This document shows positions 1 through 64,000 of a stretch of DNA of 64,000 bases, piece by piece. The notes under the pieces are model-generated. The model ran no database searches. It was not told the origin of the DNA and was given only the letters and a program-made list of their open reading frames with translations. Source of the stretch: Roseivivax sp. GX 12232 (GTDB taxonomy: Bacteria > Pseudomonadota > Alphaproteobacteria > Rhodobacterales > Rhodobacteraceae); the NCBI RefSeq assembly GCF_021272185.1, contig NZ_JAJSEC010000010.1, positions 1 through 64,000 on the forward strand. The letters are read 5' to 3'. The first letter of the stretch is position 1; each line of letters opens with the position of its first letter. Both the position numbers and the translations under genes were made by a program.

Positions 1-12
1 CGACGGGGTCTT

Positions 13-34
13 CCCGGGGCTGACAGGCCCCGGG
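13..34. other. Inverted repeat upstream of rpsJ
   Basis: Perfect 8-bp arms (CCCGGGGC at 13-20, GCCCCGGG at 27-34) with a 6-base loop. There is no T-run after it, so it is at best a weak terminator or processing hairpin of the gene left of the window. No convincing promoter is seen in the remaining leader up to 206. Confidence 0.4.
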
Positions 35-206
35 ACCTCTCAGGGCCGCGCGACCTCTGTCGGGTGGCCCGCCAGGAATTGGGCACTCAGCCGAGAGGCC
101 CCGGGCAGGATCCGGGGCGCATCGGCCGGAGGCCAGACGCGGTTCGACGAGGGGGCAGGGTGGTCCTGCCTCCTCCTCTCAACTCTCACTAGCCGATGAA
201 GGCGAG

Positions 207-521
207 ATGAAAATGCAAAGCCAGAACATTCGCATTCGGCTGAAGGCGTTCGATTACCGCGTGCTGGACGCCAGCACGCAGGAGATCGTGAACACCGCCA
301 AGCGGACGGGCGCCGACGTGCGCGGCCCGATCCCGCTGCCGAACAAGATCGAGCGCTTCACCGTTCTGCGTGGCCCCCACGTGAACAAGAAGTCCCGCGA
401 CCAGTTCGAGATCCGCACCCACAAGCGGCTTCTCGACATCGTCGATCCCACCCCGCAGACCGTGGACGCGCTGATGAAGCTCGACCTCGCCGCGGGCGTG
501 GACGTCGAGATCAAGGTTTAA
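207..521 (+). CDS. rpsJ: 30S ribosomal protein S10
   Basis: S10 (uS10) is a 30S head protein that also pairs with NusB in antitermination. The 104-residue product has the family length and the typical run [14 protein letters not shown] near the N-terminus and [20 protein letters not shown] in the middle. ATG 207 is taken as start; a second ATG two codons later (213) is an alternative with little effect. It opens the S10 cluster, followed after 14 bases by rplC, whose AGGAGG site (521-526) touches the rpsJ stop. Identification is secure. Confidence 0.97.
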
Positions 522-535
522 GGAGGGCACGTAGC

Positions 536-1408
536 ATGTTGCGCTCTGGAGTGATCGCAAAGAAGGTCGGCATGACCCGGCTCTTCCTCGAAGATGGCAA
601 GCAGGTGCCCGTCACCGTTCTGCAGCTGGACAAGCTGCAGGTCGTGGCGCAGCGCACCCAGGATCAGCACGGCTACACCGCCGTTCAGCTGGGCTGCGGC
701 ACCGTGCGGGCCAAGAATGTCACCAAGCCGATGCGCGGCCATTTCGCCGCCGCCAAGGTGGAACCGAAGCGCAAGGTCGCCGAGTTCCGCGTGGCGCCCG
801 AGAACATGATCGACGTGGGCGAGGAGATCACCGCTGACCACTATTTCGCGGGTCAGTTCGTGGACATCTCCGGCACCTCGATCGGTAAGGGCTTCGCCGG
901 TGCCATGAAGCGGCACAACTTCGGCGGTCTGCGCGCCTCGCACGGCGTGTCGATCAGCCACCGCTCGCATGGTTCGACCGGTCAGTGTCAGGACCCCGGC
1001 AAGGTGTTCAAGGGCAAGAAGATGGCCGGCCACATGGGCGCCGTGCGCGTCACCACGCAGAACCTGCAGATCGTCAAGACCGATGCAGAGCGTGGCCTGA
1101 TCATGGTCAAGGGTGCCGTCCCCGGCGCCAAGGGCGGCTGGGTCACCGTGAAGGACGCGGTGAAGAAGGCACAGCCCGAAGGCATCATCCTGCCCGCCGC
1201 GCTGAAGTCGGCTGCCGACGAAGCCAAGCGTCAGGCCGAGGAAGCCGCCAAGCAGGCCGAGGAAGAGGCACGGGCCGCCGAAGAGGCACGCCTGGCCGAA
1301 GAGGCCGCGCAGCAGGAAGAGGCTCTCAAGGAAGCCGAGGCCGAGATCGCTGCCGATGAAGACGGCGCCGCGGGCTCGGACGACGAGAAGAAGGAAGGCG
1401 AGGAATGA
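536..1408 (+). CDS. rplC: 50S ribosomal protein L3 with long acidic tail
   Basis: L3 (uL3) is an early-assembly 50S protein reaching the peptidyl-transferase region. The L3 core occupies about residues 1-220, with the conserved [21 protein letters not shown] stretch around residues 147-167. At 290 residues it is about 80 longer than the E. coli protein: the C-terminal part (about 222-290) is a highly charged Ala/Glu-rich segment predicted to form a helix or coiled coil, ending in an acidic DDEKKEGEE. Such tails are known in some alphaproteobacterial L3 proteins; the role here is unknown. The stop overlaps the rplD start by 4 bases, indicating coupling. Confidence 0.96.
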
Positions 1409-2022
1409 AACTCGACGTGATCAAACTGGACGGCGCCAGCGCCGGATCGGTCGAGCTCGGCGACGAGATCTTCAATCTCGAGCCGCGCGCCGACCTCCTG
1501 CACCGCGTCGTGCGCTGGCAGCGCAACAAGGCCATGCAGGGCACCCATGCCACGCTCGGCCGTTCCGATGTCAGCTACTCGACCAAGAAGATCTACCGTC
1601 AGAAGGGCACCGGCGGCGCACGCCACGGCTCCCGCAAGGCGCCGATCTTCCGCAAGGGCGGCATCTACAAGGGCCCGACCCCGCGCAGCCACGCCCACGA
1701 CCTTCCCAAGAAGGTCCGCAAGCTTGGCCTGATGCACGCGCTGTCGGCCAAGGCCCGCGAGGGCCAGCTGGTCGTCATCGACACCGCAGAGTGCGACGGC
1801 AAGACCGGCACCCTGGCCAAGCAGGTCCGGGATCTGGGCTGGAAGCGCGCGCTGGTGATCGACGGGACCGAGGTCAACGACGGCTTCGCCCGCGCGGCGG
1901 CCAACATCGACGGTCTCGACGTGCTGCCCTCGGTCGGCGCAAACGTCTATGACATCCTCAAGCGCGACACGCTCGTGCTGACCAAGGCGGGTGTCGAAGC
2001 ACTGGAGGCTCGACTGAAATGA
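1405..2022 (+). CDS. rplD: 50S ribosomal protein L4
   Basis: L4 (uL4) binds 23S rRNA, lines the exit tunnel and in some bacteria represses the S10 operon. The 205-residue protein has the expected length. The region [20 protein letters not shown] (about 54-73) is the conserved tunnel-lining loop, and [15 protein letters not shown] follows. ATG 1405 overlaps the rplC stop and the rplD stop overlaps rplW, each by 4 bases (ATGA), so rplC, rplD and rplW are probably translated as a coupled unit. Confidence 0.97.
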
Positions 2023-2315
2023 GCGCGAAAGAGACACATTACGACGTGATCCGGAAGCCAGTGATCACCGAGAAGTCCACCATGGCCTCCGAACAGAACG
2101 CCGTGGTCTTCGAGGTGGCTCTCGAGGCGAACAAGCCGCAGATCAAGGAAGCGGTCGAGGCGCTCTTCGGCGTCAAGGTGAAGGCGGTCAACACCACCAT
2201 CACCAAAGGCAAGACCAAGCGCTTCCGCGGCCGCCCCGGTCGCCGGTCGGACTTCAAGAAGGCCTATGTGACCCTCGAAGAGGGAAACACCATCGACGTG
2301 ACCACCGGTCTCTGA
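2019..2315 (+). CDS. rplW: 50S ribosomal protein L23
   Basis: L23 (uL23) sits at the tunnel exit, where SRP and trigger factor dock. The 98-residue protein has the family length and the [13 protein letters not shown] start and [20 protein letters not shown] block. Its start overlaps the rplD stop by 4 bases. A strong hairpin terminator follows (2338-2371), so the first part of the S10 cluster may be partly insulated from rplB, 238 bases further on. Confidence 0.97.
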
Positions 2316-2337
2316 TAACAGGCCGCGAATCCTTCGT

Positions 2338-2371
2338 CGTGGCCCCGGCAGGTCCGGGGCCACGTCGTTTT
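2338..2371 (+). terminator. Rho-independent terminator (or attenuator) after rplW
   Basis: Perfect 11-bp stem (CGTGGCCCCGG at 2338-2348, CCGGGGCCACG at 2354-2364) with a 5-base loop, followed by TCGTTTTTC. A second hairpin (GGGACGG 2470-2476, CCGTCCC 2481-2487) lies in the rplB leader. No clear promoter was found for rplB, so this may be an internal attenuator with partial readthrough. Confidence 0.75.
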
Positions 2372-2553
2372 TCACCGGGCGGGGTGCCTAGCGCGCGCCA
2401 CCCGGATCCCGCGATAGGGCCTTCGGCCTGACGCGATACCACCGGGCACCTACGGGGGCCTACATCCGAGGGACGGGCAACCGTCCCGCAACATAGGCAG
2501 GGCCAGGACAGAGGGTCCGATCCCTGCCGTCTGACATACGGAAGACAGAAAGC

Positions 2554-3396
2554 ATGGCACTCAAGTCGTACAAGCCGACGACGCCGGGCCAGCGCGGGCT
2601 GGTGCTGATCGACCGTTCGGAGCTGTATAAGGGACGCCCCGTCAAGGCCCTCACCGAGGGTCTGACCAAGTCGGGCGGTCGCAACAACACCGGACGGATC
2701 ACGGCACGTCGCCGCGGCGGCGGGGCGAAACGCCTCTACCGGATCGTCGATTTCAAGCGTGGCAAGGCCGATGTGACCGCCACCGTCGTTCGCATCGAAT
2801 ACGACCCGAACCGCACCGCATTCATCGCGCTCCTGCAGTACGATGACGGCGAGCAGGCCTACATCCTCGCGCCCCAGCGCCTCGCCATCGGCGACCGCGT
2901 GGTCTCGAGCGCGAAGGCCGACATCAAGCCGGGCAACGCGATGCCCTTCTCGGGCATGCCGATCGGCACGATCGTCCACAACATCGAGCTGAAGCCGGGC
3001 AAGGGCGGCCAGATCGCACGCGCCGCGGGCACCTACGCCCAGTTCGTCGGCCGTGACGGCGGCTACGCGCAGATCCGCCTGTCCTCGGGCGAGCTTCGCA
3101 TGGTCCGCCAGGAATGCTACGCCACCGTCGGCGCGGTTTCCAACCCGGACAACTCGAACCAGAACATCGGCAAGGCCGGCCGCACCCGCCACATGGGCAA
3201 GCGTCCGTCCGTCCGCGGTGTCGTGATGAACCCGATCGACCACCCGCACGGCGGTGGTGAGGGTCGCACCTCCGGTGGCCGCCACCCGGTCACGCCCTGG
3301 GGCAAGCCCACCAAGGGGGCCCGGACCCGCAACACCAACAAGGCGTCGCAGAAGCTCATCCTTCGCTCGCGCCACGCACGGAAGAAGAGGCGCTAA
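2554..3396 (+). CDS. rplB: 50S ribosomal protein L2
   Basis: L2 (uL2) supports subunit association and the peptidyl-transferase centre. The 280-residue product has the usual length and the conserved C-terminal blocks [20 protein letters not shown] and [17 protein letters not shown]; the histidine of the second is the one classically linked to peptidyl transfer. ATG 2554 follows the AAGACAGAAAGC leader. Three bases separate it from rpsS. It is the first gene after the terminator-like hairpin downstream of rplW. Confidence 0.97.
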
Positions 3397-3399
3397 GAT

Positions 3400-3678
3400 A
3401 TGGCACGTTCTGTTTGGAAAGGCCCCTTCGTGGACGCCTACGTCCTGAAGAAGGCCGAGGCCGCCCGCGAATCCGGGCGCAACGAAGTCATCAAGATCTG
3501 GTCGCGCCGTTCGACGATCCTGCCCCAGTTCGTGGGCCTGACGTTCGGCGTCTACAACGGCCACAAGCACGTTCCGGTGAACGTGTCCGAAGACATGATC
3601 GGCCAGAAGTTCGGTGAATACTCGCCGACCCGTACCTACTACGGGCATGCTGCCGACAAGAAAGCGAAGCGGAAGTAA
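3400..3678 (+). CDS. rpsS: 30S ribosomal protein S19
   Basis: S19 (uS19) binds S13 and 16S rRNA in the 30S head. The 92-residue protein has the family features [17 protein letters not shown] at the N-terminus and [20 protein letters not shown] at the C-terminus. It lies 3 bases after rplB and 3 before rplV in the unbroken rplB-rpsS-rplV-rpsC-rplP run. Identification is secure. Confidence 0.97.
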
Positions 3679-3681
3679 GTC

Positions 3682-4062
3682 ATGGGCCAGGAAAAGAACC
3701 CCCGCCGCGTGGCTGACAACGAGGCAATGGCGAAGCTGCGCATGCTTCGCACCAGCCCGCAGAAGCTGAACCTCGTCGCAGCGATGATCCGCGGCAAGAA
3801 GGTCGAGAAGGCGCTGACCGATCTCACCTTCTCCAAGAAGCGCGTGGCTCTCGACGTGAAGAAATGCCTTCAGTCGGCGATCGCCAACGCCGAGAACAAC
3901 CACGGTCTCGACGTCGACGAACTGGTCGTCGCCGAAGCCTGGGTCGGCAAGAACCTCGTGATGAAGCGCGGCCGTCCGCGGGCGCGTGGCCGGTTCGGCC
4001 GCATCATGAAGCCGTTCTCGGAAATCACCATCAAGGTGCGTCAGGTCGAGGAGCAAGCCTAA
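3682..4062 (+). CDS. rplV: 50S ribosomal protein L22
   Basis: L22 (uL22) spans the 50S subunit and lines the exit tunnel near the macrolide site. The 126-residue product shows [20 protein letters not shown] near the start and the tunnel hairpin region [20 protein letters not shown] near the C-terminus. Its TAA stop shares its last base with the rpsC ATG (TAATG), suggesting translational coupling. Confidence 0.97.
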
Positions 4063-4763
4063 TGGGTAACAAGACCAATCCGATCGGCATGCGGCTCCAG
4101 GTCAACCGCACCTGGGACAGCCGCTGGTATGCCGACACCAAGGACTACGGCGACCTGCTGCTCGAGGATATCGCGATCCGCGAGTTCATCCACGACGAGT
4201 GCAAGCAGGCCGGTGTCGCCCGCATCATCATCGAGCGTCCGCACAAGAAGTGCCGCGTGACCATTCACGCCGCGCGTCCCGGTGTCATCATCGGCAAGAA
4301 GGGCGCGGACATCGAGGCGCTTCGCAAGAAGCTCTCGTCGATGACCGACAGCGAGCTGCACCTGAACATCGTCGAGGTGCGCAAGCCCGAGCTCGACGCC
4401 CGTCTGGTCGGCGAGTCGATCGCCCAGCAGCTCGAGCGTCGTGTGTCCTTCCGCCGCGCCATGAAGCGCTCGGTGCAGAACGCCATGCGCATGGGTGCCC
4501 TCGGCATCCGGGTCAACGTGTCGGGCCGCCTCGGCGGCGCCGAGATCGCCCGGACCGAATGGTACCGCGAAGGCCGGGTGCCGCTGCACACGCTGCGTGC
4601 CGACATCGACCACGCGTCGGTCGAGGCCGAGACGCCCTACGGCATCATCGGGATCAAGATCTGGATCTTCAAAGGCGAGATCATGGAGCACGATCCCCAG
4701 GCGCGTGACCGCAAGGCGCAGGAACTCCAGGACGGACCCGCCCCGCGCGGTCCCCGTCGCTGA
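4062..4763 (+). CDS. rpsC: 30S ribosomal protein S3
   Basis: S3 (uS3) forms part of the mRNA entry channel and helicase. The protein begins [20 protein letters not shown], and a KH domain with the conserved [20 protein letters not shown] sequence lies at about residues 72-91. The reading frame is open upstream of this ATG, but the 233-residue length, the family N-terminus and the one-base overlap with rplV fix the start at 4062. The C-terminus is a short charged tail. Confidence 0.97.
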
Positions 4764-4776
4764 GGAGGTTTGAGAC

Positions 4777-5190
4777 ATGCTTCAACCGAAACGTACGAAG
4801 TACCGCAAGCAGCAGAAGGGCCGGATCAAGGGCGTCGCCAAGGGCGGCTCTGACCTGAACTTCGGCACCTACGGCCTGAAGGCCCTGCAGCCCGAGCGCG
4901 TCACCGCGCGCCAGATCGAGGCGGCACGCCGCGCCATGACGCGTCACATGAAGCGTCAGGGCCGTGTCTGGATCCGCATCTTCCCCGACACCCCGGTCAC
5001 CTCGAAGCCGACCGAGGTCCGCATGGGTAAGGGCAAGGGCTCGGTCGATTTCTGGGCCTGCAAGGTCAAGCCCGGCCGGGTGATGTTCGAGATCGACGGC
5101 GTGGGTGACGAGATCGCGCGCGAAGCGCTGCGTCTGGCCTCCATGAAGCTGCCGATCAAGACCCGCGTGGTGGTCCGCGAGGACTGGTAA
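4777..5190 (+). CDS. rplP: 50S ribosomal protein L16
   Basis: L16 (uL16) organises the A-site and E-site tRNA region of the 50S subunit. The 137-residue product has the full family length. Arg82 in VRMGKGKGS corresponds to the E. coli Arg81 that the 2OG oxygenase YcfD hydroxylates. GAGGAGG precedes the ATG. It is the last gene before a strong terminator and before a gene for a different 2OG-Fe(II) oxygenase, which interrupts the usual rplP-rpmC adjacency. Confidence 0.97.
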
Positions 5191-5217
5191 GCCACGTCGC
5201 TTGCAGAGTGATCGAGG

Positions 5218-5252
5218 CCCCCGCCGGGAAACCGGCGGGGGTCTTTTGTTTT
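5218..5252 (+). terminator. Rho-independent terminator after rplP
   Basis: Perfect 10-bp stem (CCCCCGCCGG at 5218-5227, CCGGCGGGGG at 5232-5241) closed by a GAAA tetraloop and followed by TCTTTTGTTTT. It should end most S10-cluster transcripts before the oxygenase gene. Confidence 0.88.
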
Positions 5253-5453
5253 GGGGGATAGGGCAGGGGGCCCGTCTGGGATCGGGCTGCCCCATCGTCC
5301 GCTCTGACGCGAAGCTGGGTGGATCAACGCCGAACCGCCCATCTCCCGTGCCGCCCGCATGGCTAATCGCGTCCCTGCGCGCTGGGTCGCCAGCCGCCCC
5401 GCCTCCACCACCAGGCCAGGGCGCCCCACCGCTCCGCACCACCCCCCCCGGAA

Positions 5454-5498
5454 GAGAACTCCACGTGGAGTTCTCCCGCTGATTTCCACGTGGAAATC
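5454..5498. promoter_or_regulatory. Two adjacent perfect palindromes with a CCACGTGG core
   Basis: The first palindrome is 22 bp (5454-5475, half-site GAGAACTCCAC) and the second 18 bp (5481-5498, half-site GATTTCCAC). Both centre on CACGTG and their centres are 25 bp apart. They lie 41 bases before the oxygenase ATG in the 348-base gap after rplP (5191-5538), which otherwise holds only the rplP terminator and C-rich sequence. They could be tandem operator sites or a DNA/RNA hairpin pair; no regulator can be assigned. Confidence 0.6.
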
Positions 5499-5538
5499 AC
5501 CCCTCGCCAGCCCTGCCTGGCTGCGCTACACCGCCGCC

Positions 5539-6156
5539 ATGACCGAGATCCGTTCGCTCTTCGCGACCCGCCTCTACCGCGCGCCCCTGGCGCCTGCCGA
5601 CGAGATCGACCGGGCCGAGCTCGAGGCCTCCTGCTATTCCATCGCCGCCGACGACGAGGCCGGGCAGGAATGGTGCGAGGAAAACGGCTACCCGGGCTAT
5701 ACCTCCTACGCCTCGTTGACCGATCTCCCCTGGCGCTTCCCGATCTTCGCCGAGGTGGTCCGCGCGCTTGACGCCCATGTCACCGCCTTCGCCGCCGACC
5801 TCGAGTTCGACCTCGCCGAGCGCGCGCTGGTGCTCGAGGACATCTGGATCAACATCCTGCCCGAGGGCGGCAGCCACGGCAGCCACATCCACCCGCATTC
5901 GGTGATCTCGGGCACGACCTATGTCGCCATGCCCGGCGGCACTTCGGCGCTGAAGCTGGAGGACCCGCGCCTGCCGATGATGATGGCCGCGCCCACCCGC
6001 AAGCCCGACTGCCGCGAGGAGCTCAAGAGCTTCGTCTACGTCACGCCCGAGCCCGGCGAGGTGCTCCTCTGGGAGAGCTGGCTGCGCCACGAGGTGCCGA
6101 TGAACATGGCCGAGGACGACCGCATCTCGGTGAGCTTCAACTACCGCTGGGAGTGA
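5539..6156 (+). CDS. Putative 2OG-Fe(II) oxygenase (TIGR02466-like)
   Basis: Predicted cytosolic non-haem iron, 2-oxoglutarate-dependent oxygenase of 205 residues. The likely iron and cosubstrate residues are visible: HIHPHSVISGTTYV (His116, His118, His120), then WLRHEVPMN (His184) and RISVSFNYRW (Arg195). The frame is open further upstream, but ATG 5539 starts the conserved part. The gene lies between rplP and rpmC, between a terminator and a new promoter, so it is probably expressed separately. The substrate is unknown; proximity to rplP raises, but does not show, a ribosome-modification role. Classical cupin-type YcfD is a different family. Confidence 0.75.
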   Translation: MTEIRSLFATRLYRAPLAPADEIDRAELEASCYSIAADDEAGQEWCEENGYPGYTSYASLTDLPWRFPIFAEVVRALDAHVTAFAADLEFDLAERALVLEDIWINILPEGGSHGSHIHPHSVISGTTYVAMPGGTSALKLEDPRLPMMMAAPTRKPDCREELKSFVYVTPEPGEVLLWESWLRHEVPMNMAEDDRISVSFNYRWE

Positions 6157-6286
6157 GCGGGGCGGGGCCGGCGGAGAGCCTGCCGGCTGCAGGTCCGGGC
6201 AATGCGCGATATGACCGCTGGGCTGCGTGCTAAAGGGCCGATCACAGGCCCCGATCCGGGCCCGCCAAGGCCCTTCAAAACAAAGC

Positions 6287-6315
6287 TTGCACCCTTGGCC
6301 TTTCCCTTCTATACG
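6287..6315 (+). promoter_or_regulatory. Predicted promoter for rpmC-rpsQ and downstream spc genes
   Basis: TTGCAC (6287-6292), a 17-bp spacer and TATACG (6310-6315), 93 bases before the rpmC ATG. The -10 lacks the final T, a feature reported for many Rhodobacter promoters. It would restart transcription after the rplP terminator and the inserted oxygenase gene. Confidence 0.65.
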
Positions 6316-6408
6316 GCCCCCTCATCCACGGACTCCACCGGAATCAGGGTGACCCTGCGGGCTACGCGGGCAGGGGCCTTCCGGTGATGTTGAAAAGGAA
6401 AGGGCGCC

Positions 6409-6615
6409 ATGAACGCCAGCGAACTCCGTGACAAGACCCCGGACGAACTCCGGGACCAGCTTGTCCAGCTCAAGAAAGAGGCCTTCAACCTGCGCTTCCA
6501 GCAGGCCACCGGCCAGATCGAGAACACCGCGCGCATGAAGCTCGTGCGCCGGGACGTCGCGCGGATCAAGACCGTGCTGAACGAGAAGGCCGCCGCAGCG
6601 GCCTCCGCGGAATAA
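6409..6615 (+). CDS. rpmC: 50S ribosomal protein L29
   Basis: L29 (uL29) lies beside L23 at the tunnel exit. The 68-residue helical protein shows [20 protein letters not shown] and the typical [20 protein letters not shown], with a short Ala-rich C-terminus. It is the first ribosomal gene after the oxygenase interruption, preceded by AAAAGGAAAGGGCGCC, and is 12 bases from rpsQ. Confidence 0.96.
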
Positions 6616-6627
6616 GGGGAACGGACC

Positions 6628-6858
6628 ATGCCCAAGCGTATCCTTCAAGGCACCGTGACCTCGACGGCGAACGCCCAGACCGTGACGGTCTCGGTCGAGC
6701 GCCGCTTCAAGCACCCCGTGCTGAAGAAGACCATCCGGAAATCGAAGAAGTACCGCGCCCACGACGAGGCCGGCTCGATCCAGGTGGGTGATTCCGTGCG
6801 CATCATCGAATGCGCGCCGAAGTCGAAGACCAAGCGCTGGGAGGTGATCGCCGAATAA
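6628..6858 (+). CDS. rpsQ: 30S ribosomal protein S17
   Basis: S17 (uS17) is a primary 16S rRNA-binding protein with an OB fold. The 76-residue product has the conserved [20 protein letters not shown] start and the [20 protein letters not shown] block. GGGGAACGG precedes the ATG. It is followed by a 75-base gap without a clear terminator before rplN. Confidence 0.96.
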
Positions 6859-6933
6859 GGCGCATCATCTTCCGGTTTTAGCGAAACCCTGGGGGCGACA
6901 ACAGAACACCCCTCAAAGGTCGGGAGAAACCAC

Positions 6934-7302
6934 ATGATCCAGATGCAGACCAATCTGGATGTCGCTGACAACTCCGGCGCGCGCCGGGTGCAGTGCATCA
7001 AGGTCCTGGGTGGTTCCAAGCGCAAGTACGCTTCCGTGGGCGACATCATCGTCGTCTCGGTCAAGGAAGCCATCCCGCGCGGCCGCGTGAAGAAAGGTGA
7101 CGTCCGCAAGGCCGTCGTCGTGCGCACCGCCAAGGAGGTCCGTCGCGAAGACGGCACCGCCATCCGCTTCGACCGCAACGCCGCCGTCATCCTGAACAAC
7201 ACGGGCGAGCCTGTCGGCACCCGTATCTTCGGGCCGGTCGTGCGCGAGCTGCGGGCGAAGAACTTCATGAAGATCATCTCGCTTGCTCCGGAGGTGCTCT
7301 AA
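6934..7302 (+). CDS. rplN: 50S ribosomal protein L14
   Basis: L14 (uL14) contributes to inter-subunit bridges with 16S rRNA. The 122-residue protein begins with the conserved [20 protein letters not shown] and contains [20 protein letters not shown]. Its TAA overlaps the rplX ATG by one base (TAATG). It begins the tight run rplN-rplX-rplE of the spc cluster. Confidence 0.97.
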
Positions 7303-7607
7303 TGGCCGCGAAACTCCGCAAGGGCGACAAGGTCGTCGTGCTCACCGGCAAGGACAAGGGCAAAGAGGGTGAGATCACCTCTGTCGACCCCAAGGCCGGC
7401 AAGGCCGTCGTCGAGGGCGTGAACATGGCCGTGCGCCATCAGCGCCAGACCCAGACCAACCAGGGCGGCCGTCAGCCGAAGGCGCTGCCGATCGACCTGT
7501 CGAACCTCGCCATCGTCGACAAGAACGGCAAGGCCACCCGCGTCGGCTTCCGCGAGGAAGACGGCAAGAAGGTGCGTTACGCCAAGACCACGGGGGATGC
7601 GATCTGA
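7302..7607 (+). CDS. rplX: 50S ribosomal protein L24
   Basis: L24 (uL24) starts 50S assembly and lies near the tunnel exit. The 101-residue product has an N-terminal KOW motif ([20 protein letters not shown], about residues 4-23). Both ends overlap neighbours by one base: TAATG with rplN and TGATG with rplE, so expression is probably translationally coupled across the three genes. Confidence 0.97.
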
Positions 7608-8167
7608 TGCTCGATACCCAGAACTACACCCCGCGTCTCAAGGCGCTCTACCGGGACGAGGTCCGGGCCAAGCTCCGCGAGGAGTTCGGCTACACCAACG
7701 ACCTGCAGATCCCCTTCCTCGAGAAGATCACCCTGAACATCGGCTGCGGTGCCGAGGCGGTGCGTGACAGCAAGAAGGCGAAATCGGCTCAGGAAGACCT
7801 GACCAAGATCGCCGGTCAGCACGCGGTCGTCACGAAGGCGAAGAAGTCCATCGCGGGCTTCCGCGTCCGTGAGGAAATGCCGCTCGGCGCCAAGGTGACC
7901 CTGCGCCATGCCCGCATGTACGAGTTTCTCGATCGTCTGATCACCGTCGCGATGCCCCGGATCCGGGACTTCCGCGGTGTGAAGCCGTCCTTCGACGGCC
8001 GTGGCAACTTCGCCATGGGCATCAAGGAACACATCGTCTTCCCCGAGATCGACTTCGACAAGGTCGACGAGGTCTGGGGCATGGACATCAACATCACCAC
8101 GACCGCGAAGACCGACGCGGAAGCCAAGGCGCTGTTGAAGCACTTCAACATGCCGTTCAACGCATAA
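7607..8167 (+). CDS. rplE: 50S ribosomal protein L5
   Basis: L5 (uL5) binds 5S rRNA and contacts the P-site tRNA and S13. The 186-residue protein has the family length, with [20 protein letters not shown] near residue 30 and the [20 protein letters not shown] block near the C-terminus. ATG 7607 overlaps the rplX stop. Fourteen bases, including AAGGGGA, separate it from rpsN. Confidence 0.97.
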
Positions 8168-8181
8168 GGGGATTCTGAACT

Positions 8182-8487
8182 ATGGCGAAGAAATCCATGG
8201 TTGAGCGCGAGAAGAAGCGTCAGCGCCTCGTGGCCAAATACGCCGAGAAGCGTGCCGCGCTGAAGGAAATCGCGAACGACGAAGCGAAGCCGATGGAAGA
8301 GCGGTTCAAAGCACGGCTGAAGCTCGCAGAGCTGCCGCGCAACTCCTCGCCGACCCGGCTTCACAACCGCTGTCAGCTCACGGGGCGTCCGCACGCCTAT
8401 TACCGCAAGCTGAAGATCAGCCGCATCATGCTCCGCAACCTCGGTTCGCAGGGCCTGCTGCCCGGCATGGTCAAGTCGAGCTGGTAA
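8182..8487 (+). CDS. rpsN: 30S ribosomal protein S14 (zinc-free type)
   Basis: S14 (uS14) binds 16S rRNA in the head with S10 and S19. At 101 residues it is the long form without the two CxxC zinc motifs: only one cysteine, in [20 protein letters not shown], is seen near position 72. The N-terminal [20 protein letters not shown] is typical. It lies between rplE and rpsH in the standard order. Confidence 0.97.
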
Positions 8488-8499
8488 GGAGGTCCTGAG

Positions 8500-8892
8500 A
8501 TGAACGATCCTATCGGCGATATGCTGACCCGCATCCGCAACGCGCAGCTGCGGGGCAAGTCCACCGTCTCGACGCCGGCGTCCAAGCTTCGCGCCTGGGT
8601 GCTCGATGTCCTGGCCGACGAAGGCTACATCCGCGGCTACGAGAAGGGCACCGACGAGCGCGGCCACCCGACGCTCCAGATCGCCCTCAAGTACTACGAG
8701 GGTGCGCCCGTCATCCGCGAGCTGACCCGCGTTTCCAAGCCGGGCCGCCGCGTCTACCTGGGCGTGACCGACATTCCGCAGGTCCGCCAGGGCCTGGGCG
8801 TGTCGATCGTCTCGACCCCCAAGGGCGTGATGTCGGATGCCAATGCACGCGCGGCCAATGTCGGCGGCGAAGTGCTCTGCACGGTATTCTAA
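8500..8892 (+). CDS. rpsH: 30S ribosomal protein S8
   Basis: S8 (uS8) binds the central domain of 16S rRNA and in E. coli is the autogenous repressor of the spc operon. The 130-residue product begins [15 protein letters not shown] and ends GGEVLCTVF, both conserved. TAAGGAGG lies at the junction with rpsN, and the same motif stands between rpsH and rplF. Whether S8 controls this split cluster is not visible here. Confidence 0.97.
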
Positions 8893-8905
8893 GGAGGTCC
8901 TGAGC

Positions 8906-9439
8906 ATGTCTCGTATTGGTAAGAAGCCGGTCGAACTGCCCTCGGGGGTCTCCGCCTCCGTGTCGGGTCAGACGATCGAAGTGAAGGGCCCCAAGGGCAC
9001 GCAGAGCTTCACCGCCACCGACGACGTCACCATCGTCGTCGAAGGCGACACGGTCTCCGTGTCGCCGCGCGGCAAGTCGAAGCGCGCCCGCCAGCAGTGG
9101 GGGATGGCCCGCACCATGGTCGCGAACCTGGTGCATGGCGTCCAGGAGACCTTCAAGAAAGAGCTGGAGATCCAGGGCGTGGGTTACCGGGCGCAGGTTC
9201 AGGGCAATGTCCTGAAGCTGAACCTCGGCCTCAGCCACGACGTGGATTTCCCCATTCCGGACGGTGTGACTGTCACCGCGGCGAAGCCGACGGAGCTCGT
9301 GGTCGAAGGCCACGACGCCCAGCAGGTCGGCCAGGTCGCGGCGAACATCCGTGATTGGCGGCGTCCCGAGCCCTACAAGGGCAAGGGCATCCGCTACAAG
9401 GGTGAGTACATCTTCCAGAAGGAAGGCAAGAAGAAGTAA
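8906..9439 (+). CDS. rplF: 50S ribosomal protein L6
   Basis: L6 (uL6) lies near the L7/L12 stalk base and the sarcin-ricin loop. The 177-residue protein begins [15 protein letters not shown] and contains the family signature [17 protein letters not shown] near the C-terminus. The frame is open upstream, but AAGGAGG at 8891-8897 and the conserved N-terminus set the ATG at 8906. Twelve bases separate it from rplR. Confidence 0.97.
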
Positions 9440-9451
9440 GGACGCAAGGAC

Positions 9452-9811
9452 ATGGCTAACAGCAAACGTGACCTGTTCCGCAAACGCCGCCTGCGCGTCC
9501 GGAACAAGCTTCGCAGCGCAAATTCGGGCCGTGCCCGCCTTTCGGTGCATCGCTCGAACAAGAACATCAGCGTTCAGCTGATCGACGACGTCAACGGCCG
9601 GACCCTGGCCGCGGCCTCCTCCATGGAGAAGGCGCTTGGCGTGGTCGGCAAGAACGACCTCGAAGCGGCCCAGAAGGTCGGCGCGGCGATTGCCGAGCGG
9701 GCCAAGAAGGCCGGTGTCGAGGAAGCCTATTTCGACCGTGGGGGCTTTCTGTTCCACGGCCGTGTGAAGGCGCTGGCAGATGCCGCTCGCGAGGGTGGCC
9801 TGAAGCTCTGA
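9452..9811 (+). CDS. rplR: 50S ribosomal protein L18
   Basis: L18 (uL18) binds 5S rRNA with L5. The 119-residue product has the conserved [20 protein letters not shown] block and ends with [21 protein letters not shown] 217-base non-coding gap follows before rpsE, longer than usual in this operon. It holds a weak hairpin (9820-9837) without a T-run and no obvious promoter. Confidence 0.97.
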
Positions 9812-10028
9812 TATGTGAGGGCCGGGGGTTCCCGGCCTTCGCGTCATGTCCCGGGCCGGATCCTCGCGATCGCGGCCCGGGGTGCATTCTCCCGCAGCCG
9901 GCCTGCCGGCACTTGGGAGACCGCAAGGGTAGGCGGGTCCGCCCGCCTCGATGATCGGGGCACCGGAGCGATCCGGGCACTTCGATTGGAACATCGCGCT
10001 GCGGCGCAGAGAAGAACAGGAATGCCAG

Positions 10029-10616
10029 ATGGCAGAACGTGAGAACAGAGGGCGTGGCCGTCGCGATCGCGACGAAGCGCCGGAATTCGCAGATCGCCTT
10101 GTCGCGATCAACCGCGTGTCGAAGACCGTGAAGGGCGGCAAGCGCTTCGGCTTCGCAGCGCTCGTCGTGGTCGGCGATCAGAAGGGCCGCGTCGGCTTTG
10201 GCAAGGGCAAGGCCAAGGAGGTCCCCGAGGCCATCCGCAAGGCCACCGAGCAGGCCAAGCGTGGCATGATGCGCGTGCCGCTGCGCGAGGGCCGCACCCT
10301 GCACCACGACGTCGAGGGCCGCCACGGCGCGGGCCGGGTCGTGATGCGGACCGCCCCCCAGGGTACCGGGATCATCGCCGGTGGTCCGATGCGTGCCGTC
10401 TTCGAGATGCTGGGCGTTCAGGACGTGGTCGCCAAGTCGGTGGGCTCGCAGAACCCCTACAACATGATCCGCGCGACGCTGAACGGCCTGTCGCGTGAGG
10501 CCAGCCCCCGCCAGGTGGCGCAGCGTCGCGGCAAGAAGGTCGCCGACATCCTGCCCAAGCGGGACGAGGCCCCGGATCACGGTGATCCGCAGACCCACCT
10601 CGCCGAGGAGGCATGA
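10029..10616 (+). CDS. rpsE: 30S ribosomal protein S5
   Basis: S5 (uS5) acts in the decoding region and mRNA entry. The 195-residue protein has the S5 double-stranded-RNA-binding part ([20 protein letters not shown], about 20-39) and the conserved [20 protein letters not shown]. The frame extends upstream, but ATG 10029 gives the family N-terminus [20 protein letters not shown] and has GAAGAACAGGA upstream. The C-terminus carries a short acidic tail. The stop overlaps an ATG nine bases before the chosen rpmD start. Confidence 0.95.
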
Positions 10617-10621
10617 GCACC

Positions 10622-10810
10622 ATGGCAAAGACCATCGTCGTCAAGCAGATCGGCAGCCCGATCCGCCGCCCCGAGAAGCAGCGCCAGACGCTGATCGGCC
10701 TGGGGCTGAACAAGATGCACAAGACCCGCGAGCTCGAGGACACCCCCTCGGTGCGCGGCATGATCGCCAAGATCCCGCATCTGGTGGAGATCGTCGAAGA
10801 GCGCGGCTGA
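10622..10810 (+). CDS. rpmD: 50S ribosomal protein L30
   Basis: L30 (uL30) is a small 50S protein. The 62-residue product [20 protein letters not shown] matches the family length. An in-frame ATG at 10613 overlaps the rpsE stop, but the GAGGAGG site at 10605-10611 is 1 base from it and 10 bases from ATG 10622, so 10622 is preferred. In most bacteria rplO follows at once; here a terminator and 771 non-coding bases intervene. Confidence 0.93.
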
Positions 10811-10842
10811 GCCCGCCCTTCGCATCTTGCGAATACGCTATG

Positions 10843-10880
10843 AAAGGCGCGCTCGGAGAGGGGCGCGCCTTTTGCGTTTT
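10843..10880 (+). terminator. Rho-independent terminator after rpmD
   Basis: Perfect 10-bp stem (AAAGGCGCGC at 10843-10852, GCGCGCCTTT at 10863-10872) with a 10-base loop, continuing into TTGCGTTTT. It ends the first half of the spc cluster. Confidence 0.82.
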
Positions 10881-10910
10881 GGGCGTTGGGTGGGGAGGGC
10901 TGCGCTACCC

Positions 10911-10935
10911 GGGAGCAGGGAGCAGGGAGCAGGGG
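10911..10935. repeat. Heptanucleotide tandem repeat
   Basis: GGGAGCA repeated three times (10911-10931) followed by GGGG, between the rpmD terminator and the R1 repeat. It is a short simple repeat that could vary in copy number. Nothing else is recognisable from 10936 to 11057. Confidence 0.6.
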
Positions 10936-11057
10936 CTTGGGTCGGCGTGACTGTTGGCTCGACGGTCGATCAGGGCGTGTCTCCCCGAACGCCACAAGAA
11001 CGAACGGTTACACCAACGTCCGCCGCTCCCCAGAATCCCCCTCGCCACCATCCCCCA

Positions 11058-11224
11058 CAGAGGGCGCGCGCCGGACCGGGGGCCGGCGCTGCCGACCTCT
11101 GAGCTGCGCGCTTTATCCCAGCAAGGTCATTGCTCACTGTGAGCTAGGCACGCCACCCCAAGGAGCGCCGGCCCATCGGGCCGGTCCGGCGCGCGCCCGG
11201 CACCTTCGGTGCTATTCGGGCGCA
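11058..11224 (+). repeat. Dispersed structured repeat R1, copy A
   Basis: First of seven copies of a roughly 168-bp intergenic element. It starts CAGAGGGCGCGCGCCGGACC and ends TTCGGTGCTATTCGGGCGCA. The ends are complementary, and the middle contains the conserved CGCTTTATCCCAGCAAGGTC. This copy lies inside the spc ribosomal cluster, between the rpmD terminator and the rplO promoter. It has no coding potential of its own; short open frames through it are by-products of GC-rich sequence. Confidence 0.85.
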
Positions 11225-11339
11225 TGCTGGTCGCGGTTGAGCAGCGTGTGGAGAGAGGCCAGAGGGAAGGGGGCCGGCGCGCGTCGCTCTGAATGACCCG
11301 CATGGCTCCGGCCGACCCGATTGTCGCGCGACCACGTCG

Positions 11340-11456
11340 CACCAAGCGCCACCCGCGCCCAGCACCACCGCCCCAAACCCCGCGCCCGCACACCCCCGTC
11401 ACCCCACCCCGCCACAACGTCACCGGGAATTCTGCCGCCCATCCCCGCGCCTGCCC
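11340..11456 (+). other. C-rich, G-poor tract before the rplO promoter
   Basis: About 115 bases strongly biased to C with few G, for example CACCACCGCCCCAAACCCCG. Such tracts are the usual form of Rho-loading sites in RNA. If functional, it would stop readthrough transcripts ahead of the rplO promoter at 11457. The role is inferred from composition only. Confidence 0.35.
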
Positions 11457-11485
11457 TTGAACCGCCTGCCCACCCCGTCTATACG
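11457..11485 (+). promoter_or_regulatory. Predicted promoter for rplO-secY-adk
   Basis: TTGAAC (11457-11462), 17-bp spacer, TATACG (11480-11485), 96 bases before rplO. It has the same -10 hexamer and spacing as the rpmC and rpsU promoters in this window. Confidence 0.65.
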
Positions 11486-11581
11486 CCCCCGGTGATCTCT
11501 GAGGATCACACCGACCACATCTGAAAACGCCGCGTTTGGCCCATCCGTCGCTGGGGGCCACATCCGGCAAGGAGAAGCGAC

Positions 11582-12049
11582 ATGAAACTCAACGAACTGC
11601 GCGACAACGAAGGCGCCAACCGCCGCAAGAAGCGTATCGGCCGCGGCCCGGGCTCGGGCGTCGGCAAGATGGGCGGCCGCGGCATCAAGGGCCAGAAGTC
11701 TCGTTCGGGCGTGGCCATCAACGGCTACGAGGGCGGCCAGATGCCGCTCTACCAGCGCCTGCCGAAGCGCGGCTTCAACAAGCCCAACCGCAAGACCTTC
11801 GCCGTCGTGAACCTCGGCATCATCCAGAAGTTCATCGAGGCCGGCAAGCTCGACGCGGGCAAGCCGATCGACGAGGACGCTCTGGTCGCCTCCGGCGTCG
11901 TGCGCCGCAAGCTCGACGGCATCCGCGTGCTCGCCAAGGGCGACATCTCGTCCAAGGTCTCGCTGACCGTCACCGGCGCCTCGAAGTCGGCTGTCGCCGC
12001 GGTCGAGAAGGCCGGCGGTTCGATCACCACGGCTCAGGCGGCCGAATAA
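11582..12049 (+). CDS. rplO: 50S ribosomal protein L15
   Basis: L15 (uL15) is a late-assembly 50S protein. The 155-residue product begins [20 protein letters not shown] and has the glycine-rich [20 protein letters not shown] segment (about 20-39). AAGGAGAAG precedes the ATG. It starts the second half of the spc cluster behind its own promoter, instead of following rpmD directly. A hairpin follows before secY. Confidence 0.96.
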
Positions 12050-12096
12050 AGGTTGTGGGCGGCCCGCGCGCCGCTTACATCCGTTAGCAGTTTCCG

Positions 12097-12134
12097 ACGC
12101 CGCCTCAGCCCCTCAAGGCTCGGGGCGGCGTTTG
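12097..12134 (+). terminator. Attenuator-like hairpin between rplO and secY
   Basis: Eight-bp stem (ACGCCGCC at 12097-12104, GGCGGCGT at 12124-12131) with an inner AGCC/GGCT pairing and a short T-run (TTT) after it. Since secY needs to be transcribed from upstream, this is more likely an attenuator or processing hairpin than a full stop. Confidence 0.4.
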
Positions 12135-12155
12135 ACCGAATAGAGAGACCGCTTC

Positions 12156-13516
<1,361 letters not shown>

Positions 13517-13520
<4 letters not shown>

Positions 13521-14173
13521 ACATCATTCTTCTCGGACCGCCGGGTGCCGGCAAAGGCACCCAGGCCCGCCACCTCGTCGATGGCCGTGGCATGACCCAG
13601 CTCTCGACCGGCGACATGCTGCGCGAAGCCAAGGACTCGGGCACCGAGATGGGCCAGGTCGTGGCCGATGTGATGGCCAAGGGCGAGCTGGTGACCGACG
13701 AGATCGTGATCGGCCTGATCCGCGAGAAGCTGCAGGGCGAGAAGACCGCGGGCTTCATCTTCGACGGCTTCCCGCGCACGCTCGCCCAGGCCGATGCGCT
13801 TGGCGCGCTCCTGGCCGAGCAGGGCGAGAGCCTCGATGCGGTGATCGAGATGCGCGTCGACGACGAGGCGCTGGTCGAGCGCATCACCGCGCGGTCGACC
13901 TGCGGCAACTGCGGCGAGGTCTACAACGACAAGACCAAGCCGATCCCGGCCGATGGCGTCTGCTCGAACTGCGGCGAGAAGGCCGAGTTCAAGCGCCGCG
14001 CCGACGACAACGCCGAGAGCCTCAAGCAGCGGCTGATGGAATACTACAAGAAGACCTCGCCGCTCCTGGGCTACTACTACGCCAAGGGCCAGCTCGAGCG
14101 GGTCGACGGTCTGGGCGACATCTCCGAGGTGCAATCGGCAATCGCCGGCGTGCTTGACGCCACGGCATCTTGA
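13517..14173 (+). CDS. adk: Adenylate kinase, zinc-lid type
   Basis: Catalyses ATP + AMP = 2 ADP in the cytosol. The 218-residue product has the P-loop GPPGAGKGT at residues 7-15, FDGFPRT near residue 80 and a long lid containing four cysteines (129, 132, 149 and 152, as CGNC and CSNC), which indicates a structural zinc site as in Gram-positive enzymes. It overlaps secY by 4 bases and is followed by a hairpin terminator. Confidence 0.97.
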
Positions 14174-14256
14174 ACAATTTCTGCGGATGCACAGTTATCG
14201 CCTTGGAATGAGCGACCGCGCATTCCCTTCGTAAGGCACAGCCAAAGACGGTTTCT

Positions 14257-14293
14257 GAAAGGCGTCCGGTCCCCCTCCCGGGCGCCTTTCTCG
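14257..14293 (+). terminator. Hairpin terminator after adk
   Basis: Thirteen-bp stem with one G-T wobble (GAAAGGCGTCCGG at 14257-14269, CCGGGCGCCTTTC at 14278-14290). The T-rich end of the stem is followed only by TCG, so termination may be incomplete. Confidence 0.6.
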
Positions 14294-14439
14294 TAAGCGC
14301 CCGCGGGCGCACCGAAGCGCATCGCAGCGGGAGCGGGGCAGGGGCCTTGCCGGCGCAGGCACCGCGCCCCATATCCTTGGCCAAGGCCGCACCCCGCCCG
14401 CGATCTTCGCGGGTCGGCGGCGGGGCTCCGCCTGAGGGC

Positions 14440-14468
14440 TTGACCCCCCGGTCAAATCACACTACCCA
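14440..14468 (+). promoter_or_regulatory. Candidate promoter for rpsM-rpsK-rpoA-rplQ
   Basis: TTGACC (14440-14445), 17-bp spacer, TACCCA (14463-14468), 160 bases before rpsM. The -35 is good; the -10 keeps only the first two consensus bases. The -35 is also one arm of the small inverted repeat TTGACC/GGTCAA. The rest of the 454-base gap 14174-14627 shows only the adk terminator and no gene. Confidence 0.4.
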
Positions 14469-14627
14469 CCGGCATCTCCGAAAGGGGAATCGCCTTTTGC
14501 GGCGTGTTTTCCGACCGCCGCAAGACCACCTGATCGACAATTGGCCCGCGGGCGTCGCCGCCCAAGGGCCTTGTGTTGTGAAAAAAGGTTCTGGAGCTAC
14601 GGAACCGCAACTAGAGGACATAGAGAC

Positions 14628-14996
14628 TTGGCACGTATTGCCGGCGTCAACATCCCGACGAACAAACGGGTGCCCATCGCACTCACCTACATCCACGGCA
14701 TCGGCCCGAACTCCGCCCAGGAGATCTGCCAGGCCGTCAACATCGACGCGACCCGTCGCGTGAACGAGCTGAGCGACGCCGAAGTCGTCGCCATGCGCGA
14801 GCACATCGACGCGAACTACACCGTCGAGGGCGACCTGCGCCGTGAGGTTCAGATCAACGTCAAGCGCCTGATGGACCTCGGCTGCTACCGCGGCCTGCGC
14901 CATCGTCGCAACCTCCCCGTGCGCGGTCAGCGCACCCACACCAATGCCCGCACCCGCAAGGGCCCGGCCAAGCCGATCGCTGGCAAGAAGAAGTAA
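14628..14996 (+). CDS. rpsM: 30S ribosomal protein S13 (TTG start)
   Basis: S13 (uS13) contacts tRNA and the 50S subunit from the 30S head. The frame has no ATG near the family N-terminus; the conserved [20 protein letters not shown] is preceded by a TTG at 14628, and AGAGGA at 14613-14618 lies 9 bases before it. This gives the standard 122 residues, so TTG is taken as start. The C-terminus [20 protein letters not shown] is conserved. It heads the alpha cluster. Confidence 0.93.
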
Positions 14997-15011
14997 GGGA
15001 GGCTCGCAACA

Positions 15012-15404
15012 ATGGCACGTGATACCCGTCGCGGAGGCAAGAAGAAGGTCTCCAAGAACATTGCAGCTGGCGTCGCCCATGTGAATTCCAGCTTCAACAA
15101 CACCAAGGTCCTGATCTCGGACGTGCAAGGCAACGCGATCTCCTGGTCGTCCGCCGGCACCATGGGCTTCAAGGGCTCGCGCAAGTCGACGCCCTATGCC
15201 GCGCAGCTCGCGGCCGAGGACGCCGGCAAGAAGGCGCAGGAGCACGGCGTCAAGACCCTCGAGGTCGAGGTGCAGGGCCCCGGTTCGGGCCGCGAATCCG
15301 CGCTGCGCGCGCTCGCCGCTGTCGGCTTCAACATCACGTCGATCCGCGACGTGACGCCGATCGCGCACAACGGCTGCCGCCCGCCCAAGCGTCGCCGCGT
15401 CTGA
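15012..15404 (+). CDS. rpsK: 30S ribosomal protein S11
   Basis: S11 (uS11) lines the mRNA exit on the 30S platform. The 130-residue product has [20 protein letters not shown] near residue 16 and the highly conserved [11 protein letters not shown]-terminus. GGGAGG lies before the ATG. A strong hairpin follows in the short gap to rpoA. Confidence 0.97.
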
Positions 15405-15420
15405 TACGGACGTTTTCTTG

Positions 15421-15451
15421 TCCGGGGCCCGGCATTTGTCCGGGCCCCGGA
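15421..15451 (+). other. Perfect hairpin between rpsK and rpoA
   Basis: Twelve-bp perfect stem (TCCGGGGCCCGG at 15421-15432, CCGGGCCCCGGA at 15440-15451) with a 7-base loop and no T-run. It may set the ratio of rpoA to ribosomal transcripts by attenuation or RNA processing. Confidence 0.5.
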
Positions 15452-15522
15452 CCTCGCGTTTCTTAACCTCGGGCGTCTCGAGCCTTCCGGACATGGGGTC
15501 GAGACAGGAATGGAGGTCATAC

Positions 15523-16539
15523 ATGATCCACAAGAATTGGGCAGAGCTCATCAAGCCGACCCAGCTTGATGTTCGTCCCGGCAACGAACCGGCCAAATCC
15601 GCGACCCTGGTCGCCGAACCGCTCGAGCGCGGCTTCGGCCTGACGCTCGGCAACGCGCTGCGCCGGGTTCTCCTGTCGTCGCTGCAGGGCGCGGCGATCA
15701 CCTCGGTGCAGATCGACAACGTGCTGCACGAGTTTTCCTCGGTCGACGGCGTCCGCGAGGATGTGACCGACATCGTCCTGAACCTCAAGGCCGTCTCGCT
15801 GAAGATGGAAGTTGAAGGGCCGAAGCGGCTGTCGATTTCGAAAAAGGGCCCCGGCGTCGTCACCGCCGGCGACATCTCGGAATCGAACGGCATCGAGGTC
15901 CTGAACAAGGACCACGTGATCTGCCACCTGGACGAGGGCGCCGAGCTCTACATGGAGCTCACCGTCAACCAGGGCAAAGGTTACGTCTCGGCCGACAAGA
16001 ACAAGCCCGAGGATGCGCCCATCGGCCTGATGCCGATCGACGCGATCTATTCCCCGGTCAAGAAGGTCGCCTATGACGTGCAGCCCACCCGCGAGGGCCA
16101 GGTGCTGGACTACGACAAGCTGACCATGAAGATCGAGACCGACGGTTCCGTCAGCCCCGAGGACGCCATCGCCTTCGCGGCGCGCATCCTGCAGGACCAG
16201 CTGTCGATCTTCGTCAACTTCGACGAGCCGGAAAGCGCCCAGCGTCAGGACGACGACGACGGCCTCGAGTTCAACCCGCTTCTGCTGAAGAAGGTCGACG
16301 AGCTCGAACTGTCGGTGCGTTCGGCCAACTGCCTGAAGAACGACAACATCGTCTATATCGGCGACCTGATCCAGAAGACCGAAGCCGAGATGCTGCGCAC
16401 TCCGAACTTCGGCCGCAAGTCGCTGAACGAGATCAAGGAAGTGCTCTCGGGCATGGGCCTGCATCTCGGCATGGACGTCGAGGACTGGCCGCCGGACAAC
16501 ATCGAGGATCTCTCGAAGAAGATGGAAGACCAGTTCTGA
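15523..16539 (+). CDS. rpoA: RNA polymerase alpha subunit
   Basis: The alpha dimer nucleates RNA polymerase assembly and its C-terminal domain contacts UP elements and activators. The 338-residue product has the N-terminal domain signature [20 protein letters not shown] (about 32-51) and the C-terminal domain motif [20 protein letters not shown] near residue 290. The frame is open upstream, but the family N-terminus [15 protein letters not shown] and TGGAGG at 15511-15516 fix ATG 15523. Confidence 0.97.
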
Positions 16540-16661
16540 GACATGCCCGTCCGGGTGGCCCACCCGCCCGGACGCCGCATCGGGTCCCATGACCCCAAGG
16601 AGAGCGGCCTCACCACGCATGGGCCGCCGGACAAAGCAAAACGAACCTAGGAGACACGACA

Positions 16662-17087
16662 ATGCGTCACGCAAAAGGCTACCGCCGCCTCAACCGCACC
16701 CATGAGCACCGCAAGGCGCTCTGGGCCAACATGGCCGGCTCGCTGATCGAGCACGAGCAGATCAAGACGACCCTGCCGAAGGCCAAGGAACTGCGCCCGA
16801 TCGTCGAGAAGCTGATCACGCTCGGCAAGCGCGGCGATCTGCACGCCCGCCGCCAGGCCGCAGCCCAGCTCAAGCAGGATGCCCACGTCGAGAAGCTTTT
16901 CGAAGTGCTGGGCCCCCGGTACGCCGAGCGCCAGGGCGGCTACATCCGCGTCCTGAAGGCCGGCTTCCGCTATGGCGACATGGCGCCCATGGCCATCATC
17001 GAGCTCGTGGACCGCGATCCCGAGGCGAAAGGCGCGGGCGACAAGGCCCGTCTCGAGGCCGAAGAGGCCTTCGCCGACGAGGAGTGA
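16662..17087 (+). CDS. rplQ: 50S ribosomal protein L17
   Basis: L17 (bL17) is a bacteria-specific 50S protein. The 141-residue product has the conserved [20 protein letters not shown] start and [20 protein letters not shown], with an acidic C-terminal extension ([10 protein letters not shown]). A hairpin (16548-16574) lies in the 122-base gap from rpoA. It is the last gene of the alpha cluster and has a strong terminator. Confidence 0.97.
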
Positions 17088-17125
17088 TCCCCGGGGCGCG
17101 CGTCCCGCGCCCGACCGATCTTCCT

Positions 17126-17162
17126 GGCCCCGCCGGTTCCGCCGGCGGGGCCTTTTCTTTTC
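17126..17162 (+). terminator. Rho-independent terminator after rplQ
   Basis: Perfect 11-bp stem (GGCCCCGCCGG at 17126-17136, CCGGCGGGGCC at 17142-17152), 5-base loop, then TTTTCTTTTCC. Confidence 0.9.
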
Positions 17163-17271
17163 CGGCCCTTTTCCGCGCCCCGCATGGCCCCTCGCGGGCC
17201 TCCGCACTGGCAGCGGCGCGCGGAATGCCTATCTGTCCCCGGCGAGGACGCAACGAAAGGACAGGCCCCCC

Positions 17272-17862
17272 GTGCAGCGCACGCACAGCATCGAGGATGT
17301 CTTCGACCGGATCGAGGCGGCCACCGGCGACGGGCGGCTGACCCTGGGCGAGGCGGTGGACGCGCTTGGCGGGCGCGGCTACGGGCCCTTCCTCTTCCTG
17401 CCCGCGCTCCTGGAGATCACGCCTTTCGGCGGCATCCCCGGCGTTCCGACGCTGCTGGCGCTGCTGATCAGCCTTTTCGCGGTGCAGGTCGCCCTTGGCC
17501 GCGACCGGATCTGGGCGCCCGCCGTGCTGCGCGCCCGCTCGGTCGAGGGGGAGCGCCTGCACCAGGCCATCGAGATGCTGCGCCCCGCCGGCCAACGCGT
17601 CGAGCGCTGGTTCCCCGGCCGCCTGCCGATGCTGGTGCGCGGCCCGGTGCGGCGGCTCGCGGCGCTGGTGGTGGTGACACTCTGCCTGACCGTGCCGGCA
17701 CTGGAGCTGGTGCCCTTCGCCAGCACCGCGCCGATGGCGGCGATCGCGATGATCGGCCTGGCGCTGACCCTGCGCGACGGGCTCCTCATGGCGCTGGGGT
17801 TCGCGCTCTCGGCGGGCGCGGTCGGGGTGATCGTCTGGGCGCTCCTGAGGCTGCCGATCTGA
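17272..17862 (+). CDS. ExoD-family membrane protein
   Basis: Member of the exopolysaccharide-synthesis ExoD family (PF06055), inner-membrane proteins first noted in Rhizobium for exopolysaccharide and alkali tolerance; the molecular function is unknown. The 196-residue product has a short soluble N-terminus, the family stretch GPFLFLPALLEITPFGGIPG (about 42-61) and further hydrophobic segments in the C-terminal half. GTG 17272, 10 bases after AAGGA, is chosen because no ATG fits. It appears to be a single gene after the rplQ terminator. Confidence 0.78.
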   Translation: MQRTHSIEDVFDRIEAATGDGRLTLGEAVDALGGRGYGPFLFLPALLEITPFGGIPGVPTLLALLISLFAVQVALGRDRIWAPAVLRARSVEGERLHQAIEMLRPAGQRVERWFPGRLPMLVRGPVRRLAALVVVTLCLTVPALELVPFASTAPMAAIAMIGLALTLRDGLLMALGFALSAGAVGVIVWALLRLPI

Positions 17863-18004
17863 GCCACGCGCCGTGCCCCTTGCCCGCGCGCTTGCAAAGC
17901 CCGCGGGCGGGCGACATATCTCGGCCCATGACCTGTTTCCGGCCCTTGCCCAGCGCCGCCGCCGCCCCTCCGCGCCCCCGCGCCGCGCGAGAGGCGCGCC
18001 GCTG

Positions 18005-19354
18005 ATGGGCGATCTCTTCGACAGCGACCCCGGGCCCGAGCGCCCCGGCACCGAGACCGCGCCGTCCCGCGCCGCGGGCCCCGACCGCGCGCCACGCCCG
18101 CTGGCCGACCGGCTCCGGCCGCAAAGTCTCGACGAGGTGATCGGCCAGGACCAGATCCTCGGGGACGACGGCCCCCTGCGGGTCATGCTCGACGGCGGCG
18201 CGCTCGGCTCGATCGTCTTCTGGGGCCCGCCCGGGGTCGGCAAGACCACCATCGCGCGGCTCCTGGCGCATGAGACCGACCTGGAGTTCGTGCAGATCAG
18301 CGCGATCTTTTCCGGCGTCGCCGAGCTGCGCAAGGTCTTCGACGCCGCCCGCCAGCGCCGCCGGGCGGGGCAGGGCACGCTGCTTTTCGTCGACGAGATC
18401 CACCGCTTCAACAAGGCCCAGCAGGACAGCTTCCTGCCGCATATGGAAGACGGCACCATCCTGCTCGTCGGCGCCACCACCGAGAACCCGAGCTTCGAGC
18501 TGAACGCGGCGCTTCTGTCGCGCGCCCAGGTCATGGTGTTGACCCGCCTCGAGGAGCGTGACCTCGCCGACCTCCTGGCGCGCGCCGAGGCGGAACTGGG
18601 CGCGCCCCTGCCGCTCGACGAGGGCGCGCGCCGGGCGCTTCTGGAGATGGCCGACGGCGACGGTCGGGCGCTTCTGAACCTGGTCGAACAGATCGCCGCC
18701 TGGAGCACCGAGGCGCCGCTTGGCCGCGAGGCGCTGTCGAAGCGGCTGATGCGACGCGCGGCGCAATACGACAAGTCCGGCGACGGGCATTACAACCTGA
18801 TCTCGGCGCTGCACAAATCGGTGCGCGGCTCGGATCCCGATGCCGCGCTCTACTGGTTCGCGCGGATGCTCGAGGCCGGCGAGGACCCGCGCTACCTGGC
18901 GCGGCGGCTGACCCGGATGGCGGTCGAGGACATCTGCCTGGCCGATCCCGAGGCGCAGCGGGTCTGCCTCGAGGCCTGGCAAAGCTACGAACGCCTGGGC
19001 TCGCCCGAGGGCGAACTGGCGCTGGCCAACGCGGTGATCTACCTCGCCCTCGCGCCGAAATCCAACGCCGCCTACAGCGCCTACAAGGCCGCCCGCGAGG
19101 CGGCGCGGAAGTCCGGCTCGGCGCCGCCGCCGAAACACATCCTGAACGCGCCGACCAAGCTCATGTCGGAACAGGGCTACGGCGCGGGATACGCCTATGA
19201 CCACGACCAGGACGAGGCCTTCTCGGGCCAGAACTACTTCCCCGAAGGCATGGCGCGCCCGGAGTTCTACCGCCCCGTGGAGCGCGGCTTCGAACGCGAG
19301 CTGAAGAAACGCCAGGACTACTTCGCCCGTCTCCGCCGCGAGCGCGGCACCTGA
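18005..19354 (+). CDS. rarA: Replication-associated recombination protein A (AAA+ ATPase)
   Basis: RarA/MgsA acts at stalled replication forks as a clamp-loader-like AAA+ ATPase. The 449-residue protein has Walker A GPPGVGKTT (about 74-82), Walker B with DEIHRFNK (about 130-137), the sensor GATTENPSFELN and the C-terminal conserved region AVEDICLADPEAQ and PPKHILNAPT. The frame extends 44 codons upstream; ATG 18005 gives the usual MGDLFD start. There is no close neighbour in the same direction. Confidence 0.94.
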   Translation: MGDLFDSDPGPERPGTETAPSRAAGPDRAPRPLADRLRPQSLDEVIGQDQILGDDGPLRVMLDGGALGSIVFWGPPGVGKTTIARLLAHETDLEFVQISAIFSGVAELRKVFDAARQRRRAGQGTLLFVDEIHRFNKAQQDSFLPHMEDGTILLVGATTENPSFELNAALLSRAQVMVLTRLEERDLADLLARAEAELGAPLPLDEGARRALLEMADGDGRALLNLVEQIAAWSTEAPLGREALSKRLMRRAAQYDKSGDGHYNLISALHKSVRGSDPDAALYWFARMLEAGEDPRYLARRLTRMAVEDICLADPEAQRVCLEAWQSYERLGSPEGELALANAVIYLALAPKSNAAYSAYKAAREAARKSGSAPPPKHILNAPTKLMSEQGYGAGYAYDHDQDEAFSGQNYFPEGMARPEFYRPVERGFERELKKRQDYFARLRRERGT

Positions 19355-19486
19355 CCGCGCGCCGCGCCGCCGCCCACAGCCAGAAACACCCGCCCAACAA
19401 AAAGCGCGCCCCGCAAAGCGCGCCTTCCACAGTCACCACCCGCAGCCCACCCGCCGGGCCCAAAGCGCGCCGCCCCCCTGCCTTCA

Positions 19487-19530
19487 GCATGGCGAAAATA
19501 CCTCGGGAGCGCGAGGGCAGAGCCCTCGCC
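19487..19530 (-). repeat. Short palindromic repeat R2, copy 1
   Basis: Read on the minus strand: an 8-bp stem (GCGAGGGC/GCCCTCGC, plus positions 19511-19529) followed by GCTCCCGAGGTATTTTCGCC. A second, diverged copy is at 33491-33549; both share CCCTCGCGCTCCC, GAGGTATTT and CATGC. It lies between the convergent rarA and mcl1 genes and could act as a bidirectional stop. Confidence 0.6.
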
Positions 19531-19581
19531 GCCCGGGCACCGGGCGCCATCACGCCCGGACACCCGGCCCCAAACCGAAGC

Positions 19582-20538
19582 CTACTTCCCGATCATCTCC
19601 GCCTGCCGCACGATCACCTCGGCCTGCTTGATCGAGGCGATGTCGACCAGCCGCCCCTTGTAGACCGTCGCGCCTTCGCCGCGGGCCTTGGCGGCCTCCA
19701 TGGCCTCGAGGATCTCGCGGGCCTCGCCGATGGCCTCGGCGGTCGGGGTGAAGACCTCGTTGGACAGCGCCACCTGCTTGGGGTGGATCGCCCATTTCCC
19801 GACCATGCCCAGGGTGGCCGAGCGGCGCGCCTGGGCGCGGAAGCCTTCCTCGTCGGAGAAATCGCCGAAGGGCCCGTCGACCGGCAGCACGCCGTGGGTG
19901 CGGCAGGCGGCGACGATATTGGCCTGGGCCCAGTGCCAGGGATCGGCCCAGTAGTTCTGCCCCTCGCGGCGCATGTAGTAGCCTTCCTGGGTGCCGCCGA
20001 TGCCGGTGGTGGCCATGCCCATGGAGGCCGCGAAATCCGCCGCGCCGAGGCTCATGGCCTGCAGACGGGGCGAGCCCGCGGCGATCTCCTCGACATGGGC
20101 GATGCCGGCGGCCGATTCGATGATCACCTCGAAGCCGAGCCGCCGCCCGCGTCCCGCGGCGGCCTCGGCGGCGGTCACCAGCGCGTCGACGGCGTAGAGA
20201 TCGCCGGCCGTGCCGACCTTGGGGATCATGATCAGGTCGAGCCGGTCGGGCGCCTCCTCGACCAGGGCCAGCACGTCGCGATACCAATAGGGCGTGTCGA
20301 GCCCGTTGATCCGCACGGAAAGGGTCTTCTCGCCCCAGTCGATGTCGCCGATCGCCTGCACGACGTTCTTCCGGGCCTCGGTCTTGTCGTCGGGGGCGAC
20401 GGAATCCTCGAGGTCGAGGTTGATGACATCGGCTTCCGAGGCCGCCATCTTCTCGAAGATCGCGGGCCGCGAGCCGGGGCCGAAGAGCTGGCAGCGGTTG
20501 AGCCGGGCGACGGGCGCGGGTTGGATGCGGAACGACAT
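19582..20538 (-). CDS. mcl1: L-malyl-CoA/beta-methylmalyl-CoA lyase
   Basis: CitE-like lyase that cleaves beta-methylmalyl-CoA to glyoxylate and propionyl-CoA and forms or cleaves L-malyl-CoA, central to the ethylmalonyl-CoA pathway of acetate assimilation. The 318-residue product has the length and sequence pattern I recall for Rhodobacter Mcl1: MSFRIQPAPVARLNRCQLFG, INLDLEDSVAPDDK, EVIIESAAGIAHVEE and GMVGKWAIHPKQVALSNEVF. It is divergent from dgcN with a 237-base promoter region. Its presence suggests use of this pathway instead of isocitrate lyase. Confidence 0.92.
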   Translation of the reverse strand: MSFRIQPAPVARLNRCQLFGPGSRPAIFEKMAASEADVINLDLEDSVAPDDKTEARKNVVQAIGDIDWGEKTLSVRINGLDTPYWYRDVLALVEEAPDRLDLIMIPKVGTAGDLYAVDALVTAAEAAAGRGRRLGFEVIIESAAGIAHVEEIAAGSPRLQAMSLGAADFAASMGMATTGIGGTQEGYYMRREGQNYWADPWHWAQANIVAACRTHGVLPVDGPFGDFSDEEGFRAQARRSATLGMVGKWAIHPKQVALSNEVFTPTAEAIGEAREILEAMEAAKARGEGATVYKGRLVDIASIKQAEVIVRQAEMIGK

Positions 20539-20604
20539 GGGGCCTCCACCGTGGTAAGGAAATTACATATGCGTCAGTATTTGCGATATTATCTTGCGAG
20601 CACT

Positions 20605-20625
20605 TCTGCAACCGGATTTTGCAGG
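20605..20625. promoter_or_regulatory. Candidate acyl-CoA-regulator site between mcl1 and dgcN
   Basis: Two imperfect TTTGCAAA-like half-sites, TCTGCAAC (20605-20612) and TTTGCAGG (20618-20625), 5 bases apart. ScfR-family regulators (PccR, RamB) of short-chain acyl-CoA metabolism bind paired TTTGCAAA half-sites. The match is partial, so this is a weak inference. Confidence 0.25.
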
Positions 20626-20775
20626 CGCAGAAACCGCGCGGCGTCACGCAAGATCGTCCCGGCATCTCTGGACAAGCCGGGACAATCCCCCGATCCCACC
20701 GGGGATTTCGCGCAGAATTCCGCAAGACATTCCGCGCCGCTCCGCTAGGTTTGGCGCTAAGAACAGGAGAGAGTG

Positions 20776-21777
20776 ATGATCGAGACACCCTATCTGCTTT
20801 TCCTCGGCGATGCGCCCGATCCGCTGGCGGCCAAGGTCGCCCAGGGCATCAAGGACTGGCGGCCCGAGAATTGCGTCGGCCAGCTGCGCCTCGAGGGCTG
20901 CCAGGCGGATATGGGGCTCACCGACATGACGCTCGAGGAGGCCCGCGCCGCCGGCGCCAAGACGCTGGTGATCGGCGTGGCCAACCGCGGCGGGGTGATT
21001 TCCCAGGCCTGGAAAGAGGTGCTGCTGGCCGCGCTCGATGCTGGCTTCGACATCGCCAGCGGGCTGCACAACCTGCTGCACGACGAGGCGGACCTCGCGG
21101 CCCGCGCCGAAGAGCGCGGCCGCGCGCTGCACGACGTGCGGGTGCCCGAGGTGCAATACCCGATCGCCGACGGCAAGAAGCGCCAGGGCAAGCGGGTGCT
21201 GGCCGTGGGCACCGATTGCTCGATCGGCAAGATGTACACCGCGCTGGCGCTGGACGCCGAGATGAAGAAGCAGGGCATGAAGTCCTCCTTCCGGGCGACC
21301 GGCCAGACCGGCATCCTGATCACCGGCGAGGGCGTGCCGCTCGACGCGGTGGTGGCCGACTTCATGGCCGGGGCGGTGGAATGGCTGACGCCCGACAACG
21401 ACCCGGACCACTGGGACGTGATCGAAGGGCAGGGCAGCCTCTACCACGTCTCCTACTCGGGCGTGACCATGGCGCTCATTCACGGTGGCCAGCCGGATGC
21501 GCTGATCCTCTGCCACGAGCCGACCCGCACCCATATGCGCGGGCTGCCCGACTACAGCCTGCCGAGCCTCGAGGAGCTGCGCGAGCTGTCCCTGACGCTG
21601 GCTCGGGTGGCGAACCCGGCCTGCCAGGTGGTGGGCATCTCGGTGAACACCAAGGCGCTCTCGGACGAGGAAGCCGACAGCTACCTGGCCGGCCTCGAAG
21701 AGCGGCTGGGCCTGCCGGCGGTCGATCCCTACCGCCACGGCGCGGGCAAGCTGGTCGCGGCGCTGGCCAAGGTCTGA
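20776..21777 (+). CDS. dgcN: DgcN-like N-acetyltransferase (DUF1611), D-glutamate catabolism
   Basis: DUF1611 proteins include DgcN, the N-acetyltransferase that acts on D-glutamate before racemisation by DgcA. The 333-residue protein has the N-terminal Rossmann-like part and a P-loop-like GTDCSIGKMYTALAL (about 145-159). A GTG at 20773 is in frame, but AGGAGA at 20765-20770 is better spaced for ATG 20776. It is followed by dgcA (85-base gap with a hairpin) and an aminotransferase gene, which supports the D-glutamate assignment. DUF1611 alone would be less specific. Confidence 0.8.
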   Translation: MIETPYLLFLGDAPDPLAAKVAQGIKDWRPENCVGQLRLEGCQADMGLTDMTLEEARAAGAKTLVIGVANRGGVISQAWKEVLLAALDAGFDIASGLHNLLHDEADLAARAEERGRALHDVRVPEVQYPIADGKKRQGKRVLAVGTDCSIGKMYTALALDAEMKKQGMKSSFRATGQTGILITGEGVPLDAVVADFMAGAVEWLTPDNDPDHWDVIEGQGSLYHVSYSGVTMALIHGGQPDALILCHEPTRTHMRGLPDYSLPSLEELRELSLTLARVANPACQVVGISVNTKALSDEEADSYLAGLEERLGLPAVDPYRHGAGKLVAALAKV

Positions 21778-21789
21778 GCCGCGCGCAGC

Positions 21790-21813
21790 CCGGGCGCCCT
21801 GCGCGGCGCCCGG
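21790..21813 (+). other. Intercistronic hairpin dgcN-dgcA
   Basis: Perfect 9-bp stem (CCGGGCGCC at 21790-21798, GGCGCCCGG at 21805-21813), 6-base loop, no T-run. It is likely to affect mRNA stability or processing rather than stop transcription. Confidence 0.4.
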
Positions 21814-21862
21814 ATGCCGCATCGGACAAGGGTATTCAGCCAGGATCGAACAGGGGGTCGAG

Positions 21863-22828
21863 ATGACCATCGAAGTGACGCGCGACGTCTTCCGCCTCGC
21901 CGAGGCCTTCACCATCAGCCGGGGCTCGCGCACCGAGGCCAAGGTGCTGACCGTCCGGGTCACCCGCGACGGCGTAACCGGGCAGGGCGAATGCGTGCCC
22001 TATGCGCGCTACGGCGAAACGCTCGACAGCGTGACATCCGAGATCGAGGGGCTCGACCCCAGGATCAGCCGCGCCGCGCTGCAGGAGGCGCTGCCCGCGG
22101 GTGCCGCGCGCAACGCGGTCGATTGCGCGCTCTGGGACCTCGAGGCCAAGGCTGCCGGCAAACGCGTCTGGGAGCTCGCGGCCCTCGCCGCCCCGGGCCC
22201 CGAGATCACCGCCTACACGCTGTCGCTCGACACGCCCGAGAAGATGGAGGCCTCGGCCCGCAAACACGGCCACCGCCCGCTTCTGAAGATCAAGCTCGGC
22301 ACGCCCGACGACATGGCCCGGCTCGAGGCCGTGCGGCGCGGCGCCCCCGAGGCGCGGATCATCGTCGACGCCAACGAGGGCTGGACCGCCGAGGTCTATT
22401 CCGAACTGGCCCCGCATCTGGCCCGGCTGGGCGTCGCGCTGGTCGAACAGCCGCTGCCCGCGGGCGAGGACGAGGCGCTGATCGGGCTCGACCGCCCGGT
22501 GCCGCTCTGCGCCGACGAAAGCTGCCACGACCGCGCCTCGCTGCCCGAGCTAGAGGGCAAATACGACGTGGTGAACATCAAGCTCGATAAGACCGGCGGG
22601 CTGACCGAGGCCCTGGCCCTGCGCGAGGACGCCCGGGCGCGCGGCTACGGCGTGATGGTCGGCTGCATGGTCGGCTCGAGCCTCGCCATGGCGCCCGCGA
22701 CGCTGGTCGCCCAGGGCGCGCAGGTGACCGATCTTGACGGCCCCCTGCTTCTGGCCGAAGACCGCGACACGCCGCTGCGCTTCGACGCCGCGGGCGTGCA
22801 CCCGCCCGAGGCGGCGCTCTGGGGCTGA
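21863..22828 (+). CDS. dgcA: N-acetyl-D-glutamate racemase DgcA (enolase superfamily)
   Basis: Enolase-superfamily enzyme of the dipeptide-epimerase/muconate-lactonizing type. The 321-residue protein shows the KxK acid/base motif (Lys142, Lys144), metal ligands Asp169 (VDANEGW), Glu195 (VEQPLP) and Asp218 (ADES), and the second catalytic Lys240 (IKLDKTGG). Next to dgcN, the most likely reaction is N-acetyl-D-glutamate to N-acetyl-L-glutamate. Taken alone it could be an L-Ala-D/L-Glu epimerase. Confidence 0.82.
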   Translation: MTIEVTRDVFRLAEAFTISRGSRTEAKVLTVRVTRDGVTGQGECVPYARYGETLDSVTSEIEGLDPRISRAALQEALPAGAARNAVDCALWDLEAKAAGKRVWELAALAAPGPEITAYTLSLDTPEKMEASARKHGHRPLLKIKLGTPDDMARLEAVRRGAPEARIIVDANEGWTAEVYSELAPHLARLGVALVEQPLPAGEDEALIGLDRPVPLCADESCHDRASLPELEGKYDVVNIKLDKTGGLTEALALREDARARGYGVMVGCMVGSSLAMAPATLVAQGAQVTDLDGPLLLAEDRDTPLRFDAAGVHPPEAALWG

Positions 22829-22862
22829 GCGCGGCCGCCGCATCGATCAAGGAGAGACCCGC

Positions 22863-23726
22863 ATGACCCGCACCGTCTACGTGAACGGCGACTACCTGCC
22901 CGAGACCGAGGCCAAGGTCTCGATCTTCGACCGGGCCTTCCTGATGGCCGATGGCGTCTACGAGGTGACCAGCGTGCTCGACGGCAAGCTCATCGACTTC
23001 CCGGGCCACGCCAAGCGGCTGGAGCGGTCGCTCTCCGAGCTGGACATGCCGAACCCGGTGACCACCGAGGAGCTGCTGGAGATCCACCGCGAGCTGGTGG
23101 CCCGGAACGGCATCGAGGAGGGGCTGGTCTACCTGCAGATCACCCGCGGCGCGCCCGCCGATCGCGACTTCGCCTTCCCCGACCCCGAGACCACGCCGCC
23201 GACCATCGTGCTGTTTACCCAGAACAAGCCGGGGCTGGCCGCGAGCCCGGTGGCTGAAAAGGGCATCAAGGTCATCTCCATCGAGGACCAGCGCTGGGGC
23301 CGCCGCGACATCAAGACGGTGCAGCTTCTCTACCCCTCGATGGGCAAGATGATGGCCAAGAAGGCCGGGGCGGATGACGCCTGGATGGTCGAGGACGGCT
23401 TCGTCACCGAGGGCACCTCGAACAACGCCTATATCGTCAAGGGCAACACCATCGTGACCCGGGCGCTGTCGAACGACATCCTGCACGGGATCACCCGCGC
23501 CGCCGTGCTGCGCTTCGCCGAAGAGGCGCAGATGCAGGTCGAGGAGCGGAACTACTCCATCGAGGAGGCCAAGACCGCCGACGAGGCCTTCATCACCTCG
23601 GCCTCGACCTTCGTGATGCCGGTGGTCGAGATCGACGGCGCCCCGGTCGGCGCGGGCACGCCGGGCCCCAAGGCCCGCCGCCTGCGCGAGATCTACCTCG
23701 AGGAAAGCCGCAAGGCCGCGGTCTGA
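22863..23726 (+). CDS. dat: D-amino acid aminotransferase (PLP fold type IV)
   Basis: Class IV aminotransferase of 287 residues, predicted to move the amino group of D-alanine or D-aspartate to 2-oxoglutarate, giving D-glutamate. The N-terminal VYVNGDYLPETEAKVSIFDR pattern, Lys151 as probable PLP lysine (RRDIKTVQLL), and GFVTEGTSNNAYIV are typical. AAGGAGAG precedes the ATG. It lies directly after dgcN-dgcA, so the three could form a route from D-amino acids to L-glutamate. Its stop is one base from the convergent DUF5671 gene. Confidence 0.85.
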   Translation: MTRTVYVNGDYLPETEAKVSIFDRAFLMADGVYEVTSVLDGKLIDFPGHAKRLERSLSELDMPNPVTTEELLEIHRELVARNGIEEGLVYLQITRGAPADRDFAFPDPETTPPTIVLFTQNKPGLAASPVAEKGIKVISIEDQRWGRRDIKTVQLLYPSMGKMMAKKAGADDAWMVEDGFVTEGTSNNAYIVKGNTIVTRALSNDILHGITRAAVLRFAEEAQMQVEERNYSIEEAKTADEAFITSASTFVMPVVEIDGAPVGAGTPGPKARRLREIYLEESRKAAV

Positions 23727-23727
23727 T

Positions 23728-24759
23728 CTAGCCCGCCCCGAGGTCGACCTGCTGGTAAAGGCAGCCGGTCTCGGGGTCGAAGCTGCCGGCCCGGCCGCTC
23801 AGCCGCTCGGGCAGTTCGAACTCCGCGCAGAGCCGGTATTCGCCGGGGTTCAAGACCTCGTAGCGGTAGGGCGCCTCGGTGAAGGGATCGCTGCGGCGGA
23901 TGTCGTAGTGGCAGCTCTCGCCGGGGGACAGGTCCTCGGGCAGGGTGTCGCCGCCGGTCGCTGCCTTGCAGGCCACCAGGCTCGTCAGCCCCAAAAGGTC
24001 CGAGAATCGCGCCTCGTCGCGGGCCTCGGCGCGGCCCTGGCCGGGGCCGCCGACCTGCCAGAAGGCCGAGGCCACCAGGAGCAGCGCCAGTCCACCTATG
24101 CCCGCGACCGCCAGCCGGTCCGGGGCCGGGCGGCGCGCCTCGGCCATGAGCCCGCGGATGTAGAGAAAGACCAGCCCCGCCGCGAGCGCCACCAGAAGCG
24201 CCTTGGCCAGGAAGCGCGGCGTCAGCTCCCCGGAAAGGAAGGCGTAAAGCACCGCCACCGCATCGCCGATCAGCGCCGCGGCGGCCAGAAGCAGCAGCAC
24301 ATGCCCGAGCCAGGCGCGGCTGCGCGAGCGCGCCCCCGCGGGATCGCCCTGCCGGTTGGTGACCATGCGCCGGTCGAGCAGCAGGAACAGCGGCACGAAG
24401 ATCACCAGGTTGGCGATGGCCCACCGCATGGTGCCGCTGAAGCCGCCGTAGCGCGGCGCATCGGCGGGGTCGGGAAACCAGCGCCCGATCAGCGAAAAGC
24501 CCAGCGTGACGAGATAGCCGATGCTGACGCCCAGCGAGAGGAACATCAGCGCGTAAAGGAACGCCTCGCGCGCGCCGAGCGCCGGGCCCGGACGCGGCAC
24601 GGGCTGGCCTTCGGGCCCCTCGGCCCAGGCCTCCAGCGCGGCGCGTGTCTCGGCCTCGGACCAGCCGGCGCCGGTCAGCGCGCGGGTGATCTCGGCCCGC
24701 GATGTGCCGCGGGCCAGCGCCTCGCGCACGTAGTCGTCGCGCCGGACCTCGGGGCGCAT
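23728..24759 (-). CDS. DUF5671 membrane protein
   Basis: The 343-residue inner-membrane protein has a soluble N-terminus resembling a short helical repeat (DDYVREALARGTSRAEITRAL), followed by a DUF5671-like membrane part starting at FLYALMFLSLGVSIGYLV and about five hydrophobic segments. The C-terminal 90 residues are soluble with three cysteines. Function is unknown. It is 3 bases downstream of the DUF1244 gene, so probably co-transcribed, and converges on dat with a one-base gap. Confidence 0.65.
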   Translation of the reverse strand: MRPEVRRDDYVREALARGTSRAEITRALTGAGWSEAETRAALEAWAEGPEGQPVPRPGPALGAREAFLYALMFLSLGVSIGYLVTLGFSLIGRWFPDPADAPRYGGFSGTMRWAIANLVIFVPLFLLLDRRMVTNRQGDPAGARSRSRAWLGHVLLLLAAAALIGDAVAVLYAFLSGELTPRFLAKALLVALAAGLVFLYIRGLMAEARRPAPDRLAVAGIGGLALLLVASAFWQVGGPGQGRAEARDEARFSDLLGLTSLVACKAATGGDTLPEDLSPGESCHYDIRRSDPFTEAPYRYEVLNPGEYRLCAEFELPERLSGRAGSFDPETGCLYQQVDLGAG

Positions 24760-24762
24760 GGC

Positions 24763-25077
24763 CTAGCCCTTCTTGCCGACGTTCTGGTCGAAGGCGGTTT
24801 GGAAGGCCTCTTGTTTCCCGGGCGCGGCCTCGGTCTGGTAGTTGGCCTTCCACTCGGCCATGGTCATGCCGTAGAAAATCTCGCGCGCCTCGTCCTTCTG
24901 CATCTCGATGCCGCGTTCATTGGCGGCCTCCTGGTACCAGCGCGACAGGCAGTTCCGGCAGAAGCCCGCGAGGTTCATCATGTCGATGTTCTGGACGTCG
25001 GTGCGCTCTTCCATCAGGTGCTGGCGCAACCGGCGGAACGCGGCGGCTTCAAGCTCGGTGCGGGTTGTATCGTCCAT
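24763..25077 (-). CDS. DUF1244 domain protein
   Basis: Small cytosolic protein of 104 residues in the DUF1244 family (PF06844), common in alpha- and gammaproteobacteria and of unknown function. The conserved block NLAGFCRNCLSRWYQEAANE (two cysteines, about 36-55) and IFYGMTMAEWKANYQT are visible. GGAGG lies just upstream on the minus strand. It is followed closely by the DUF5671 gene. Confidence 0.85.
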   Translation of the reverse strand: MDDTTRTELEAAAFRRLRQHLMEERTDVQNIDMMNLAGFCRNCLSRWYQEAANERGIEMQKDEAREIFYGMTMAEWKANYQTEAAPGKQEAFQTAFDQNVGKKG

Positions 25078-25303
25078 CGCGGCCTCCTACTGACGCTTTG
25101 GTCATAGGTCGGATGTTTTGGGCATCGGCGCAAGGGGCGGGTCATGCCGCTGTCGCAGTGCCCTGCGAGAGGCAGGGCAGGGCCCCGCCGGGCTTGCATC
25201 CGGCGCCCGGCTTCGGTTGGAGTTGAGGCGCGAGACGAGATGCGTCATAAGCGCGGTGACTGATAGCGGTAACGGCGCGAAGCGCGGACAGGAGCAGGAC
25301 GAT

Positions 25304-26749
25304 ATGAGACGGATGCGTAACGTGAAGATCGTGGCCACGCTGGGCCCGGCCTCTTCGACCTACGAGATGATCCGCGCGCTGCACGAGGCGGGGGCGGATG
25401 TCTTCCGGCTTAACATGAGCCACGGCACCCACGAGGAAATCGCCGAGCGGCACGCGATCATCCGCCAGGTCGAGGAAGACCTCGGCACCACCATCGGCAT
25501 TCTGGCCGACCTGCAGGGCCCGAAGCTGCGCGTCGGCGCCTTCGCCAACGGCGAGGAGGAGCTCGAGGAAGGCCAGTCCTTCCGGCTCGACCTCGACAGC
25601 GCCAAGGGTGACGCTAAGCGCGTGACCCTGCCGCATCCCGAGATCTTCCAGGCGCTCGAGCCCGGCGCCTCGCTGCTGGTCAACGACGGCAAGATCCGCC
25701 TCAAGGTCGAGGCCTGCGGCAAGGATTTCGCCGATTGCACCGTGGTGGTCGGCGGGACCATCTCGAATCGCAAGGGCGTGAATGTGCCCGACGTGGTTCT
25801 GCCGCTCGCGGCGCTCTCCGAGAAGGACCGCACCGACCTGGAGTTCGTGGCCGACCTCGGCGTCGAATGGCTGGCGCTCTCCTTCGTGCAGCGCGCCGCC
25901 GACGTGGAAGAGGCGCGCCGGCTCGCCAAGGGCCGCGCCGCGATCCTGTCGAAGATCGAGAAGCCCGCGGCCGTGAAGGCCTTCGACGAGATCCTCTATG
26001 CCTCCGACGGCATCATGGTCGCGCGCGGCGACCTGGGCGTCGAACTGCCGGTGCAGAACGTGCCGCCGATCCAGAAGCGCCTGATCCGCAAGTGCCGCGC
26101 CGCGGCCAAGCCGGTGATCGTCGCGACGCAGATGCTCGAATCGATGATCGAGAGCCCGATGCCGACCCGCGCCGAGGTCTCGGACGTGGCCACCGCGATC
26201 TACGAGGGCTCGGACGCGATCATGCTCTCGGCGGAATCGGCGGCGGGCGACTACCCGATCGAAGCGGTGACGACGATGAACAACGTCGCCTGCGAGGTCG
26301 AGAGCGACCCGACCTACACCGAGATCATCGAGGCCTCGCGCCTCGCCGACAAGCGCAGCGTGGCCGATGGCATCGTCGCCGCCGCCCGCGAGATCGCGGA
26401 GAGCGCCAAGGTCAAGGCGATCTGCTGCTACACCCAGTCGGGCACCACGGCGCTCCTGGTGGCGCGCGAACGCCCGCGGGTGCCGATCCTGGCGCTGTCC
26501 TCCTCGAAGTCGACGGCGCGGCGGCTGGCGCTGACCTGGGGCACCAAATGCGTGACCATCGGCCCGCTCGACCGGTTCAAATCGGCGGTGGTCGATGCCG
26601 CCAAGGCGGCGCGCGAGCTGGAATATGCCACCACCGAGGATCTGATCGTGGTGACCGCCGGGGTGCCCTTCAACACCACCGGCACCACCAACATCCTGCG
26701 CGTGGCGCCCTGCGACGAACGTTTGATCTACGCCACCGACCCGGAATAA
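25304..26749 (+). CDS. pyk: Pyruvate kinase
   Basis: Transfers phosphate from phosphoenolpyruvate to ADP at the end of lower glycolysis. The 481-residue product has VKIVATLGPASS at the start, RLNMSHGTHEE, the active-site block ILSKIEKPAAVKAFDEIL (about 209-226), ARGDLGVELP, and TQMLESMIESPMPTRAEVSD. The frame is open upstream, but ATG 25304 after GGAGCAGGA gives the family N-terminus; ATG 25313 is an alternative. The gene stands alone, followed by a small membrane protein gene. Confidence 0.96.
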   Translation: MRRMRNVKIVATLGPASSTYEMIRALHEAGADVFRLNMSHGTHEEIAERHAIIRQVEEDLGTTIGILADLQGPKLRVGAFANGEEELEEGQSFRLDLDSAKGDAKRVTLPHPEIFQALEPGASLLVNDGKIRLKVEACGKDFADCTVVVGGTISNRKGVNVPDVVLPLAALSEKDRTDLEFVADLGVEWLALSFVQRAADVEEARRLAKGRAAILSKIEKPAAVKAFDEILYASDGIMVARGDLGVELPVQNVPPIQKRLIRKCRAAAKPVIVATQMLESMIESPMPTRAEVSDVATAIYEGSDAIMLSAESAAGDYPIEAVTTMNNVACEVESDPTYTEIIEASRLADKRSVADGIVAAAREIAESAKVKAICCYTQSGTTALLVARERPRVPILALSSSKSTARRLALTWGTKCVTIGPLDRFKSAVVDAAKAARELEYATTEDLIVVTAGVPFNTTGTTNILRVAPCDERLIYATDPE

Positions 26750-26783
26750 CCTGTGTCCCGGTAAGCAGGACGGGGGCAGGGCG

Positions 26784-27005
26784 ATGACGCCGGATATCGC
26801 GCTGGCGCTGGGGGTCTTTTTCCTGGCGCTGGCGATCACCTCGGGGCTGGCCGCCCTGAGCGAGGGGCGGCGTCCCTACGTGGCGCTCCTCCTGCTGATC
26901 GGCGCGGGGGCCGCGGGGGTGCACGCCTGGCAGGCGACCGAGGGCGGGCTGGTCCTGGCCGATGTGCCCATGGCCTTTTACCGCATCATCGCCAGCCTGC
27001 GCTGA
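26784..27005 (+). CDS. Small membrane protein of unknown function
   Basis: A 73-residue protein with two hydrophobic segments (about 4-24 and 32-48) separated by a charged loop SEGRRPYV, and a short C-terminus. It is not recognised as a named family. It lies 34 bases after pyk with GGGGGCAGGGCG before the ATG, so it may be co-transcribed with pyk. Codon use and GC content match the neighbours, supporting a real gene. Confidence 0.6.
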   Translation: MTPDIALALGVFFLALAITSGLAALSEGRRPYVALLLLIGAGAAGVHAWQATEGGLVLADVPMAFYRIIASLR

Positions 27006-27022
27006 TCGCTCTCACCGAAGAC

Positions 27023-27051
27023 TTGCAATCGCATCGGACCGCTTGTAAGGG
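27023..27051 (+). promoter_or_regulatory. Candidate promoter for rpmI-rplT
   Basis: TTGCAA (27023-27028), 17-bp spacer, TAAGGG (27046-27051), 78 bases before rpmI. The -10 keeps only the first two consensus bases. infC is not upstream, so a separate promoter is expected. Confidence 0.4.
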
Positions 27052-27129
27052 GGCGGCTCTGACGTCGCGCGGCCGGCCAGGTGGCATTGCCGAGTTGCGT
27101 GGAACGACGCTCAAGCCAAGGAGATGGAA

Positions 27130-27330
27130 ATGCCCAAGATGAAGACCAAGTCGAGCGCCAAGAAGCGCTTCAAGATCTCGGCCCGCGGCAAGGTGATCGC
27201 GGCTCAGGCCGGGAAACGCCACGGCATGATCAAACGCACGAACAAGTTCATCCGCGACGCGCGCGGCACGACGACCCTGTCGGAGCCCGACGCAAAGATC
27301 ATCAAGGGCTATATGCCCTACGATCGCTGA
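27130..27330 (+). CDS. rpmI: 50S ribosomal protein L35
   Basis: L35 (bL35) is a small basic 50S protein. The 66-residue product [20 protein letters not shown] has the family length. An ATG two codons earlier (27124) directly abuts AAGGAG (27118-27123), so the ATG at 27130, 6 bases from that site, is chosen. It precedes rplT by 28 bases, the usual rpmI-rplT pair, here without infC. Confidence 0.95.
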
Positions 27331-27358
27331 TCCCACGGATACGAGAAGGAGCTAGATC

Positions 27359-27724
27359 ATGTCTCGAGTCAAAGGTGGGACCACGACCCACGCCCGTCAC
27401 AAGAAGATCACCAAGGCAGCCAAGGGTTACTACGGCCGCCGCAAGAACACCTTCAAGGTCGCCACGCAGGCGGTCGACAAGGCGAACCAATACGCCACGC
27501 GCGACCGCAAGAACCGCAAGCGCAATTTCCGGGCGCTGTGGATCCAGCGGATCAACGCCGCGGTGCGTGCGCATGACGAATCGCTGACCTACTCGCGCTT
27601 CGTGAACGGCCTGTCGAAGGCCGGCATCGAGGTCGACCGCAAGGTGCTCGCCGATCTCGCCGTGCACGAGCCCGAAGCCTTCGGCGCGATCGTCGACAAG
27701 GCGAAGGGCGCGCTGGCCGCATAA
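27359..27724 (+). CDS. rplT: 50S ribosomal protein L20
   Basis: L20 (bL20) is needed for early 50S assembly and represses its own operon in several bacteria. The 121-residue product has [20 protein letters not shown] (about 14-33) and the conserved [26 protein letters not shown] precedes the ATG. A strong terminator follows. Confidence 0.97.
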
Positions 27725-27750
27725 GCGCCGGACGCTGATCGCAGATCATC

Positions 27751-27788
27751 GAAAGCCGCTCCCTCCGGGGGGCGGCTTTTTTCTTTGG
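27751..27788 (+). terminator. Rho-independent terminator after rplT
   Basis: Stem AAAGCCGC (27752-27759) with GCGGCTTT (27772-27779) and additional pairing in the loop, followed by TTTTCTTT. Confidence 0.88.
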
Positions 27789-27822
27789 GGGATGCCGGGC
27801 GGTGTCGGCCCGCCGGGCGGCC

Positions 27823-28488
27823 TCACCGCAGCGCCGGGTCGGCGGCGCGCAGAGCCTCGGCCAGATGCGCGGCGATCCGGGCGGAGCCCTGGGGCGAGGG
27901 GTGCAGCCGGTCCGGCGCGAATAGCTCGGCGCGCTCAGGCGGCATGACCGCGCCCATGTCGGCCAGGACCACGCCCGGATCGGCCTCCGCCATGGCGGTG
28001 AGCCGCTCGGCGAGAACGTCGTAGGGTCGGCGGCAGATCGTGCCGGCGTAGATCGGCGAGGTGTAATAATCCGCCCAGAGGACGCGCGCGCCCTTGGCCC
28101 TCTGCGCCGCGACCAGCTCGGCGATGGCGCCGGAGCGACCGTCGGGCGACAGGAGCCGGTCGAGCACCGCGCCGCAGTCGTTGCAGCCGCAGTCCCCGCG
28201 CAGGTCGTTGCCGCCGCCGTCGAGCACCACCCAGGTGGGCGAGACGCCGGTGAGCTGGTTGGGGATGCTGAGCGCCCCGCGCGCGCGGGTGACGCGGGCG
28301 AGCGGCAGGGAGACGTCGCCCACCGGCCGGCCGAGCCGGGCTTTGAGGCCATCGGCGACCGAGGCGCCCTCGATCCGGTTCCAGGCCATGATGGAATCGC
28401 CCGCGACGACGATCTCGGCGCCGGGCGGCACGCCGCGCCCGCAGGCGCTGGCCAGGCAGAGGAGGGCGGCGATCAGGAGCGGGCGCAT
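27823..28488 (-). CDS. SGNH/GDSL-hydrolase family lipoprotein
   Basis: Predicted exported esterase or acyl hydrolase of 221 residues. The N-terminus MRPLLIAALLCLASACGRG is a signal peptide with a probable lipobox ending in Cys16. SGNH blocks are visible: GDSIMAWN (nucleophile Ser), GGGNDL (oxyanion Asn) and DRLHPSPQG near the end (Asp and His). The frame extends 15 codons upstream, but GGAGG and the signal peptide set the start at 28488. The substrate is unknown. It is convergent to rplT. Confidence 0.75.
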   Translation of the reverse strand: MRPLLIAALLCLASACGRGVPPGAEIVVAGDSIMAWNRIEGASVADGLKARLGRPVGDVSLPLARVTRARGALSIPNQLTGVSPTWVVLDGGGNDLRGDCGCNDCGAVLDRLLSPDGRSGAIAELVAAQRAKGARVLWADYYTSPIYAGTICRRPYDVLAERLTAMAEADPGVVLADMGAVMPPERAELFAPDRLHPSPQGSARIAAHLAEALRAADPALR

Positions 28489-28593
28489 GGCATCCTCCGG
28501 GAGGGGGCTCGGGTCGGGCTCTGCCTGAGGCACCTAGCGCGATTGCCCGCAAGGGCAGGGGCCGCGCCTCGCGCGTGACCCGGGATTGTCCGC

Positions 28594-28622
28594 TTGAAGC
28601 AGGCCAAGCGGCGCTGTAGCAG
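28594..28622 (+). promoter_or_regulatory. Candidate promoter for pheS
   Basis: TTGAAG (28594-28599), 17-bp spacer, TAGCAG (28617-28622), 28 bases before the pheS ATG. The moderate match and short distance make it plausible but unproven. Confidence 0.35.
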
Positions 28623-28650
28623 GGGCCGCGAGCATGTGAGGGGCCCCGCA

Positions 28651-29724
28651 ATGGAAGATCTGCGTCAGAAATACATCGACCGCATCGCGCAGGCCGGCGA
28701 CGAGGACAGCCTCGAGTCGCTGCGCGTCGAGGCGCTCGGCAAGAAGGGCGAAATCAGCCTGAAGATGCGCGAGCTGGGCAAGATGTCGCCCGAGGAGCGC
28801 AAGACCGCGGGCCCCGCGCTGAACGCGCTCAAGGACGAGATCAACAGCGCGCTGGCCGCCAAGAAGGAGGCCCTGGGCGATGCCGCGCTCGAGGCACGGC
28901 TGCAGGAGGAATGGCTCGACGTGACACTGCCGGGGCGCAGCCGGCGGGCGGGTTCGATCCACCCGATCAGCCAGGTCACCGAGGAGGTCACCGCGATTTT
29001 CGCCGACATGGGCTTCGCGGTCGCCGAGGGGCCCCAGATCGACACCGACTGGTATAATTTCGACGCGCTGAACATCCCCGGCCACCACCCCGCGCGGGCC
29101 GAGATGGACACCTTCTACATGCACCGCGACGAGGGCGACAATCGCCCGCCGCATGTGCTGCGCACCCATACCTCGCCGGTGCAGATCCGGCACATGGAGA
29201 AGCACGGCGCGCCCTGCCGGATCATCGCGCCGGGCCGGGTCTACCGCGCCGATTACGACCAGACCCATACGCCGATGTTCCACCAGGTCGAGGGGCTGGC
29301 CATCGACCGCGAGATCTCCATGGCCAACCTCAAGTGGGTGCTCGAGGAGTTCTTCGCCGCCTTCTTCGAGGTGAAGGGCATCAAGACCCGCTTCCGGGCC
29401 TCGCATTTCCCCTTCACCGAGCCCTCCGCCGAGGTCGACATCCAGTGCTCCTGGGAAGACGGCCAGCTGAAGATCGGCGAGGGCGACGGCTGGCTCGAGG
29501 TTCTGGGCTCGGGCATGGTGCACCCCAAGGTGCTGGAAGCCGCGGGCGTCGATCCCAAGGCCTGGCAGGGCTTTGCCTTCGGCATGGGCATCGACCGGAT
29601 CGCCATGCTGAAATACGGCATCCCGGACCTGCGCGCCTTCTTCGACAGCGACCTGCGCTGGCTGCGCCACTACGGTTTCTCGGGGCTGCAGGTGCCGACG
29701 CTGCACGGCGGTCTGTCGCGCTGA
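28651..29724 (+). CDS. pheS: Phenylalanine--tRNA ligase alpha subunit
   Basis: Catalytic subunit of the alpha2beta2 class II synthetase that charges tRNA-Phe. The 357-residue protein has an N-terminal coiled coil (about 1-85), then the class II core with motif 2 [20 protein letters not shown] and motif 3 [20 protein letters not shown] near the C-terminus. ATG 28651 gives the usual MEDLRQKY start. It is separated from pheT by 209 bases containing four stem-loops. Confidence 0.96.
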
Positions 29725-29731
29725 GGGCGGG

Positions 29732-29835
29732 CGCGATCCGCGACGCGGATCGCGGGTCGGTTTTCGACGCGAAAACCCTCCGACCCGCCCCGCTTTCCCC
29801 GCGGGAAAGCGCCCCGCTCTTTCCGTGAAAGAGCG
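29732..29835 (+). repeat. Array of four near-perfect stem-loops between pheS and pheT
   Basis: Four consecutive palindromes with 1- to 3-base loops: CGCGATCCGCG with its complement (29732-29754); nested GGGTCGG and GGTTTTCG stems (29754-29786); CGCTTTCCC with GGGAAAGCG (29791-29811); CGCTCTTTC with GAAAGAGCG (29815-29835). Except for the nested second unit, arms are 9 to 11 bp and fully paired. The array resembles a clustered palindromic extragenic element; it probably protects or processes pheS mRNA. Confidence 0.7.
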
Positions 29836-29933
29836 CAGCCCCCGCCCCCCGGGCCCGCCGGCCCCGGGCCTTCCACCCCGCTGCCCGATCCGCTAGGAGA
29901 CCGGCAACACGGCAAGCAGAGAGCGCGCGAGAC

Positions 29934-32330
29934 ATGAAGTTCACCCTGTCCTGGCTGAAGCACCACCTCGAGACCGAGGCCTCGGTCGCCACGATCGCCG
30001 AGACGCTCACCGACCTCGGGCTCGAGGTCGAGGGCGTCGACGACCCCGCCGAGCGCCTCGGCGCCTTCACCCTGGGCCGCGTGATCGCCGCCGAGAAACA
30101 CCCCGATGCCGACAAGCTGAAGGTCTGCCGGGTCGAGACCGACGCGGGCGAGACCCAGATCATCTGCGGCGCGCCCAATGCCCGCGAAGGCATCACCGTG
30201 GTGATCGCCAAGCCCGGCACCTATGTGCCCGGCATCGACACCACCATCCAGGTCGGCAAGATCCGCGGCGTCGAGAGCCACGGCATGATGTGCTCCGAAC
30301 GCGAGATGGAGCTCTCGGAGGAACACTCCGGCATCATCGAGCTGCCCTCGGGCGAGGTCGGGCAGCGCTTCACCGACTGGCTGGCCCAGAACGACCCGGA
30401 CAAGATCGACCCGGTCTTCGAGATCGCCATCACCCCCAACCGGCCCGACGCGCTGGGCGTGCGCGGCGTGGCCCGCGACCTCGCGGCGCGGGGGCTGGGC
30501 AGGCTCCTGCCGCGCGACACCGACCCGGTGCCGGGCCAGTTCGCAAGCCCGATTTCCGTCACCATCGACGAGGCGGCCCGCGAGGCCTGCCCGGTCTTCT
30601 ACGGCCGGCTGATCCGCGGCGTGAAGAACGGCCCCAGCCCCGACTGGCTGCAGCGCCAGCTCAAGGCCATCGGCCTGCGCCCGATCTCCTTCCTCGTGGA
30701 TGTGACCAACTTCTTCACCTACGACCGCAACCGCCCGCTGCATGTCTTCGACGCCGACAAGGTCTCGGGCGACCTGCGGGTGCATCTCTCCGAGGGCGGC
30801 GAGAGCTTCGCGGCCCTCGACGACAAGAGCTACAGGCTGGCCCCGGGCATGACGGTTATCTCGGACGACAGCGGCGTCGAGAGCCTCGGCGGCATCATGG
30901 GCGGGCTCGAGACCGGGGTGACCGAGGAGACGGTGAACGTCTTCCTCGAGGCGGCCTTCTTCGACCCGGTGCGCACCGCGCATACCGGTCGGGCGCTGAA
31001 GATCAATTCGGACGCGCGCTACCGCTTCGAGCGCGGCATCGACCCGGCCTGGACCCCGCATGGCATCGAACATGCGACCCGGATGATCCTCGATCACGCC
31101 GGGGGCGAGGCCTCCGAGGTGGTCATCGCCGGCGCGCTGCCGGATCATTCCCGCGCCTACAAGCTCGACACCGCGCGTTGCCAGAGCCTCGTCGGCATGG
31201 AGATCGCCCCCGAGGTGCAGCGCACCACGCTCGAGGCCCTGGGCTTCACGCTGGACGGCGACATGGCCCAGGTGCCCTCCTGGCGGCCCGATGTGCTGGG
31301 CGAGGCCGACCTCGTCGAGGAGGTGGCCCGCATGGCCTCGCTCACGCAGCTCGAGGGCAAGCCCCTGCCGCGCCGCGAGCCGGGCGTGCCGAAGCCGATC
31401 CTCTCGCCCATGCAGATCCGCGAGCGCACCGGGCGACGCAGCGCCGCGGCGCTCGGCTACAACGAATGCGTGACCTACAGCTTCATCGACAGCCGCGCGG
31501 CCGAGCTTTTCGGCGGCGGCGGCGATGCGACCATGCTGGCCAACCCGATCTCCTCGGAGATGAGCCACATGCGGCCCTCGCTTCTGCCGGGGCTCCTGCA
31601 GGCGGCGGCGCGCAACCAGGCGCGCGGCATGGCCGACCAGGCGCTCTTCGAGCTGGGCTATGCCTTCTCGGGCGGCGAGCCGGGCGAGGAGCACCAGCTT
31701 CTGACCGGCCTCCTGGTCGGGCGCACCGGGCCGAAGGACGTGCATGGCGCCTCGCGGCTGGTCGATCTTTACGACGCCAAGGCCGATGCCGAGGCGCTCC
31801 TGGCCGCCATGGGCGCGCCGCGCAAGATGCAGATCCAGCGCGGCGGCTCGGACTGGTGGCACCCCGGGCGCCACGGCGTCCTCTGCCTCGGCCCGAAGAA
31901 GGTGCTGGGCGTCTTCGGCGAGCTGCACCCCAAGGTGCTGCGCGCGCTCGACGTGAAGGGCCCGGCGGTGGGCTTCACCCTCTGGCCGGGCGAGATCCCG
32001 ATGCCGAAGAACAGCGCCACCACCCGTCCGGCACTGGCGCAGAGCGACCTGCAGCCGGTCGAGCGCGACTTCGCCTTCGTGGTCGACACAGAGGTTCAGG
32101 CGCTGGACCTCGTGAACGCCGCGGCGGGCGCCGACAAGGCGCTGATCGAGGAGGTCCGGGTCTTCGACGAGTTCATCGGCGGCAGCCTCGGCGAGGGCAA
32201 GAAATCCCTCGCCATCACCGTCCGCCTGCAGCCGGTCGAGAAGACGCTGAAGGAAAAGGACATCGAGGCGGTGGCCGCCAAGATCGTCGAAAAGGTCACC
32301 CGCGCCACCGGCGGCAGCCTGCGCGGCTGA
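29934..32330 (+). CDS. pheT: Phenylalanine--tRNA ligase beta subunit
   Basis: Non-catalytic subunit that binds and edits tRNA-Phe. The 798-residue product has an N-terminal tRNA-binding OB domain (about 40-150, with KLKVCRVETDAGETQIICGA), the B3/B4 editing domain near 210-380, B5, a degenerate synthetase core and a C-terminal anticodon-binding ferredoxin-like domain with LAITVRLQPVEKTLKEKDI. Length matches the family. The ATG at 29934 follows the stem-loop array. Confidence 0.96.
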   Translation: MKFTLSWLKHHLETEASVATIAETLTDLGLEVEGVDDPAERLGAFTLGRVIAAEKHPDADKLKVCRVETDAGETQIICGAPNAREGITVVIAKPGTYVPGIDTTIQVGKIRGVESHGMMCSEREMELSEEHSGIIELPSGEVGQRFTDWLAQNDPDKIDPVFEIAITPNRPDALGVRGVARDLAARGLGRLLPRDTDPVPGQFASPISVTIDEAAREACPVFYGRLIRGVKNGPSPDWLQRQLKAIGLRPISFLVDVTNFFTYDRNRPLHVFDADKVSGDLRVHLSEGGESFAALDDKSYRLAPGMTVISDDSGVESLGGIMGGLETGVTEETVNVFLEAAFFDPVRTAHTGRALKINSDARYRFERGIDPAWTPHGIEHATRMILDHAGGEASEVVIAGALPDHSRAYKLDTARCQSLVGMEIAPEVQRTTLEALGFTLDGDMAQVPSWRPDVLGEADLVEEVARMASLTQLEGKPLPRREPGVPKPILSPMQIRERTGRRSAAALGYNECVTYSFIDSRAAELFGGGGDATMLANPISSEMSHMRPSLLPGLLQAAARNQARGMADQALFELGYAFSGGEPGEEHQLLTGLLVGRTGPKDVHGASRLVDLYDAKADAEALLAAMGAPRKMQIQRGGSDWWHPGRHGVLCLGPKKVLGVFGELHPKVLRALDVKGPAVGFTLWPGEIPMPKNSATTRPALAQSDLQPVERDFAFVVDTEVQALDLVNAAAGADKALIEEVRVFDEFIGGSLGEGKKSLAITVRLQPVEKTLKEKDIEAVAAKIVEKVTRATGGSLRG

Positions 32331-32404
32331 GCCGAGCCTCTGGGCCGCCCGCCCGGGCGGCCTAGCTCAAGCCCGAGAAGGGCGATCCCGAAGGAGGAAG
32401 CGAC

Positions 32405-32854
32405 ATGGGCCTGAACGTCTACCTGGCGGGCGAGATTCACACCGACTGGCGCGAGCAGATCATCGACGGCGCGCAGGGTCTGGACGTGACCTTCTCGGGC
32501 CCGGTCACCGATCACGCGGCCTCGGACGATTGCGGCGTGGCGATCCTCGGCGCCGAGGAGCAGAAGTTCTGGCACGACCGCAAGGGCGCGCTGGTGAACG
32601 GCATCCGCACCCGCAAGGCGCTCGAGGATGCCGATGTGGTGGTTGTGCGCTTCGGCGAGAAATACAAGCAGTGGAACGCTGCCTTCGACGCGGGCATCGC
32701 CGCGGCGCTCGGCAAGAGCCTGGTGGTCCTGCAGCCGCCCGAGCACGACCACGCCCTGAAAGAGGTCAATGCCGCCGCCGCCGCCGTGGCCCGCGCGCCC
32801 GGGGAAGTGGTGGAGATCCTGCGCTACGTGCTGACCGGGCAGTTGCCGGAATAA
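32405..32854 (+). CDS. ytoQ: YtoQ family protein
   Basis: The 149-residue cytosolic protein matches the YtoQ family, distantly related to nucleoside 2-deoxyribosyltransferase-like folds: MGLNVYLAGEIHTDWREQII at the start, FSGPVTDHAASDDCGV, and DADVVVVRFGEKYKQWNAAF, DAGIAAALGKSLVVL. The biochemical role is unknown. GAAGGAGGAAG precedes the ATG. It lies between pheT and mscL with hairpins on both sides, and may be an independent unit. Confidence 0.8.
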   Translation: MGLNVYLAGEIHTDWREQIIDGAQGLDVTFSGPVTDHAASDDCGVAILGAEEQKFWHDRKGALVNGIRTRKALEDADVVVVRFGEKYKQWNAAFDAGIAAALGKSLVVLQPPEHDHALKEVNAAAAAVARAPGEVVEILRYVLTGQLPE

Positions 32855-32904
32855 CACGGAACGGGCCCCGCGGGGCCTGCCTGCCCGCCCCTGAGGCGGG
32901 GTCT

Positions 32905-33004
32905 TGAGGTTTCATCTCGCCCGGCAAGAGGCGAGGCGCTATGCACGTCCCCGCCCCGCGGGTTTTTCGCGGGGGGCCTCTGACACCATTCGGGACGTCG
33001 CTTC
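32905..33004 (+). promoter_or_regulatory. Structured leader candidate upstream of mscL
   Basis: The 100 bases before mscL hold at least two strong stems, CTCGCC/GGCGAG (near 32917-32936) and CCCCGCG/CGCGGGG (near 32964-32985), the second with a TTTTT-containing loop. No known riboswitch class could be matched. The RNA could be a stress-responsive leader, or simply a terminator region of ytoQ. Confidence 0.3.
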
Positions 33005-33427
33005 ATGATCAGTGAATTCAAGGACTTCATCGCCAAGGGCAATGTCATGGACATGGCCGTCGGCATCATCGTCGGCGCGGCTTTCACCGCCATCGTGACC
33101 TCGCTTGTCGGCGATATCATCAACCCGATCATCGCGCTCTTCACCGGCGGGATCGATTTCTCCGGCTGGTTCTACACGCTCGACGGCTCGGACCAGCCCT
33201 CGCTCGAGGCCGCCCGCGAGGCCGGGGTGCCGGTCTTCGCCATCGGCTCCTTCCTCATGGCGGTGATCAACTTCCTGATCGTGGCCTTCGTGGTCTTCCT
33301 CTTGGTGAAGACGGTGAACCGGATCAAATCCGCCGCCGAGAAGCCCGACGAAGTGGCGCCCTCGGTGCCGACCGGGCCCTCGCAGGTGGACCTGCTGATC
33401 GAGATCCGGGACGCATTGAAGAAGTAG
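33005..33427 (+). CDS. mscL: Large-conductance mechanosensitive channel
   Basis: MscL is a homopentameric inner-membrane channel that opens on hypo-osmotic shock. The 140-residue protein has the N-terminal amphipathic helix and TM1 ([20 protein letters not shown]), a periplasmic loop, TM2 (about 75-101) and a charged cytoplasmic helix ending EIRDALKK. Length and motifs are standard. It is followed by a 643-base non-coding block with repeats R2 and R1. Confidence 0.96.
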
Positions 33428-33490
33428 TTTTTTGGGGGCGTTTGGGGCTGGGGGCGCTTGCGGTTCCGGCTTTGGGCGCCTGTTGCGCGG

Positions 33491-33549
33491 GCGAGGGGGC
33501 TGTCTGCCCCCTCGCGCTCCCCCGAGAGGTATTTAAGGCCCGGTCATGC
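33491..33549 (+). repeat. Short palindromic repeat R2, copy 2
   Basis: Ten-bp stem (GCGAGGGGGC at 33491-33500, GCCCCCTCGC at 33506-33515), 5-base loop, then GCTCCCCCGAGAGGTATTTA. It shares its parts and order with copy 1 at 19487-19530. It lies just after mscL. From 33550 to 33714 nothing else is recognisable. Confidence 0.6.
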
Positions 33550-33714
33550 AGGCGAGGCGGGGCGCGGGGTGGTGAGCGTTGTGGGTTGGATTTGGGGGTG
33601 TGTGACGGCAGCATCGGAGGGCGGCGCTTTGGGCCTTGCGTGCGTGCGGCACCGAGGGCGGTTCCGCCAGCGTCGACGGTTGATCAGCGCCGAAGGTCGC
33701 TCATTTGGCGCTTT

Positions 33715-33883
33715 CTTGCGCCCGAATAGCATCGAAGATGCCGGGCGCGCGCCGGACCGGCCCCTTGGGCCGGCGCTCCTTGGGATGGCGCGCTTAGCTT
33801 ACCTCTAGCCCTGACCTTGCCGGGATAAAGCGCGTAGCCCGGCGGTCAGCAGCGCCGGCCCCCGGCCCGGCGCGCGCCCTCTG
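33715..33883 (-). repeat. Dispersed structured repeat R1, copy B
   Basis: Full-length R1 in reverse orientation between the convergent mscL and ald genes. Its terminal hairpin differs from the other copies by a compensated pair: GCATC/GATGC (33729-33741) in place of GCACC/GGTGC. This supports selection for the hairpin. A 48-bp tandem repeat begins 24 bases after it. Confidence 0.85.
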
Positions 33884-33906
33884 TGGCACGTAGTGGGCCC
33901 GGGAGT

Positions 33907-34067
33907 AGCGCCAGCCCGGAGCGCCCTCCGCGGAAAGGGGTGGACCGGAGCGCAGCGCCAGCCCGGAGCGCCCTCTGTGGCGAGGGTATGGACCGGGGCG
34001 CAGCCTCGGCCCGGAGCACCCTTTGTGGCGAGGCGGTGGACCGGGGACGCAGCCTTGGGCCCCCACG
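33907..34067. repeat. 48-bp tandem repeat, about 3.3 copies
   Basis: Units begin at 33907, 33954, 34002 and 34051 (periods 47, 48 and 49 bases) with the shared core AGCCCGGAGCGCCCTCTGTG and a TGGACCGG end. The unit contains GCGCCCTCTGTGG, also the outer end of the adjoining R1 copy, which suggests the array arose from that end. The array stops at the ald stop codon. Confidence 0.7.
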
Positions 34068-34070
34068 CCC

Positions 34071-35192
34071 TCAGGCGGACTTCAGCACCAGCTGCGGCGA
34101 GGTCACGTCGATGCCGAGCGCCCGGCCGACCGCGAAATAGGTCAGCTTGCCGCCGTGCACGTTCAGCCCCTCGAGCAGGTGCGGATCGTCCAGCATCGCC
34201 TGCTTCCAGCCCTTGTCGGCCAGCGCCAGCATATGCGGCAGCGTCGCGTTGCCGAGCGCCAGCGTCGAGGTCCGCGCCACCGCGCCGGGCATGTTGGCCA
34301 CGCAGTAATGCATGATGCCGTCGACCTCGTAGACCGGGTCCTGGTGGGTCGTGGGCTTCGAGGTCTCGAAGCAGCCGCCCTGGTCGATCGCCACGTCCAC
34401 CAGCGCCGCGCCGGGCTTCATGTCGGAGAGATCCGCGCGGCTGATCAGCTTCGGCGCGGCGGCGCCGGGGATCAGCACCGCGCCGATCACCATGTCCGAG
34501 GCGCGGGCGACCTCGGCGGTGTTGGCCTGGGTCGCGTAGAGCGTCTTGAACTCGCCGCGGAACATGTCGTCGAGCTGCTTGAGCCGCGGCAGCGAGCGGT
34601 CGAGCACGGTCACATCCGCGCCCATGCCGGCGGCGATCCGCGCCGCATGGGTGCCGACCACGCCGCCTCCGATGACGGCGACGCGCGCCGGCGAGACGCC
34701 GGGCACCCCGCCCATCAGCACGCCGCGCCCGCCGTTGGCCTTCTGCAGGGTGCAGGCGCCCATCTGCGGGGCAAGCTTGCCCGCCACTTCGGACATCGGC
34801 GCCAGGAGCGGCAGCCCGCCGCGCGGATCGGTCACCGTCTCGTAGGCGATGCAGGTCGCGCCCGAGGCGATCAGGTCATGGGTCTGTTCGGGGTCGGGGG
34901 CGAGATGCAGATAGGTGAAGAGCACCTGGCCCTCGCGCAGCATCTTGCGCTCGGCCTTCTGCGGCTCCTTGACCTTCACCACCATGTCGGCCTCGGCGAA
35001 GATCTCCTCGGCGCTGTCGACGATCCGGGCGCCCTGGGCGCTGTAATCGCCGTCGGGGAAGCCCGCGCCCTCGCCGGCGCCGGACTGGATCAGCACCTCG
35101 TGGCCGTGCGCGATGGCCTCGGCGGCGGCGCCGGGGGTGAGACCGACGCGGAACTCCTGCGCCTTGATCTCCGTGGGACATCCGATCTTCAT
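34071..35192 (-). CDS. ald: Alanine dehydrogenase
   Basis: NAD-dependent interconversion of L-alanine with pyruvate and ammonia. The 373-residue protein has the family N-terminus MKIGCPTEIKAQEFRVGLTP, the substrate-binding region KVKEPQ (near residue 74), the NAD-binding GGGVVGTHAARIAAGMGADV (about 175-194) and NMPGAVARTSTLALGNATLP. It is divergent from an Lrp/AsnC gene with a 137-base shared promoter region, the usual arrangement for alanine-responsive control. Confidence 0.95.
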   Translation of the reverse strand: MKIGCPTEIKAQEFRVGLTPGAAAEAIAHGHEVLIQSGAGEGAGFPDGDYSAQGARIVDSAEEIFAEADMVVKVKEPQKAERKMLREGQVLFTYLHLAPDPEQTHDLIASGATCIAYETVTDPRGGLPLLAPMSEVAGKLAPQMGACTLQKANGGRGVLMGGVPGVSPARVAVIGGGVVGTHAARIAAGMGADVTVLDRSLPRLKQLDDMFRGEFKTLYATQANTAEVARASDMVIGAVLIPGAAAPKLISRADLSDMKPGAALVDVAIDQGGCFETSKPTTHQDPVYEVDGIMHYCVANMPGAVARTSTLALGNATLPHMLALADKGWKQAMLDDPHLLEGLNVHGGKLTYFAVGRALGIDVTSPQLVLKSA

Positions 35193-35329
35193 GGCTACCT
35201 CCCGTATCTCCTTCTCGCGAGCCTGCCAGAGGACGCGCGCAATGTGTGTGACAATTCGCTGGCACCTCGCGGTGATCTGCGCAAGAATCCAGCGGCAACG
35301 AGGCTCAACGTCGAAGGATCTTGCGGACC

Positions 35330-35788
35330 ATGACGCTCGACACGATGGATCGTCGACTGCTGGGGCTCCTGCAGAAGCGCGGGCGGATCTCCAACGCCGA
35401 CCTGGCCGAGGCCGCGGGGCTGTCCTCCTCGGCCTGTCACCGGCGCGTCGCCCGGCTCGAGGCCGAGGGCTACGTCTCGGGCTACGTGGCGCTTCTGGAC
35501 GCCCGGCGGCTGAGGATGTCGGCCACGATCTTCGTCGAGATCACCCTGACGCATCAGTCCGACGAGACGCTCGACGCCTTCGAGACGGCGGTCCGGCGCA
35601 TCCCCAACGTGCTGGAATGCCACCTCATGGCCGGCACCGCGGACTACCTGGTGAAGGTGGTCGCCGAGGACACCGAGGACTTCGCCCGCATCCATCGCCA
35701 ATACCTCACAAGGCTGCCCGGGGTGGCGCAGATGCATTCCTCTTTTTCGCTGCGCGAAGTGCAGAAAACCACCGCGCTGCCGCTCTGA
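35330..35788 (+). CDS. Lrp/AsnC family regulator, probable ald regulator
   Basis: Feast/famine regulator of 152 residues: N-terminal winged helix (LDTMDRRLLGLLQKRGRISN, then DLAEAAGLSSSACHRRVARL) and C-terminal RAM effector-binding domain (about 65-145). A TTG three codons upstream lies only 2 bases from AAGGA (35314-35318), so ATG 35330 is preferred. The divergent position next to ald suggests it is the AldR-like regulator of alanine dehydrogenase; this is inferred from context. Confidence 0.85.
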   Translation: MTLDTMDRRLLGLLQKRGRISNADLAEAAGLSSSACHRRVARLEAEGYVSGYVALLDARRLRMSATIFVEITLTHQSDETLDAFETAVRRIPNVLECHLMAGTADYLVKVVAEDTEDFARIHRQYLTRLPGVAQMHSSFSLREVQKTTALPL

Positions 35789-35943
35789 GACCCGCGCCCC
35801 GGGGCAAAAAAACCGGAACTCCGGGGCCGCAAGGGGGTTGAATGGCATCGACCCGGGCCCGTAGAGGGCGCGACGCAAGAACCACAAGCAACCACAGGGA
35901 CCGCAGGCGCGCCCCCCGAGGTGCGGCGCTGCGTCAAGGATCT

Positions 35944-37599
35944 ATGAATCATCACGACAAGATGAAGCAGGAGCCGCTCCTGTTTTTTCCCAGGGTCAAC
36001 CGCACGGTCTTTTCCGTCTCGGCGATCCTGATCATCGGGTTCATCATCTTCGGTGCAACCTTCAACGACACCGCCAGCGCGCTCTTCTCCGGGATGCAGT
36101 CCTGGCTCGCCGGCAACCTTGGCTGGGCGATGATCATCCTGGTCAACGTGCTCCTGATCGCCGTGGTCTGGCTGGCCTTCGGCCGCTTTGGCGACATTCG
36201 GCTGGGCCGGATGACCGAGGAGCCCGCCTATGACCTCTTCTCCTGGACGGCGATGCTGTTCTCGGCGGGCATCGGCATCGGCCTGATCTACTGGGGCGTG
36301 GCCGAGCCGCTTTATCATTACTTCGCGCCGCCGATCGGCGACCCGGAGACCCAGGAGGCCGCGCAGCAGGCCATGGTGATCTCCTTCATGCACTGGGGTT
36401 TCCACGCCTGGGCGATCTACGCCATCGTGGCGCTGAGCCTGGCGTATTTCCACTTCCGCAAGGGGCTGCCGCTGACCATCCGCTCGGCGCTCTATCCCGT
36501 GCTCGGAGACCGGATCTACGGCTTCTGGGGCGACGTGGTGGACATCCTCGCGGTCTTCGGCACGATGTTCGGCATCGTCACCTCGCTCGGCCTTGGCGCC
36601 ATGCAGATCAACTCGGGCCTGGGCCAGGTCCTGGGCATCGAGCAATCGGCGACCATGCAGATCCTGATCATCGCCGCGATCACCGCCATGGCGACGCTTT
36701 CGGTGGTGGCGGGTCTCGACGGCGGCATCAAGCGACTGTCGAACATCAACATCCTGCTGTCTCTCCTGTTCCTGGTGTTCATGGTGGTCGTCGGGCCGAC
36801 GCTCTTCATCTTCGACACCTTCGTGCAGAGCTACGGCGCCTATGTGCGCGACCTCGTGCAATGGGGCACCTGGGCCGAGGCCTGGACCGATGGCGGCACC
36901 TGGCAGAACTCCTGGACCATCTTCTACTGGGCCTGGTGGGTGAGCTGGGCGCCCTTCGTCGGCGTCTTCGTCGCCCGCATCAGCCGCGGCCGGACCATCC
37001 GGCAGTTCCTGATCGGCGTCATGCTGATCCCGGCGACGATCATGTTCTTCTGGTTCGCGGCTTTCGGCGGCACGGCGCTGCAGATCTCGCTGGGCGGGGA
37101 TCCGACCATCGTGAACGCAACCAAGGAGGCCTATGGCGACGCGATGTTCGCGCTCCTGGACTACTTCCCGGCCTCCGAGCTGATGTCCGGCTTCGCCATC
37201 GTGCTGATTGTCCTGTGGTTCGTGACCTCCTCGGACTCGGGCAGCTTCGTGATCGACATGCTGACCGCCGGGGGCGATCCGAACCCGCCGAAGGTGCAGC
37301 GCATCTTCTGGGCGGTCTCCGAGGGCGCCGTGGCCTCGGTCCTGCTCTTGGCGGGCGGTCTCTCGGCGCTGCAGGCGGCCGCGGTGGTCGCGGGCTTCCC
37401 CTTCGCGGTTGTGGTGCTGCTGATCCTCTTCGGGCTGATCCGGGCGCTGTCCTGGGATCCGCTGATGGTCTATCGCCACAACAAGCAGTACCGCGACGAC
37501 GACGAGGCGGACCACGCCATGCCCTCGGAGCTGCCGGGCGAGCTTTACGGCTCCGACCCGACGCCGCCGCCGAAGGCGCAGCCGAGCCCCGCGGAGTGA
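35944..37599 (+). CDS. BCCT family transporter
   Basis: Sodium- or proton-coupled transporter of the betaine/carnitine/choline family, 551 residues with twelve expected membrane segments. Family motifs are clear: FSAGIGIGLIYWGVAEPLYH (TM3-4) and the Trp-rich WAWWVSWAPFVGVFVARISR (TM8), followed by RGRTIRQF. The frame is open 34 codons upstream, but MNHHDKMKQEPLLFF after AAGGAT gives a reasonable N-terminus. Substrate cannot be read from sequence; the following GMC oxidoreductase hints at choline-like compounds. Confidence 0.9.
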   Translation: MNHHDKMKQEPLLFFPRVNRTVFSVSAILIIGFIIFGATFNDTASALFSGMQSWLAGNLGWAMIILVNVLLIAVVWLAFGRFGDIRLGRMTEEPAYDLFSWTAMLFSAGIGIGLIYWGVAEPLYHYFAPPIGDPETQEAAQQAMVISFMHWGFHAWAIYAIVALSLAYFHFRKGLPLTIRSALYPVLGDRIYGFWGDVVDILAVFGTMFGIVTSLGLGAMQINSGLGQVLGIEQSATMQILIIAAITAMATLSVVAGLDGGIKRLSNINILLSLLFLVFMVVVGPTLFIFDTFVQSYGAYVRDLVQWGTWAEAWTDGGTWQNSWTIFYWAWWVSWAPFVGVFVARISRGRTIRQFLIGVMLIPATIMFFWFAAFGGTALQISLGGDPTIVNATKEAYGDAMFALLDYFPASELMSGFAIVLIVLWFVTSSDSGSFVIDMLTAGGDPNPPKVQRIFWAVSEGAVASVLLLAGGLSALQAAAVVAGFPFAVVVLLILFGLIRALSWDPLMVYRHNKQYRDDDEADHAMPSELPGELYGSDPTPPPKAQPSPAE

Positions 37600-37636
37600 G
37601 GCTCTACCGCTGAGCGCGGTGGGATGAGATTGGAGG

Positions 37637-37679
37637 CGCCCCGTGGCCGGAGAGGCTGCGGGGCGTTTTCGTGTGGGGG
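37637..37679 (+). terminator. Terminator after the BCCT gene
   Basis: Stem CGCCCCG (37637-37643) with CGGGGCG (37669-37675) around a 25-base loop that contains a GGCC/GGCT pairing, followed by TTTTCG. Confidence 0.6.
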
Positions 37680-37918
37680 GGAGGGGGGTGGTGGGGTGCG
37701 GCAGGGCGTGGTGCGACGGCAGGCCCGGTGGCAGGGCGCGGGATCGCGCCGGCGGCCCCGGTTGCAGGGCGCGGGATCACTGCAACAGGCCCGTTGGCCG
37801 CTGCCGCCAGCCGGGGCACCGGCCTGCGCGCGGCGCAGGACGAACACGCGCGGTCCCCTTGCGCCACCAAGAACTGGCCACCCACCCAACAGCCCGCCCC
37901 CCTCACAACGCATCCCAA
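37680..37918. other. Non-coding stretch before R1 copy C
   Basis: GC-rich filler with GGCCCCGG-type micro-repeats around 37720-37800 (CAGGGCGCGGGATC occurs twice), then a C-rich, G-poor end (37861-37918). No gene, promoter or RNA was recognised. Confidence 0.4.
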
Positions 37919-38087
37919 CAGAGGGCGCGCACCGGACCGGGGGCCGGCGCTGCTGCCTTTTGAGCGAAGCGCTTTATCCCAACAAGGTCAGGGCTAGAGG
38001 TCAGCTACGCACGCCGCCCCAAGGAGCGCCGGCCCAAGGGGCCGGTCCGGCGCGCGCCCGGCACCTTCGGTGCTATTCGGGCGCAAG
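37919..38087 (+). repeat. Dispersed structured repeat R1, copy C
   Basis: Full-length copy between the BCCT transporter and the GMC oxidoreductase. It has one unpaired change in the left arm (GGGCGCGCACCGG). Just after it, at about 38120-38148, the end module GGCACCTTCGGTGCT occurs again on its own, followed by a diverged TTGGGGCAAAG. Confidence 0.85.
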
Positions 38088-38308
38088 GAGGCGCGTGGGA
38101 AGGCTGAGGGCGGGCTTGGCACCTTCGGTGCTGATTGGGGCAAAGGGGGTGGAGCGCGCATCAGTAGGCGTGGGTGCGGCAGAGAGGTGGTGGCAGCGAA
38201 GGCGGGGCACCTTCGCTCATCGGGTAGCGCAGAGGCCCGGAGTGCGTGTGGGCGGTGCTAGACGGTGTTCCGCTCTCTGGTCCGTTCTCAACCGTTCACT
38301 CGGGACGA

Positions 38309-38413
38309 TCATCCCCCATCCACGACCGCACGCGATCCTCTACAGCCTCCCCATCCACCACCGCACCCAATCCCCCCTTCCACTCCTCCACCCCATCAAC
38401 CCACCCCCCACCC
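38309..38413 (+). other. C-rich, G-poor tract upstream of the GMC gene
   Basis: About 105 bases with very few G and many CC(A/T)CC units. It is a candidate Rho-loading region for readthrough transcripts. From 38149 to 38308 nothing else is recognisable. Confidence 0.35.
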
Positions 38414-38416
38414 GCC

Positions 38417-38456
38417 CTTGCGCCCGCCGGGCGCTTCGGCAAGTGTCGGGCGCAAG
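38417..38456 (+). promoter_or_regulatory. Inverted repeat overlapping the GMC translation start region
   Basis: Perfect 10-bp arms CTTGCGCCCG (38417-38426) and CGGGCGCAAG (38447-38456) around a 20-base loop with its own partial pairing. The right arm touches the AGAGGAGG ribosome-binding site. The arm sequence equals the outer end of R1, so this may be a solo R1 end recruited as a leader hairpin. Confidence 0.5.
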
Positions 38457-38468
38457 AGGAGGACCGGC

Positions 38469-40073
38469 ATGGCGGCAGAGCGGATCGAGGCGGATTACAT
38501 CGTCGTGGGCGCGGGCAGCGCCGGCTGCGTCCTGGCGCGCAGGCTCTCGGACGCGGGCCACAGCGTGCTCCTGCTCGAGGCCGGCGGGCGCGACAACTAC
38601 CATTGGGTGCACATCCCGATGGGCTACCTCTACTGCATCGGCAACCCGCGCACCGACTGGATGTTCAAGACCCGCCCCGAGCCGGGGCTGAACGGGCGCG
38701 AGCTGCTCTATCCGCGCGGGCGCATCCTCGGCGGCTCCTCGGCGATCAACGGCATGCTCTACCTGCGCGGCCAGGCGGCGGATTACGACGGCTGGCGGCA
38801 GATGGGCCTCACGGGCTGGGGCTGGGACGAGGTGCTGCCCTATTTCCGCAAGAGCCAGGACTACGTCGAGGGCGAGAGCCCGCACCACGGCGCCGGCGGC
38901 CCCTGGCGGATCGAGAACCAGCGGCTGAAGTGGCAGGTGCTCGACGACTGGATGGAGGCCGCCGCCGCCGAGGGCCTGCCCAAGGTCGGCGACTTCAACA
39001 CCGGCGACAACGAGGGCGTGGGCTATTTCCGCGTCAGCCAGAAGCGCGGCTGGCGGGTCTCCATGGCGAGCGCCTTCCTCAAGGGCGCCGACAAAACCCG
39101 CCTGCGGATCGAGACCGGCGCCCAGGTCATGCGGCTCGTCACCGAAGAGGGCCGCGTGAGGGGGCTGATCTTCGACCAGCAGGGCACCCCCCGCGAGGCC
39201 CGCGCCCGGAGCGAGGTGATCCTCTCGGCGGGCGCCATCGGCTCGCCGCAGATCCTCATGCTCTCGGGCATCGGGCCGGGGGAGCATCTGGCCGAGCGGG
39301 GCATCGCGGTTGCGGCCGACAGGCCCGGGGTCGGCGGCAACCTGCAGGACCATCTGCAGCTGCGCTGCGCCTGGCGGCTGACCGGGGCCAAGACGCTGAA
39401 CCAGCTGGCCAATTCCTGGATCGGCAAGGCGCGGATCGGGCTCGAATACGCGCTCTCACGCTCGGGGCCGATGTCCATGGCGCCCTCGCAGCTCGGCGCC
39501 TTCGCGCGCTCGCGGCCGGACCTGGCGACGCCGGACCTCGAATACCACGTGCAACCGCTGTCGCTGCCGGCCTTCGGCCAGCCGCTCGATCCCTTCCCGG
39601 CGGTGACCGCCAGCGTCTGCAACCTGCGCCCCGAGAGCCGGGGCACGGTGCGGCTCTCCGGGCCGGACTTCCGCGCCGCCCCGGAGATCGCGCCGAACTA
39701 CCTCGCGACCGAGGGCGACCGCCGCGTCGCCGCCGATGCGATCCGGCTGACCCGCCGGATCATGGCGCAGGCCCCCATGGCGCGCTACGCCCCCGAGGAG
39801 CTGAAGCCCGGAGACGCGCTCCAGAGCGACGCCGAACTGGCCCGGGCGGCGGGCGACATCGGCACCACGATCTTCCACCCGGTGGGCACCGTGGCCATGG
39901 GCGCCGAGGAGTCGGCGCCGCTCGACGCAAGGCTGCGGCTGCGCGGGCTCTCGGGGCTGCGGGTGGTCGACGCCAGCGTGATGCCGCGGATCACCAGCGG
40001 CAACACCAACGCGCCGACGGTGATGATCGCCGAGAAGGCCTCGGACATGATCCTGGAGGACGCGCGGGGGTGA
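38469..40073 (+). CDS. GMC family oxidoreductase (choline dehydrogenase-like)
   Basis: FAD-dependent alcohol oxidase/dehydrogenase of 534 residues. The FAD motif GAGSAG is at about 14-19; GMC signature 1 GRILGGSSAINGMLYLRG lies near residue 84 and signature 2 GAIGSPQILMLSGIGP near 256. The catalytic His/Asn region is FHPVGTVAMG with NTNAPTVMIAEKASDMI. The frame is open upstream, but AGAGGAGG sets ATG 38469. The substrate is uncertain. The nearest upstream gene is the BCCT transporter, now separated by an 869-base non-coding block. Confidence 0.88.
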   Translation: MAAERIEADYIVVGAGSAGCVLARRLSDAGHSVLLLEAGGRDNYHWVHIPMGYLYCIGNPRTDWMFKTRPEPGLNGRELLYPRGRILGGSSAINGMLYLRGQAADYDGWRQMGLTGWGWDEVLPYFRKSQDYVEGESPHHGAGGPWRIENQRLKWQVLDDWMEAAAAEGLPKVGDFNTGDNEGVGYFRVSQKRGWRVSMASAFLKGADKTRLRIETGAQVMRLVTEEGRVRGLIFDQQGTPREARARSEVILSAGAIGSPQILMLSGIGPGEHLAERGIAVAADRPGVGGNLQDHLQLRCAWRLTGAKTLNQLANSWIGKARIGLEYALSRSGPMSMAPSQLGAFARSRPDLATPDLEYHVQPLSLPAFGQPLDPFPAVTASVCNLRPESRGTVRLSGPDFRAAPEIAPNYLATEGDRRVAADAIRLTRRIMAQAPMARYAPEELKPGDALQSDAELARAAGDIGTTIFHPVGTVAMGAEESAPLDARLRLRGLSGLRVVDASVMPRITSGNTNAPTVMIAEKASDMILEDARG

Positions 40074-40271
40074 GCGGGGGCGGGTGCCGGGGCGGCTTGG
40101 GCCGTTTTATTTAAGCGGGAGCTGCTGGGACGCGGTGATCCGCGCCGGGTTCGGCACCTAGACGCTCAAGCGCCGGATGGCTCCGCACGGGTCATTCTGA
40201 AATCGGCGGGCGGCTCGAACACCGCCACAAGGGCAGAGCGCCCCGCGCATCGGGCGTATCGCCGCCCAGAA

Positions 40272-40304
40272 ACGACAAACCCCCGCGGGCAGAACCAGCG
40301 GGGG
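40272..40304 (-). terminator. Rho-independent terminator after rpsU
   Basis: On the minus strand: stem CCCCCGC/GCGGGGG (plus 40298-40304 and 40280-40286), 11-base loop, then TTTGTCGTTTC. It ends the rpsU transcript. Confidence 0.75.
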
Positions 40305-40348
40305 CATCTATGACCGGGCCGAGGCCCGATCGTGTCCGAAAGGCTGCC

Positions 40349-40555
40349 TCAGAGCAGACCTTCGCGCTGCGCCTTCTTGCGCGCCAGCTTGCGCGCACGG
40401 CGGATCGCTTCGGCCTTCTCGCGGGCTTTCTTCTCGGAGGGTTTCTCGAAATGCTGCCGAAGCTTCATCTCGCGGAACACCCCTTCACGCTGGAGCTTTT
40501 TCTTCAGCGCACGAAGAGCCTGGTCGACGTTGTTGTCGCGAACACTCACCTGCAT
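40349..40555 (-). CDS. rpsU: 30S ribosomal protein S21
   Basis: S21 (bS21) binds near the anti-Shine-Dalgarno end of 16S rRNA and affects initiation. The 68-residue, very basic product [20 protein letters not shown] has the alphaproteobacterial length. It stands alone on the minus strand with its own promoter and terminator, away from rpoD and dnaG, and is convergent with the GMC gene. Confidence 0.96.
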
Positions 40556-40608
40556 GTGGTTGTCACCACCTTTCTAGGTTGAAGTTACAAGGAATTGCAG
40601 GAGGTGGC

Positions 40609-40637
40609 CGTATAGCAAAGGGATGCTAGCTTGTCTA
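40609..40637 (-). promoter_or_regulatory. Predicted promoter for rpsU
   Basis: Minus-strand TAGACA (40632-40637), 17-bp spacer, TATACG (40609-40614), 54 bases before the rpsU ATG. The -10 is identical to those of rpmC and rplO. Confidence 0.6.
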
Positions 40638-40680
40638 GGGTGCCGCTGACCCGGAAATTCCACCGGAAAGGATGCCTCTC

Positions 40681-41355
40681 ATGAGTGACGAGACAAGCGA
40701 GAAGCTGATCGAGGCCGCGCTGATGCATGTGCCCTTCGACGGCTGGACCGAGACCACCTTCCGCGCCGCCCTGCGCGACGCCGAGGTCGACCGCACGGTG
40801 GCCGAGGCGCTGTTTCCGCGCGGCGCGGTGGACTTGGCGCTGGCCTTCCACCGCCGCGGCGACGCGCGCATGCGCGCCCGCATCGAGGAGACCGACCTGA
40901 GCGGCATGCGCTTCCGCGACAAGGTGGCCTTTGCCGTCCGCGCCCGGATCGAGGCCGCCGAGGACCGCGAGGCGGTGCGGCGGGGCACGACGCTCTTTTC
41001 CCTGCCGCCCTATGCGCCCGACGGGGCCCGGGCGATCTGGGGCACCGCGGATGCGATCTGGACGGCGCTGGGCGACACTTCGGACGACGTGAACTGGTAC
41101 ACCAAGCGCGCGACGCTCTCGGGGGTCTATTCGGCGACGCTGCTCTACTGGCTGGGCGACGATTCGATCGACCACCAGGCGACCTGGGAGTTCCTCGACC
41201 GCCGGATCGGCGACGTGATGAAGATCGAGGAGGCCAAGGCGCGGGTGAACCGCAACCCGGTGCTGTCGCGGATGCTCGCCGTGCCGACCCGGGTGATGGG
41301 CGGGATCAAGCCGCCGAAGCGCCGGGAGGATCTGCCGGGGCAGACGGGGATGTGA
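40681..41355 (+). CDS. COQ9 family protein
   Basis: COQ9 proteins support ubiquinone synthesis by binding quinone precursors and presenting them to the hydroxylase COQ7. The 224-residue product has the N-terminal TetR-like helical part (SEKLIEAALMHVPFDGWTET) and the C-terminal COQ9 domain with YTKRATLSGVYSATLLYWLG and a final helix. ATG 40672 abuts GGAAAGG; ATG 40681, 9 bases after it, is preferred. It is divergent from rpsU. Confidence 0.88.
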   Translation: MSDETSEKLIEAALMHVPFDGWTETTFRAALRDAEVDRTVAEALFPRGAVDLALAFHRRGDARMRARIEETDLSGMRFRDKVAFAVRARIEAAEDREAVRRGTTLFSLPPYAPDGARAIWGTADAIWTALGDTSDDVNWYTKRATLSGVYSATLLYWLGDDSIDHQATWEFLDRRIGDVMKIEEAKARVNRNPVLSRMLAVPTRVMGGIKPPKRREDLPGQTGM

Positions 41356-41596
41356 GAGGGGGTTGGGGGCTTGAGCGGTTAGAAGCCTCTCTAGGCCCCT
41401 GCCAACAGCGCTCCAAGCTGAGCAGCAGGGGTCTGTGCCCCTGCTGCCCGCGCTCCAAGAGAAGCTGTAGAGAAAGGTGGCCTCGAGCGTTCTGAACGCT
41501 CCGCCACAACCCGCGCTGCCTTGTCGGCCTGGAGGACCCAGAATGGGCCAGTCGCCATCACGAATGAAAACCACCGCACCCCATTCCGCGCCCCTC
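41356..41596. other. Non-coding stretch between COQ9 and R1 copy D
   Basis: About 240 bases with no gene. Complementary GAGAGG and CCTCTC segments shortly after the COQ9 stop could form a loose hairpin without a clear T-run. Nothing else is recognised. Confidence 0.4.
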
Positions 41597-41765
41597 CTTG
41601 CGCCCGAATAGCACCGAAGGTGCCGGGCGCGCGCCGGACCGGCCCGATGGGCCGGCGCTCCTTGGGATGGCGTGCCTAGCTCTCAGTGAGCAATGACCTT
41701 GCTGCCATAAAGCGCATAGCTCGAAGCTCGGCAGCGCCGGCCCCCGGTCCGGCGCGCGCCCTCTG
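41597..41765 (-). repeat. Dispersed structured repeat R1, copy D
   Basis: Full-length reverse copy between COQ9 and the first quinone oxidoreductase. The hairpin loop variant is GGCCCGATGGGCC, as in copies A and F, whereas B, C, E and G carry GGCCCCTTGGGCC (or its complement). Confidence 0.85.
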
Positions 41766-42043
41766 TTGAGACGTGTGGGCTGGGGCGGCGCGTCCCCCGG
41801 GAAAGAGGCGGACCGCACCACCTACCTGCGGTGAGAGACGTGCTCGATGCCGGGACAGGCTGGGCAGGGGGGCGTCCGTCTCCCGCGAACGACAAAACAG
41901 CCCCGCACTCCTTCCCATCCCCTCCGCCAACACCCACACCCCCTCAACCCCGCCCCCTCCCCGCAAACCGAGTTGCCACTCCCGCCGCGAGCAGCCAGTC
42001 TCCCGCCAACGTCACCAAGGGTCCAAGGCAAGGGAGACAGGAC
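41766..42043 (+). other. Non-coding stretch with C-rich tract after R1 copy D
   Basis: No gene is recognised. From about 41900 to 41985 the plus strand is C-rich and G-poor, similar to the tracts before rplO and before the GMC gene. The 42044 gene follows with AAGGGAGACAGG as ribosome-binding region. Confidence 0.4.
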
Positions 42044-43030
42044 ATGGCCGAGATGATGCGCGCGGTGGAGATATCCCAGAGCGGCGGGCCGGAGGTGCTC
42101 ACCCCGATCACCCGCGCGCGGCCCGAGCCCGGCCACGGCCAGGTGCTGATCAAGGTCGCTTATGCCGGGGTGAACCGCCCCGACGCGCTGCAGCGGGCGG
42201 GCAATTACACCCCGCCGCCGGATGCCTCGGACCTGCCGGGCCTGGAAGCCTCGGGCGAGGTCGTGGCGCTTGGCCCCGGCGCCGAGGGCGTGGCGCTCGG
42301 CGACCAGGTCTGCGCGCTCCTGCCCGGGGGCGGCTATGCCGAGTATGTCGTCACCCCGGCGGCGCATTGCCTGCCGGTGCCCAAGGGCCTCTCGCTCAAG
42401 GAGGCCGCCTGCCTGCCCGAGACCTATTTCACCGTTTGGTCCAACGTCTTCATGCGCGGCGGGCTCACGGGCGGCGAGCGCATCCTGATCCACGGCGGCT
42501 CCTCGGGGATCGGCACCACCGCGATCCAGCTGGCGCGGAACGCCGGGGCCCGGGTCTTCGCCACCGCCGGCTCGGCGGAGAAATGTGCCGCCTGCGAGAA
42601 GCTCGGCGCCGAACGCGCGATCAACTACCGCGAGAAGGACTTCGTCGAGATCCTGCGCGCCGAGGGCGGCGCCGACTTGATCCTCGACATGGTGGGCGGC
42701 GATTACATCCCGCGCAACATCAAGGCGCTGGCCGACGACGGGCGGCTGGTGCAGATCGCCTTTCTCTCGAGCCCCAAGGTCGAGATGAACTTCGCCCCCC
42801 TCATGGTGCGGCGGCTGACCTTCACCGGCTCGACCCTGCGCCCGCAGTCGGTCGCCGCCAAGGCCCGCATCGCCGAGGAGCTGCGGACCCATGTCTGGCC
42901 GCTGCTCGACGCCGGCACCGTCGGGCCGATCATGGATTCGGAGTTCCCGCTCGAGGAGGCGCGGGCCGCCCACGAGCGCATGGAGGGCTCGACCCATATC
43001 GGCAAGATCGTCCTCAAGGTCGCAGACTGA
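42044..43030 (+). CDS. NAD(P)H quinone oxidoreductase, PIG3-like
   Basis: Zinc-free medium-chain reductase of the quinone-oxidoreductase type, 328 residues. The N-terminal MRAVEISQSGGPEVLTPITR and NRPDALQRAGNYTPPPDAS match the PIG3-like branch. The nucleotide-binding motif is HGGSSGIGTTAIQLARNAGA (about 150-169). Electron acceptor and substrate are unknown. One base separates it from a methyltransferase gene, and a second quinone-oxidoreductase gene follows that. Confidence 0.87.
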   Translation: MAEMMRAVEISQSGGPEVLTPITRARPEPGHGQVLIKVAYAGVNRPDALQRAGNYTPPPDASDLPGLEASGEVVALGPGAEGVALGDQVCALLPGGGYAEYVVTPAAHCLPVPKGLSLKEAACLPETYFTVWSNVFMRGGLTGGERILIHGGSSGIGTTAIQLARNAGARVFATAGSAEKCAACEKLGAERAINYREKDFVEILRAEGGADLILDMVGGDYIPRNIKALADDGRLVQIAFLSSPKVEMNFAPLMVRRLTFTGSTLRPQSVAAKARIAEELRTHVWPLLDAGTVGPIMDSEFPLEEARAAHERMEGSTHIGKIVLKVAD

Positions 43031-43031
43031 G

Positions 43032-43721
43032 ATGAGCGAGGAGGCGGGCCGGAAAAGCCCGCTCGACCATCTCTACGACTGGTCGGTGCGGGACAGTTTC
43101 GAGACCTTCCGCGAGGCGATGTCGGGGGCGATGCTCTTCCCCGACAAGCGCCAGATCCGCCGCTATTGCCTGGCCCGCGCGCTGGCGGGCCCCGCCGCGG
43201 CGGGGCTGATCGCCGAGTTCGGCGTCTGGCGCGGGCATGGCGTGAACCTTTTTGCAAAGGGGGCGCCCGACCGCGAGGTCTGGGGCTTCGACAGCTTCGA
43301 GGGGCTCGAGGAGGACTGGACCGGCCATGCCAAGGGCGGACAGGCCGGGCGCTTCTCGTTGCAGGGCGCGCTGCCCGAGGTCTCGGACAACGTGCATCTG
43401 GTGAAAGGCTGGGTGCAGGACACCCTGCCGGACTGGCTGGCCGCGCGGCCCGGGACGGCGCTGGCCTTCGCGCATATGGACCTCGACACCTACAGCCCCA
43501 CCCGCTTCGTGCTGGAGGCGCTGGCGCCGCGGCTTGTGCCCGGCAGCGTCCTGCTGTTTGACGAGCTCTACGGCTACCCCGGCTGGCGCCACCACGAATG
43601 GCGCGCGCTCTCCGAGGTGCTGGCCCCGGAGCGCTACCGGTTCCTCGCATTCTCGACCGAGGCGGTGGGGATCGAGATCATTTCCGACACCCAAGGAGGA
43701 GCACCATGGCCAAGACCATGA
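43032..43721 (+). CDS. TylF/macrocin O-methyltransferase-like class I methyltransferase
   Basis: The 229-residue protein resembles the macrocin O-methyltransferase family (PF05711). The SAM-binding motif is EFGVWRGHGVNLFA (about 69-82), followed by WGFDSFEGLEEDW, and the metal-binding acidic motif HMDLDTYSPTRFVLEAL with LLFDELYGYPGWRHHEW. The target is unknown. It starts one base after the upstream quinone reductase and its end overlaps the next one by 16 bases, so the three genes form a tight operon. Confidence 0.75.
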   Translation: MSEEAGRKSPLDHLYDWSVRDSFETFREAMSGAMLFPDKRQIRRYCLARALAGPAAAGLIAEFGVWRGHGVNLFAKGAPDREVWGFDSFEGLEEDWTGHAKGGQAGRFSLQGALPEVSDNVHLVKGWVQDTLPDWLAARPGTALAFAHMDLDTYSPTRFVLEALAPRLVPGSVLLFDELYGYPGWRHHEWRALSEVLAPERYRFLAFSTEAVGIEIISDTQGGAPWPRP

Positions 43722-44680
43722 TCATCGAGGACCACGGCGGTCCGGAGGTCTTCAAATCCGTCGACCGCGAGGTCGGCGCGCCCGGCCCGGGCGAGATCCG
43801 CATCCGCCACGAGGCGGTGGGGCTGAACTTCATCGACGTCTACCAGCGGACGGGGCTCTACAAGATGGAGCTGCCGCATGCGCTGGGCATGGAGGCCGCC
43901 GGCGTGATCGAGGCCGTGGGCGAGGGCGTCACCCACCTCAAGGAGGGCGACCGCGCCGCCTATGCCGCCGCGCCGCCGGGCGCCTATGCCGAGGCCCGCG
44001 TCATGCCCGCCGCCCAGGTCTGCCCGCTGCCCGAGGGCATCTCCTTCGAGGAAGGCGCCGCGATGATGCTCAAGGGGCTGACGGTGCAGTATCTCTTCCA
44101 CCGCACCACGCCGATTGCGAAGGGCGACACGGTGCTGTTCCACGCCGCCGCCGGCGGGGTCGGGCTGATCGCCTGCCAATGGGCGAAGTCCGAAGGCATC
44201 CGCCTGATCGGCACCGCCGGGTCGGACGAGAAATGCGCCCTGGCCGAGGAACATGGCGCCGAGCGCTGCCTGAACTACCGCGACGCGGATTGGCCCGAGC
44301 AGGTCCGTGCCCTGACCGAGGGCAAGGGCGTGCATGTGGTCATGGACGCCGTGGGCGCGGCCACCTTCGAGGGCTCGCTCTCGGTCCTGCGACCGCTGGG
44401 GATGATGATCTCCTTCGGCAATGCCTCGGGCCCGGTGCCGCCCTTCAGCATCGCCGACCTGGGCGCCAAGGGCTCGCTGAAGATCACCCGGCCGACGCTG
44501 TTTACCCATATCGCCGAGCACGAGACCTGCCAGGAGATGGCGGCGATGCTCTTCGAGAAGGTGCGCTCGGGCGCGGTGAAGATCCGCATCGACCAGCGCT
44601 TCGGCCTGGAGGAGGTCGCCGAGGCCCACCGGACGCTCGAGGCGCGGAAGACGACCGGCAGCACGGTGCTGGTGGTGTGA
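43706..44680 (+). CDS. Quinone oxidoreductase, QOR type
   Basis: Classical NADPH:quinone reductase of the medium-chain family, 324 residues without zinc ligands. The N-terminus MAKTMIIEDHGGPEVFKSVD and NFIDVYQRTGLYKMELPHAL are QOR-like. The nucleotide-binding site is HAAAGGVGLIACQWAKSEGI (about 148-167). AAGGAGG within the end of the methyltransferase gene precedes ATG 43706. It is a distant paralogue of the gene at 42044. Confidence 0.9.
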   Translation: MAKTMIIEDHGGPEVFKSVDREVGAPGPGEIRIRHEAVGLNFIDVYQRTGLYKMELPHALGMEAAGVIEAVGEGVTHLKEGDRAAYAAAPPGAYAEARVMPAAQVCPLPEGISFEEGAAMMLKGLTVQYLFHRTTPIAKGDTVLFHAAAGGVGLIACQWAKSEGIRLIGTAGSDEKCALAEEHGAERCLNYRDADWPEQVRALTEGKGVHVVMDAVGAATFEGSLSVLRPLGMMISFGNASGPVPPFSIADLGAKGSLKITRPTLFTHIAEHETCQEMAAMLFEKVRSGAVKIRIDQRFGLEEVAEAHRTLEARKTTGSTVLVV

Positions 44681-44749
44681 GGGGCTGAGGGGCAGGGGCT
44701 CGCCGGTGGATGGCTGGCCCCCGGCCTTTGGCGTTGTCGGGCCCTCTTT

Positions 44750-44918
44750 CTTGCGCCCGAACAGCACCGAAGGTGCCGGGCGCGCGCCGGACCGGCCCCT
44801 TGGGCCGGCGCTTGTTGGGGTGGCGCGCTTAGATCGCCGCTAGCCCTGACCTTGCGTGGATTAAGCGCTTCGCTCGGAGCTCAGCAGCGCCGCCCCCCGG
44901 TCCGGCACGCGCCCTCCG
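44750..44918 (-). repeat. Dispersed structured repeat R1, copy E
   Basis: Reverse copy, the most diverged of the seven (CTTGTTGGGGTGGCG, GTGGATTAAGCGC). It lies between the convergent QOR and purD genes, 292 bases (start to start) from copy F in the same orientation. Confidence 0.85.
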
Positions 44919-45041
44919 TTGCGCGGGGGTGAGGGGGCGTAAGGCGCGGCGTGGACGCTTGTGTGCCGCTCGCAATATGAGCGCGCATGGCAAACCGAAC
45001 GCCCCTAGCTCCCCGACATCCCGAACAGCCCAGAGCCGCCT

Positions 45042-45207
45042 CTTGCGCCCGAATAGCACCGAAGGTGCCGGGCGCGCGCCGGACCGGCCCGATGGGCCGG
45101 CGCTCCGTGGGATGGCGCGCTTAGGTCGCCCCTAGCCCTGACCTTGCCAGGATAAAGCGCCTCGCTCGGAGTTCAGCAGCGCCGACCCCCGGTCCGGCGC
45201 GCGCCCA
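45042..45207 (-). repeat. Dispersed structured repeat R1, copy F
   Basis: Second reverse copy in the QOR-purD gap, ending 18 bases before the purD stop. Its outer end reads GCGCGCCCAGC and lacks the CCCTCTG of other copies. The 123 bases between E and F (44919-45041) show no gene. Confidence 0.83.
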
Positions 45208-45225
45208 GCACCTTGCGCGCAGCAC

Positions 45226-46491
45226 CTACCCCAGCGCGCGCCAGCCGATGTCGCGGCGGCAGAAGCCCTCGGGCCAGTCGACCGCGTCGACCAGCGCATA
45301 AGCCCGGTCGCGGGCCTCGCCGAGGCTCGCGCCCCGGGCGGTGGCGTTCAGAACCCGACCGCCGCTGGCCACCACCGCGCCCTCGCGGGTGGCGGTGCCG
45401 GCGTGGAAGGTCATGTGGAAGCTGTCCTCGGGTAGATCGCCCAGCCCGCGGATCACGCTGCCTTTCTCGTAGGCGCCGGGATAGCCCTCGGCGGCCATGA
45501 CCACGGTCATCGCGTGGTCCTCGGCCCAGCTCACCCGGGCCTCGCCGAGCCGGCCTTCGGCGCAGGCGTGGATCAGGTCGAGCGCCTGGGCCCCGAGCCG
45601 CATCATCAGCGCCTGGCACTCGGGGTCGCCGAAGCGGACGTTGTATTCCACCAGCCGCGGCGCGCCGTCCTCGATCATCAGACCGGCGTAGAGCACCCCC
45701 TGGTAGGGCGTGCCGCGGCGGGCCATCTCGGCGATCGTGGGCTTCACGATCTCGTCGAGCGCGCGGGCCGTGACGGTCGCGTCCATGATCGGCGCGGGGC
45801 TATAGGCGCCCATGCCGCCGGTGTTGGGGCCGGTGTCGCCTTCGCCCACGCGCTTGTGGTCCTGGGCGGTGCCCACGGCCAGCACGTCCCTGCCGTCGCA
45901 GAGCACGAAGAAGGAGGCCTCCTCGCCGGTCATGAACTCCTCGATCACCACCTCGGCGCCGGCCGCGCCGAAGGCGCCGCCGAACATCTCCGCGATCGCG
46001 GCCTCGGCCTCCGCCAGGCTTTCGGCGATGATCACGCCCTTGCCCGCGGCCAGCCCGTCGGCCTTGATCACCACCGGGAAGGGGCCCTGGCGCACATGCG
46101 CGAGCGCCGCGGCCTCCTCGGTGAAATGCGCGTAAGCCGCGGTCGGCGCGCCCGAGGCGTCGCAGAGCTCCTTGGTGAAGGCCTTGGAGGCCTCGAGCCG
46201 GGCGGCCTCGCGGCTTGGGCCGAAGACCAGGATACCGGCGTCGCGCAGGGTGTCGGCCACGCCCGCGGCCAGCGGCGCCTCGGGACCGATGATCACCAGG
46301 TCGATGGCGTTCTCGCCGGCGAACTCGGCCACCGCGCCGCCGTCCTCGATGTCGAGCGCCGCGCAGGTGGCGATCTCGGCGATGCCGGCATTGCCCGGCG
46401 CCACGATCAGCTTGTCGCACTTGGGGTTCTGCATCGCCGCCCAGGCCAGGGCATGTTCGCGCCCGCCGCCGCCGAGGATGAGGATGTTCAT
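45226..46491 (-). CDS. purD: Phosphoribosylamine--glycine ligase
   Basis: Second step of de novo purine synthesis: phosphoribosylamine + glycine + ATP to GAR. The 421-residue protein begins MNILILGGGGREHALAW and shows the ATP-grasp regions PVVIKADGLAAGKGVIIAES (about 134-153) and YNVRFGDPECQALMMRL. The frame stays open for another 500 codons upstream across xseA, but the family N-terminus sets the start at 46491. It is divergent from xseA with a 159-base gap. Confidence 0.96.
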   Translation of the reverse strand: MNILILGGGGREHALAWAAMQNPKCDKLIVAPGNAGIAEIATCAALDIEDGGAVAEFAGENAIDLVIIGPEAPLAAGVADTLRDAGILVFGPSREAARLEASKAFTKELCDASGAPTAAYAHFTEEAAALAHVRQGPFPVVIKADGLAAGKGVIIAESLAEAEAAIAEMFGGAFGAAGAEVVIEEFMTGEEASFFVLCDGRDVLAVGTAQDHKRVGEGDTGPNTGGMGAYSPAPIMDATVTARALDEIVKPTIAEMARRGTPYQGVLYAGLMIEDGAPRLVEYNVRFGDPECQALMMRLGAQALDLIHACAEGRLGEARVSWAEDHAMTVVMAAEGYPGAYEKGSVIRGLGDLPEDSFHMTFHAGTATREGAVVASGGRVLNATARGASLGEARDRAYALVDAVDWPEGFCRRDIGWRALG

Positions 46492-46650
46492 GGCCCGCTC
46501 TCCGTCTCGCCCGTCCCTTGCTGGCCTGCCTCGTAGCCGCGTGGCCCCCGCCGCACAAGCCTTGGCCCGGCGAAAGCCCGCGCGGGCCCGGTTTTCCCCG
46601 CTGCGAAGCGGCGCTAGTGTCGGGCAAGCAAGACAAGCGGCAGGGCAGGC

Positions 46651-48228
46651 ATGAGCGACCTCATCGACGACGGCGAAAGCGGCAACACCCCGGAGTTCAC
46701 CGTCTCCGAGATTTCCGGCGCGGTGAAGCGCACCATCGAGGGCGAGTTCGGCCATGTCCGCATCAAGGGCGAGGTCGGCCGGGTCTCGCGGCCGCGTTCG
46801 GGCCATGTCTACCTGGACCTGAAGGACGACCGCGCGGTGATCTCGGGGGTGATGTGGAAAGGCGTCGCCGCGCGCCAGGACACCCAGCCCGAAGAGGGCA
46901 TGGAGGTCGTCGCCACCGGCCGGCTGACCACCTTCCCGGGGCAGTCGAAATACCAGATCGTGATAGAGGACATCCGCCCCGCCGGCATGGGCGCGCTCAT
47001 GGCGATGCTGGAGAAGCGCCGCAAGGCGCTGGCCGCCGAGGGGCTTTTCGACGAGGGCCGCAAGAAGCCGCGGCCTTTCCTGCCCGAGATCATCGGCGTG
47101 GTGACCTCGCCTTCGGGGGCGGTGATCCGCGACATCCTGCACCGGCTGCGCGAGCGTTTCCCCCGCAAGGTGCTGATCTGGCCGGTGGCGGTGCAGGGCC
47201 AGGCCTCGGCCCCCGAGGTCGCCCGCGCGATCCGCGGCTTCAACGCGTTGACCCCCGGCGGCGCGCTGCCCCGGCCCGACCTGCTGATCGTGGCGCGCGG
47301 CGGTGGCTCGATCGAGGATCTCTGGGGCTTCAACGAGGAGATCGTGGTGCGCGCGGCGGCCGAGTCGCAGATCCCGCTGATCTCGGCGGTGGGCCATGAG
47401 ACCGACACCACGCTGATCGATTTCGCCGCCGACCTTCGCGCGCCGACGCCCACCGCCGCCGCCGAGCTGGCGGTGCCGGTCCGGCGCGACCTCCTGGCCT
47501 GGAGCGGCGAGATGCAGGCGCGCATGGGCCGGGCGGTCTCGCAGCGGCTCGAGCATCGCGGCCAGCGGCTGGGTGACCTGGCCCGCGCGCTGCCCCGGGC
47601 CGAGACGCTCCTGGAAAGCGCCCGCCAGCGGCTCGACACCAGCGGCGAGCGGCTGCCCGCGGCGCTGATCCGGGGGGTGCAGAGCCGCCGGGTGACGCTG
47701 TCCGAGACCGCCGGGAGCCTGCGCCCGGGCATGTTGCGCGCGCGCACCGCCGAGGGGCGCCGCGCGCTCGAGGTCTGGGGCGCGCGGCTCGCGCCGGCGC
47801 TCGGGCGGCTGACCGAGACCCGGGCCCAGGCCCTGGGCCGTGTCGGCGACCGCCTGAGCCTGCGCCCGATCCAGCGCGAGGTCTCCGAGCACCGCCGCAG
47901 CCTCGAGGCGCTGGCGCTGCGCCTCGACCAGGGCGCCGAGGCGCGGCTGCGCGCGGGCCGCGAGGGGCTCGCGGGTCTCGACCGGCTGCACGAGACACTG
48001 GGCTACAAGGCGACGCTCGAGCGCGGCTACGCGGTGGTGCGGGGCGCGGGCGGCGTGCTGACCACCCGCGCCGAGGCCGAGGCCGCGGGCGGGCTGGAGA
48101 TCGAGTTCAAGGACGGCCGGTTGAAGATCGGCGGCGGTGCCGGGGCCGGTGGCGGCGGGGCCGGTGGGGCTGCGAAGAAGAGCGAGACGCGGAAGAAGAG
48201 CGCGCCGGAGCAGGGGTCGTTGTTCTGA
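46651..48228 (+). CDS. xseA: Exodeoxyribonuclease VII large subunit
   Basis: Single-strand-specific exonuclease, catalytic subunit acting with XseB. The 525-residue protein has the N-terminal OB fold (about 14-110, with [20 protein letters not shown]), then the catalytic domain with [33 protein letters not shown] and [20 protein letters not shown], a long coiled-coil segment and an unusual Gly/Ala/Lys-rich tail (last 40 residues). AGGGCAGGC precedes the ATG. xseB is not in the window. Confidence 0.95.
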
Positions 48229-48562
48229 AAGACGGGGTGGGCTTGGGTGGCTGGCGGCTTGTTAGTCCGTCAGGCGGTGCCGCTGGATTCGGAGTGGCGT
48301 GAGACGCGAGCGTTCAGGCTCTAGGCTGCCGAATGGTGATGCCGGGGGACGTGCAGCATTCGTGGCCGTCCGCGGGACATCAGACCGCTCATGGCAGCTT
48401 CCGACAGGTGAGCCGGGCGCGCGACGATCGATGGGCAAAGCTGGCGGTCGAATAGCAGCGCCGACCTGCGTGCGCTGCTTCTGACCGCCAAGCCGCGCTG
48501 CTGCCCGTCTGTCGGCGCCCCCTCACAACCCACACCCCTGACCAACATCGCAACAGGCACAC
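48229..48562. other. Non-coding stretch between xseA and R1 copy G
   Basis: No gene, terminator or promoter was recognised. The last 50 bases (48513-48562) are C-rich and G-poor, as beside other R1 copies. Confidence 0.4.
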
Positions 48563-48730
48563 CAGAGGGCGCGCGCCGGACCGGGGGCCGGCGCTGCTGA
48601 CCGTCGTGCTAAGCGCTTTATCCCAGCAAGGTCAGGACGAGCTGCGAGCTAAACGCGCCGCCCCAAGGAGCGCCGGCCCAAGGGGCCGGTCCGGCGCGCG
48701 CCCGGCACCTTCGGTGCTATTCGGGCGCAA
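48563..48730 (+). repeat. Dispersed structured repeat R1, copy G
   Basis: Forward copy between the convergent xseA and fadB genes and a good reference for the fold: outer arms 48567-48584 and 48686-48703 (18 bp, perfect), inner arms CCGGCGCT (48588-48595) and AGCGCCGG (48669-48676), terminal hairpin GCACC-TTC-GGTGC (48705-48717) enclosed by CGCCCG/CGGGCG. Confidence 0.87.
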
Positions 48731-48830
48731 AAGGCGCGGGGTGGTGGCTGAGCGCGTCGGGGGGCAGGGCGGCTCTTTTCGGCTGGGTTTCATTGGCAGC
48801 GCTTCAGGTGTCTCAAACCCACCCCCAACG

Positions 48831-48858
48831 AAAAAGAGGAGCCCCAACCCGGGGCTCC
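48831..48858 (-). terminator. Terminator of the beta-oxidation operon
   Basis: Minus strand: perfect 8-bp stem (plus GGAGCCCC 48838-48845 and GGGGCTCC 48851-48858), 5-base loop, then TCTTTTT. It lies 44 bases after the fadB stop. Confidence 0.85.
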
Positions 48859-48901
48859 CCTCCATTTCACCACAACCAGCGCCCCGCAGGGCCCCGCTTC
48901 C

Positions 48902-51100
48902 TCAGGCCGCCTCGTCCATCTTGCCGAACCGTCCGTAGAAGCTCTGGGTCTTCTCGGCCATCTCGCGCAGGAGCGTCGGGCAGGCGAAACGGGCGCCGTA
49001 GGCCGCCTCCAGGGCGTCGCAGCGCTCGGCGGCATAGGGCGCGCCGAGGATGTCGAGCCAGGACAGCGGACCGCCGGACCAAGGGGCGAAACCCCAGCCG
49101 AGGATCGCGCCGACGTCACCCTCGCGGATGTCCATCAGCACGCCTTCCTCGAGCGCGCGCACCGCTTCCAGCGCCTGGGCGAAGAGCAGGCGATGCTGCA
49201 CGTCGGTCAGCTCGGGCTGCTCCTCGGCCACCGGGTAGCGGGCCGCGAGACCCTCCCAGAGACCCTGGCGCTTGCCCTTCTCGTCGTAGGCGTAAAAGCC
49301 GGCGTTGGCCTTGCGGCCGAGACGGCCCTCGCCCTCCATCCAGAAGATCACCTCGTCGACCGCCTCGTCGGGATACTCCGCGCCCATGGCGGCCTTGGTC
49401 GCCCGGGCGATCTTGGCACCGAGATCGATCGAGGTCTCGTCCACCAGCTGCAAGGGCCCGAGCGGCATGCCGACCATCTTCGCGGCATTCTCGATCAGCG
49501 TCGGGTTCACCCCCTCGGCGACCATGCGGATGCCTTCGTTGATGTAGGGGATGATGCAGCGGTTGGCGTAGAAGAAGCGCGCGTCGTTGACCACGATCGG
49601 CGTCTTGCGGATCTGCCGCACGTAGTCCAGCGCCTTGGCGGTCGCGCGGTCGCCGGTGGCGCCGCCCTTGATGATCTCGACCAGGGCCATCTTCTCGACC
49701 GGCGAGAAGAAGTGGATGCCGATGAACTGCTCGGGGCGCTTGGAGGCCTTGGCCAGCTCGGTGATCGGCAGGGTCGAGGTGTTGGTCGCGAAGATGCAAT
49801 CCTCGCCGATGACCTCCTCGACCTTGGCGGTGACCTCGGCCTTGATCTTCGGATCCTCGAAGACCGCCTCGATGATCAGGTCGCAGCCGGCGAGCGCGGC
49901 GTAATCGGTGGTGGCGGTGATCTGCCCCAGGACGCGCTCCTTCTTGGCCTCGTCGACCTTCTTCTTCTTGATGCCCTGGTCGAGGTAGCCCTCGGTATAG
50001 GCCTTGCCCTTGTCGGCGGCCTCCTGCTTCTGGTCGAGCAGCACCACCTCGATCCCGGCCATGGCCGAGACCAGCGCGATGCCTGCGCCCATCATGCCCG
50101 CGCCCAGCACGCCGACCTTCTTGACCGACTGGTCATCGACGCCCTCGGGCCGCACGGCGCCCTTCTCGAGCGCGCCCTTGTTGATGAAGAGCGAGCGGAT
50201 CATCGCCCCCGAGGAGGGGTTCATCAGCACATGGGTGAACCAGCGCGCCTCGATCTTCAGCGCGGTGTCGAAGGGCACCATGGCGCCTTCGTAGACCGCC
50301 GAGAGCAGCGCCTTGGCCGCCGGGTAGACGCCCTTGGTCTTGCCGTGAACCATGGCCGAGGCGCCGACGAAGGTCATGAAGCCCGCCGGGTGGTAGGGCG
50401 CGCCGCCGGGCATCTTGTAGCCCTTCTGGTCCCAGGGCTTTACGATGTCCTTGTCGGTGGCCTCGAGGACCCAAGCGCGCGCCGCCTCGAGCGGATCGGC
50501 CGCGACCTCGTCGACGAGCCCCGCCGCCTTGGCCTTCATCGGGTCCGAGAGCTTGCCCTCGAGCAGGAAGGGCGAGGCCGCCATGGCGCCCATCTTGCGC
50601 ACGAGGCGCGTGGTGCCGCCGCCGCCGGGGAAAATGCCGACCATGATCTCGGGTAGGCCGATCTTGGCCTTGGGATCGGGGGTCACGAAGATCCGGTGCG
50701 TGGCCAGCGGCAACTCGAGCCCGATGCCGAGCGCGGTGCCGGGCAGGGCCGCGGCGATCGGCTTGCCACCCTTCTGGGTCTTGGGGTCCATGCCCGCGAG
50801 CTCGATCTTGCGCAGCACCCGGTGCAGGCCCATGACGCCCTCGAAGAGCCCCTCGGCGGGGTTCTCGCCGGCGGCGTCCTTCATGGCCGCGATGGCGTTG
50901 AGGTCCATGCCCGCGGCAAAGCTGTCCTTGCCGGAGGTGATGACCACGCCCTTCACCGCGTCATCGGCCAGCGCCTCGTCGATCAGGCTCTCGAGGTGTT
51001 GGCCGGCCTCCATCGACAGCACGTTCATGGACTTGCCGGGGCAGTCCCAGGTGATCACCGCGACGCCGTCGGCGCCCTTGTCCATCGTGAAATCGGTCAT
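48902..51100 (-). CDS. fadB: 3-hydroxyacyl-CoA dehydrogenase/enoyl-CoA hydratase (FadB/FadJ type)
   Basis: Bifunctional beta-oxidation enzyme of 732 residues. The N-terminal crotonase domain (about 1-190) shows SGKDSFAAGMDLNAI and ALGIGLELPLATHRI; the NAD-binding fold starts near residue 330 (VGVLGAGMMGAGIALVSAMA), and IGIHFFSPVEKMALVEIIKG marks the dehydrogenase. The symbol fadB is used for the type; FadJ is equally possible. It is the last gene of the operon, 64 bases after the NTF2-like gene, and has its own terminator. Confidence 0.93.
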   Translation of the reverse strand: MTDFTMDKGADGVAVITWDCPGKSMNVLSMEAGQHLESLIDEALADDAVKGVVITSGKDSFAAGMDLNAIAAMKDAAGENPAEGLFEGVMGLHRVLRKIELAGMDPKTQKGGKPIAAALPGTALGIGLELPLATHRIFVTPDPKAKIGLPEIMVGIFPGGGGTTRLVRKMGAMAASPFLLEGKLSDPMKAKAAGLVDEVAADPLEAARAWVLEATDKDIVKPWDQKGYKMPGGAPYHPAGFMTFVGASAMVHGKTKGVYPAAKALLSAVYEGAMVPFDTALKIEARWFTHVLMNPSSGAMIRSLFINKGALEKGAVRPEGVDDQSVKKVGVLGAGMMGAGIALVSAMAGIEVVLLDQKQEAADKGKAYTEGYLDQGIKKKKVDEAKKERVLGQITATTDYAALAGCDLIIEAVFEDPKIKAEVTAKVEEVIGEDCIFATNTSTLPITELAKASKRPEQFIGIHFFSPVEKMALVEIIKGGATGDRATAKALDYVRQIRKTPIVVNDARFFYANRCIIPYINEGIRMVAEGVNPTLIENAAKMVGMPLGPLQLVDETSIDLGAKIARATKAAMGAEYPDEAVDEVIFWMEGEGRLGRKANAGFYAYDEKGKRQGLWEGLAARYPVAEEQPELTDVQHRLLFAQALEAVRALEEGVLMDIREGDVGAILGWGFAPWSGGPLSWLDILGAPYAAERCDALEAAYGARFACPTLLREMAEKTQSFYGRFGKMDEAA

Positions 51101-51164
51101 GTCAGTCTCCCCTTGGAGAAGGTTGTCATATCGGGCCCGCCGGTCGCGCGGCGGGCGGAAAATC

Positions 51165-51629
51165 TCAGTCGTCGGCGCCGGGGCCGGGGCGGTCCGGGGT
51201 CAGCGCCGCCGCGTGGCCCTTGTCGCGGGTCGCGGTGTAATGGCTCGCCTGCACCCGCCAGTCGCCATCCGCCCAGGCCAGGTCCGAGATCGCCTGGTAG
51301 GGGGCGATGACCGGGGTCTCGCCGGCAAAGAGATGGGTCTCATGCGTGGCGGCGATCCGGCCGGGCCCGGCAAAGCGCGCCTCGGTGACCACCCGGTCGA
51401 TCCGGGTGACACCGAGGCTGCGGAACTGCTCCTGCATCTTCTGGAACAGCGCCTCGAGCTCGGAGAGCTGGTCGAGCCGGGTCTCGCCCTCGGCGGTGCT
51501 GTGCCGGTAGGGCAGGGTGAAACAGGGGGCCATCGCCGCGAAATCACCGGCTTCGAGCGCGGCGTCGGCGCGCGTCAGCAGCGTCTCGGCGATCTCGAGG
51601 GCGGTTCGGGTTTCCGGGGCGGTGGCCAT
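51165..51629 (-). CDS. NTF2/SnoaL-like protein of unknown function
   Basis: The 154-residue cytosolic protein has the pattern of the nuclear-transport-factor-2-like fold: a helical N-terminus (TALEIAETLLTRADAALEAG, DFAAMAPCFTLPYRH) and C-terminal strands with WADGDWRVQASHYTAT. No catalytic residues can be assigned. It lies 3 bases after the thiolase gene and within the beta-oxidation operon, so a role in acyl-CoA handling is possible but unsupported by sequence. Confidence 0.6.
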   Translation of the reverse strand: MATAPETRTALEIAETLLTRADAALEAGDFAAMAPCFTLPYRHSTAEGETRLDQLSELEALFQKMQEQFRSLGVTRIDRVVTEARFAGPGRIAATHETHLFAGETPVIAPYQAISDLAWADGDWRVQASHYTATRDKGHAAALTPDRPGPGADD

Positions 51630-51632
51630 GGA

Positions 51633-52844
<1,212 letters not shown>

Positions 52845-52857
52845 CCTTGGTCTCCTT

Positions 52858-53493
52858 TCACGCCCGGTCCGAAGGGTTGCCGGGCATCAGCTCATAGGGG
52901 TGTTTCCAGCCGGGCTGTTCCGAAAGCCGGGTCAGCCAGGCGTCGATATGGGGCCAGTCCTTGCGGTCGAAGCCGAAGGGCTCGGGGTAATAGAGGTAGC
53001 CGCAGCACGAGAGGTCGGCGTTGGTGAGGCCCTGGCCGACGATCCAGTCGCGGCCCGCGAGATGGGCGTCGAGCACCTGGTAGGCGGCGTTCAGACGGCC
53101 CTGCAGGAAGCCGATCGCCTCGGTCGGGCGCTTGTCCTCGGGCGGGAAGTTCAAAAGGAACCGCGTCACCCCGGCCTGCGAGGAGAGCTTGTGGTTGTCC
53201 CAGAACACCCAGCGCATGACCTCGCGCTGCTCCTCGGGCGTGGTGCCGGCGAATTTGCCCGACTTCTCCGAGACATACATCTGGATCACGCCGGACTGGG
53301 TCAGCGTCACATCGCCGTCGACCATGACCGGGGCCTCGCCCATGGCGTTGAGGTCGCGGTATTCGGCGCTGCGGGTCGCGCCGTTGAAGAAGTCGACGAA
53401 GACCGGGCGCCAGTCGAGGCCGGACAGTTCCAGCGCCAGCGCCGCCTTGTAGGCGTTGCCGCTTTCTCCGAAGCAATGCAGATCGATGGTCAT
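52858..53493 (-). CDS. Glutathione S-transferase family protein
   Basis: The 211-residue protein has the thioredoxin-like N-terminal domain (MTIDLHCFGESGNAYKAALA, then VTLTQSGVIQMYV with the Gln-Ser glutathione-binding pair) and an all-helical C-terminal domain. The substrate is unknown. It sits in the beta-oxidation operon, 13 bases before fadA, an association also seen in other Rhodobacteraceae as I recall. It might detoxify reactive enals, but this is speculative. Confidence 0.85.
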   Translation of the reverse strand: MTIDLHCFGESGNAYKAALALELSGLDWRPVFVDFFNGATRSAEYRDLNAMGEAPVMVDGDVTLTQSGVIQMYVSEKSGKFAGTTPEEQREVMRWVFWDNHKLSSQAGVTRFLLNFPPEDKRPTEAIGFLQGRLNAAYQVLDAHLAGRDWIVGQGLTNADLSCCGYLYYPEPFGFDRKDWPHIDAWLTRLSEQPGWKHPYELMPGNPSDRA

Positions 53494-53654
53494 GCGCGGT
53501 CCTTTCCCAAATGCCTGCGCCCGGGGCGCGTCCCCCTGCGGGCCGGAAGACGGGACAGGGCAGGGCGGGCCCGGCCAAGCGCCGCCCGAAGGGCGGGGCC
53601 TGTCGCGATCGGTGCCTCTGCTGCCATTTGCCTCCTCCCAGGCCGTGGCGGTCC

Positions 53655-53867
53655 TCAGCGCTTGCGCGCCTCCAGCTCGGCGTTGAAGAGCCTGAGCCGG
53701 TGCGACAGCGCCTCGTTCTCGGTGACGCTGTCGAAGTTCTCGAAGAGGAAGCTCAATGCCTCGCCTTCGTCGAGCCCGGCCTCGGCGGCGAAGCGCCGGA
53801 GCCTGCGGTAGCCGTCCTCGGTCATGGCGACGGGGAAACGGCGGGTCAGACGGAAGCGTTTGGGCAT
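53655..53867 (-). CDS. Small conserved-type protein, unknown
   Basis: A 70-residue basic protein MPKRFRLTRRFPVAMTEDGY followed by RRLRRFAAEAGLDEGEALSF and a charged helix. The N-terminal strand and two helices resemble a ribbon-helix-helix DNA-binding fold. GGAGG lies just before the ATG on the minus strand, and it falls in a fixed position between the acyl-CoA dehydrogenase and GST genes, which supports it as a real gene. A DNA-binding or antitoxin-like role is only a suggestion. Confidence 0.6.
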   Translation of the reverse strand: MPKRFRLTRRFPVAMTEDGYRRLRRFAAEAGLDEGEALSFLFENFDSVTENEALSHRLRLFNAELEARKR

Positions 53868-53911
53868 GGGGCCTCCTCGGGACGGGTGGGCGTCTCCGCC
53901 CACCCTTGGCC

Positions 53912-55690
53912 TCAGAAGTTGGCCGCGTCCAGTTCCATGACCGTCTCGGCGCCGGACTCGATGCGCTTGAGGTGCATCGCCGTGGCCGGCAGCTGGCGCG
54001 CCATGTAGTAGCGCCCGGTGGCGAGCTTGGCGGCGTAGAAGTCGTCGCTGGCGCCGCCCTCGATCGCCGCCTTGGCCGCGAGGCCCATCTTCGCCCACAT
54101 CAGGCCCAGGCAGACATGCCCGAAGAGGTGCATGAAGTCATAGGAGCCCGAAAGCGCGTTGTTGGGGTTCTTCATGCCGTTCTGCATGAAGTACATGCCC
54201 GCCTGCTGCAGGTCCTTGGAGGCCAGCTTCAGCGGATCGAGGAAGTCGCGGTCGAAGGCTTCGTCCTGGCCCTTGGTCTCCTTGATGAAGTCCTTGACCA
54301 TGTCGAAGAAGGCCATGACGTGCTTGCCGCCGTCCTGGCCGAGCTTGCGGCCCACGAGGTCGAGCGACTGGATGCCGTTGGTGCCCTCGTAGATCATGGT
54401 GATCCGGGCGTCGCGGACGAACTGCTCGAGGCCCCATTCGCGGGTGAAGCCCGAGCCGCCCAGGGTCTGCTGCGCGAGGACCGCGGTGTCGAAACCCTTG
54501 TCGGTCAGGAAGCCCTTGATCACCGGCGTCAGCAGCGAGATCAGCCCCTCGGCGGCGGCATCCTCGTTGCGATGCGCGCGGTCGATCATCGAGGCGCCCC
54601 AGAAGGTGAAGGCGCGGGCGCCTTCGACAAAGCTCTTCTGGTGCATCAGGTTCCGGCGCACGTCGGGGTGCACGATGATCGGATCGGCGGGGCCCTCGGG
54701 GTTCTTCACGCCGGTCACGTCGCGGCCCTGCAGACGGTCCCGGGCGAAGCCGAGCGCGTTCTGATAGGCGACCTCGCCCTGGGCATAGCCCTGCAGGCCG
54801 ACGCCGAGACGGGCCTCGTTCATCATGGTGAACATGGCGCGCATGCCCTTGTGCATCTCGCCGATCAGGAAGCCCTTGGCGCCGTCGTAGTTCATCACGC
54901 AGGTGGCGTTGCCGTGGATGCCCATCTTCTCTTCGAGGCCGCCGCAGGAGAGGGCGTTGCGCTCGCCGAGGCTGCCGTCCTCGTTCACCAGGAACTTCGG
55001 CACGATGAAGAGCGAGATGCCCTTGATGCCGTCGGGGCCGCCGGGGATCTTGGCCAGCACCAGGTGGATGATGTTGTCGCACATGTCGTGCTCACCGGCC
55101 GAGATCCAGATCTTGTTGCCGGTGATCTTGTAGCTGCCGTCGTCCTGGGGTTCGGCCTTGGTGCGGATCAGGCCCAGGTCGGTGCCGCAATGCGGCTCGG
55201 TGAGGTTCATGGTCCCGCCCCACTCGCAGGTGACCATCTTCGGCAGATAGGTCGCCTTCTGCTCGGCCGATCCATGGGCGTGGATGGCGTTATAGGCGCC
55301 ATGGGTCAGGCCCGGATACATGTTGAAGGCCATGTTCGCCGAGGAGAACATCTCGCCCACCGCGGTCGAGACGAGGTAGGGCAGGCCCTGGCCGCCATAC
55401 TCGGGATCGCAGTCGAGCGCGGTCCAGCCGCCGTCGCGCATCTGGTCGAAGGCCTCGCGGAAGCCCTCGGGGGTGCGGACCACGCCGTTCTCCAGGCTGC
55501 AGCCCTGCTCGTCGCCGACCTTGTTCAGCGGCGCCAGCACGTTCTCGGCCAGCTTGCCGGCCTCGTCGAGGATGGCCTGCAGGGTTTCACGGTCGAGGTC
55601 CTCGTATCCCTCGATGCCGGCCTCGGCGGTCTTCAGCACCTCGTCGAGAACGAAGAGCATGTCCTTGGTGGGGGCGTGGTAGACGGGCAT
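53912..55690 (-). CDS. Acyl-CoA dehydrogenase with C-terminal extension (DmdC-like architecture)
   Basis: FAD enzyme of 592 residues, longer than the usual 380, with an extra N-terminal segment and the C-terminal domain (PF12806 type) seen in DmdC and long acyl-CoA dehydrogenases. Visible motifs are [51 protein letters not shown] and the probable catalytic-base region [13 protein letters not shown]. Placement before fadA and fadB suggests fatty-acyl-CoA oxidation; methylmercaptopropionyl-CoA (DMSP pathway) is an alternative that cannot be excluded. Confidence 0.87.
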
Positions 55691-55717
55691 GGTGTCCTCC
55701 CTTGGGAAATACCGGTG

Positions 55718-56131
55718 TTATTCTGCGGCCTTGTCGCCGTGCGACATGGAGCCGAGGATCTTCTCGCCCCAGCGCATCTGGTCCTCGAGGTCGGCGATGG
55801 CCTCGTTGAGCTCGTCGCGCTGGGCGATCATCGCCTCCAGCCGCTCCTGGGCGACCTCGTAGGTGCGGGCGAGCTGGGTGCGCTGCTGGTCGCCCATGTC
55901 GTAGAGGTCGAGCAGCTGGCGGATCTCCTCGAGGCTGAAGCCGAAGCGCTTGCCGCGCAGGATCAGCTTGAGCCGCGCCCGGTCGCGCCGGGTGAAGAGC
56001 CGTCGCTGGCCCTCGCGGATCGGGAAGATCAGCTCCTTGGATTCATAGAAGCGCAGGGTCCGCGGCGTGACGTCATAGGCGTCGCACATCTCGCGGATGG
56101 TCATGATGCGGTCGTCGGAGGTCGGGGTCAT
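55718..56131 (-). CDS. MerR family regulator 1 of the beta-oxidation operon
   Basis: The 137-residue protein has the MerR helix-turn-helix (TIREMCDAYDVTPRTLRFYE, about 11-30), the wing RRLFTRRDRARLKLILRGKR and a long dimerisation coiled coil. There are no metal-binding cysteines at the C-terminus, as in LiuR-type regulators of acyl-CoA catabolism. It lies 27 bases before the acyl-CoA dehydrogenase gene in the same direction, so it probably controls the operon. Confidence 0.85.
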   Translation of the reverse strand: MTPTSDDRIMTIREMCDAYDVTPRTLRFYESKELIFPIREGQRRLFTRRDRARLKLILRGKRFGFSLEEIRQLLDLYDMGDQQRTQLARTYEVAQERLEAMIAQRDELNEAIADLEDQMRWGEKILGSMSHGDKAAE

Positions 56132-56197
56132 GGGTCTCGCAAGCCGATGTGTTCAAGCCAGAGGTAATGCGCTCGACCCCGCTGATACAACACGGGG

Positions 56198-56227
56198 TGA
56201 CGTTTACGTAACTCATACGTCACGTCA
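56198..56227. promoter_or_regulatory. Paired ACGT repeat, candidate MerR/LiuR-type operator
   Basis: TGACGTTTACGTAA (56198-56211) and TACGTCACGTCA (56216-56227) upstream of regulator 1 contain four ACGT cores in 30 bases. LiuR-type MerR proteins are known to bind palindromes built from two ACGT-like cores. The rest of the gap from 56228 to 56497 shows no gene. Confidence 0.45.
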
Positions 56228-56497
56228 CTTTTTCTCTGACGGGGGGTCACGGCGCGGCGGGGCATTGGGGCGGTTTGGCGCGGTGGGTTTGGCGGCGTAG
56301 AGGGGTGAGTAGTGGCTTGTAATTTAGAGCGATTACAGTGCCTTGAGGCGAAGGCTGTTTCGCGTGGCTTCCAGCGTCCGGCGCGGACCACGTCCGGCCC
56401 GTCTGGGTTGTGTCGTTACGTCATGGATCGCGTTACTCTCGGCGGAAGCCCCGCCGAACCCCGCCGAAACAAGGGCCGCCGACCGGCGGCACACCGC

Positions 56498-56583
56498 CCA
56501 TCCAACGCCGAGATCCGGGGTTGAGCCGACAGGCCGCCGTCCATCAAGCGCCAAGTTCCGGGGTTTGAACCGACAGGCCGCCG
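56498..56583. repeat. 43-bp direct repeat, two copies
   Basis: Units start at 56498 and 56541 and share CCATC, CGCC(G/A)AG, TCCGGGGTT and CCGACAGGCCGCCG, with a few substitutions and a one-base length difference. They lie just after the stop codon of the second MerR gene. Their role is unknown. Confidence 0.55.
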
Positions 56584-56599
56584 CCGGAAACCCCGCGCC

Positions 56600-56974
56600 T
56601 CAGCCGTCGAGCGACTTGGCGGTCTCGTCGCGCAGGGTCTTCAGCTCGTCCATCGCCTGGTCGAGCTGGCGGCGCTGCTCCTCCAGCTCGCCCAACTGGC
56701 GGTCGGCCATGGTCACCCAGGTCCGCATCTGCGCCTCGGTGCCTTCCTTCTCGTAGATCAGCAGCCACTGGCGGATGTCCTCGAGCTGGAAGCCGAACTT
56801 CCGCCCGCGCAGGATCAGGGTCATGCGCGCGACCTCCCGCGGCCCGTAGAACCGCGAGCGGCCCTCGCGTTCGGGCTGCAGAAGTTCGATGTATTCGTAG
56901 TAGCGCAGCGTCCGCGGCGTCACATCGAACTTGGCACACATGTCCTTGAAGCTGAGGCGGGTCTCGTCTGCCAT
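56600..56974 (-). CDS. MerR family regulator 2
   Basis: A 124-residue MerR-type protein: helix-turn-helix SFKDMCAKFDVTPRTLRYYE (about 8-27), wing SRFYGPREVARMTLILRGRK, then GFQLEDIRQWLLIYEKEGTE and a C-terminal coiled coil. It closely resembles regulator 1 in the DNA-binding half. The frame is open upstream, but GAGGAG and the family N-terminus place the start at 56974. It is divergent from the thioesterase genes and 468 bases upstream of regulator 1. Confidence 0.84.
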   Translation of the reverse strand: MADETRLSFKDMCAKFDVTPRTLRYYEYIELLQPEREGRSRFYGPREVARMTLILRGRKFGFQLEDIRQWLLIYEKEGTEAQMRTWVTMADRQLGELEEQRRQLDQAMDELKTLRDETAKSLDG

Positions 56975-56993
56975 CCGGGTCTCCTCGGGTTTC

Positions 56994-57013
56994 CGGGCGC
57001 CTGCGTGCGCCCG
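56994..57013. promoter_or_regulatory. Inverted repeat upstream of MerR regulator 2
   Basis: Perfect 7-bp arms CGGGCGC (56994-57000) and GCGCCCG (57007-57013) with a 6-base spacer, about 20 bases before the minus-strand start. It could be an operator for the divergent promoter region; no other support. Confidence 0.3.
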
Positions 57014-57072
57014 AAATAATGCGATATGCGCGGCATGGGCAAGGGGCAGGGCGCCCCGGCGCGCAAGGGGGC

Positions 57073-57101
57073 TTGTTCCCCGCCCTCTGAGCAGGGATAA
57101 C
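57073..57101 (+). promoter_or_regulatory. Candidate promoter for the thioesterase-MATE operon
   Basis: TTGTTC (57073-57078), 17-bp spacer, GATAAC (57096-57101), 37 bases before the GTG start of the first thioesterase gene. Moderate match only. Confidence 0.3.
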
Positions 57102-57137
57102 CCCAAGGACATATGAAGCCGCAGGGAAGGCAGACAA

Positions 57138-57560
57138 GTGGTTGCGGACAAGGCCAGAATCGCCCGGCAGTTCATCGCGAGCATCCCCCATTCGCGGACC
57201 CTCGGCATGGAGATCGAGGAGCTCGGCGACGGCTACGCGCGGATCACCATGCCCTATCACGACCGCATCGTCGGCGACGCCAAGACCGGGGTGATCCACG
57301 GCGGCGCGGTCTCGGCGCTGATGGACACCTGCGGCGGCGCTGCGGTGATGAGCCACCCCTCGGCGCCCGGCGGCACGGCGACCATCGACCTGCGCATCGA
57401 CTACCGCCGCGGTGCCAAGCCCGGCGACACGATCACCGCAGAGGCGCGCTGCACCCATATCACCCGCAACGTCGCCTTCGTCAGCGCCACCGCGACCGAC
57501 AGCGACGCCGAGAACCCCGTGGCCACCGCCACCGGCGCCTTCACCGTGGAGGGCGCGTGA
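57138..57560 (+). CDS. PaaI-type hotdog thioesterase 1 (GTG start)
   Basis: Predicted cytosolic acyl-CoA thioesterase of 140 residues with the hotdog fold. The PaaI motif region is GVIHGGAVSALMDTCGGAAV (about 52-71), with ATIDLRIDYRRGAKPGDTIT downstream. GTG 57138 lies 7 bases after GGAAGG and gives the expected N-terminus. The stop overlaps the next gene's ATG by one base (TGATG), so the two thioesterases are probably co-translated and may form a heteromer. Confidence 0.83.
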   Translation: MVADKARIARQFIASIPHSRTLGMEIEELGDGYARITMPYHDRIVGDAKTGVIHGGAVSALMDTCGGAAVMSHPSAPGGTATIDLRIDYRRGAKPGDTITAEARCTHITRNVAFVSATATDSDAENPVATATGAFTVEGA

Positions 57561-58072
57561 TGGCGGCCCGGCGTCCCCCCGATCCCGTCCAGGTGGTCAA
57601 GCAGCGGCGCGACGCGGCGCTGGCGGCGCTTGCGGGCGGCGTGCCCTACATCCAGACGCTGGGCATCCAGTTCGACCGCAAGGGCGACGAGCTGACCGCC
57701 GTCCTGCCCTTCAAGGACGACCTTATCGGCAACCCCTTCCTGCCGGCGATCCACGGCGGGGTGACGGCGGCCTTCCTCGAGATCACGGCGCTGATCACGC
57801 TCTGCTACCAGTGGCTCTGGGAAGACGTGGAATCGGGCGAGCTGCAGGTCGAGGCGCTGGAGGCGGGCGAGCTGCCGCGGCTGCCGAAGACCATCGACTT
57901 CACCGTCGACTACCTGCGCTCGGGCCTGCCGCGCGACGCCTATGCCCGCGCCCGCGTCACCCGCTCGGGCCGGCGCTACGCCAGCGTCATGGCTGAGGCC
58001 TGGCAGGACAACCACGCCCGGCCCTTCGCCATGGCCACCTCGCATTTCCTGATGCCGCGCAGCGATGGCTGA
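57560..58072 (+). CDS. PaaI-type hotdog thioesterase 2
   Basis: Second hotdog protein, 170 residues, diverged from the first: FLPAIHGGVTAAFLEITALI replaces the usual HGG motif region with an extended helix, and TIDFTVDYLRSGLPRDAYAR follows. The insertion WLWEDVESGELQVEALEAGE is unusual. It overlaps thioesterase 1 by one base and the MATE gene by 8 bases. The substrate is unknown; position near a beta-oxidation operon is suggestive only. Confidence 0.78.
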   Translation: MAARRPPDPVQVVKQRRDAALAALAGGVPYIQTLGIQFDRKGDELTAVLPFKDDLIGNPFLPAIHGGVTAAFLEITALITLCYQWLWEDVESGELQVEALEAGELPRLPKTIDFTVDYLRSGLPRDAYARARVTRSGRRYASVMAEAWQDNHARPFAMATSHFLMPRSDG

Positions 58073-59402
58073 GACCGATACCGGGGTCGCCGCGCCGCGG
58101 GACGTCACCCATGGCCGCGTCCTGAAGATCGCCCTGCCGATCGTGCTGTCCAACGCGACGGTGCCGATCCTGGGGGCGGTCGACACCGGCGTGGTAGGCC
58201 AGCTCGGCCAGGCCGCCCCGATCGGGGCGGTGGGCATCGGCGCGGTGATGATCACCGCCTTCTACTGGGTCTTCGGCTTCCTGCGGATGGGCACCACCGG
58301 CCTTGCCGCCCAGGCCGAGGGCCAGGGCAACCGCGCCGAGGTCGCCGCGATCCTGACCCGGGTGCTGATGATCGGCCTGGCCGGCGGCACCGCGCTGATC
58401 CTGCTGCAGCCCGCGCTTTTCTGGGGCGCCTTCCGCATCTCTCCGGCGAGCGAGGAGGTCGAGGGGCTGGCGCGCTCCTACATGGCGATCCGCATCTGGT
58501 CGGCGCCCGCGGCCATCGCGATCTACGGGGTGATCGGCTGGCTCATCGCCCGCGAACGCACCCGCGCGGTCCTGGTGCTGCAGCTCTGGATGAACGGGGT
58601 GAACATCCTGCTCGACCTCTGGTTCGTCCTGGGGCTCGGCTGGGGCGTCGACGGGGTGGCGGTGGCCACCTTCATCGCCGAATGGTCCGGGCTGGCGCTG
58701 GGCCTCTGGCTCTGCCGTGGTGCCTTCCGGGTGCCCGATTGGCGCGACTGGGCGCGGGTCTTCGACCGCGAGAAGCTGGCGCGCATGGCGCGGGTCAACA
58801 GCGACATCCTGATCCGCTCGCTGTTGCTGCAGTCGATCTTCCTGTCCTTCCTGCTGTTCGCCTCGGACTTCGGCGATGTGACGCTGGCCTCGACCCAGGT
58901 GCTGGTGCAGTTCCTGCAGATCACCGCGCATGGGCTCGACGGCTTCGCCTTTGCCGCCGAGGCCATGGTCGGCCAGGCGCTGGGCGCGCGGGCGCGGGCG
59001 ACGCTCCGGCGCGCCTCGGTGATCTCGAGCCTCTGGGGCGGGGTCGGGGCGGTGCTTCTGGCGGCGGCCTTCTGGGTCGCGGGCCCGTCGATCATCGACC
59101 TCATGGCCGATGTGCCGAGCGTGCGCGCCGAGGCGCGGGACTACCTGCCCTGGATGGTCGCCGCGCCGATCCTGGGGCTGGCCTCCTGGATGCTAGACGG
59201 GATCTTCATCGGCGCCACGCGCACCGCCGACATGCGCAACATGATGGTGCTCGCGACCCTGGGCTATTTCGCCGCCGTGGCCGCGCTGATGCCGGTCTTC
59301 GGGATGCACGGGCTCTGGGCCGCGATGTCGCTGAGCTTTGTCTTCCGGGCGCTGACGCTCGGCTGGCGCTACCCCGCGTTGGAGCGCGCCGCCAGCGCCT
59401 GA
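58065..59402 (+). CDS. MATE family efflux transporter (DinF-like)
   Basis: Multidrug and toxic compound exporter of 445 residues with about twelve membrane segments, driven by sodium or protons. The N-terminal LKIALPIVLSNATVPILGAV and DTGVVGQLGQAAPIGAVGIG and the mid-protein DGFAFAAEAMVGQALGARAR are typical of the DinF branch. It starts 8 bases inside thioesterase 2 and ends 34 bases inside the convergent threonine-dehydratase gene. Confidence 0.9.
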   Translation: MAETDTGVAAPRDVTHGRVLKIALPIVLSNATVPILGAVDTGVVGQLGQAAPIGAVGIGAVMITAFYWVFGFLRMGTTGLAAQAEGQGNRAEVAAILTRVLMIGLAGGTALILLQPALFWGAFRISPASEEVEGLARSYMAIRIWSAPAAIAIYGVIGWLIARERTRAVLVLQLWMNGVNILLDLWFVLGLGWGVDGVAVATFIAEWSGLALGLWLCRGAFRVPDWRDWARVFDREKLARMARVNSDILIRSLLLQSIFLSFLLFASDFGDVTLASTQVLVQFLQITAHGLDGFAFAAEAMVGQALGARARATLRRASVISSLWGGVGAVLLAAAFWVAGPSIIDLMADVPSVRAEARDYLPWMVAAPILGLASWMLDGIFIGATRTADMRNMMVLATLGYFAAVAALMPVFGMHGLWAAMSLSFVFRALTLGWRYPALERAASA

Positions 59403-60349
59403 GCGAAGATCGCCGGGTCGACATTGCCGCCCGAGATGGTGACCACCACCGCGTCGCCCTCCAGCTCCTCGCCGTGGTAAAGCGCCGCCGCCAGCGCCAC
59501 CGCGCCGCCCGGTTCGGCCACGAGCTTCAGCCGCAGGAAAGCCTCGGCCATGGCGGAAAGCGCCTCCTCCTCGCGGACCACGAGGCCCGGCCCGCAGAGC
59601 CGCTGCATGATCGGGAAGGTCAGCTTGCCCGGCGCGGGCGTGATGATCGCATCGCAGAGCCCGCCCGAGAGCCGGGCGTTGGGCGTCACCTCGCCGGTCG
59701 CCAGCGCGCGGGCGGTGTCGTCGAAGCCCTCGGGCTCGACAGGGCGGACGCGCAGGCCCGGGGCCTCGGCCTCGCAGGCCAGCGCGATGCCCGAGGTCAG
59801 CCCGCCGCCGCCGCAGCAGACCAGCACGTCGGCGCGGGTGATGCCGAGCGCCATCATGTCCTCGGCGATCTCGAGCCCGGTGGTGCCCTGGCCGGCGATC
59901 ACCTCGGGCTCGTCGAAGGGTTTCACCAGGGTCAGCCCGCGCTCTTCGGCAAGCCGCGCGCCGATCTCGTCGCGGTCCTCGCGGCCGCGGTCGTAAAGCA
60001 CCACCTCGGCGCCGAGCGCGCGGGTGTTCTCGATCTTCAGCCGGGGCGCGTCCGAGGGCATGACGATCACCGCGCTCGTGCCATGCCCGCGCGCCGCCAG
60101 CGCGACGCCCTGGGCGTGGTTGCCCGAGGAAAAGGCGATCACCCCGCGCGCCCGGCGCTCGGGCTCCAGCGCCGAAAGCGCCGACCAGGCGCCGCGGAAC
60201 TTGAAGCTGCCGGTGTGCTGCAGGCATTCGGGCTTCACCAGCACCCGCCGCCCGGCGAGCTCGTCGAGGAAGGGCGAGGACAGCAGCGGCGTGCGCCGCG
60301 CCTGGCCGTTCAGCCGCGCACGGGCGGCCCGGATCCGGTCGATGTCCAT
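59369..60349 (-). CDS. Threonine/serine dehydratase, PLP fold type II
   Basis: PLP enzyme of 326 residues predicted to deaminate L-threonine or L-serine, or to racemise serine. The PLP lysine is Lys50 in HTGSFKFRGAW; SSGNHAQGVALAARG and the phosphate-binding loop CCGGGGLTSG are present. No C-terminal ACT domain, so a catabolic enzyme. The start overlaps the stop of the upstream hydrolase gene by one base. The last 34 bases overlap the convergent MATE gene, an unusual arrangement. Confidence 0.87.
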   Translation of the reverse strand: MDIDRIRAARARLNGQARRTPLLSSPFLDELAGRRVLVKPECLQHTGSFKFRGAWSALSALEPERRARGVIAFSSGNHAQGVALAARGHGTSAVIVMPSDAPRLKIENTRALGAEVVLYDRGREDRDEIGARLAEERGLTLVKPFDEPEVIAGQGTTGLEIAEDMMALGITRADVLVCCGGGGLTSGIALACEAEAPGLRVRPVEPEGFDDTARALATGEVTPNARLSGGLCDAIITPAPGKLTFPIMQRLCGPGLVVREEEALSAMAEAFLRLKLVAEPGGAVALAAALYHGEELEGDAVVVTISGGNVDPAIFAQALAARSNAG

Positions 60350-61170
60350 CAGGCGAGCCTTTCGAGCCAGCGGGCGAGCGCGTCGCGGGCGGGCGGCTCG
60401 TCGAGGAAGGGGATATGCCCGCGGTCGGGCACTTCGGTCGCGATCATGTCGGGGCGACGGCGCTGCATCTCGGCGAAGGTGTCGGGCGTCAGCAGGTCCG
60501 AATTGGCCCCCCGGATGGCGCAGATCGGCAGGCCCTCCAGCGCGTCGAAAAGCGGCCAGAGGTCGGGCGCGGGCTGCGCGCCGTCGCCGAGGACCGCCTC
60601 GCGCAGCTTCGGGTCGTAGGGGATCTCGAGCCCGTCCGGCCCCTCGCGGAAGAGCCGCCGCACCTCGGTGTCCCAGCGCCCCTGCGGGACATTGGCGAAG
60701 CCCGCCATGCGGGCGCCGATCACCTCGGCGGCTTCCTCGTAAGTCTTCCAGACCGGGTTGCGGCCGAGGTAGTCCTTGATGACCTCGAGGCCCGCGGGCG
60801 CGATCTCGGGGCCGATGTCGTTCAGCGCCACGCCCGTCAGCCGGTCCTTCGCGTTGGCCGCCAGCATCATCGCGATGAGCCCGCCGCGCGAGGTGCCGAG
60901 GACCGCGGCGCGTTCGATGCCCAGGTGGTCGAGCAGCTCCAGCGCGTCGCGCCCCTCGGTCGGGATGGTGTAGCTCGCCGGATCGCCCCAGTCCGAGGCG
61001 CCGCGCCCGCGGTAGTCGAGCCGGATCAGCCGGACGCCCGCCAGATGCGGCGCGACATAGTCGAAATCCCCGCCGTCGCGGGTCAGCCCCGCGAGGCAAA
61101 GGAGCGGCAGGCCGGCGCCTTCGTCGGTGAAATGCAGCGAGAGCCCGTCGGAGGTCGTGAAGCGCGGCAT
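60349..61170 (-). CDS. Alpha/beta-fold hydrolase
   Basis: The 273-residue hydrolase has the nucleophile elbow GTSRGG (Ser94), LDYRGRGASDWGDPASYTIP upstream and the catalytic His in VPDRGHIPFLDEPPA near the C-terminus. The substrate is unknown. It lies between the HAD dehalogenase and the dehydratase genes and overlaps each by a single base (TGATG), so the three are translationally coupled. Confidence 0.82.
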   Translation of the reverse strand: MPRFTTSDGLSLHFTDEGAGLPLLCLAGLTRDGGDFDYVAPHLAGVRLIRLDYRGRGASDWGDPASYTIPTEGRDALELLDHLGIERAAVLGTSRGGLIAMMLAANAKDRLTGVALNDIGPEIAPAGLEVIKDYLGRNPVWKTYEEAAEVIGARMAGFANVPQGRWDTEVRRLFREGPDGLEIPYDPKLREAVLGDGAQPAPDLWPLFDALEGLPICAIRGANSDLLTPDTFAEMQRRRPDMIATEVPDRGHIPFLDEPPARDALARWLERLA

Positions 61171-61853
61171 CAGCGGGCGAGGTCCGGCAGGCTGTCGAGG
61201 GATTCCAGCACGTGCTGGGGCCGGGCGGGCAGCCGGTCCACCGGCTCGCCCTTGCGGTTGACCCAGAAGGTCTCGAAGCCGTAACCCGCCGCGCCCGCGG
61301 CGTCCCAGCCGTTCGAGGAGACGAACATCACCTCTTCGGGGCGGGTGCCGAAATGCGCGCCGACCATGTCGTAGACCTTGGCGGAGGGTTTGAAGATCCC
61401 GACCTCCTCGACCGAGAGCACCGCGTCGAGGTATTCGCCGATGCCCGCGCTGTCGACCGCCCCGTCGAGCATGTCCTTGTTGCCGTTCGACAGGATCGCG
61501 CAGGTCTTGCCGGCGGCCTTGAGCTTGGCCAGCATCATCGGCACCTCGCGGAAGGGCGTGAGCTCCCAGTAAAGCGCCAAGAGGCGCTCGCGCAGCTCGG
61601 GGTCGTCGTGCAGGCCCTGGCGCTCCAGCGCCCAGTCGAGCCCGTCCTTGGTGACCTCCCAGAAGGGCGTGTAATCGCCGGTGATCGCCCGGAGCCAGGT
61701 GTATTGCAGCTGCTTCTGCCGCCAGTCCTCGGCGATCTCGGTCCAGACGGCCTTCAGGCGCTCGCGGCCCGGCTCCTCGGCGGCGGTGCGCGCGGCCGAG
61801 GCCACGTCGAAGAGCGTGCCGTAGGCGTCGAAGATGCAGGTGGTGATGGGCAT
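61170..61853 (-). CDS. Haloacid dehalogenase, type II
   Basis: L-2-haloacid dehalogenase-like HAD enzyme of 227 residues: hydrolyses 2-haloacids to 2-hydroxyacids. Nucleophile Asp9 (CIFDAYGTLFD), motif II ILSNGN, Lys in GIFKPSAKVYD and the type II signature FVSSNGWDAAGAAGYGF are all present, so it is likely active. GGAGG precedes the ATG. It is the first gene of a three-gene coupled operon with a hydrolase and a threonine dehydratase. Confidence 0.88.
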   Translation of the reverse strand: MPITTCIFDAYGTLFDVASAARTAAEEPGRERLKAVWTEIAEDWRQKQLQYTWLRAITGDYTPFWEVTKDGLDWALERQGLHDDPELRERLLALYWELTPFREVPMMLAKLKAAGKTCAILSNGNKDMLDGAVDSAGIGEYLDAVLSVEEVGIFKPSAKVYDMVGAHFGTRPEEVMFVSSNGWDAAGAAGYGFETFWVNRKGEPVDRLPARPQHVLESLDSLPDLAR

Positions 61854-61988
61854 GGGCTCCTCCTTGTTGCGGGCAAACTGACACGCGGGCGCGGCAAGGG
61901 AAAGGCCGGGCGGTTCCCTTCGCCGCGGCGAGGCCGTAAAGGCGGAGAGAGGACCGCTGACCGCACCGCTGACCCTGAGGAGAGATGG

Positions 61989-62474
61989 ATGTCCGACGAA
62001 GTGCTCGCCACGATGAAGGCCGCGCCCGGCCGCCGCTGGTTCGGCCTGATCCTGCTGGTGGCGCTGGGCCTCCTGGTGCTTTACGTCGCCGCCGCGCGGC
62101 CGCCCGCGCTGGGCTGGCAGGCGCTCCTGGTGGCGGTGGGGCTCGGGTCCTTCTGGATGGCGCGGGCAATGCACCGCGCCACCGGGCTGACGCTGACCCT
62201 GACCCGCGAGGCGCTCAGTGACAGCGAGGGCCGGGTGGTGGCCCGGATCGAGGACGTGGCCGCCGTCGACCGGGGGATGTTCGCGATGAAGCCCTCGAAC
62301 GGCTTCGTGCTGAAGATGCGCAACGCCCAGCCCCGGGCCTGGCGCCCCGGGGTCTACTGGTCGCTCGGCCGCCGGGTCGCCGTGGGCGGGGTGATGCCCG
62401 CCTCGCAGAGCAAGCCCATGGCGGATTCCATCGCCATCATGGTGGCCACGCGCGGGCAGGGCGACGACGGCTGA
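61989..62474 (+). CDS. Small membrane protein with PH-like C-terminal part, unknown
   Basis: The 161-residue protein has two membrane segments (about 17-35 and 41-59) and a soluble C-terminal domain of about 95 residues beginning TLTLTREALSDSEGRVVARI, whose strand pattern resembles bacterial PH-like domains. Function is unknown. AGGAGA at 61978-61983 lies 5 bases before ATG 61989; an ATG in another frame at 61985 is not used. It is divergent from the dehalogenase operon. Confidence 0.65.
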   Translation: MSDEVLATMKAAPGRRWFGLILLVALGLLVLYVAAARPPALGWQALLVAVGLGSFWMARAMHRATGLTLTLTREALSDSEGRVVARIEDVAAVDRGMFAMKPSNGFVLKMRNAQPRAWRPGVYWSLGRRVAVGGVMPASQSKPMADSIAIMVATRGQGDDG

Positions 62475-62530
62475 GGCGGGGTCGCCCTGGGCTGGGGTGG
62501 CGAGCGGTGAGGCTTGTGCGCCCGGCGTGC

Positions 62531-62580
62531 GGCGGTGATCGGTGAGATATGGGCGTCCGCCACAAGGCGGTGATCGGTGA
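62531..62580. repeat. Short direct repeat
   Basis: GGCGGTGATCGGTGA occurs at 62531-62545 and 62566-62580 (period 35 bases) in the 283-base gap before pcaG's end. No function can be assigned. Confidence 0.5.
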
Positions 62581-62683
62581 AGTCTAGGCGCCTGGTTATG
62601 GGCGGCGCTTCGCGAGACGTGGCCACCCCTTGACGGGCTGCACGCTGCGAGGCTCGTCGGCCCGACGAGGGGTTCTTCGGCCT

Positions 62684-62721
62684 CAAAACGACACGCGGCG
62701 GCCCAAAGCAGAGCCGCCGCG
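62684..62721 (-). terminator. Terminator after pcaG
   Basis: Minus strand: 9-bp stem (plus CGCGGCGGC 62694-62702 and GCCGCCGCG 62713-62721), 10-base loop, then TGTCGTTTTGAGG. It ends the pcaHG transcript. Confidence 0.7.
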
Positions 62722-62757
62722 CGCCCATTGTCAGCCGGGCTCACGCCCGGCCCCGCG

Positions 62758-63363
62758 TCACACGTCGAAGAACACCGTCTCTTCCGCCCCCTGCAGGTGG
62801 ATGTCGAAGCGGTAGGCGCCGGGGCTCTCTTCGCGGGCGATCAGGGTCGGCACGCGCGCGCGGTGCTCGATCCGGGCCAGCACCGGGTCGGCGGCATTGG
62901 CCTCGGCCTCGTCGGGGAAATACATCCGCGTGTGCAGGCCGAGGTTGATCCCCCGCGCCACGATCCAGAGCGTCAGATGCGGCGCCTGTTGCGCCCCGCC
63001 CGGGCCGGGCACCGAGCCCGGCTTCACCGTCTCGATCCGCCACTGGCCGCTCTCGCCGTCAGAGGCGACCCGGCCGAAGCCGGTGACCGAAGGGTCGGCC
63101 TCGGGGTCATGGCCCGGATGGCGCCCGGCGGCATCGGCCTGCCAGACCTCGATCATGGCGTCGCGCAGCACCGTGCCGGTGCCGTCGAAGATTGCGCCGG
63201 TGACGGTGATCCGCGTGCCCTGCGCCTCCGGCCCGGCGATCACCCGGCCCAGGTCCTCGGGGTAGACGCCGGTGATCTCGGCGAAATTCGGCGTGCAGCC
63301 GATGTGCACGTAGGGCCCGGCGGTCTGGCTCGGGCTTTCCTTCAGCTCGCGCTCGCGGTGCAT
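62758..63363 (-). CDS. pcaG: Protocatechuate 3,4-dioxygenase alpha subunit
   Basis: Alpha subunit of the non-haem Fe(III) intradiol dioxygenase that opens protocatechuate to beta-carboxy-cis,cis-muconate in the beta-ketoadipate pathway. The 201-residue product has SPSQTAGPYVHIG near the start, AMIEVWQADAAGRH and HLTLWIVARGINLGLHTRMY. ATG 63363 overlaps the pcaH stop by one base (TGATG); a GTG one codon earlier is less likely. AAGGAGG is 7 or more bases upstream. Confidence 0.94.
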   Translation of the reverse strand: MHRERELKESPSQTAGPYVHIGCTPNFAEITGVYPEDLGRVIAGPEAQGTRITVTGAIFDGTGTVLRDAMIEVWQADAAGRHPGHDPEADPSVTGFGRVASDGESGQWRIETVKPGSVPGPGGAQQAPHLTLWIVARGINLGLHTRMYFPDEAEANAADPVLARIEHRARVPTLIAREESPGAYRFDIHLQGAEETVFFDV

Positions 63364-64000
63364 CACAGGCCCTCCTTGCGGTTCTCGAACAGGGTCTGGC
63401 GGCGGCCCCGCAGCACGATGTCGAAGCGGTAGGCGCGAGAATCCATCGGCACCGTGTTGCGCATGTCGAGCGTCGCGGTCAGCGCCGCGATGCCCGCCGG
63501 GTCCGGCACGGTCTGCACGATCGGGCAGAGGTCGATCATCGGGTCGCCCTCGAAATACATCTGGGTGATGAGCCGCTGCGCGAAGCCATGGCCGAAGACC
63601 GAGAAATGGATATGCGCCGGGCGCCAGTCGTTGCCGCCGTTGGGCCAGGGGTAGGGGCCGGGCTGCACGGTGCGGAAGGCATAGCCGCCGCTCTCGTCGG
63701 TGATGCAGCGCCCGCAGCCGCCGAAGTTGGGATCGAGCGGTGCGAGGTAGCCCTCTTTCTTGTGGCGGTAGCGCCCGCCGGCATTGGCCTGCCAGACCTC
63801 CAGAAGCGCGCCGGGCACGCCGCGCCCGGTCTCGTCGACGACCCGGCCCTGGACGATGATCCGGGGCCCGATCGCCGAATGCCCCGAGGCCGCGTAGTTG
63901 TGGATCAGGTCGTGATCGAGCGGGCCGAGGATGTCATGCCCGAAGACCGGCCCGGTCGTCTCCGACGGGGTCTGCGGGAAGGAGATCGGCGCCCGCGACG
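63363..64000 (-). CDS. pcaH: Protocatechuate 3,4-dioxygenase beta subunit (5' end outside window)
   Basis: Catalytic beta subunit carrying the Fe(III) site. The frame is open to the right edge, so roughly 35-45 N-terminal residues are missing. Translating from the edge gives [34 protein letters not shown] and [18 protein letters not shown]. The iron ligands are visible: Tyr in [10 protein letters not shown], Tyr in [10 protein letters not shown], and two His in [11 protein letters not shown]. It is coupled to pcaG by a one-base overlap, the usual pcaHG order. Confidence 0.95.

What the first reader, a model, noticed from the sequence alone, without database searches (positions are those of the whole stretch)
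11058..48730. Seven-copy structured intergenic repeat (R1, about 168 bp) in both orientations
Copies at 11058-11224 (+), 33715-33883 (-), 37919-38087 (+), 41597-41765 (-), 44750-44918 (-), 45042-45207 (-) and 48563-48730 (+). All lie between genes. Each has 18-bp complementary outer arms, 8-bp inner arms, a conserved block CGCTTTATCCCAGCAAGGTC and a terminal hairpin. Length is almost constant (166-169). No transposase or obvious target duplication is seen. It could be a non-autonomous mobile element, a REP-like element or a family of structured RNAs. The density, one per 5-6 kb in 33-49 kb, is high.
Basis: partly seen in the sequence, partly recalled or inferred. Interest (0 to 1): 0.85.

Follow-up and report, generated by a model that had tools for sequence, protein, structure and literature searches.

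The report
Structured intergenic repeat family of Rhodobacteraceae
The seven repeats are copies of a 165-letter folded element, of which we found no earlier description, that sits between genes in about half of the sampled genera of one bacterial family, exists in hundreds of copies in this genome, and looks as if its copies swap pieces and turn around in place.

Summary
In detail: seven homologous ~167-bp copies, all intergenic. They belong to a family with hundreds of copies in this 4.1-Mb genome (233-244 terminal hairpins; 67 full copies in 864 kb). A covariance model finds the same fold in 155 of 295 one-per-genus genomes of the window's family (Rhodobacteraceae, GTDB sense); in a 240-genome class sample the only two hits are the own genome and one family member. 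Anatomy: a long palindromic stem, a loop with CTTTATSCCNGCCA, and a 3' hairpin. Twenty of 29 stem pairs show two-sided changes. The ends are direct repeats (about GCCGGGC), both complementary to one middle strand; all three covary. No Rfam match above threshold; no Y1 transposase and no reverse transcriptase in this genome. Copies favour 3' ends of genes. Two surprises: 63 copies of this genome are in linkage equilibrium beyond ~25 nt; and between two Alloyangia genomes 10 of 20 shared sites carry the element in opposite orientation, mostly with an unrelated loop. Best reading: a new family of ERIC/YPAL-like structured intergenic repeats, amplified long ago and now turned over in place by ectopic conversion seeded at the palindromic arms (mechanism inferred). 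Transcription untested; ten literature searches found no description.

The parts
11058..11224 (+). R1 copy 1
   Evidence: 142.3 bits
33717..33883 (-). R1 copy 2
   Evidence: 131.7 bits
37919..38085 (+). R1 copy 3
   Evidence: 134.9 bits
37923..37940 (+). copy 3: 5' arm of stem A (18 nt)
   Evidence: positions; pairs counted
37944..37951 (+). copy 3: 5' arm of stem B (inner arm, CCGGCGCT)
   Evidence: positions
37970..37989 (+). copy 3: conserved loop block CGCTTTATCCCAACAAGGTC (family core CTTTATSCCNGCCA)
38025..38032 (+). copy 3: 3' arm of stem B (AGCGCCGG)
38042..38059 (+). copy 3: 3' arm of stem A; its last bases are also the 5' foot of hairpin C
38056..38082 (+). copy 3: 3' terminal hairpin C including its foot
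41599..41765 (-). R1 copy 4
   Evidence: 140.1 bits
44752..44918 (-). R1 copy 5 (tandem pair with copy 6, same orientation)
   Evidence: (123.8 bits)
45044..45210 (-). R1 copy 6; congener G006 has an element in the same intergenic region and orientation
   Evidence: (134.2 bits)
48563..48729 (+). R1 copy 7; congener G002 has a weak (46 bits), decayed element in the same intergenic region, opposite orientation
   Evidence: (137 bits)

Best explanation
R1 is this genome's version of an apparently undescribed family of ~165-nt non-coding intergenic repeats confined, as far as sampled, to Rhodobacteraceae (GTDB sense). The conserved unit is one strand that folds into a long hairpin (stem A plus stem B, about 26 bp, with an ~80-nt loop carrying CTTTATSCCNGCCA) followed by a short hairpin C; the foot of stem A and the foot of hairpin C compete for the same middle strand (shown by covariation). 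It was amplified to very different copy numbers in different lineages (shown). How it first spreads is unknown. Once in place, copies stay at the same intergenic site over species divergence (shown in one species pair). I infer that the palindromic arms, by breaking or stalling replication, trigger repair from other copies, so that loops are shuffled (linkage equilibrium: shown; gene conversion as its cause: inferred), elements are replaced, often in the opposite orientation (orientation difference: shown; replacement: inferred), are duplicated in tandem, and decay by deletions that leave hairpin-C or end remnants (remnants seen). Its place is at 3' ends of genes, where it is least harmful and may act on mRNA ends like ERIC or YPAL (inferred).
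For: Copy number and control. Distribution: CM in 155 of 295 one-per-genus genomes of the family, own included; in a class sample of 240 genomes the only 2 hits are the own genome and one of the same family; a pattern scan of the species-genome collection gave 72 loci, 71 with titles of Rhodobacterales as I know them (six genus names looked up, five of them among these loci, all Rhodobacterales), 1 titled only 'Proteobacteria'. Structure: 20 of 29 pairs with two-sided changes, 188 cells against 53.6 +/- 5.3 in shuffles, 9-30 when slid; hairpin C with foot 57 cells against 16.8; middle column 160 covaries with both 9 (z 14.5) and 191 (z 13.0). Strand bias: 46 G.T against 12 A.C cells, 78:18 and 132:45 in two further sets. 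Placement: 0 of 67 copies in genes; 28 convergent (13.6 expected by intergenic length), 5 divergent (13.0 expected). Tandem neighbours under 400 bp: 13 of 13 same orientation, farther ones 26 of 50. Shuffling: 63 copies, r2 0.019-0.020 beyond 25 nt (independence 0.018-0.019), four-gamete fraction 1.00; two simulated trees r2 0.20-0.27, fraction 0.35-0.55. In-place turnover: 20 shared Alloyangia sites, 10 same / 10 flipped; of the 8 + 8 compared, same-orientation loops lie above background (p 2e-6), flipped loops barely (p 0.03); remnants.
Against: No mobilising enzyme was found and no clean insertion with target duplication was seen. Linkage equilibrium could also come from recurrent mutation between few tolerated bases (22 of 31 sites are transitions); the simulated trees were not matched in identity (0.81-0.83 against 0.86). 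Gene conversion does not by itself explain why flips include hairpin C and why immediate flanks of flipped pairs are often unalignable. A flip excess over independent same-orientation replacements (10 against 0-2, my reading) is only p 0.002-0.04. The turnover data come from one pair of Alloyangia genomes; in the window's genus only two shared sites were seen (one same, one flipped). Counted by pair columns the G.T bias is weak (12:6 and 28:25). Tandem co-orientation with genes (44 against 25, p 0.03) and the G.T bias leave room for an RNA function. In G006 the inverted arms run on into a hairpin-C-like sequence at the 5' end, so there the ends are closer to inverted repeats.
Confidence: 0.57

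Rival explanations
1. A functional structured RNA family (3'-UTR element or small RNA) kept by selection on each copy; amplification made many regulated 3' ends.
For: Strong covariation and near-constant length (37 of 45 elements 164-168 nt as cut); conserved unpaired motif; G.T over A.C mismatches on the folding strand; upstream gene co-oriented in 44 of 69 tandem contexts; three-strand competition resembles an RNA switch.
Against: Copy number swings from hundreds here to 0-4 found in seven congeners (capped); orientation at shared sites is 10 same / 10 flipped; loops of shared-site elements can be no more alike than those of unrelated copies; flanking genes are diverse: the largest protein cluster near 72 loci, from 16 loci, is ABC ATPases, the next two, 5 loci each, are a gyrase-B-like and a phenylalanyl-tRNA synthetase gene; several elements lie just beyond a terminator-like hairpin (by eye). 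Transcription untested.
Confidence: 0.22
2. A classical MITE-type transposon remnant moved by a DDE or other transposase that recognises its inverted arms.
For: Unequal amplification between lineages; inverted arms of 18 + 8 nt; small non-coding size; in G006 the arms extend further towards the ends.
Against: In the family the inverted arms are not the ends: hairpin C lies outside them and the ends are direct repeats. No target duplication at the Alloyangia sites examined. Wobble bias is strand-specific, not expected for a double-stranded binding site. The four cluster representatives annotated near 72 loci are household or transporter genes; other transposase families were not searched genome-wide.
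Confidence: 0.13
3. A REP/REPIN-type element mobilised by a Y1 (RAYT) transposase, with hairpin C as the REP.
For: Hairpin C occurs alone and in a tandem array of ~72-bp period; imperfect hairpin with a conserved one-sided bulge.
Against: No Y1_Tnp in this genome (5 of 14 control genomes ring); over 295 genomes Y1 and R1 are not associated (17 of 30 with Y1 against 138 of 265 without; p 0.70); by eye no GTAG or CGTC tag at the hairpin ends, the defining tags in PMC3733652.
Confidence: 0.03
4. A bacterial SINE-like retro-element: the RNA is copied by a reverse transcriptase, template switching makes mosaics, 5'-truncated copies keep the 3' end.
For: All six partial copies found in 464 kb keep only the 3' end, though three of them are one tandem array; free shuffling of short blocks; weak association with RVT_1 (51 of 81 against 104 of 214; p 0.036, not corrected for kinship).
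Against: This copy-rich genome has no RVT_1 match at all; 3'-only pieces also follow from deletion of the long hairpin; no target duplication seen.
Confidence: 0.05

Closest known systems
YPAL / RU-2 (Yersinia palindromic sequence, ~168 bp; PMC2229807, section 11 read)
   Same: Length, not A+T-rich, inverted repeats internal rather than terminal, intergenic, abundant, targets next to dyads (several R1 copies follow a terminator-like hairpin), possible effect on upstream transcripts.
   Different: YPAL makes 3-26 bp target duplications and has recent empty/filled sites; none was seen for R1. Hosts differ. R1 has a second hairpin, competing feet, and shuffled loops. Sequence homology to YPAL was not tested.
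ERIC / IRU / RU-1 (127 bp; PMC2229807, passages read)
   Same: Small palindromic non-coding intergenic repeat of a bacterial family, able to fold as RNA.
   Different: The review lists TIR, target duplication and TA termini for ERIC; R1 has direct-repeat ends and is about 72% G+C.
CGTC-tagged REPs of alphaproteobacteria (PMC3733652, passages read)
   Same: Palindromic repeats common in alphaproteobacteria that seem to lack a dedicated transposase.
   Different: 20-40 bp, tetranucleotide tag, CCA tail; R1 is ~165 nt with a conserved loop and no tag. CGTC-containing hairpin repeats appear inserted inside some R1 copies (by eye).
Rfam 15 families
   Same: Structured, covarying element.
   Different: No match at gathering score in the window. 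At relaxed E-value the only match overlapping a copy is IS1222_FSE over part of copy 4, 22.5 bits against a threshold of 45; in five other loci a sub-threshold ar35 match (27.7 against 45) lies beside, not on, an element.
HRC-8-4 motif of Rhodobacterales (PMC8632094, section 22 read)
   Same: Structured motif confined to Rhodobacterales.
   Different: Terminator-like hairpin mostly between the cco operons; not an interspersed repeat.

Membership tests
REP / REPIN (RAYT-associated) | Y1 (RAYT) transposase in the genome | tested here: not met
   PF01797: 0 matches in own genome; no association over 295 genomes
REP / REPIN (RAYT-associated) | 20-40 bp palindrome tagged GTAG or CGTC at one end | tested here: not met
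   unit is about 165 nt; read by eye, no tag at the hairpin ends in the 39-copy alignment; definition
MITE | terminal inverted repeats | tested here: not met
   ends are direct repeats of about GCCGGGC; inverted arms are internal to hairpin C; exception in part: G006 copies, whose 5' end resembles an inverted hairpin C
MITE | target site duplication | tested here: inconclusive
   none seen at examined Alloyangia sites, but none of these is a proven fresh insertion
MITE | ends shared with an autonomous transposon | tested here: inconclusive
   the three largest protein clusters near 72 loci are ABC ATPases, gyrase-B-like and PheT-like genes; smaller clusters not annotated; not searched genome-wide
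ERIC / YPAL-like structured intergenic repeats | many copies, intergenic, palindromic, non-coding | tested here: met
ERIC / YPAL-like structured intergenic repeats | sequence homology to ERIC or YPAL | not tested
   no reference copy was at hand
Structured RNA family | compensatory changes in stems | tested here: met
   20 of 29 pairs, 0 of 500 shuffles as high
Structured RNA family | is transcribed as a defined RNA | not testable with these tools
   no expression data
Known Rfam family | match at gathering score | tested here: not met
Phage or plasmid borne element | present on phage, viral contigs or plasmids | tested here: inconclusive
   none in phages by blastn with the window copy, none in viral contigs with two exact patterns; none in plasmids with the window copy but 6 of 72,556 plasmid records with an Alloyangia copy (Salipiger 4, Pacificitalea 1, Pseudosulfitobacter 1)

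The most novel reading that the evidence does not exclude
R1 copies form a freely recombining 'population' inside one genome: a non-coding repeat whose palindromic arms and terminal direct repeats make it a self-targeting substrate for repair, so that loops are exchanged in tracts of roughly 10-25 nt and whole elements are overwritten in place, commonly in inverted orientation. It would be a repeat that persists by conversion of old sites rather than by new insertion, with a three-strand alternative fold as its conserved core.
Probability: 0.3. Interest if true: 0.85.

Novelty: new variant of a known kind. Interest (0 to 1): 0.65.

Why it matters
It is a structured element in about half of the sampled genera of Rhodobacteraceae (GTDB sense), and it was found neither in Rfam 15 nor in ten full-text searches of open-licence papers. 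It reaches roughly one copy per 13-18 kb in this genome. The three-strand covariation gives a sharp, testable structural core. If the linkage equilibrium and the 50:50 orientation at shared sites are confirmed in close strains, R1 becomes a tractable system for an open question: how small non-coding repeats without a visible transposase persist and stay alike in bacterial genomes.

Tried and rejected
Rfam scans at gathering and relaxed thresholds: nothing above threshold on a copy. BLAST of the window copy against plasmids and phages: nothing. RAYT: rejected. Reverse transcriptase: absent from this genome. tRNA genes in the window: none. A first HMM was built from seeds in mixed orientation because the element is palindromic; it was discarded and rebuilt from 39 oriented copies. 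An inversion of the element together with its flanks as the cause of the flips was tested and not supported: where flanks of flipped pairs align, they do so in the flank frame, not in the element frame (8 pairs, which then stopped with an error; loop part redone). Extra helices inside the apical loop were sought by mutual information; none is well supported. The near-identical first and third elements of Roseovarius nubinhibens looked like fresh transposition, but a divergent element lies between them, so conversion fits as well. My gene caller is home-made; near 45-48 kb it gave a plus-strand gene and a minus-strand gene, the latter agreeing with a stretch conserved in congeners. Selection effects: 73 elements were found by a loop motif plus stem-B bases, 45 could be cut out automatically and 36 of these are in the 64-row alignment A3, so motif and stem-B invariance there is partly by choice; of the 20 places fetched because of hairpin C alone (one more was not fetched) 13 hold TTTAT in the expected stretch. 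Rows dropped: for, 4 of 67 own copies as divergent; for A3, truncated or insert-bearing elements and one window copy, 4 of 20 shared-site pairs (2 same, 2 flipped) with short or truncated elements; in the Alloyangia comparison, weak CM hits (mostly under about 55 bits) were not fetched. Family searches with the model scored at most 9 candidates per genome, so copy numbers there are floors. DDE transposases and other recombinases were not surveyed.
Full report
OBSERVATION. The seven copies are real and correctly placed. They align over ~167 nt nearly without gaps. The terminal hairpin, with up to three mismatches, occurs 112 + 121 times in the own genome and 0 times when the pattern is reversed; a slightly different pattern gives 115 + 129. 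With a covariance model, 67 full-length copies lie in 864 kb of the own genome, about one per 13 kb; the stretch 33-49 kb of the window is denser than that.

FAMILY. BLAST with one copy found matches in 14 of 61 genomes, own included, most of them partial. Reading them showed the same anatomy with different arms. A gapped pattern scanned over the species-genome collection gave 72 loci; 71 carry titles of Rhodobacterales as I know them, 1 is titled only Proteobacteria. A 64-row alignment gave a covariance model. It finds the element at E <= 1e-5 in 155 of 295 one-per-genus genomes of the window's family, own included (142 of 260 of high quality), although at most nine candidates per genome were scored. 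In a class-wide sample of 240 genomes only the own genome and one family member match. Two exact patterns gave nothing in viral contigs.

ANATOMY. From the 5' end: AGCCGGGC; stem A; a short internal loop; stem B; an apical loop of about 80 nt with CTTTATSCCNGCCA; the returning arms; hairpin C; and a final CCGGGC or TTCGGGC. As cut, 37 of 45 elements are 164-168 nt. Of 29 named pairs 20 have two-sided changes, 94.7% of cells pair, and 188 cells carry two-sided changes against 53.6 in shuffles and 9-30 when the partner is slid. Hairpin C with its foot has 57 such cells against 16.8. By mutual information the middle strand covaries both with the 5' foot of stem A (columns 9-160, z 14.5, paired 1.00) and with the 3' foot of hairpin C (160-191, z 13.0, paired 0.96). 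The two pairings exclude each other, and in some elements hairpin C keeps a compensated foot where the stem-A foot is lost (by eye: L163, L185, L197). In G006 the 5' end itself resembles an inverted hairpin C, so the inverted arms are longer there. G.T mismatches outnumber A.C mismatches in the stems, 46:12 in the family alignment, 78:18 in this genome and 132:45 in Alloyangia (by distinct pair columns only 12:6 and 28:25), which suggests that one given strand folds.

PLACEMENT. None of 67 own copies lies in a called gene; 28 are convergent (13.6 expected from intergenic length), 5 divergent (13.0 expected), 19 and 13 tandem with and against the genes, 2 at an edge. Median length of intergenic regions with R1 is 712 against 77 overall. 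None of 72 named loci lies in a called gene; there 25 are tandem with and 12 against the genes, 16 convergent, 5 divergent, 14 at an edge. Neighbouring copies less than 400 bp apart agree in orientation in 13 of 13 cases, more distant neighbours in 26 of 50, and several such pairs share upstream flanks above background: I read these as local tandem duplications.

SHUFFLING. In 63 own copies, 31 sites have a minor allele of at least 15%. r2 is 0.197 at 1-3 nt, 0.083 at 4-9, 0.031 at 10-24 and 0.019-0.020 beyond, where independence predicts 0.018-0.019; beyond 25 nt the fraction of site pairs with all four combinations is 1.00 as printed. Two simulated non-recombining families gave r2 0.20-0.27 and fractions 0.35-0.55 at those distances; they were somewhat more diverged (mean identity 0.81 and 0.83 against 0.86). 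No two copies are more than 94.8% identical over the element, so there is no sign of recent copying. The decay with distance speaks for short-tract recombination, but recurrent mutation between few tolerated bases is not excluded (22 of 31 sites are transitions; 11 have a third allele of at least 5%). KcN7-14 copies show the same low linkage with smaller numbers (n = 32).

TURNOVER IN PLACE. Alloyangia pacifica DSM 26894 and KcN7-14 were compared because both carry many copies. Of 23 elements of the first and 47 of the second that were fetched (some truncated), 20 pairs share both flanks (identity 85-96%). Ten pairs have the same orientation, ten the opposite. Of the 16 pairs complete enough to compare, the 8 same-orientation pairs have loops more alike than background (p 2e-6), although in 3 of the 8 a paralogue of the same genome is as close or closer for at least one member; the 8 flipped pairs barely differ from background (p 0.03; one of the 8 clearly above it). 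Immediate flanks of flipped pairs are often unalignable for some tens of bases while sequence farther out is conserved. Of 27 elements seen only in KcN7-14, flanks were matched in stretches of the other genome for 13 (12 on both sides): these show what I read as a 5'-end remnant (L258), a solo hairpin C (L271), hairpin-C remnants in the opposite orientation (L284, L295), an internal deletion (L309), a site with a single GCCGGGC (L288), or other DNA. In the window's own genus the same two outcomes appear once each: G006 has an element in the copy 5/6 region in the same orientation, G002 a decayed one (46 bits) in the copy 7 region in the opposite orientation.

ENZYMES. Y1 transposases: none in this genome, no association in 295 genomes. 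Reverse transcriptase domain: none in this genome; weak association elsewhere (51 of 81 against 104 of 214, p 0.036), uncorrected for shared ancestry. DDE transposases and other recombinases were not surveyed. The three largest protein clusters near 72 loci are ABC ATPases, a gyrase-B-like and a PheT-like gene.

LITERATURE. Ten full-text searches of open-licence papers found no description. Of the papers listed I saw passages of four, PMC2229807 (ERIC, YPAL), PMC3733652 (tagged REPs), PMC2864571 and PMC8632094 (structured RNA surveys), and one whole section each of PMC2229807 and PMC8632094. Subscription papers are mostly not in that library.

VERDICT. Shown: a family-wide structured repeat, its fold, its three-strand covariation, its placement, its copy number, the linkage equilibrium, and the 10:10 orientation at shared sites of one species pair. 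Inferred: conversion seeded at the palindromic arms. Unknown: how it first spreads and whether it is transcribed.

Noticed in passing
L053:10690-10905 (own genome C1 about 90.7 kb): Three hairpin-C-only copies in a head-to-tail array with ~72-bp period directly after a full R1 copy.
   Followed up: partly
L107:118-273 and 448-603 (own genome C12 about 160 kb): A divergent R1 subfamily pair (73 and 58 bits) with a shorter 3' hairpin and arms CGCGCCCGACCC / GGGTCGGGCGCG.
   Followed up: no
L188:878-1413 (Roseovarius nubinhibens): Three R1 elements head to tail; first and third nearly identical, middle one divergent.
   Followed up: partly
L274, L288, L293, L309 (Alloyangia), also L141, L165, L171, L173, L190, L200: Other short palindromic repeats (CGTCGTCCATCG... 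and GCGCCATTGG... types) sit inside R1, by eye in the internal loop between stem B and stem A.
   Followed up: no
L145, L147, L172, L203, L209 and L153, L160, L180, L184, L191: Five loci each have R1 near the same gene (gyrase-B-like; PheT-like by Pfam for one representative), hinting that some sites are shared across genera.
   Followed up: partly
window 33487-33566: A 70-80 bp stretch outside called genes is 89-90% identical in two congeners, above the 85% of the gene before it; no tRNA, no Rfam hit at threshold.
   Followed up: no
window 2444-2551: Rfam L2-Alphaproteobacteria ribosomal protein leader (RF03142, 45.9 bits).
   Followed up: no
window 38118-38141: A degenerate solitary hairpin C (GGCACCTTCGGTGCTGATTGGGGC) just downstream of copy 3.
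   Followed up: no
own genome copies, both sides: In this genome R1 is preceded by a pyrimidine-rich leader (about CCCTCTCAACNCGCCCCACCAGA) and followed by a purine-rich AAGRRGG in most copies; not obvious in other genera.
   Followed up: partly
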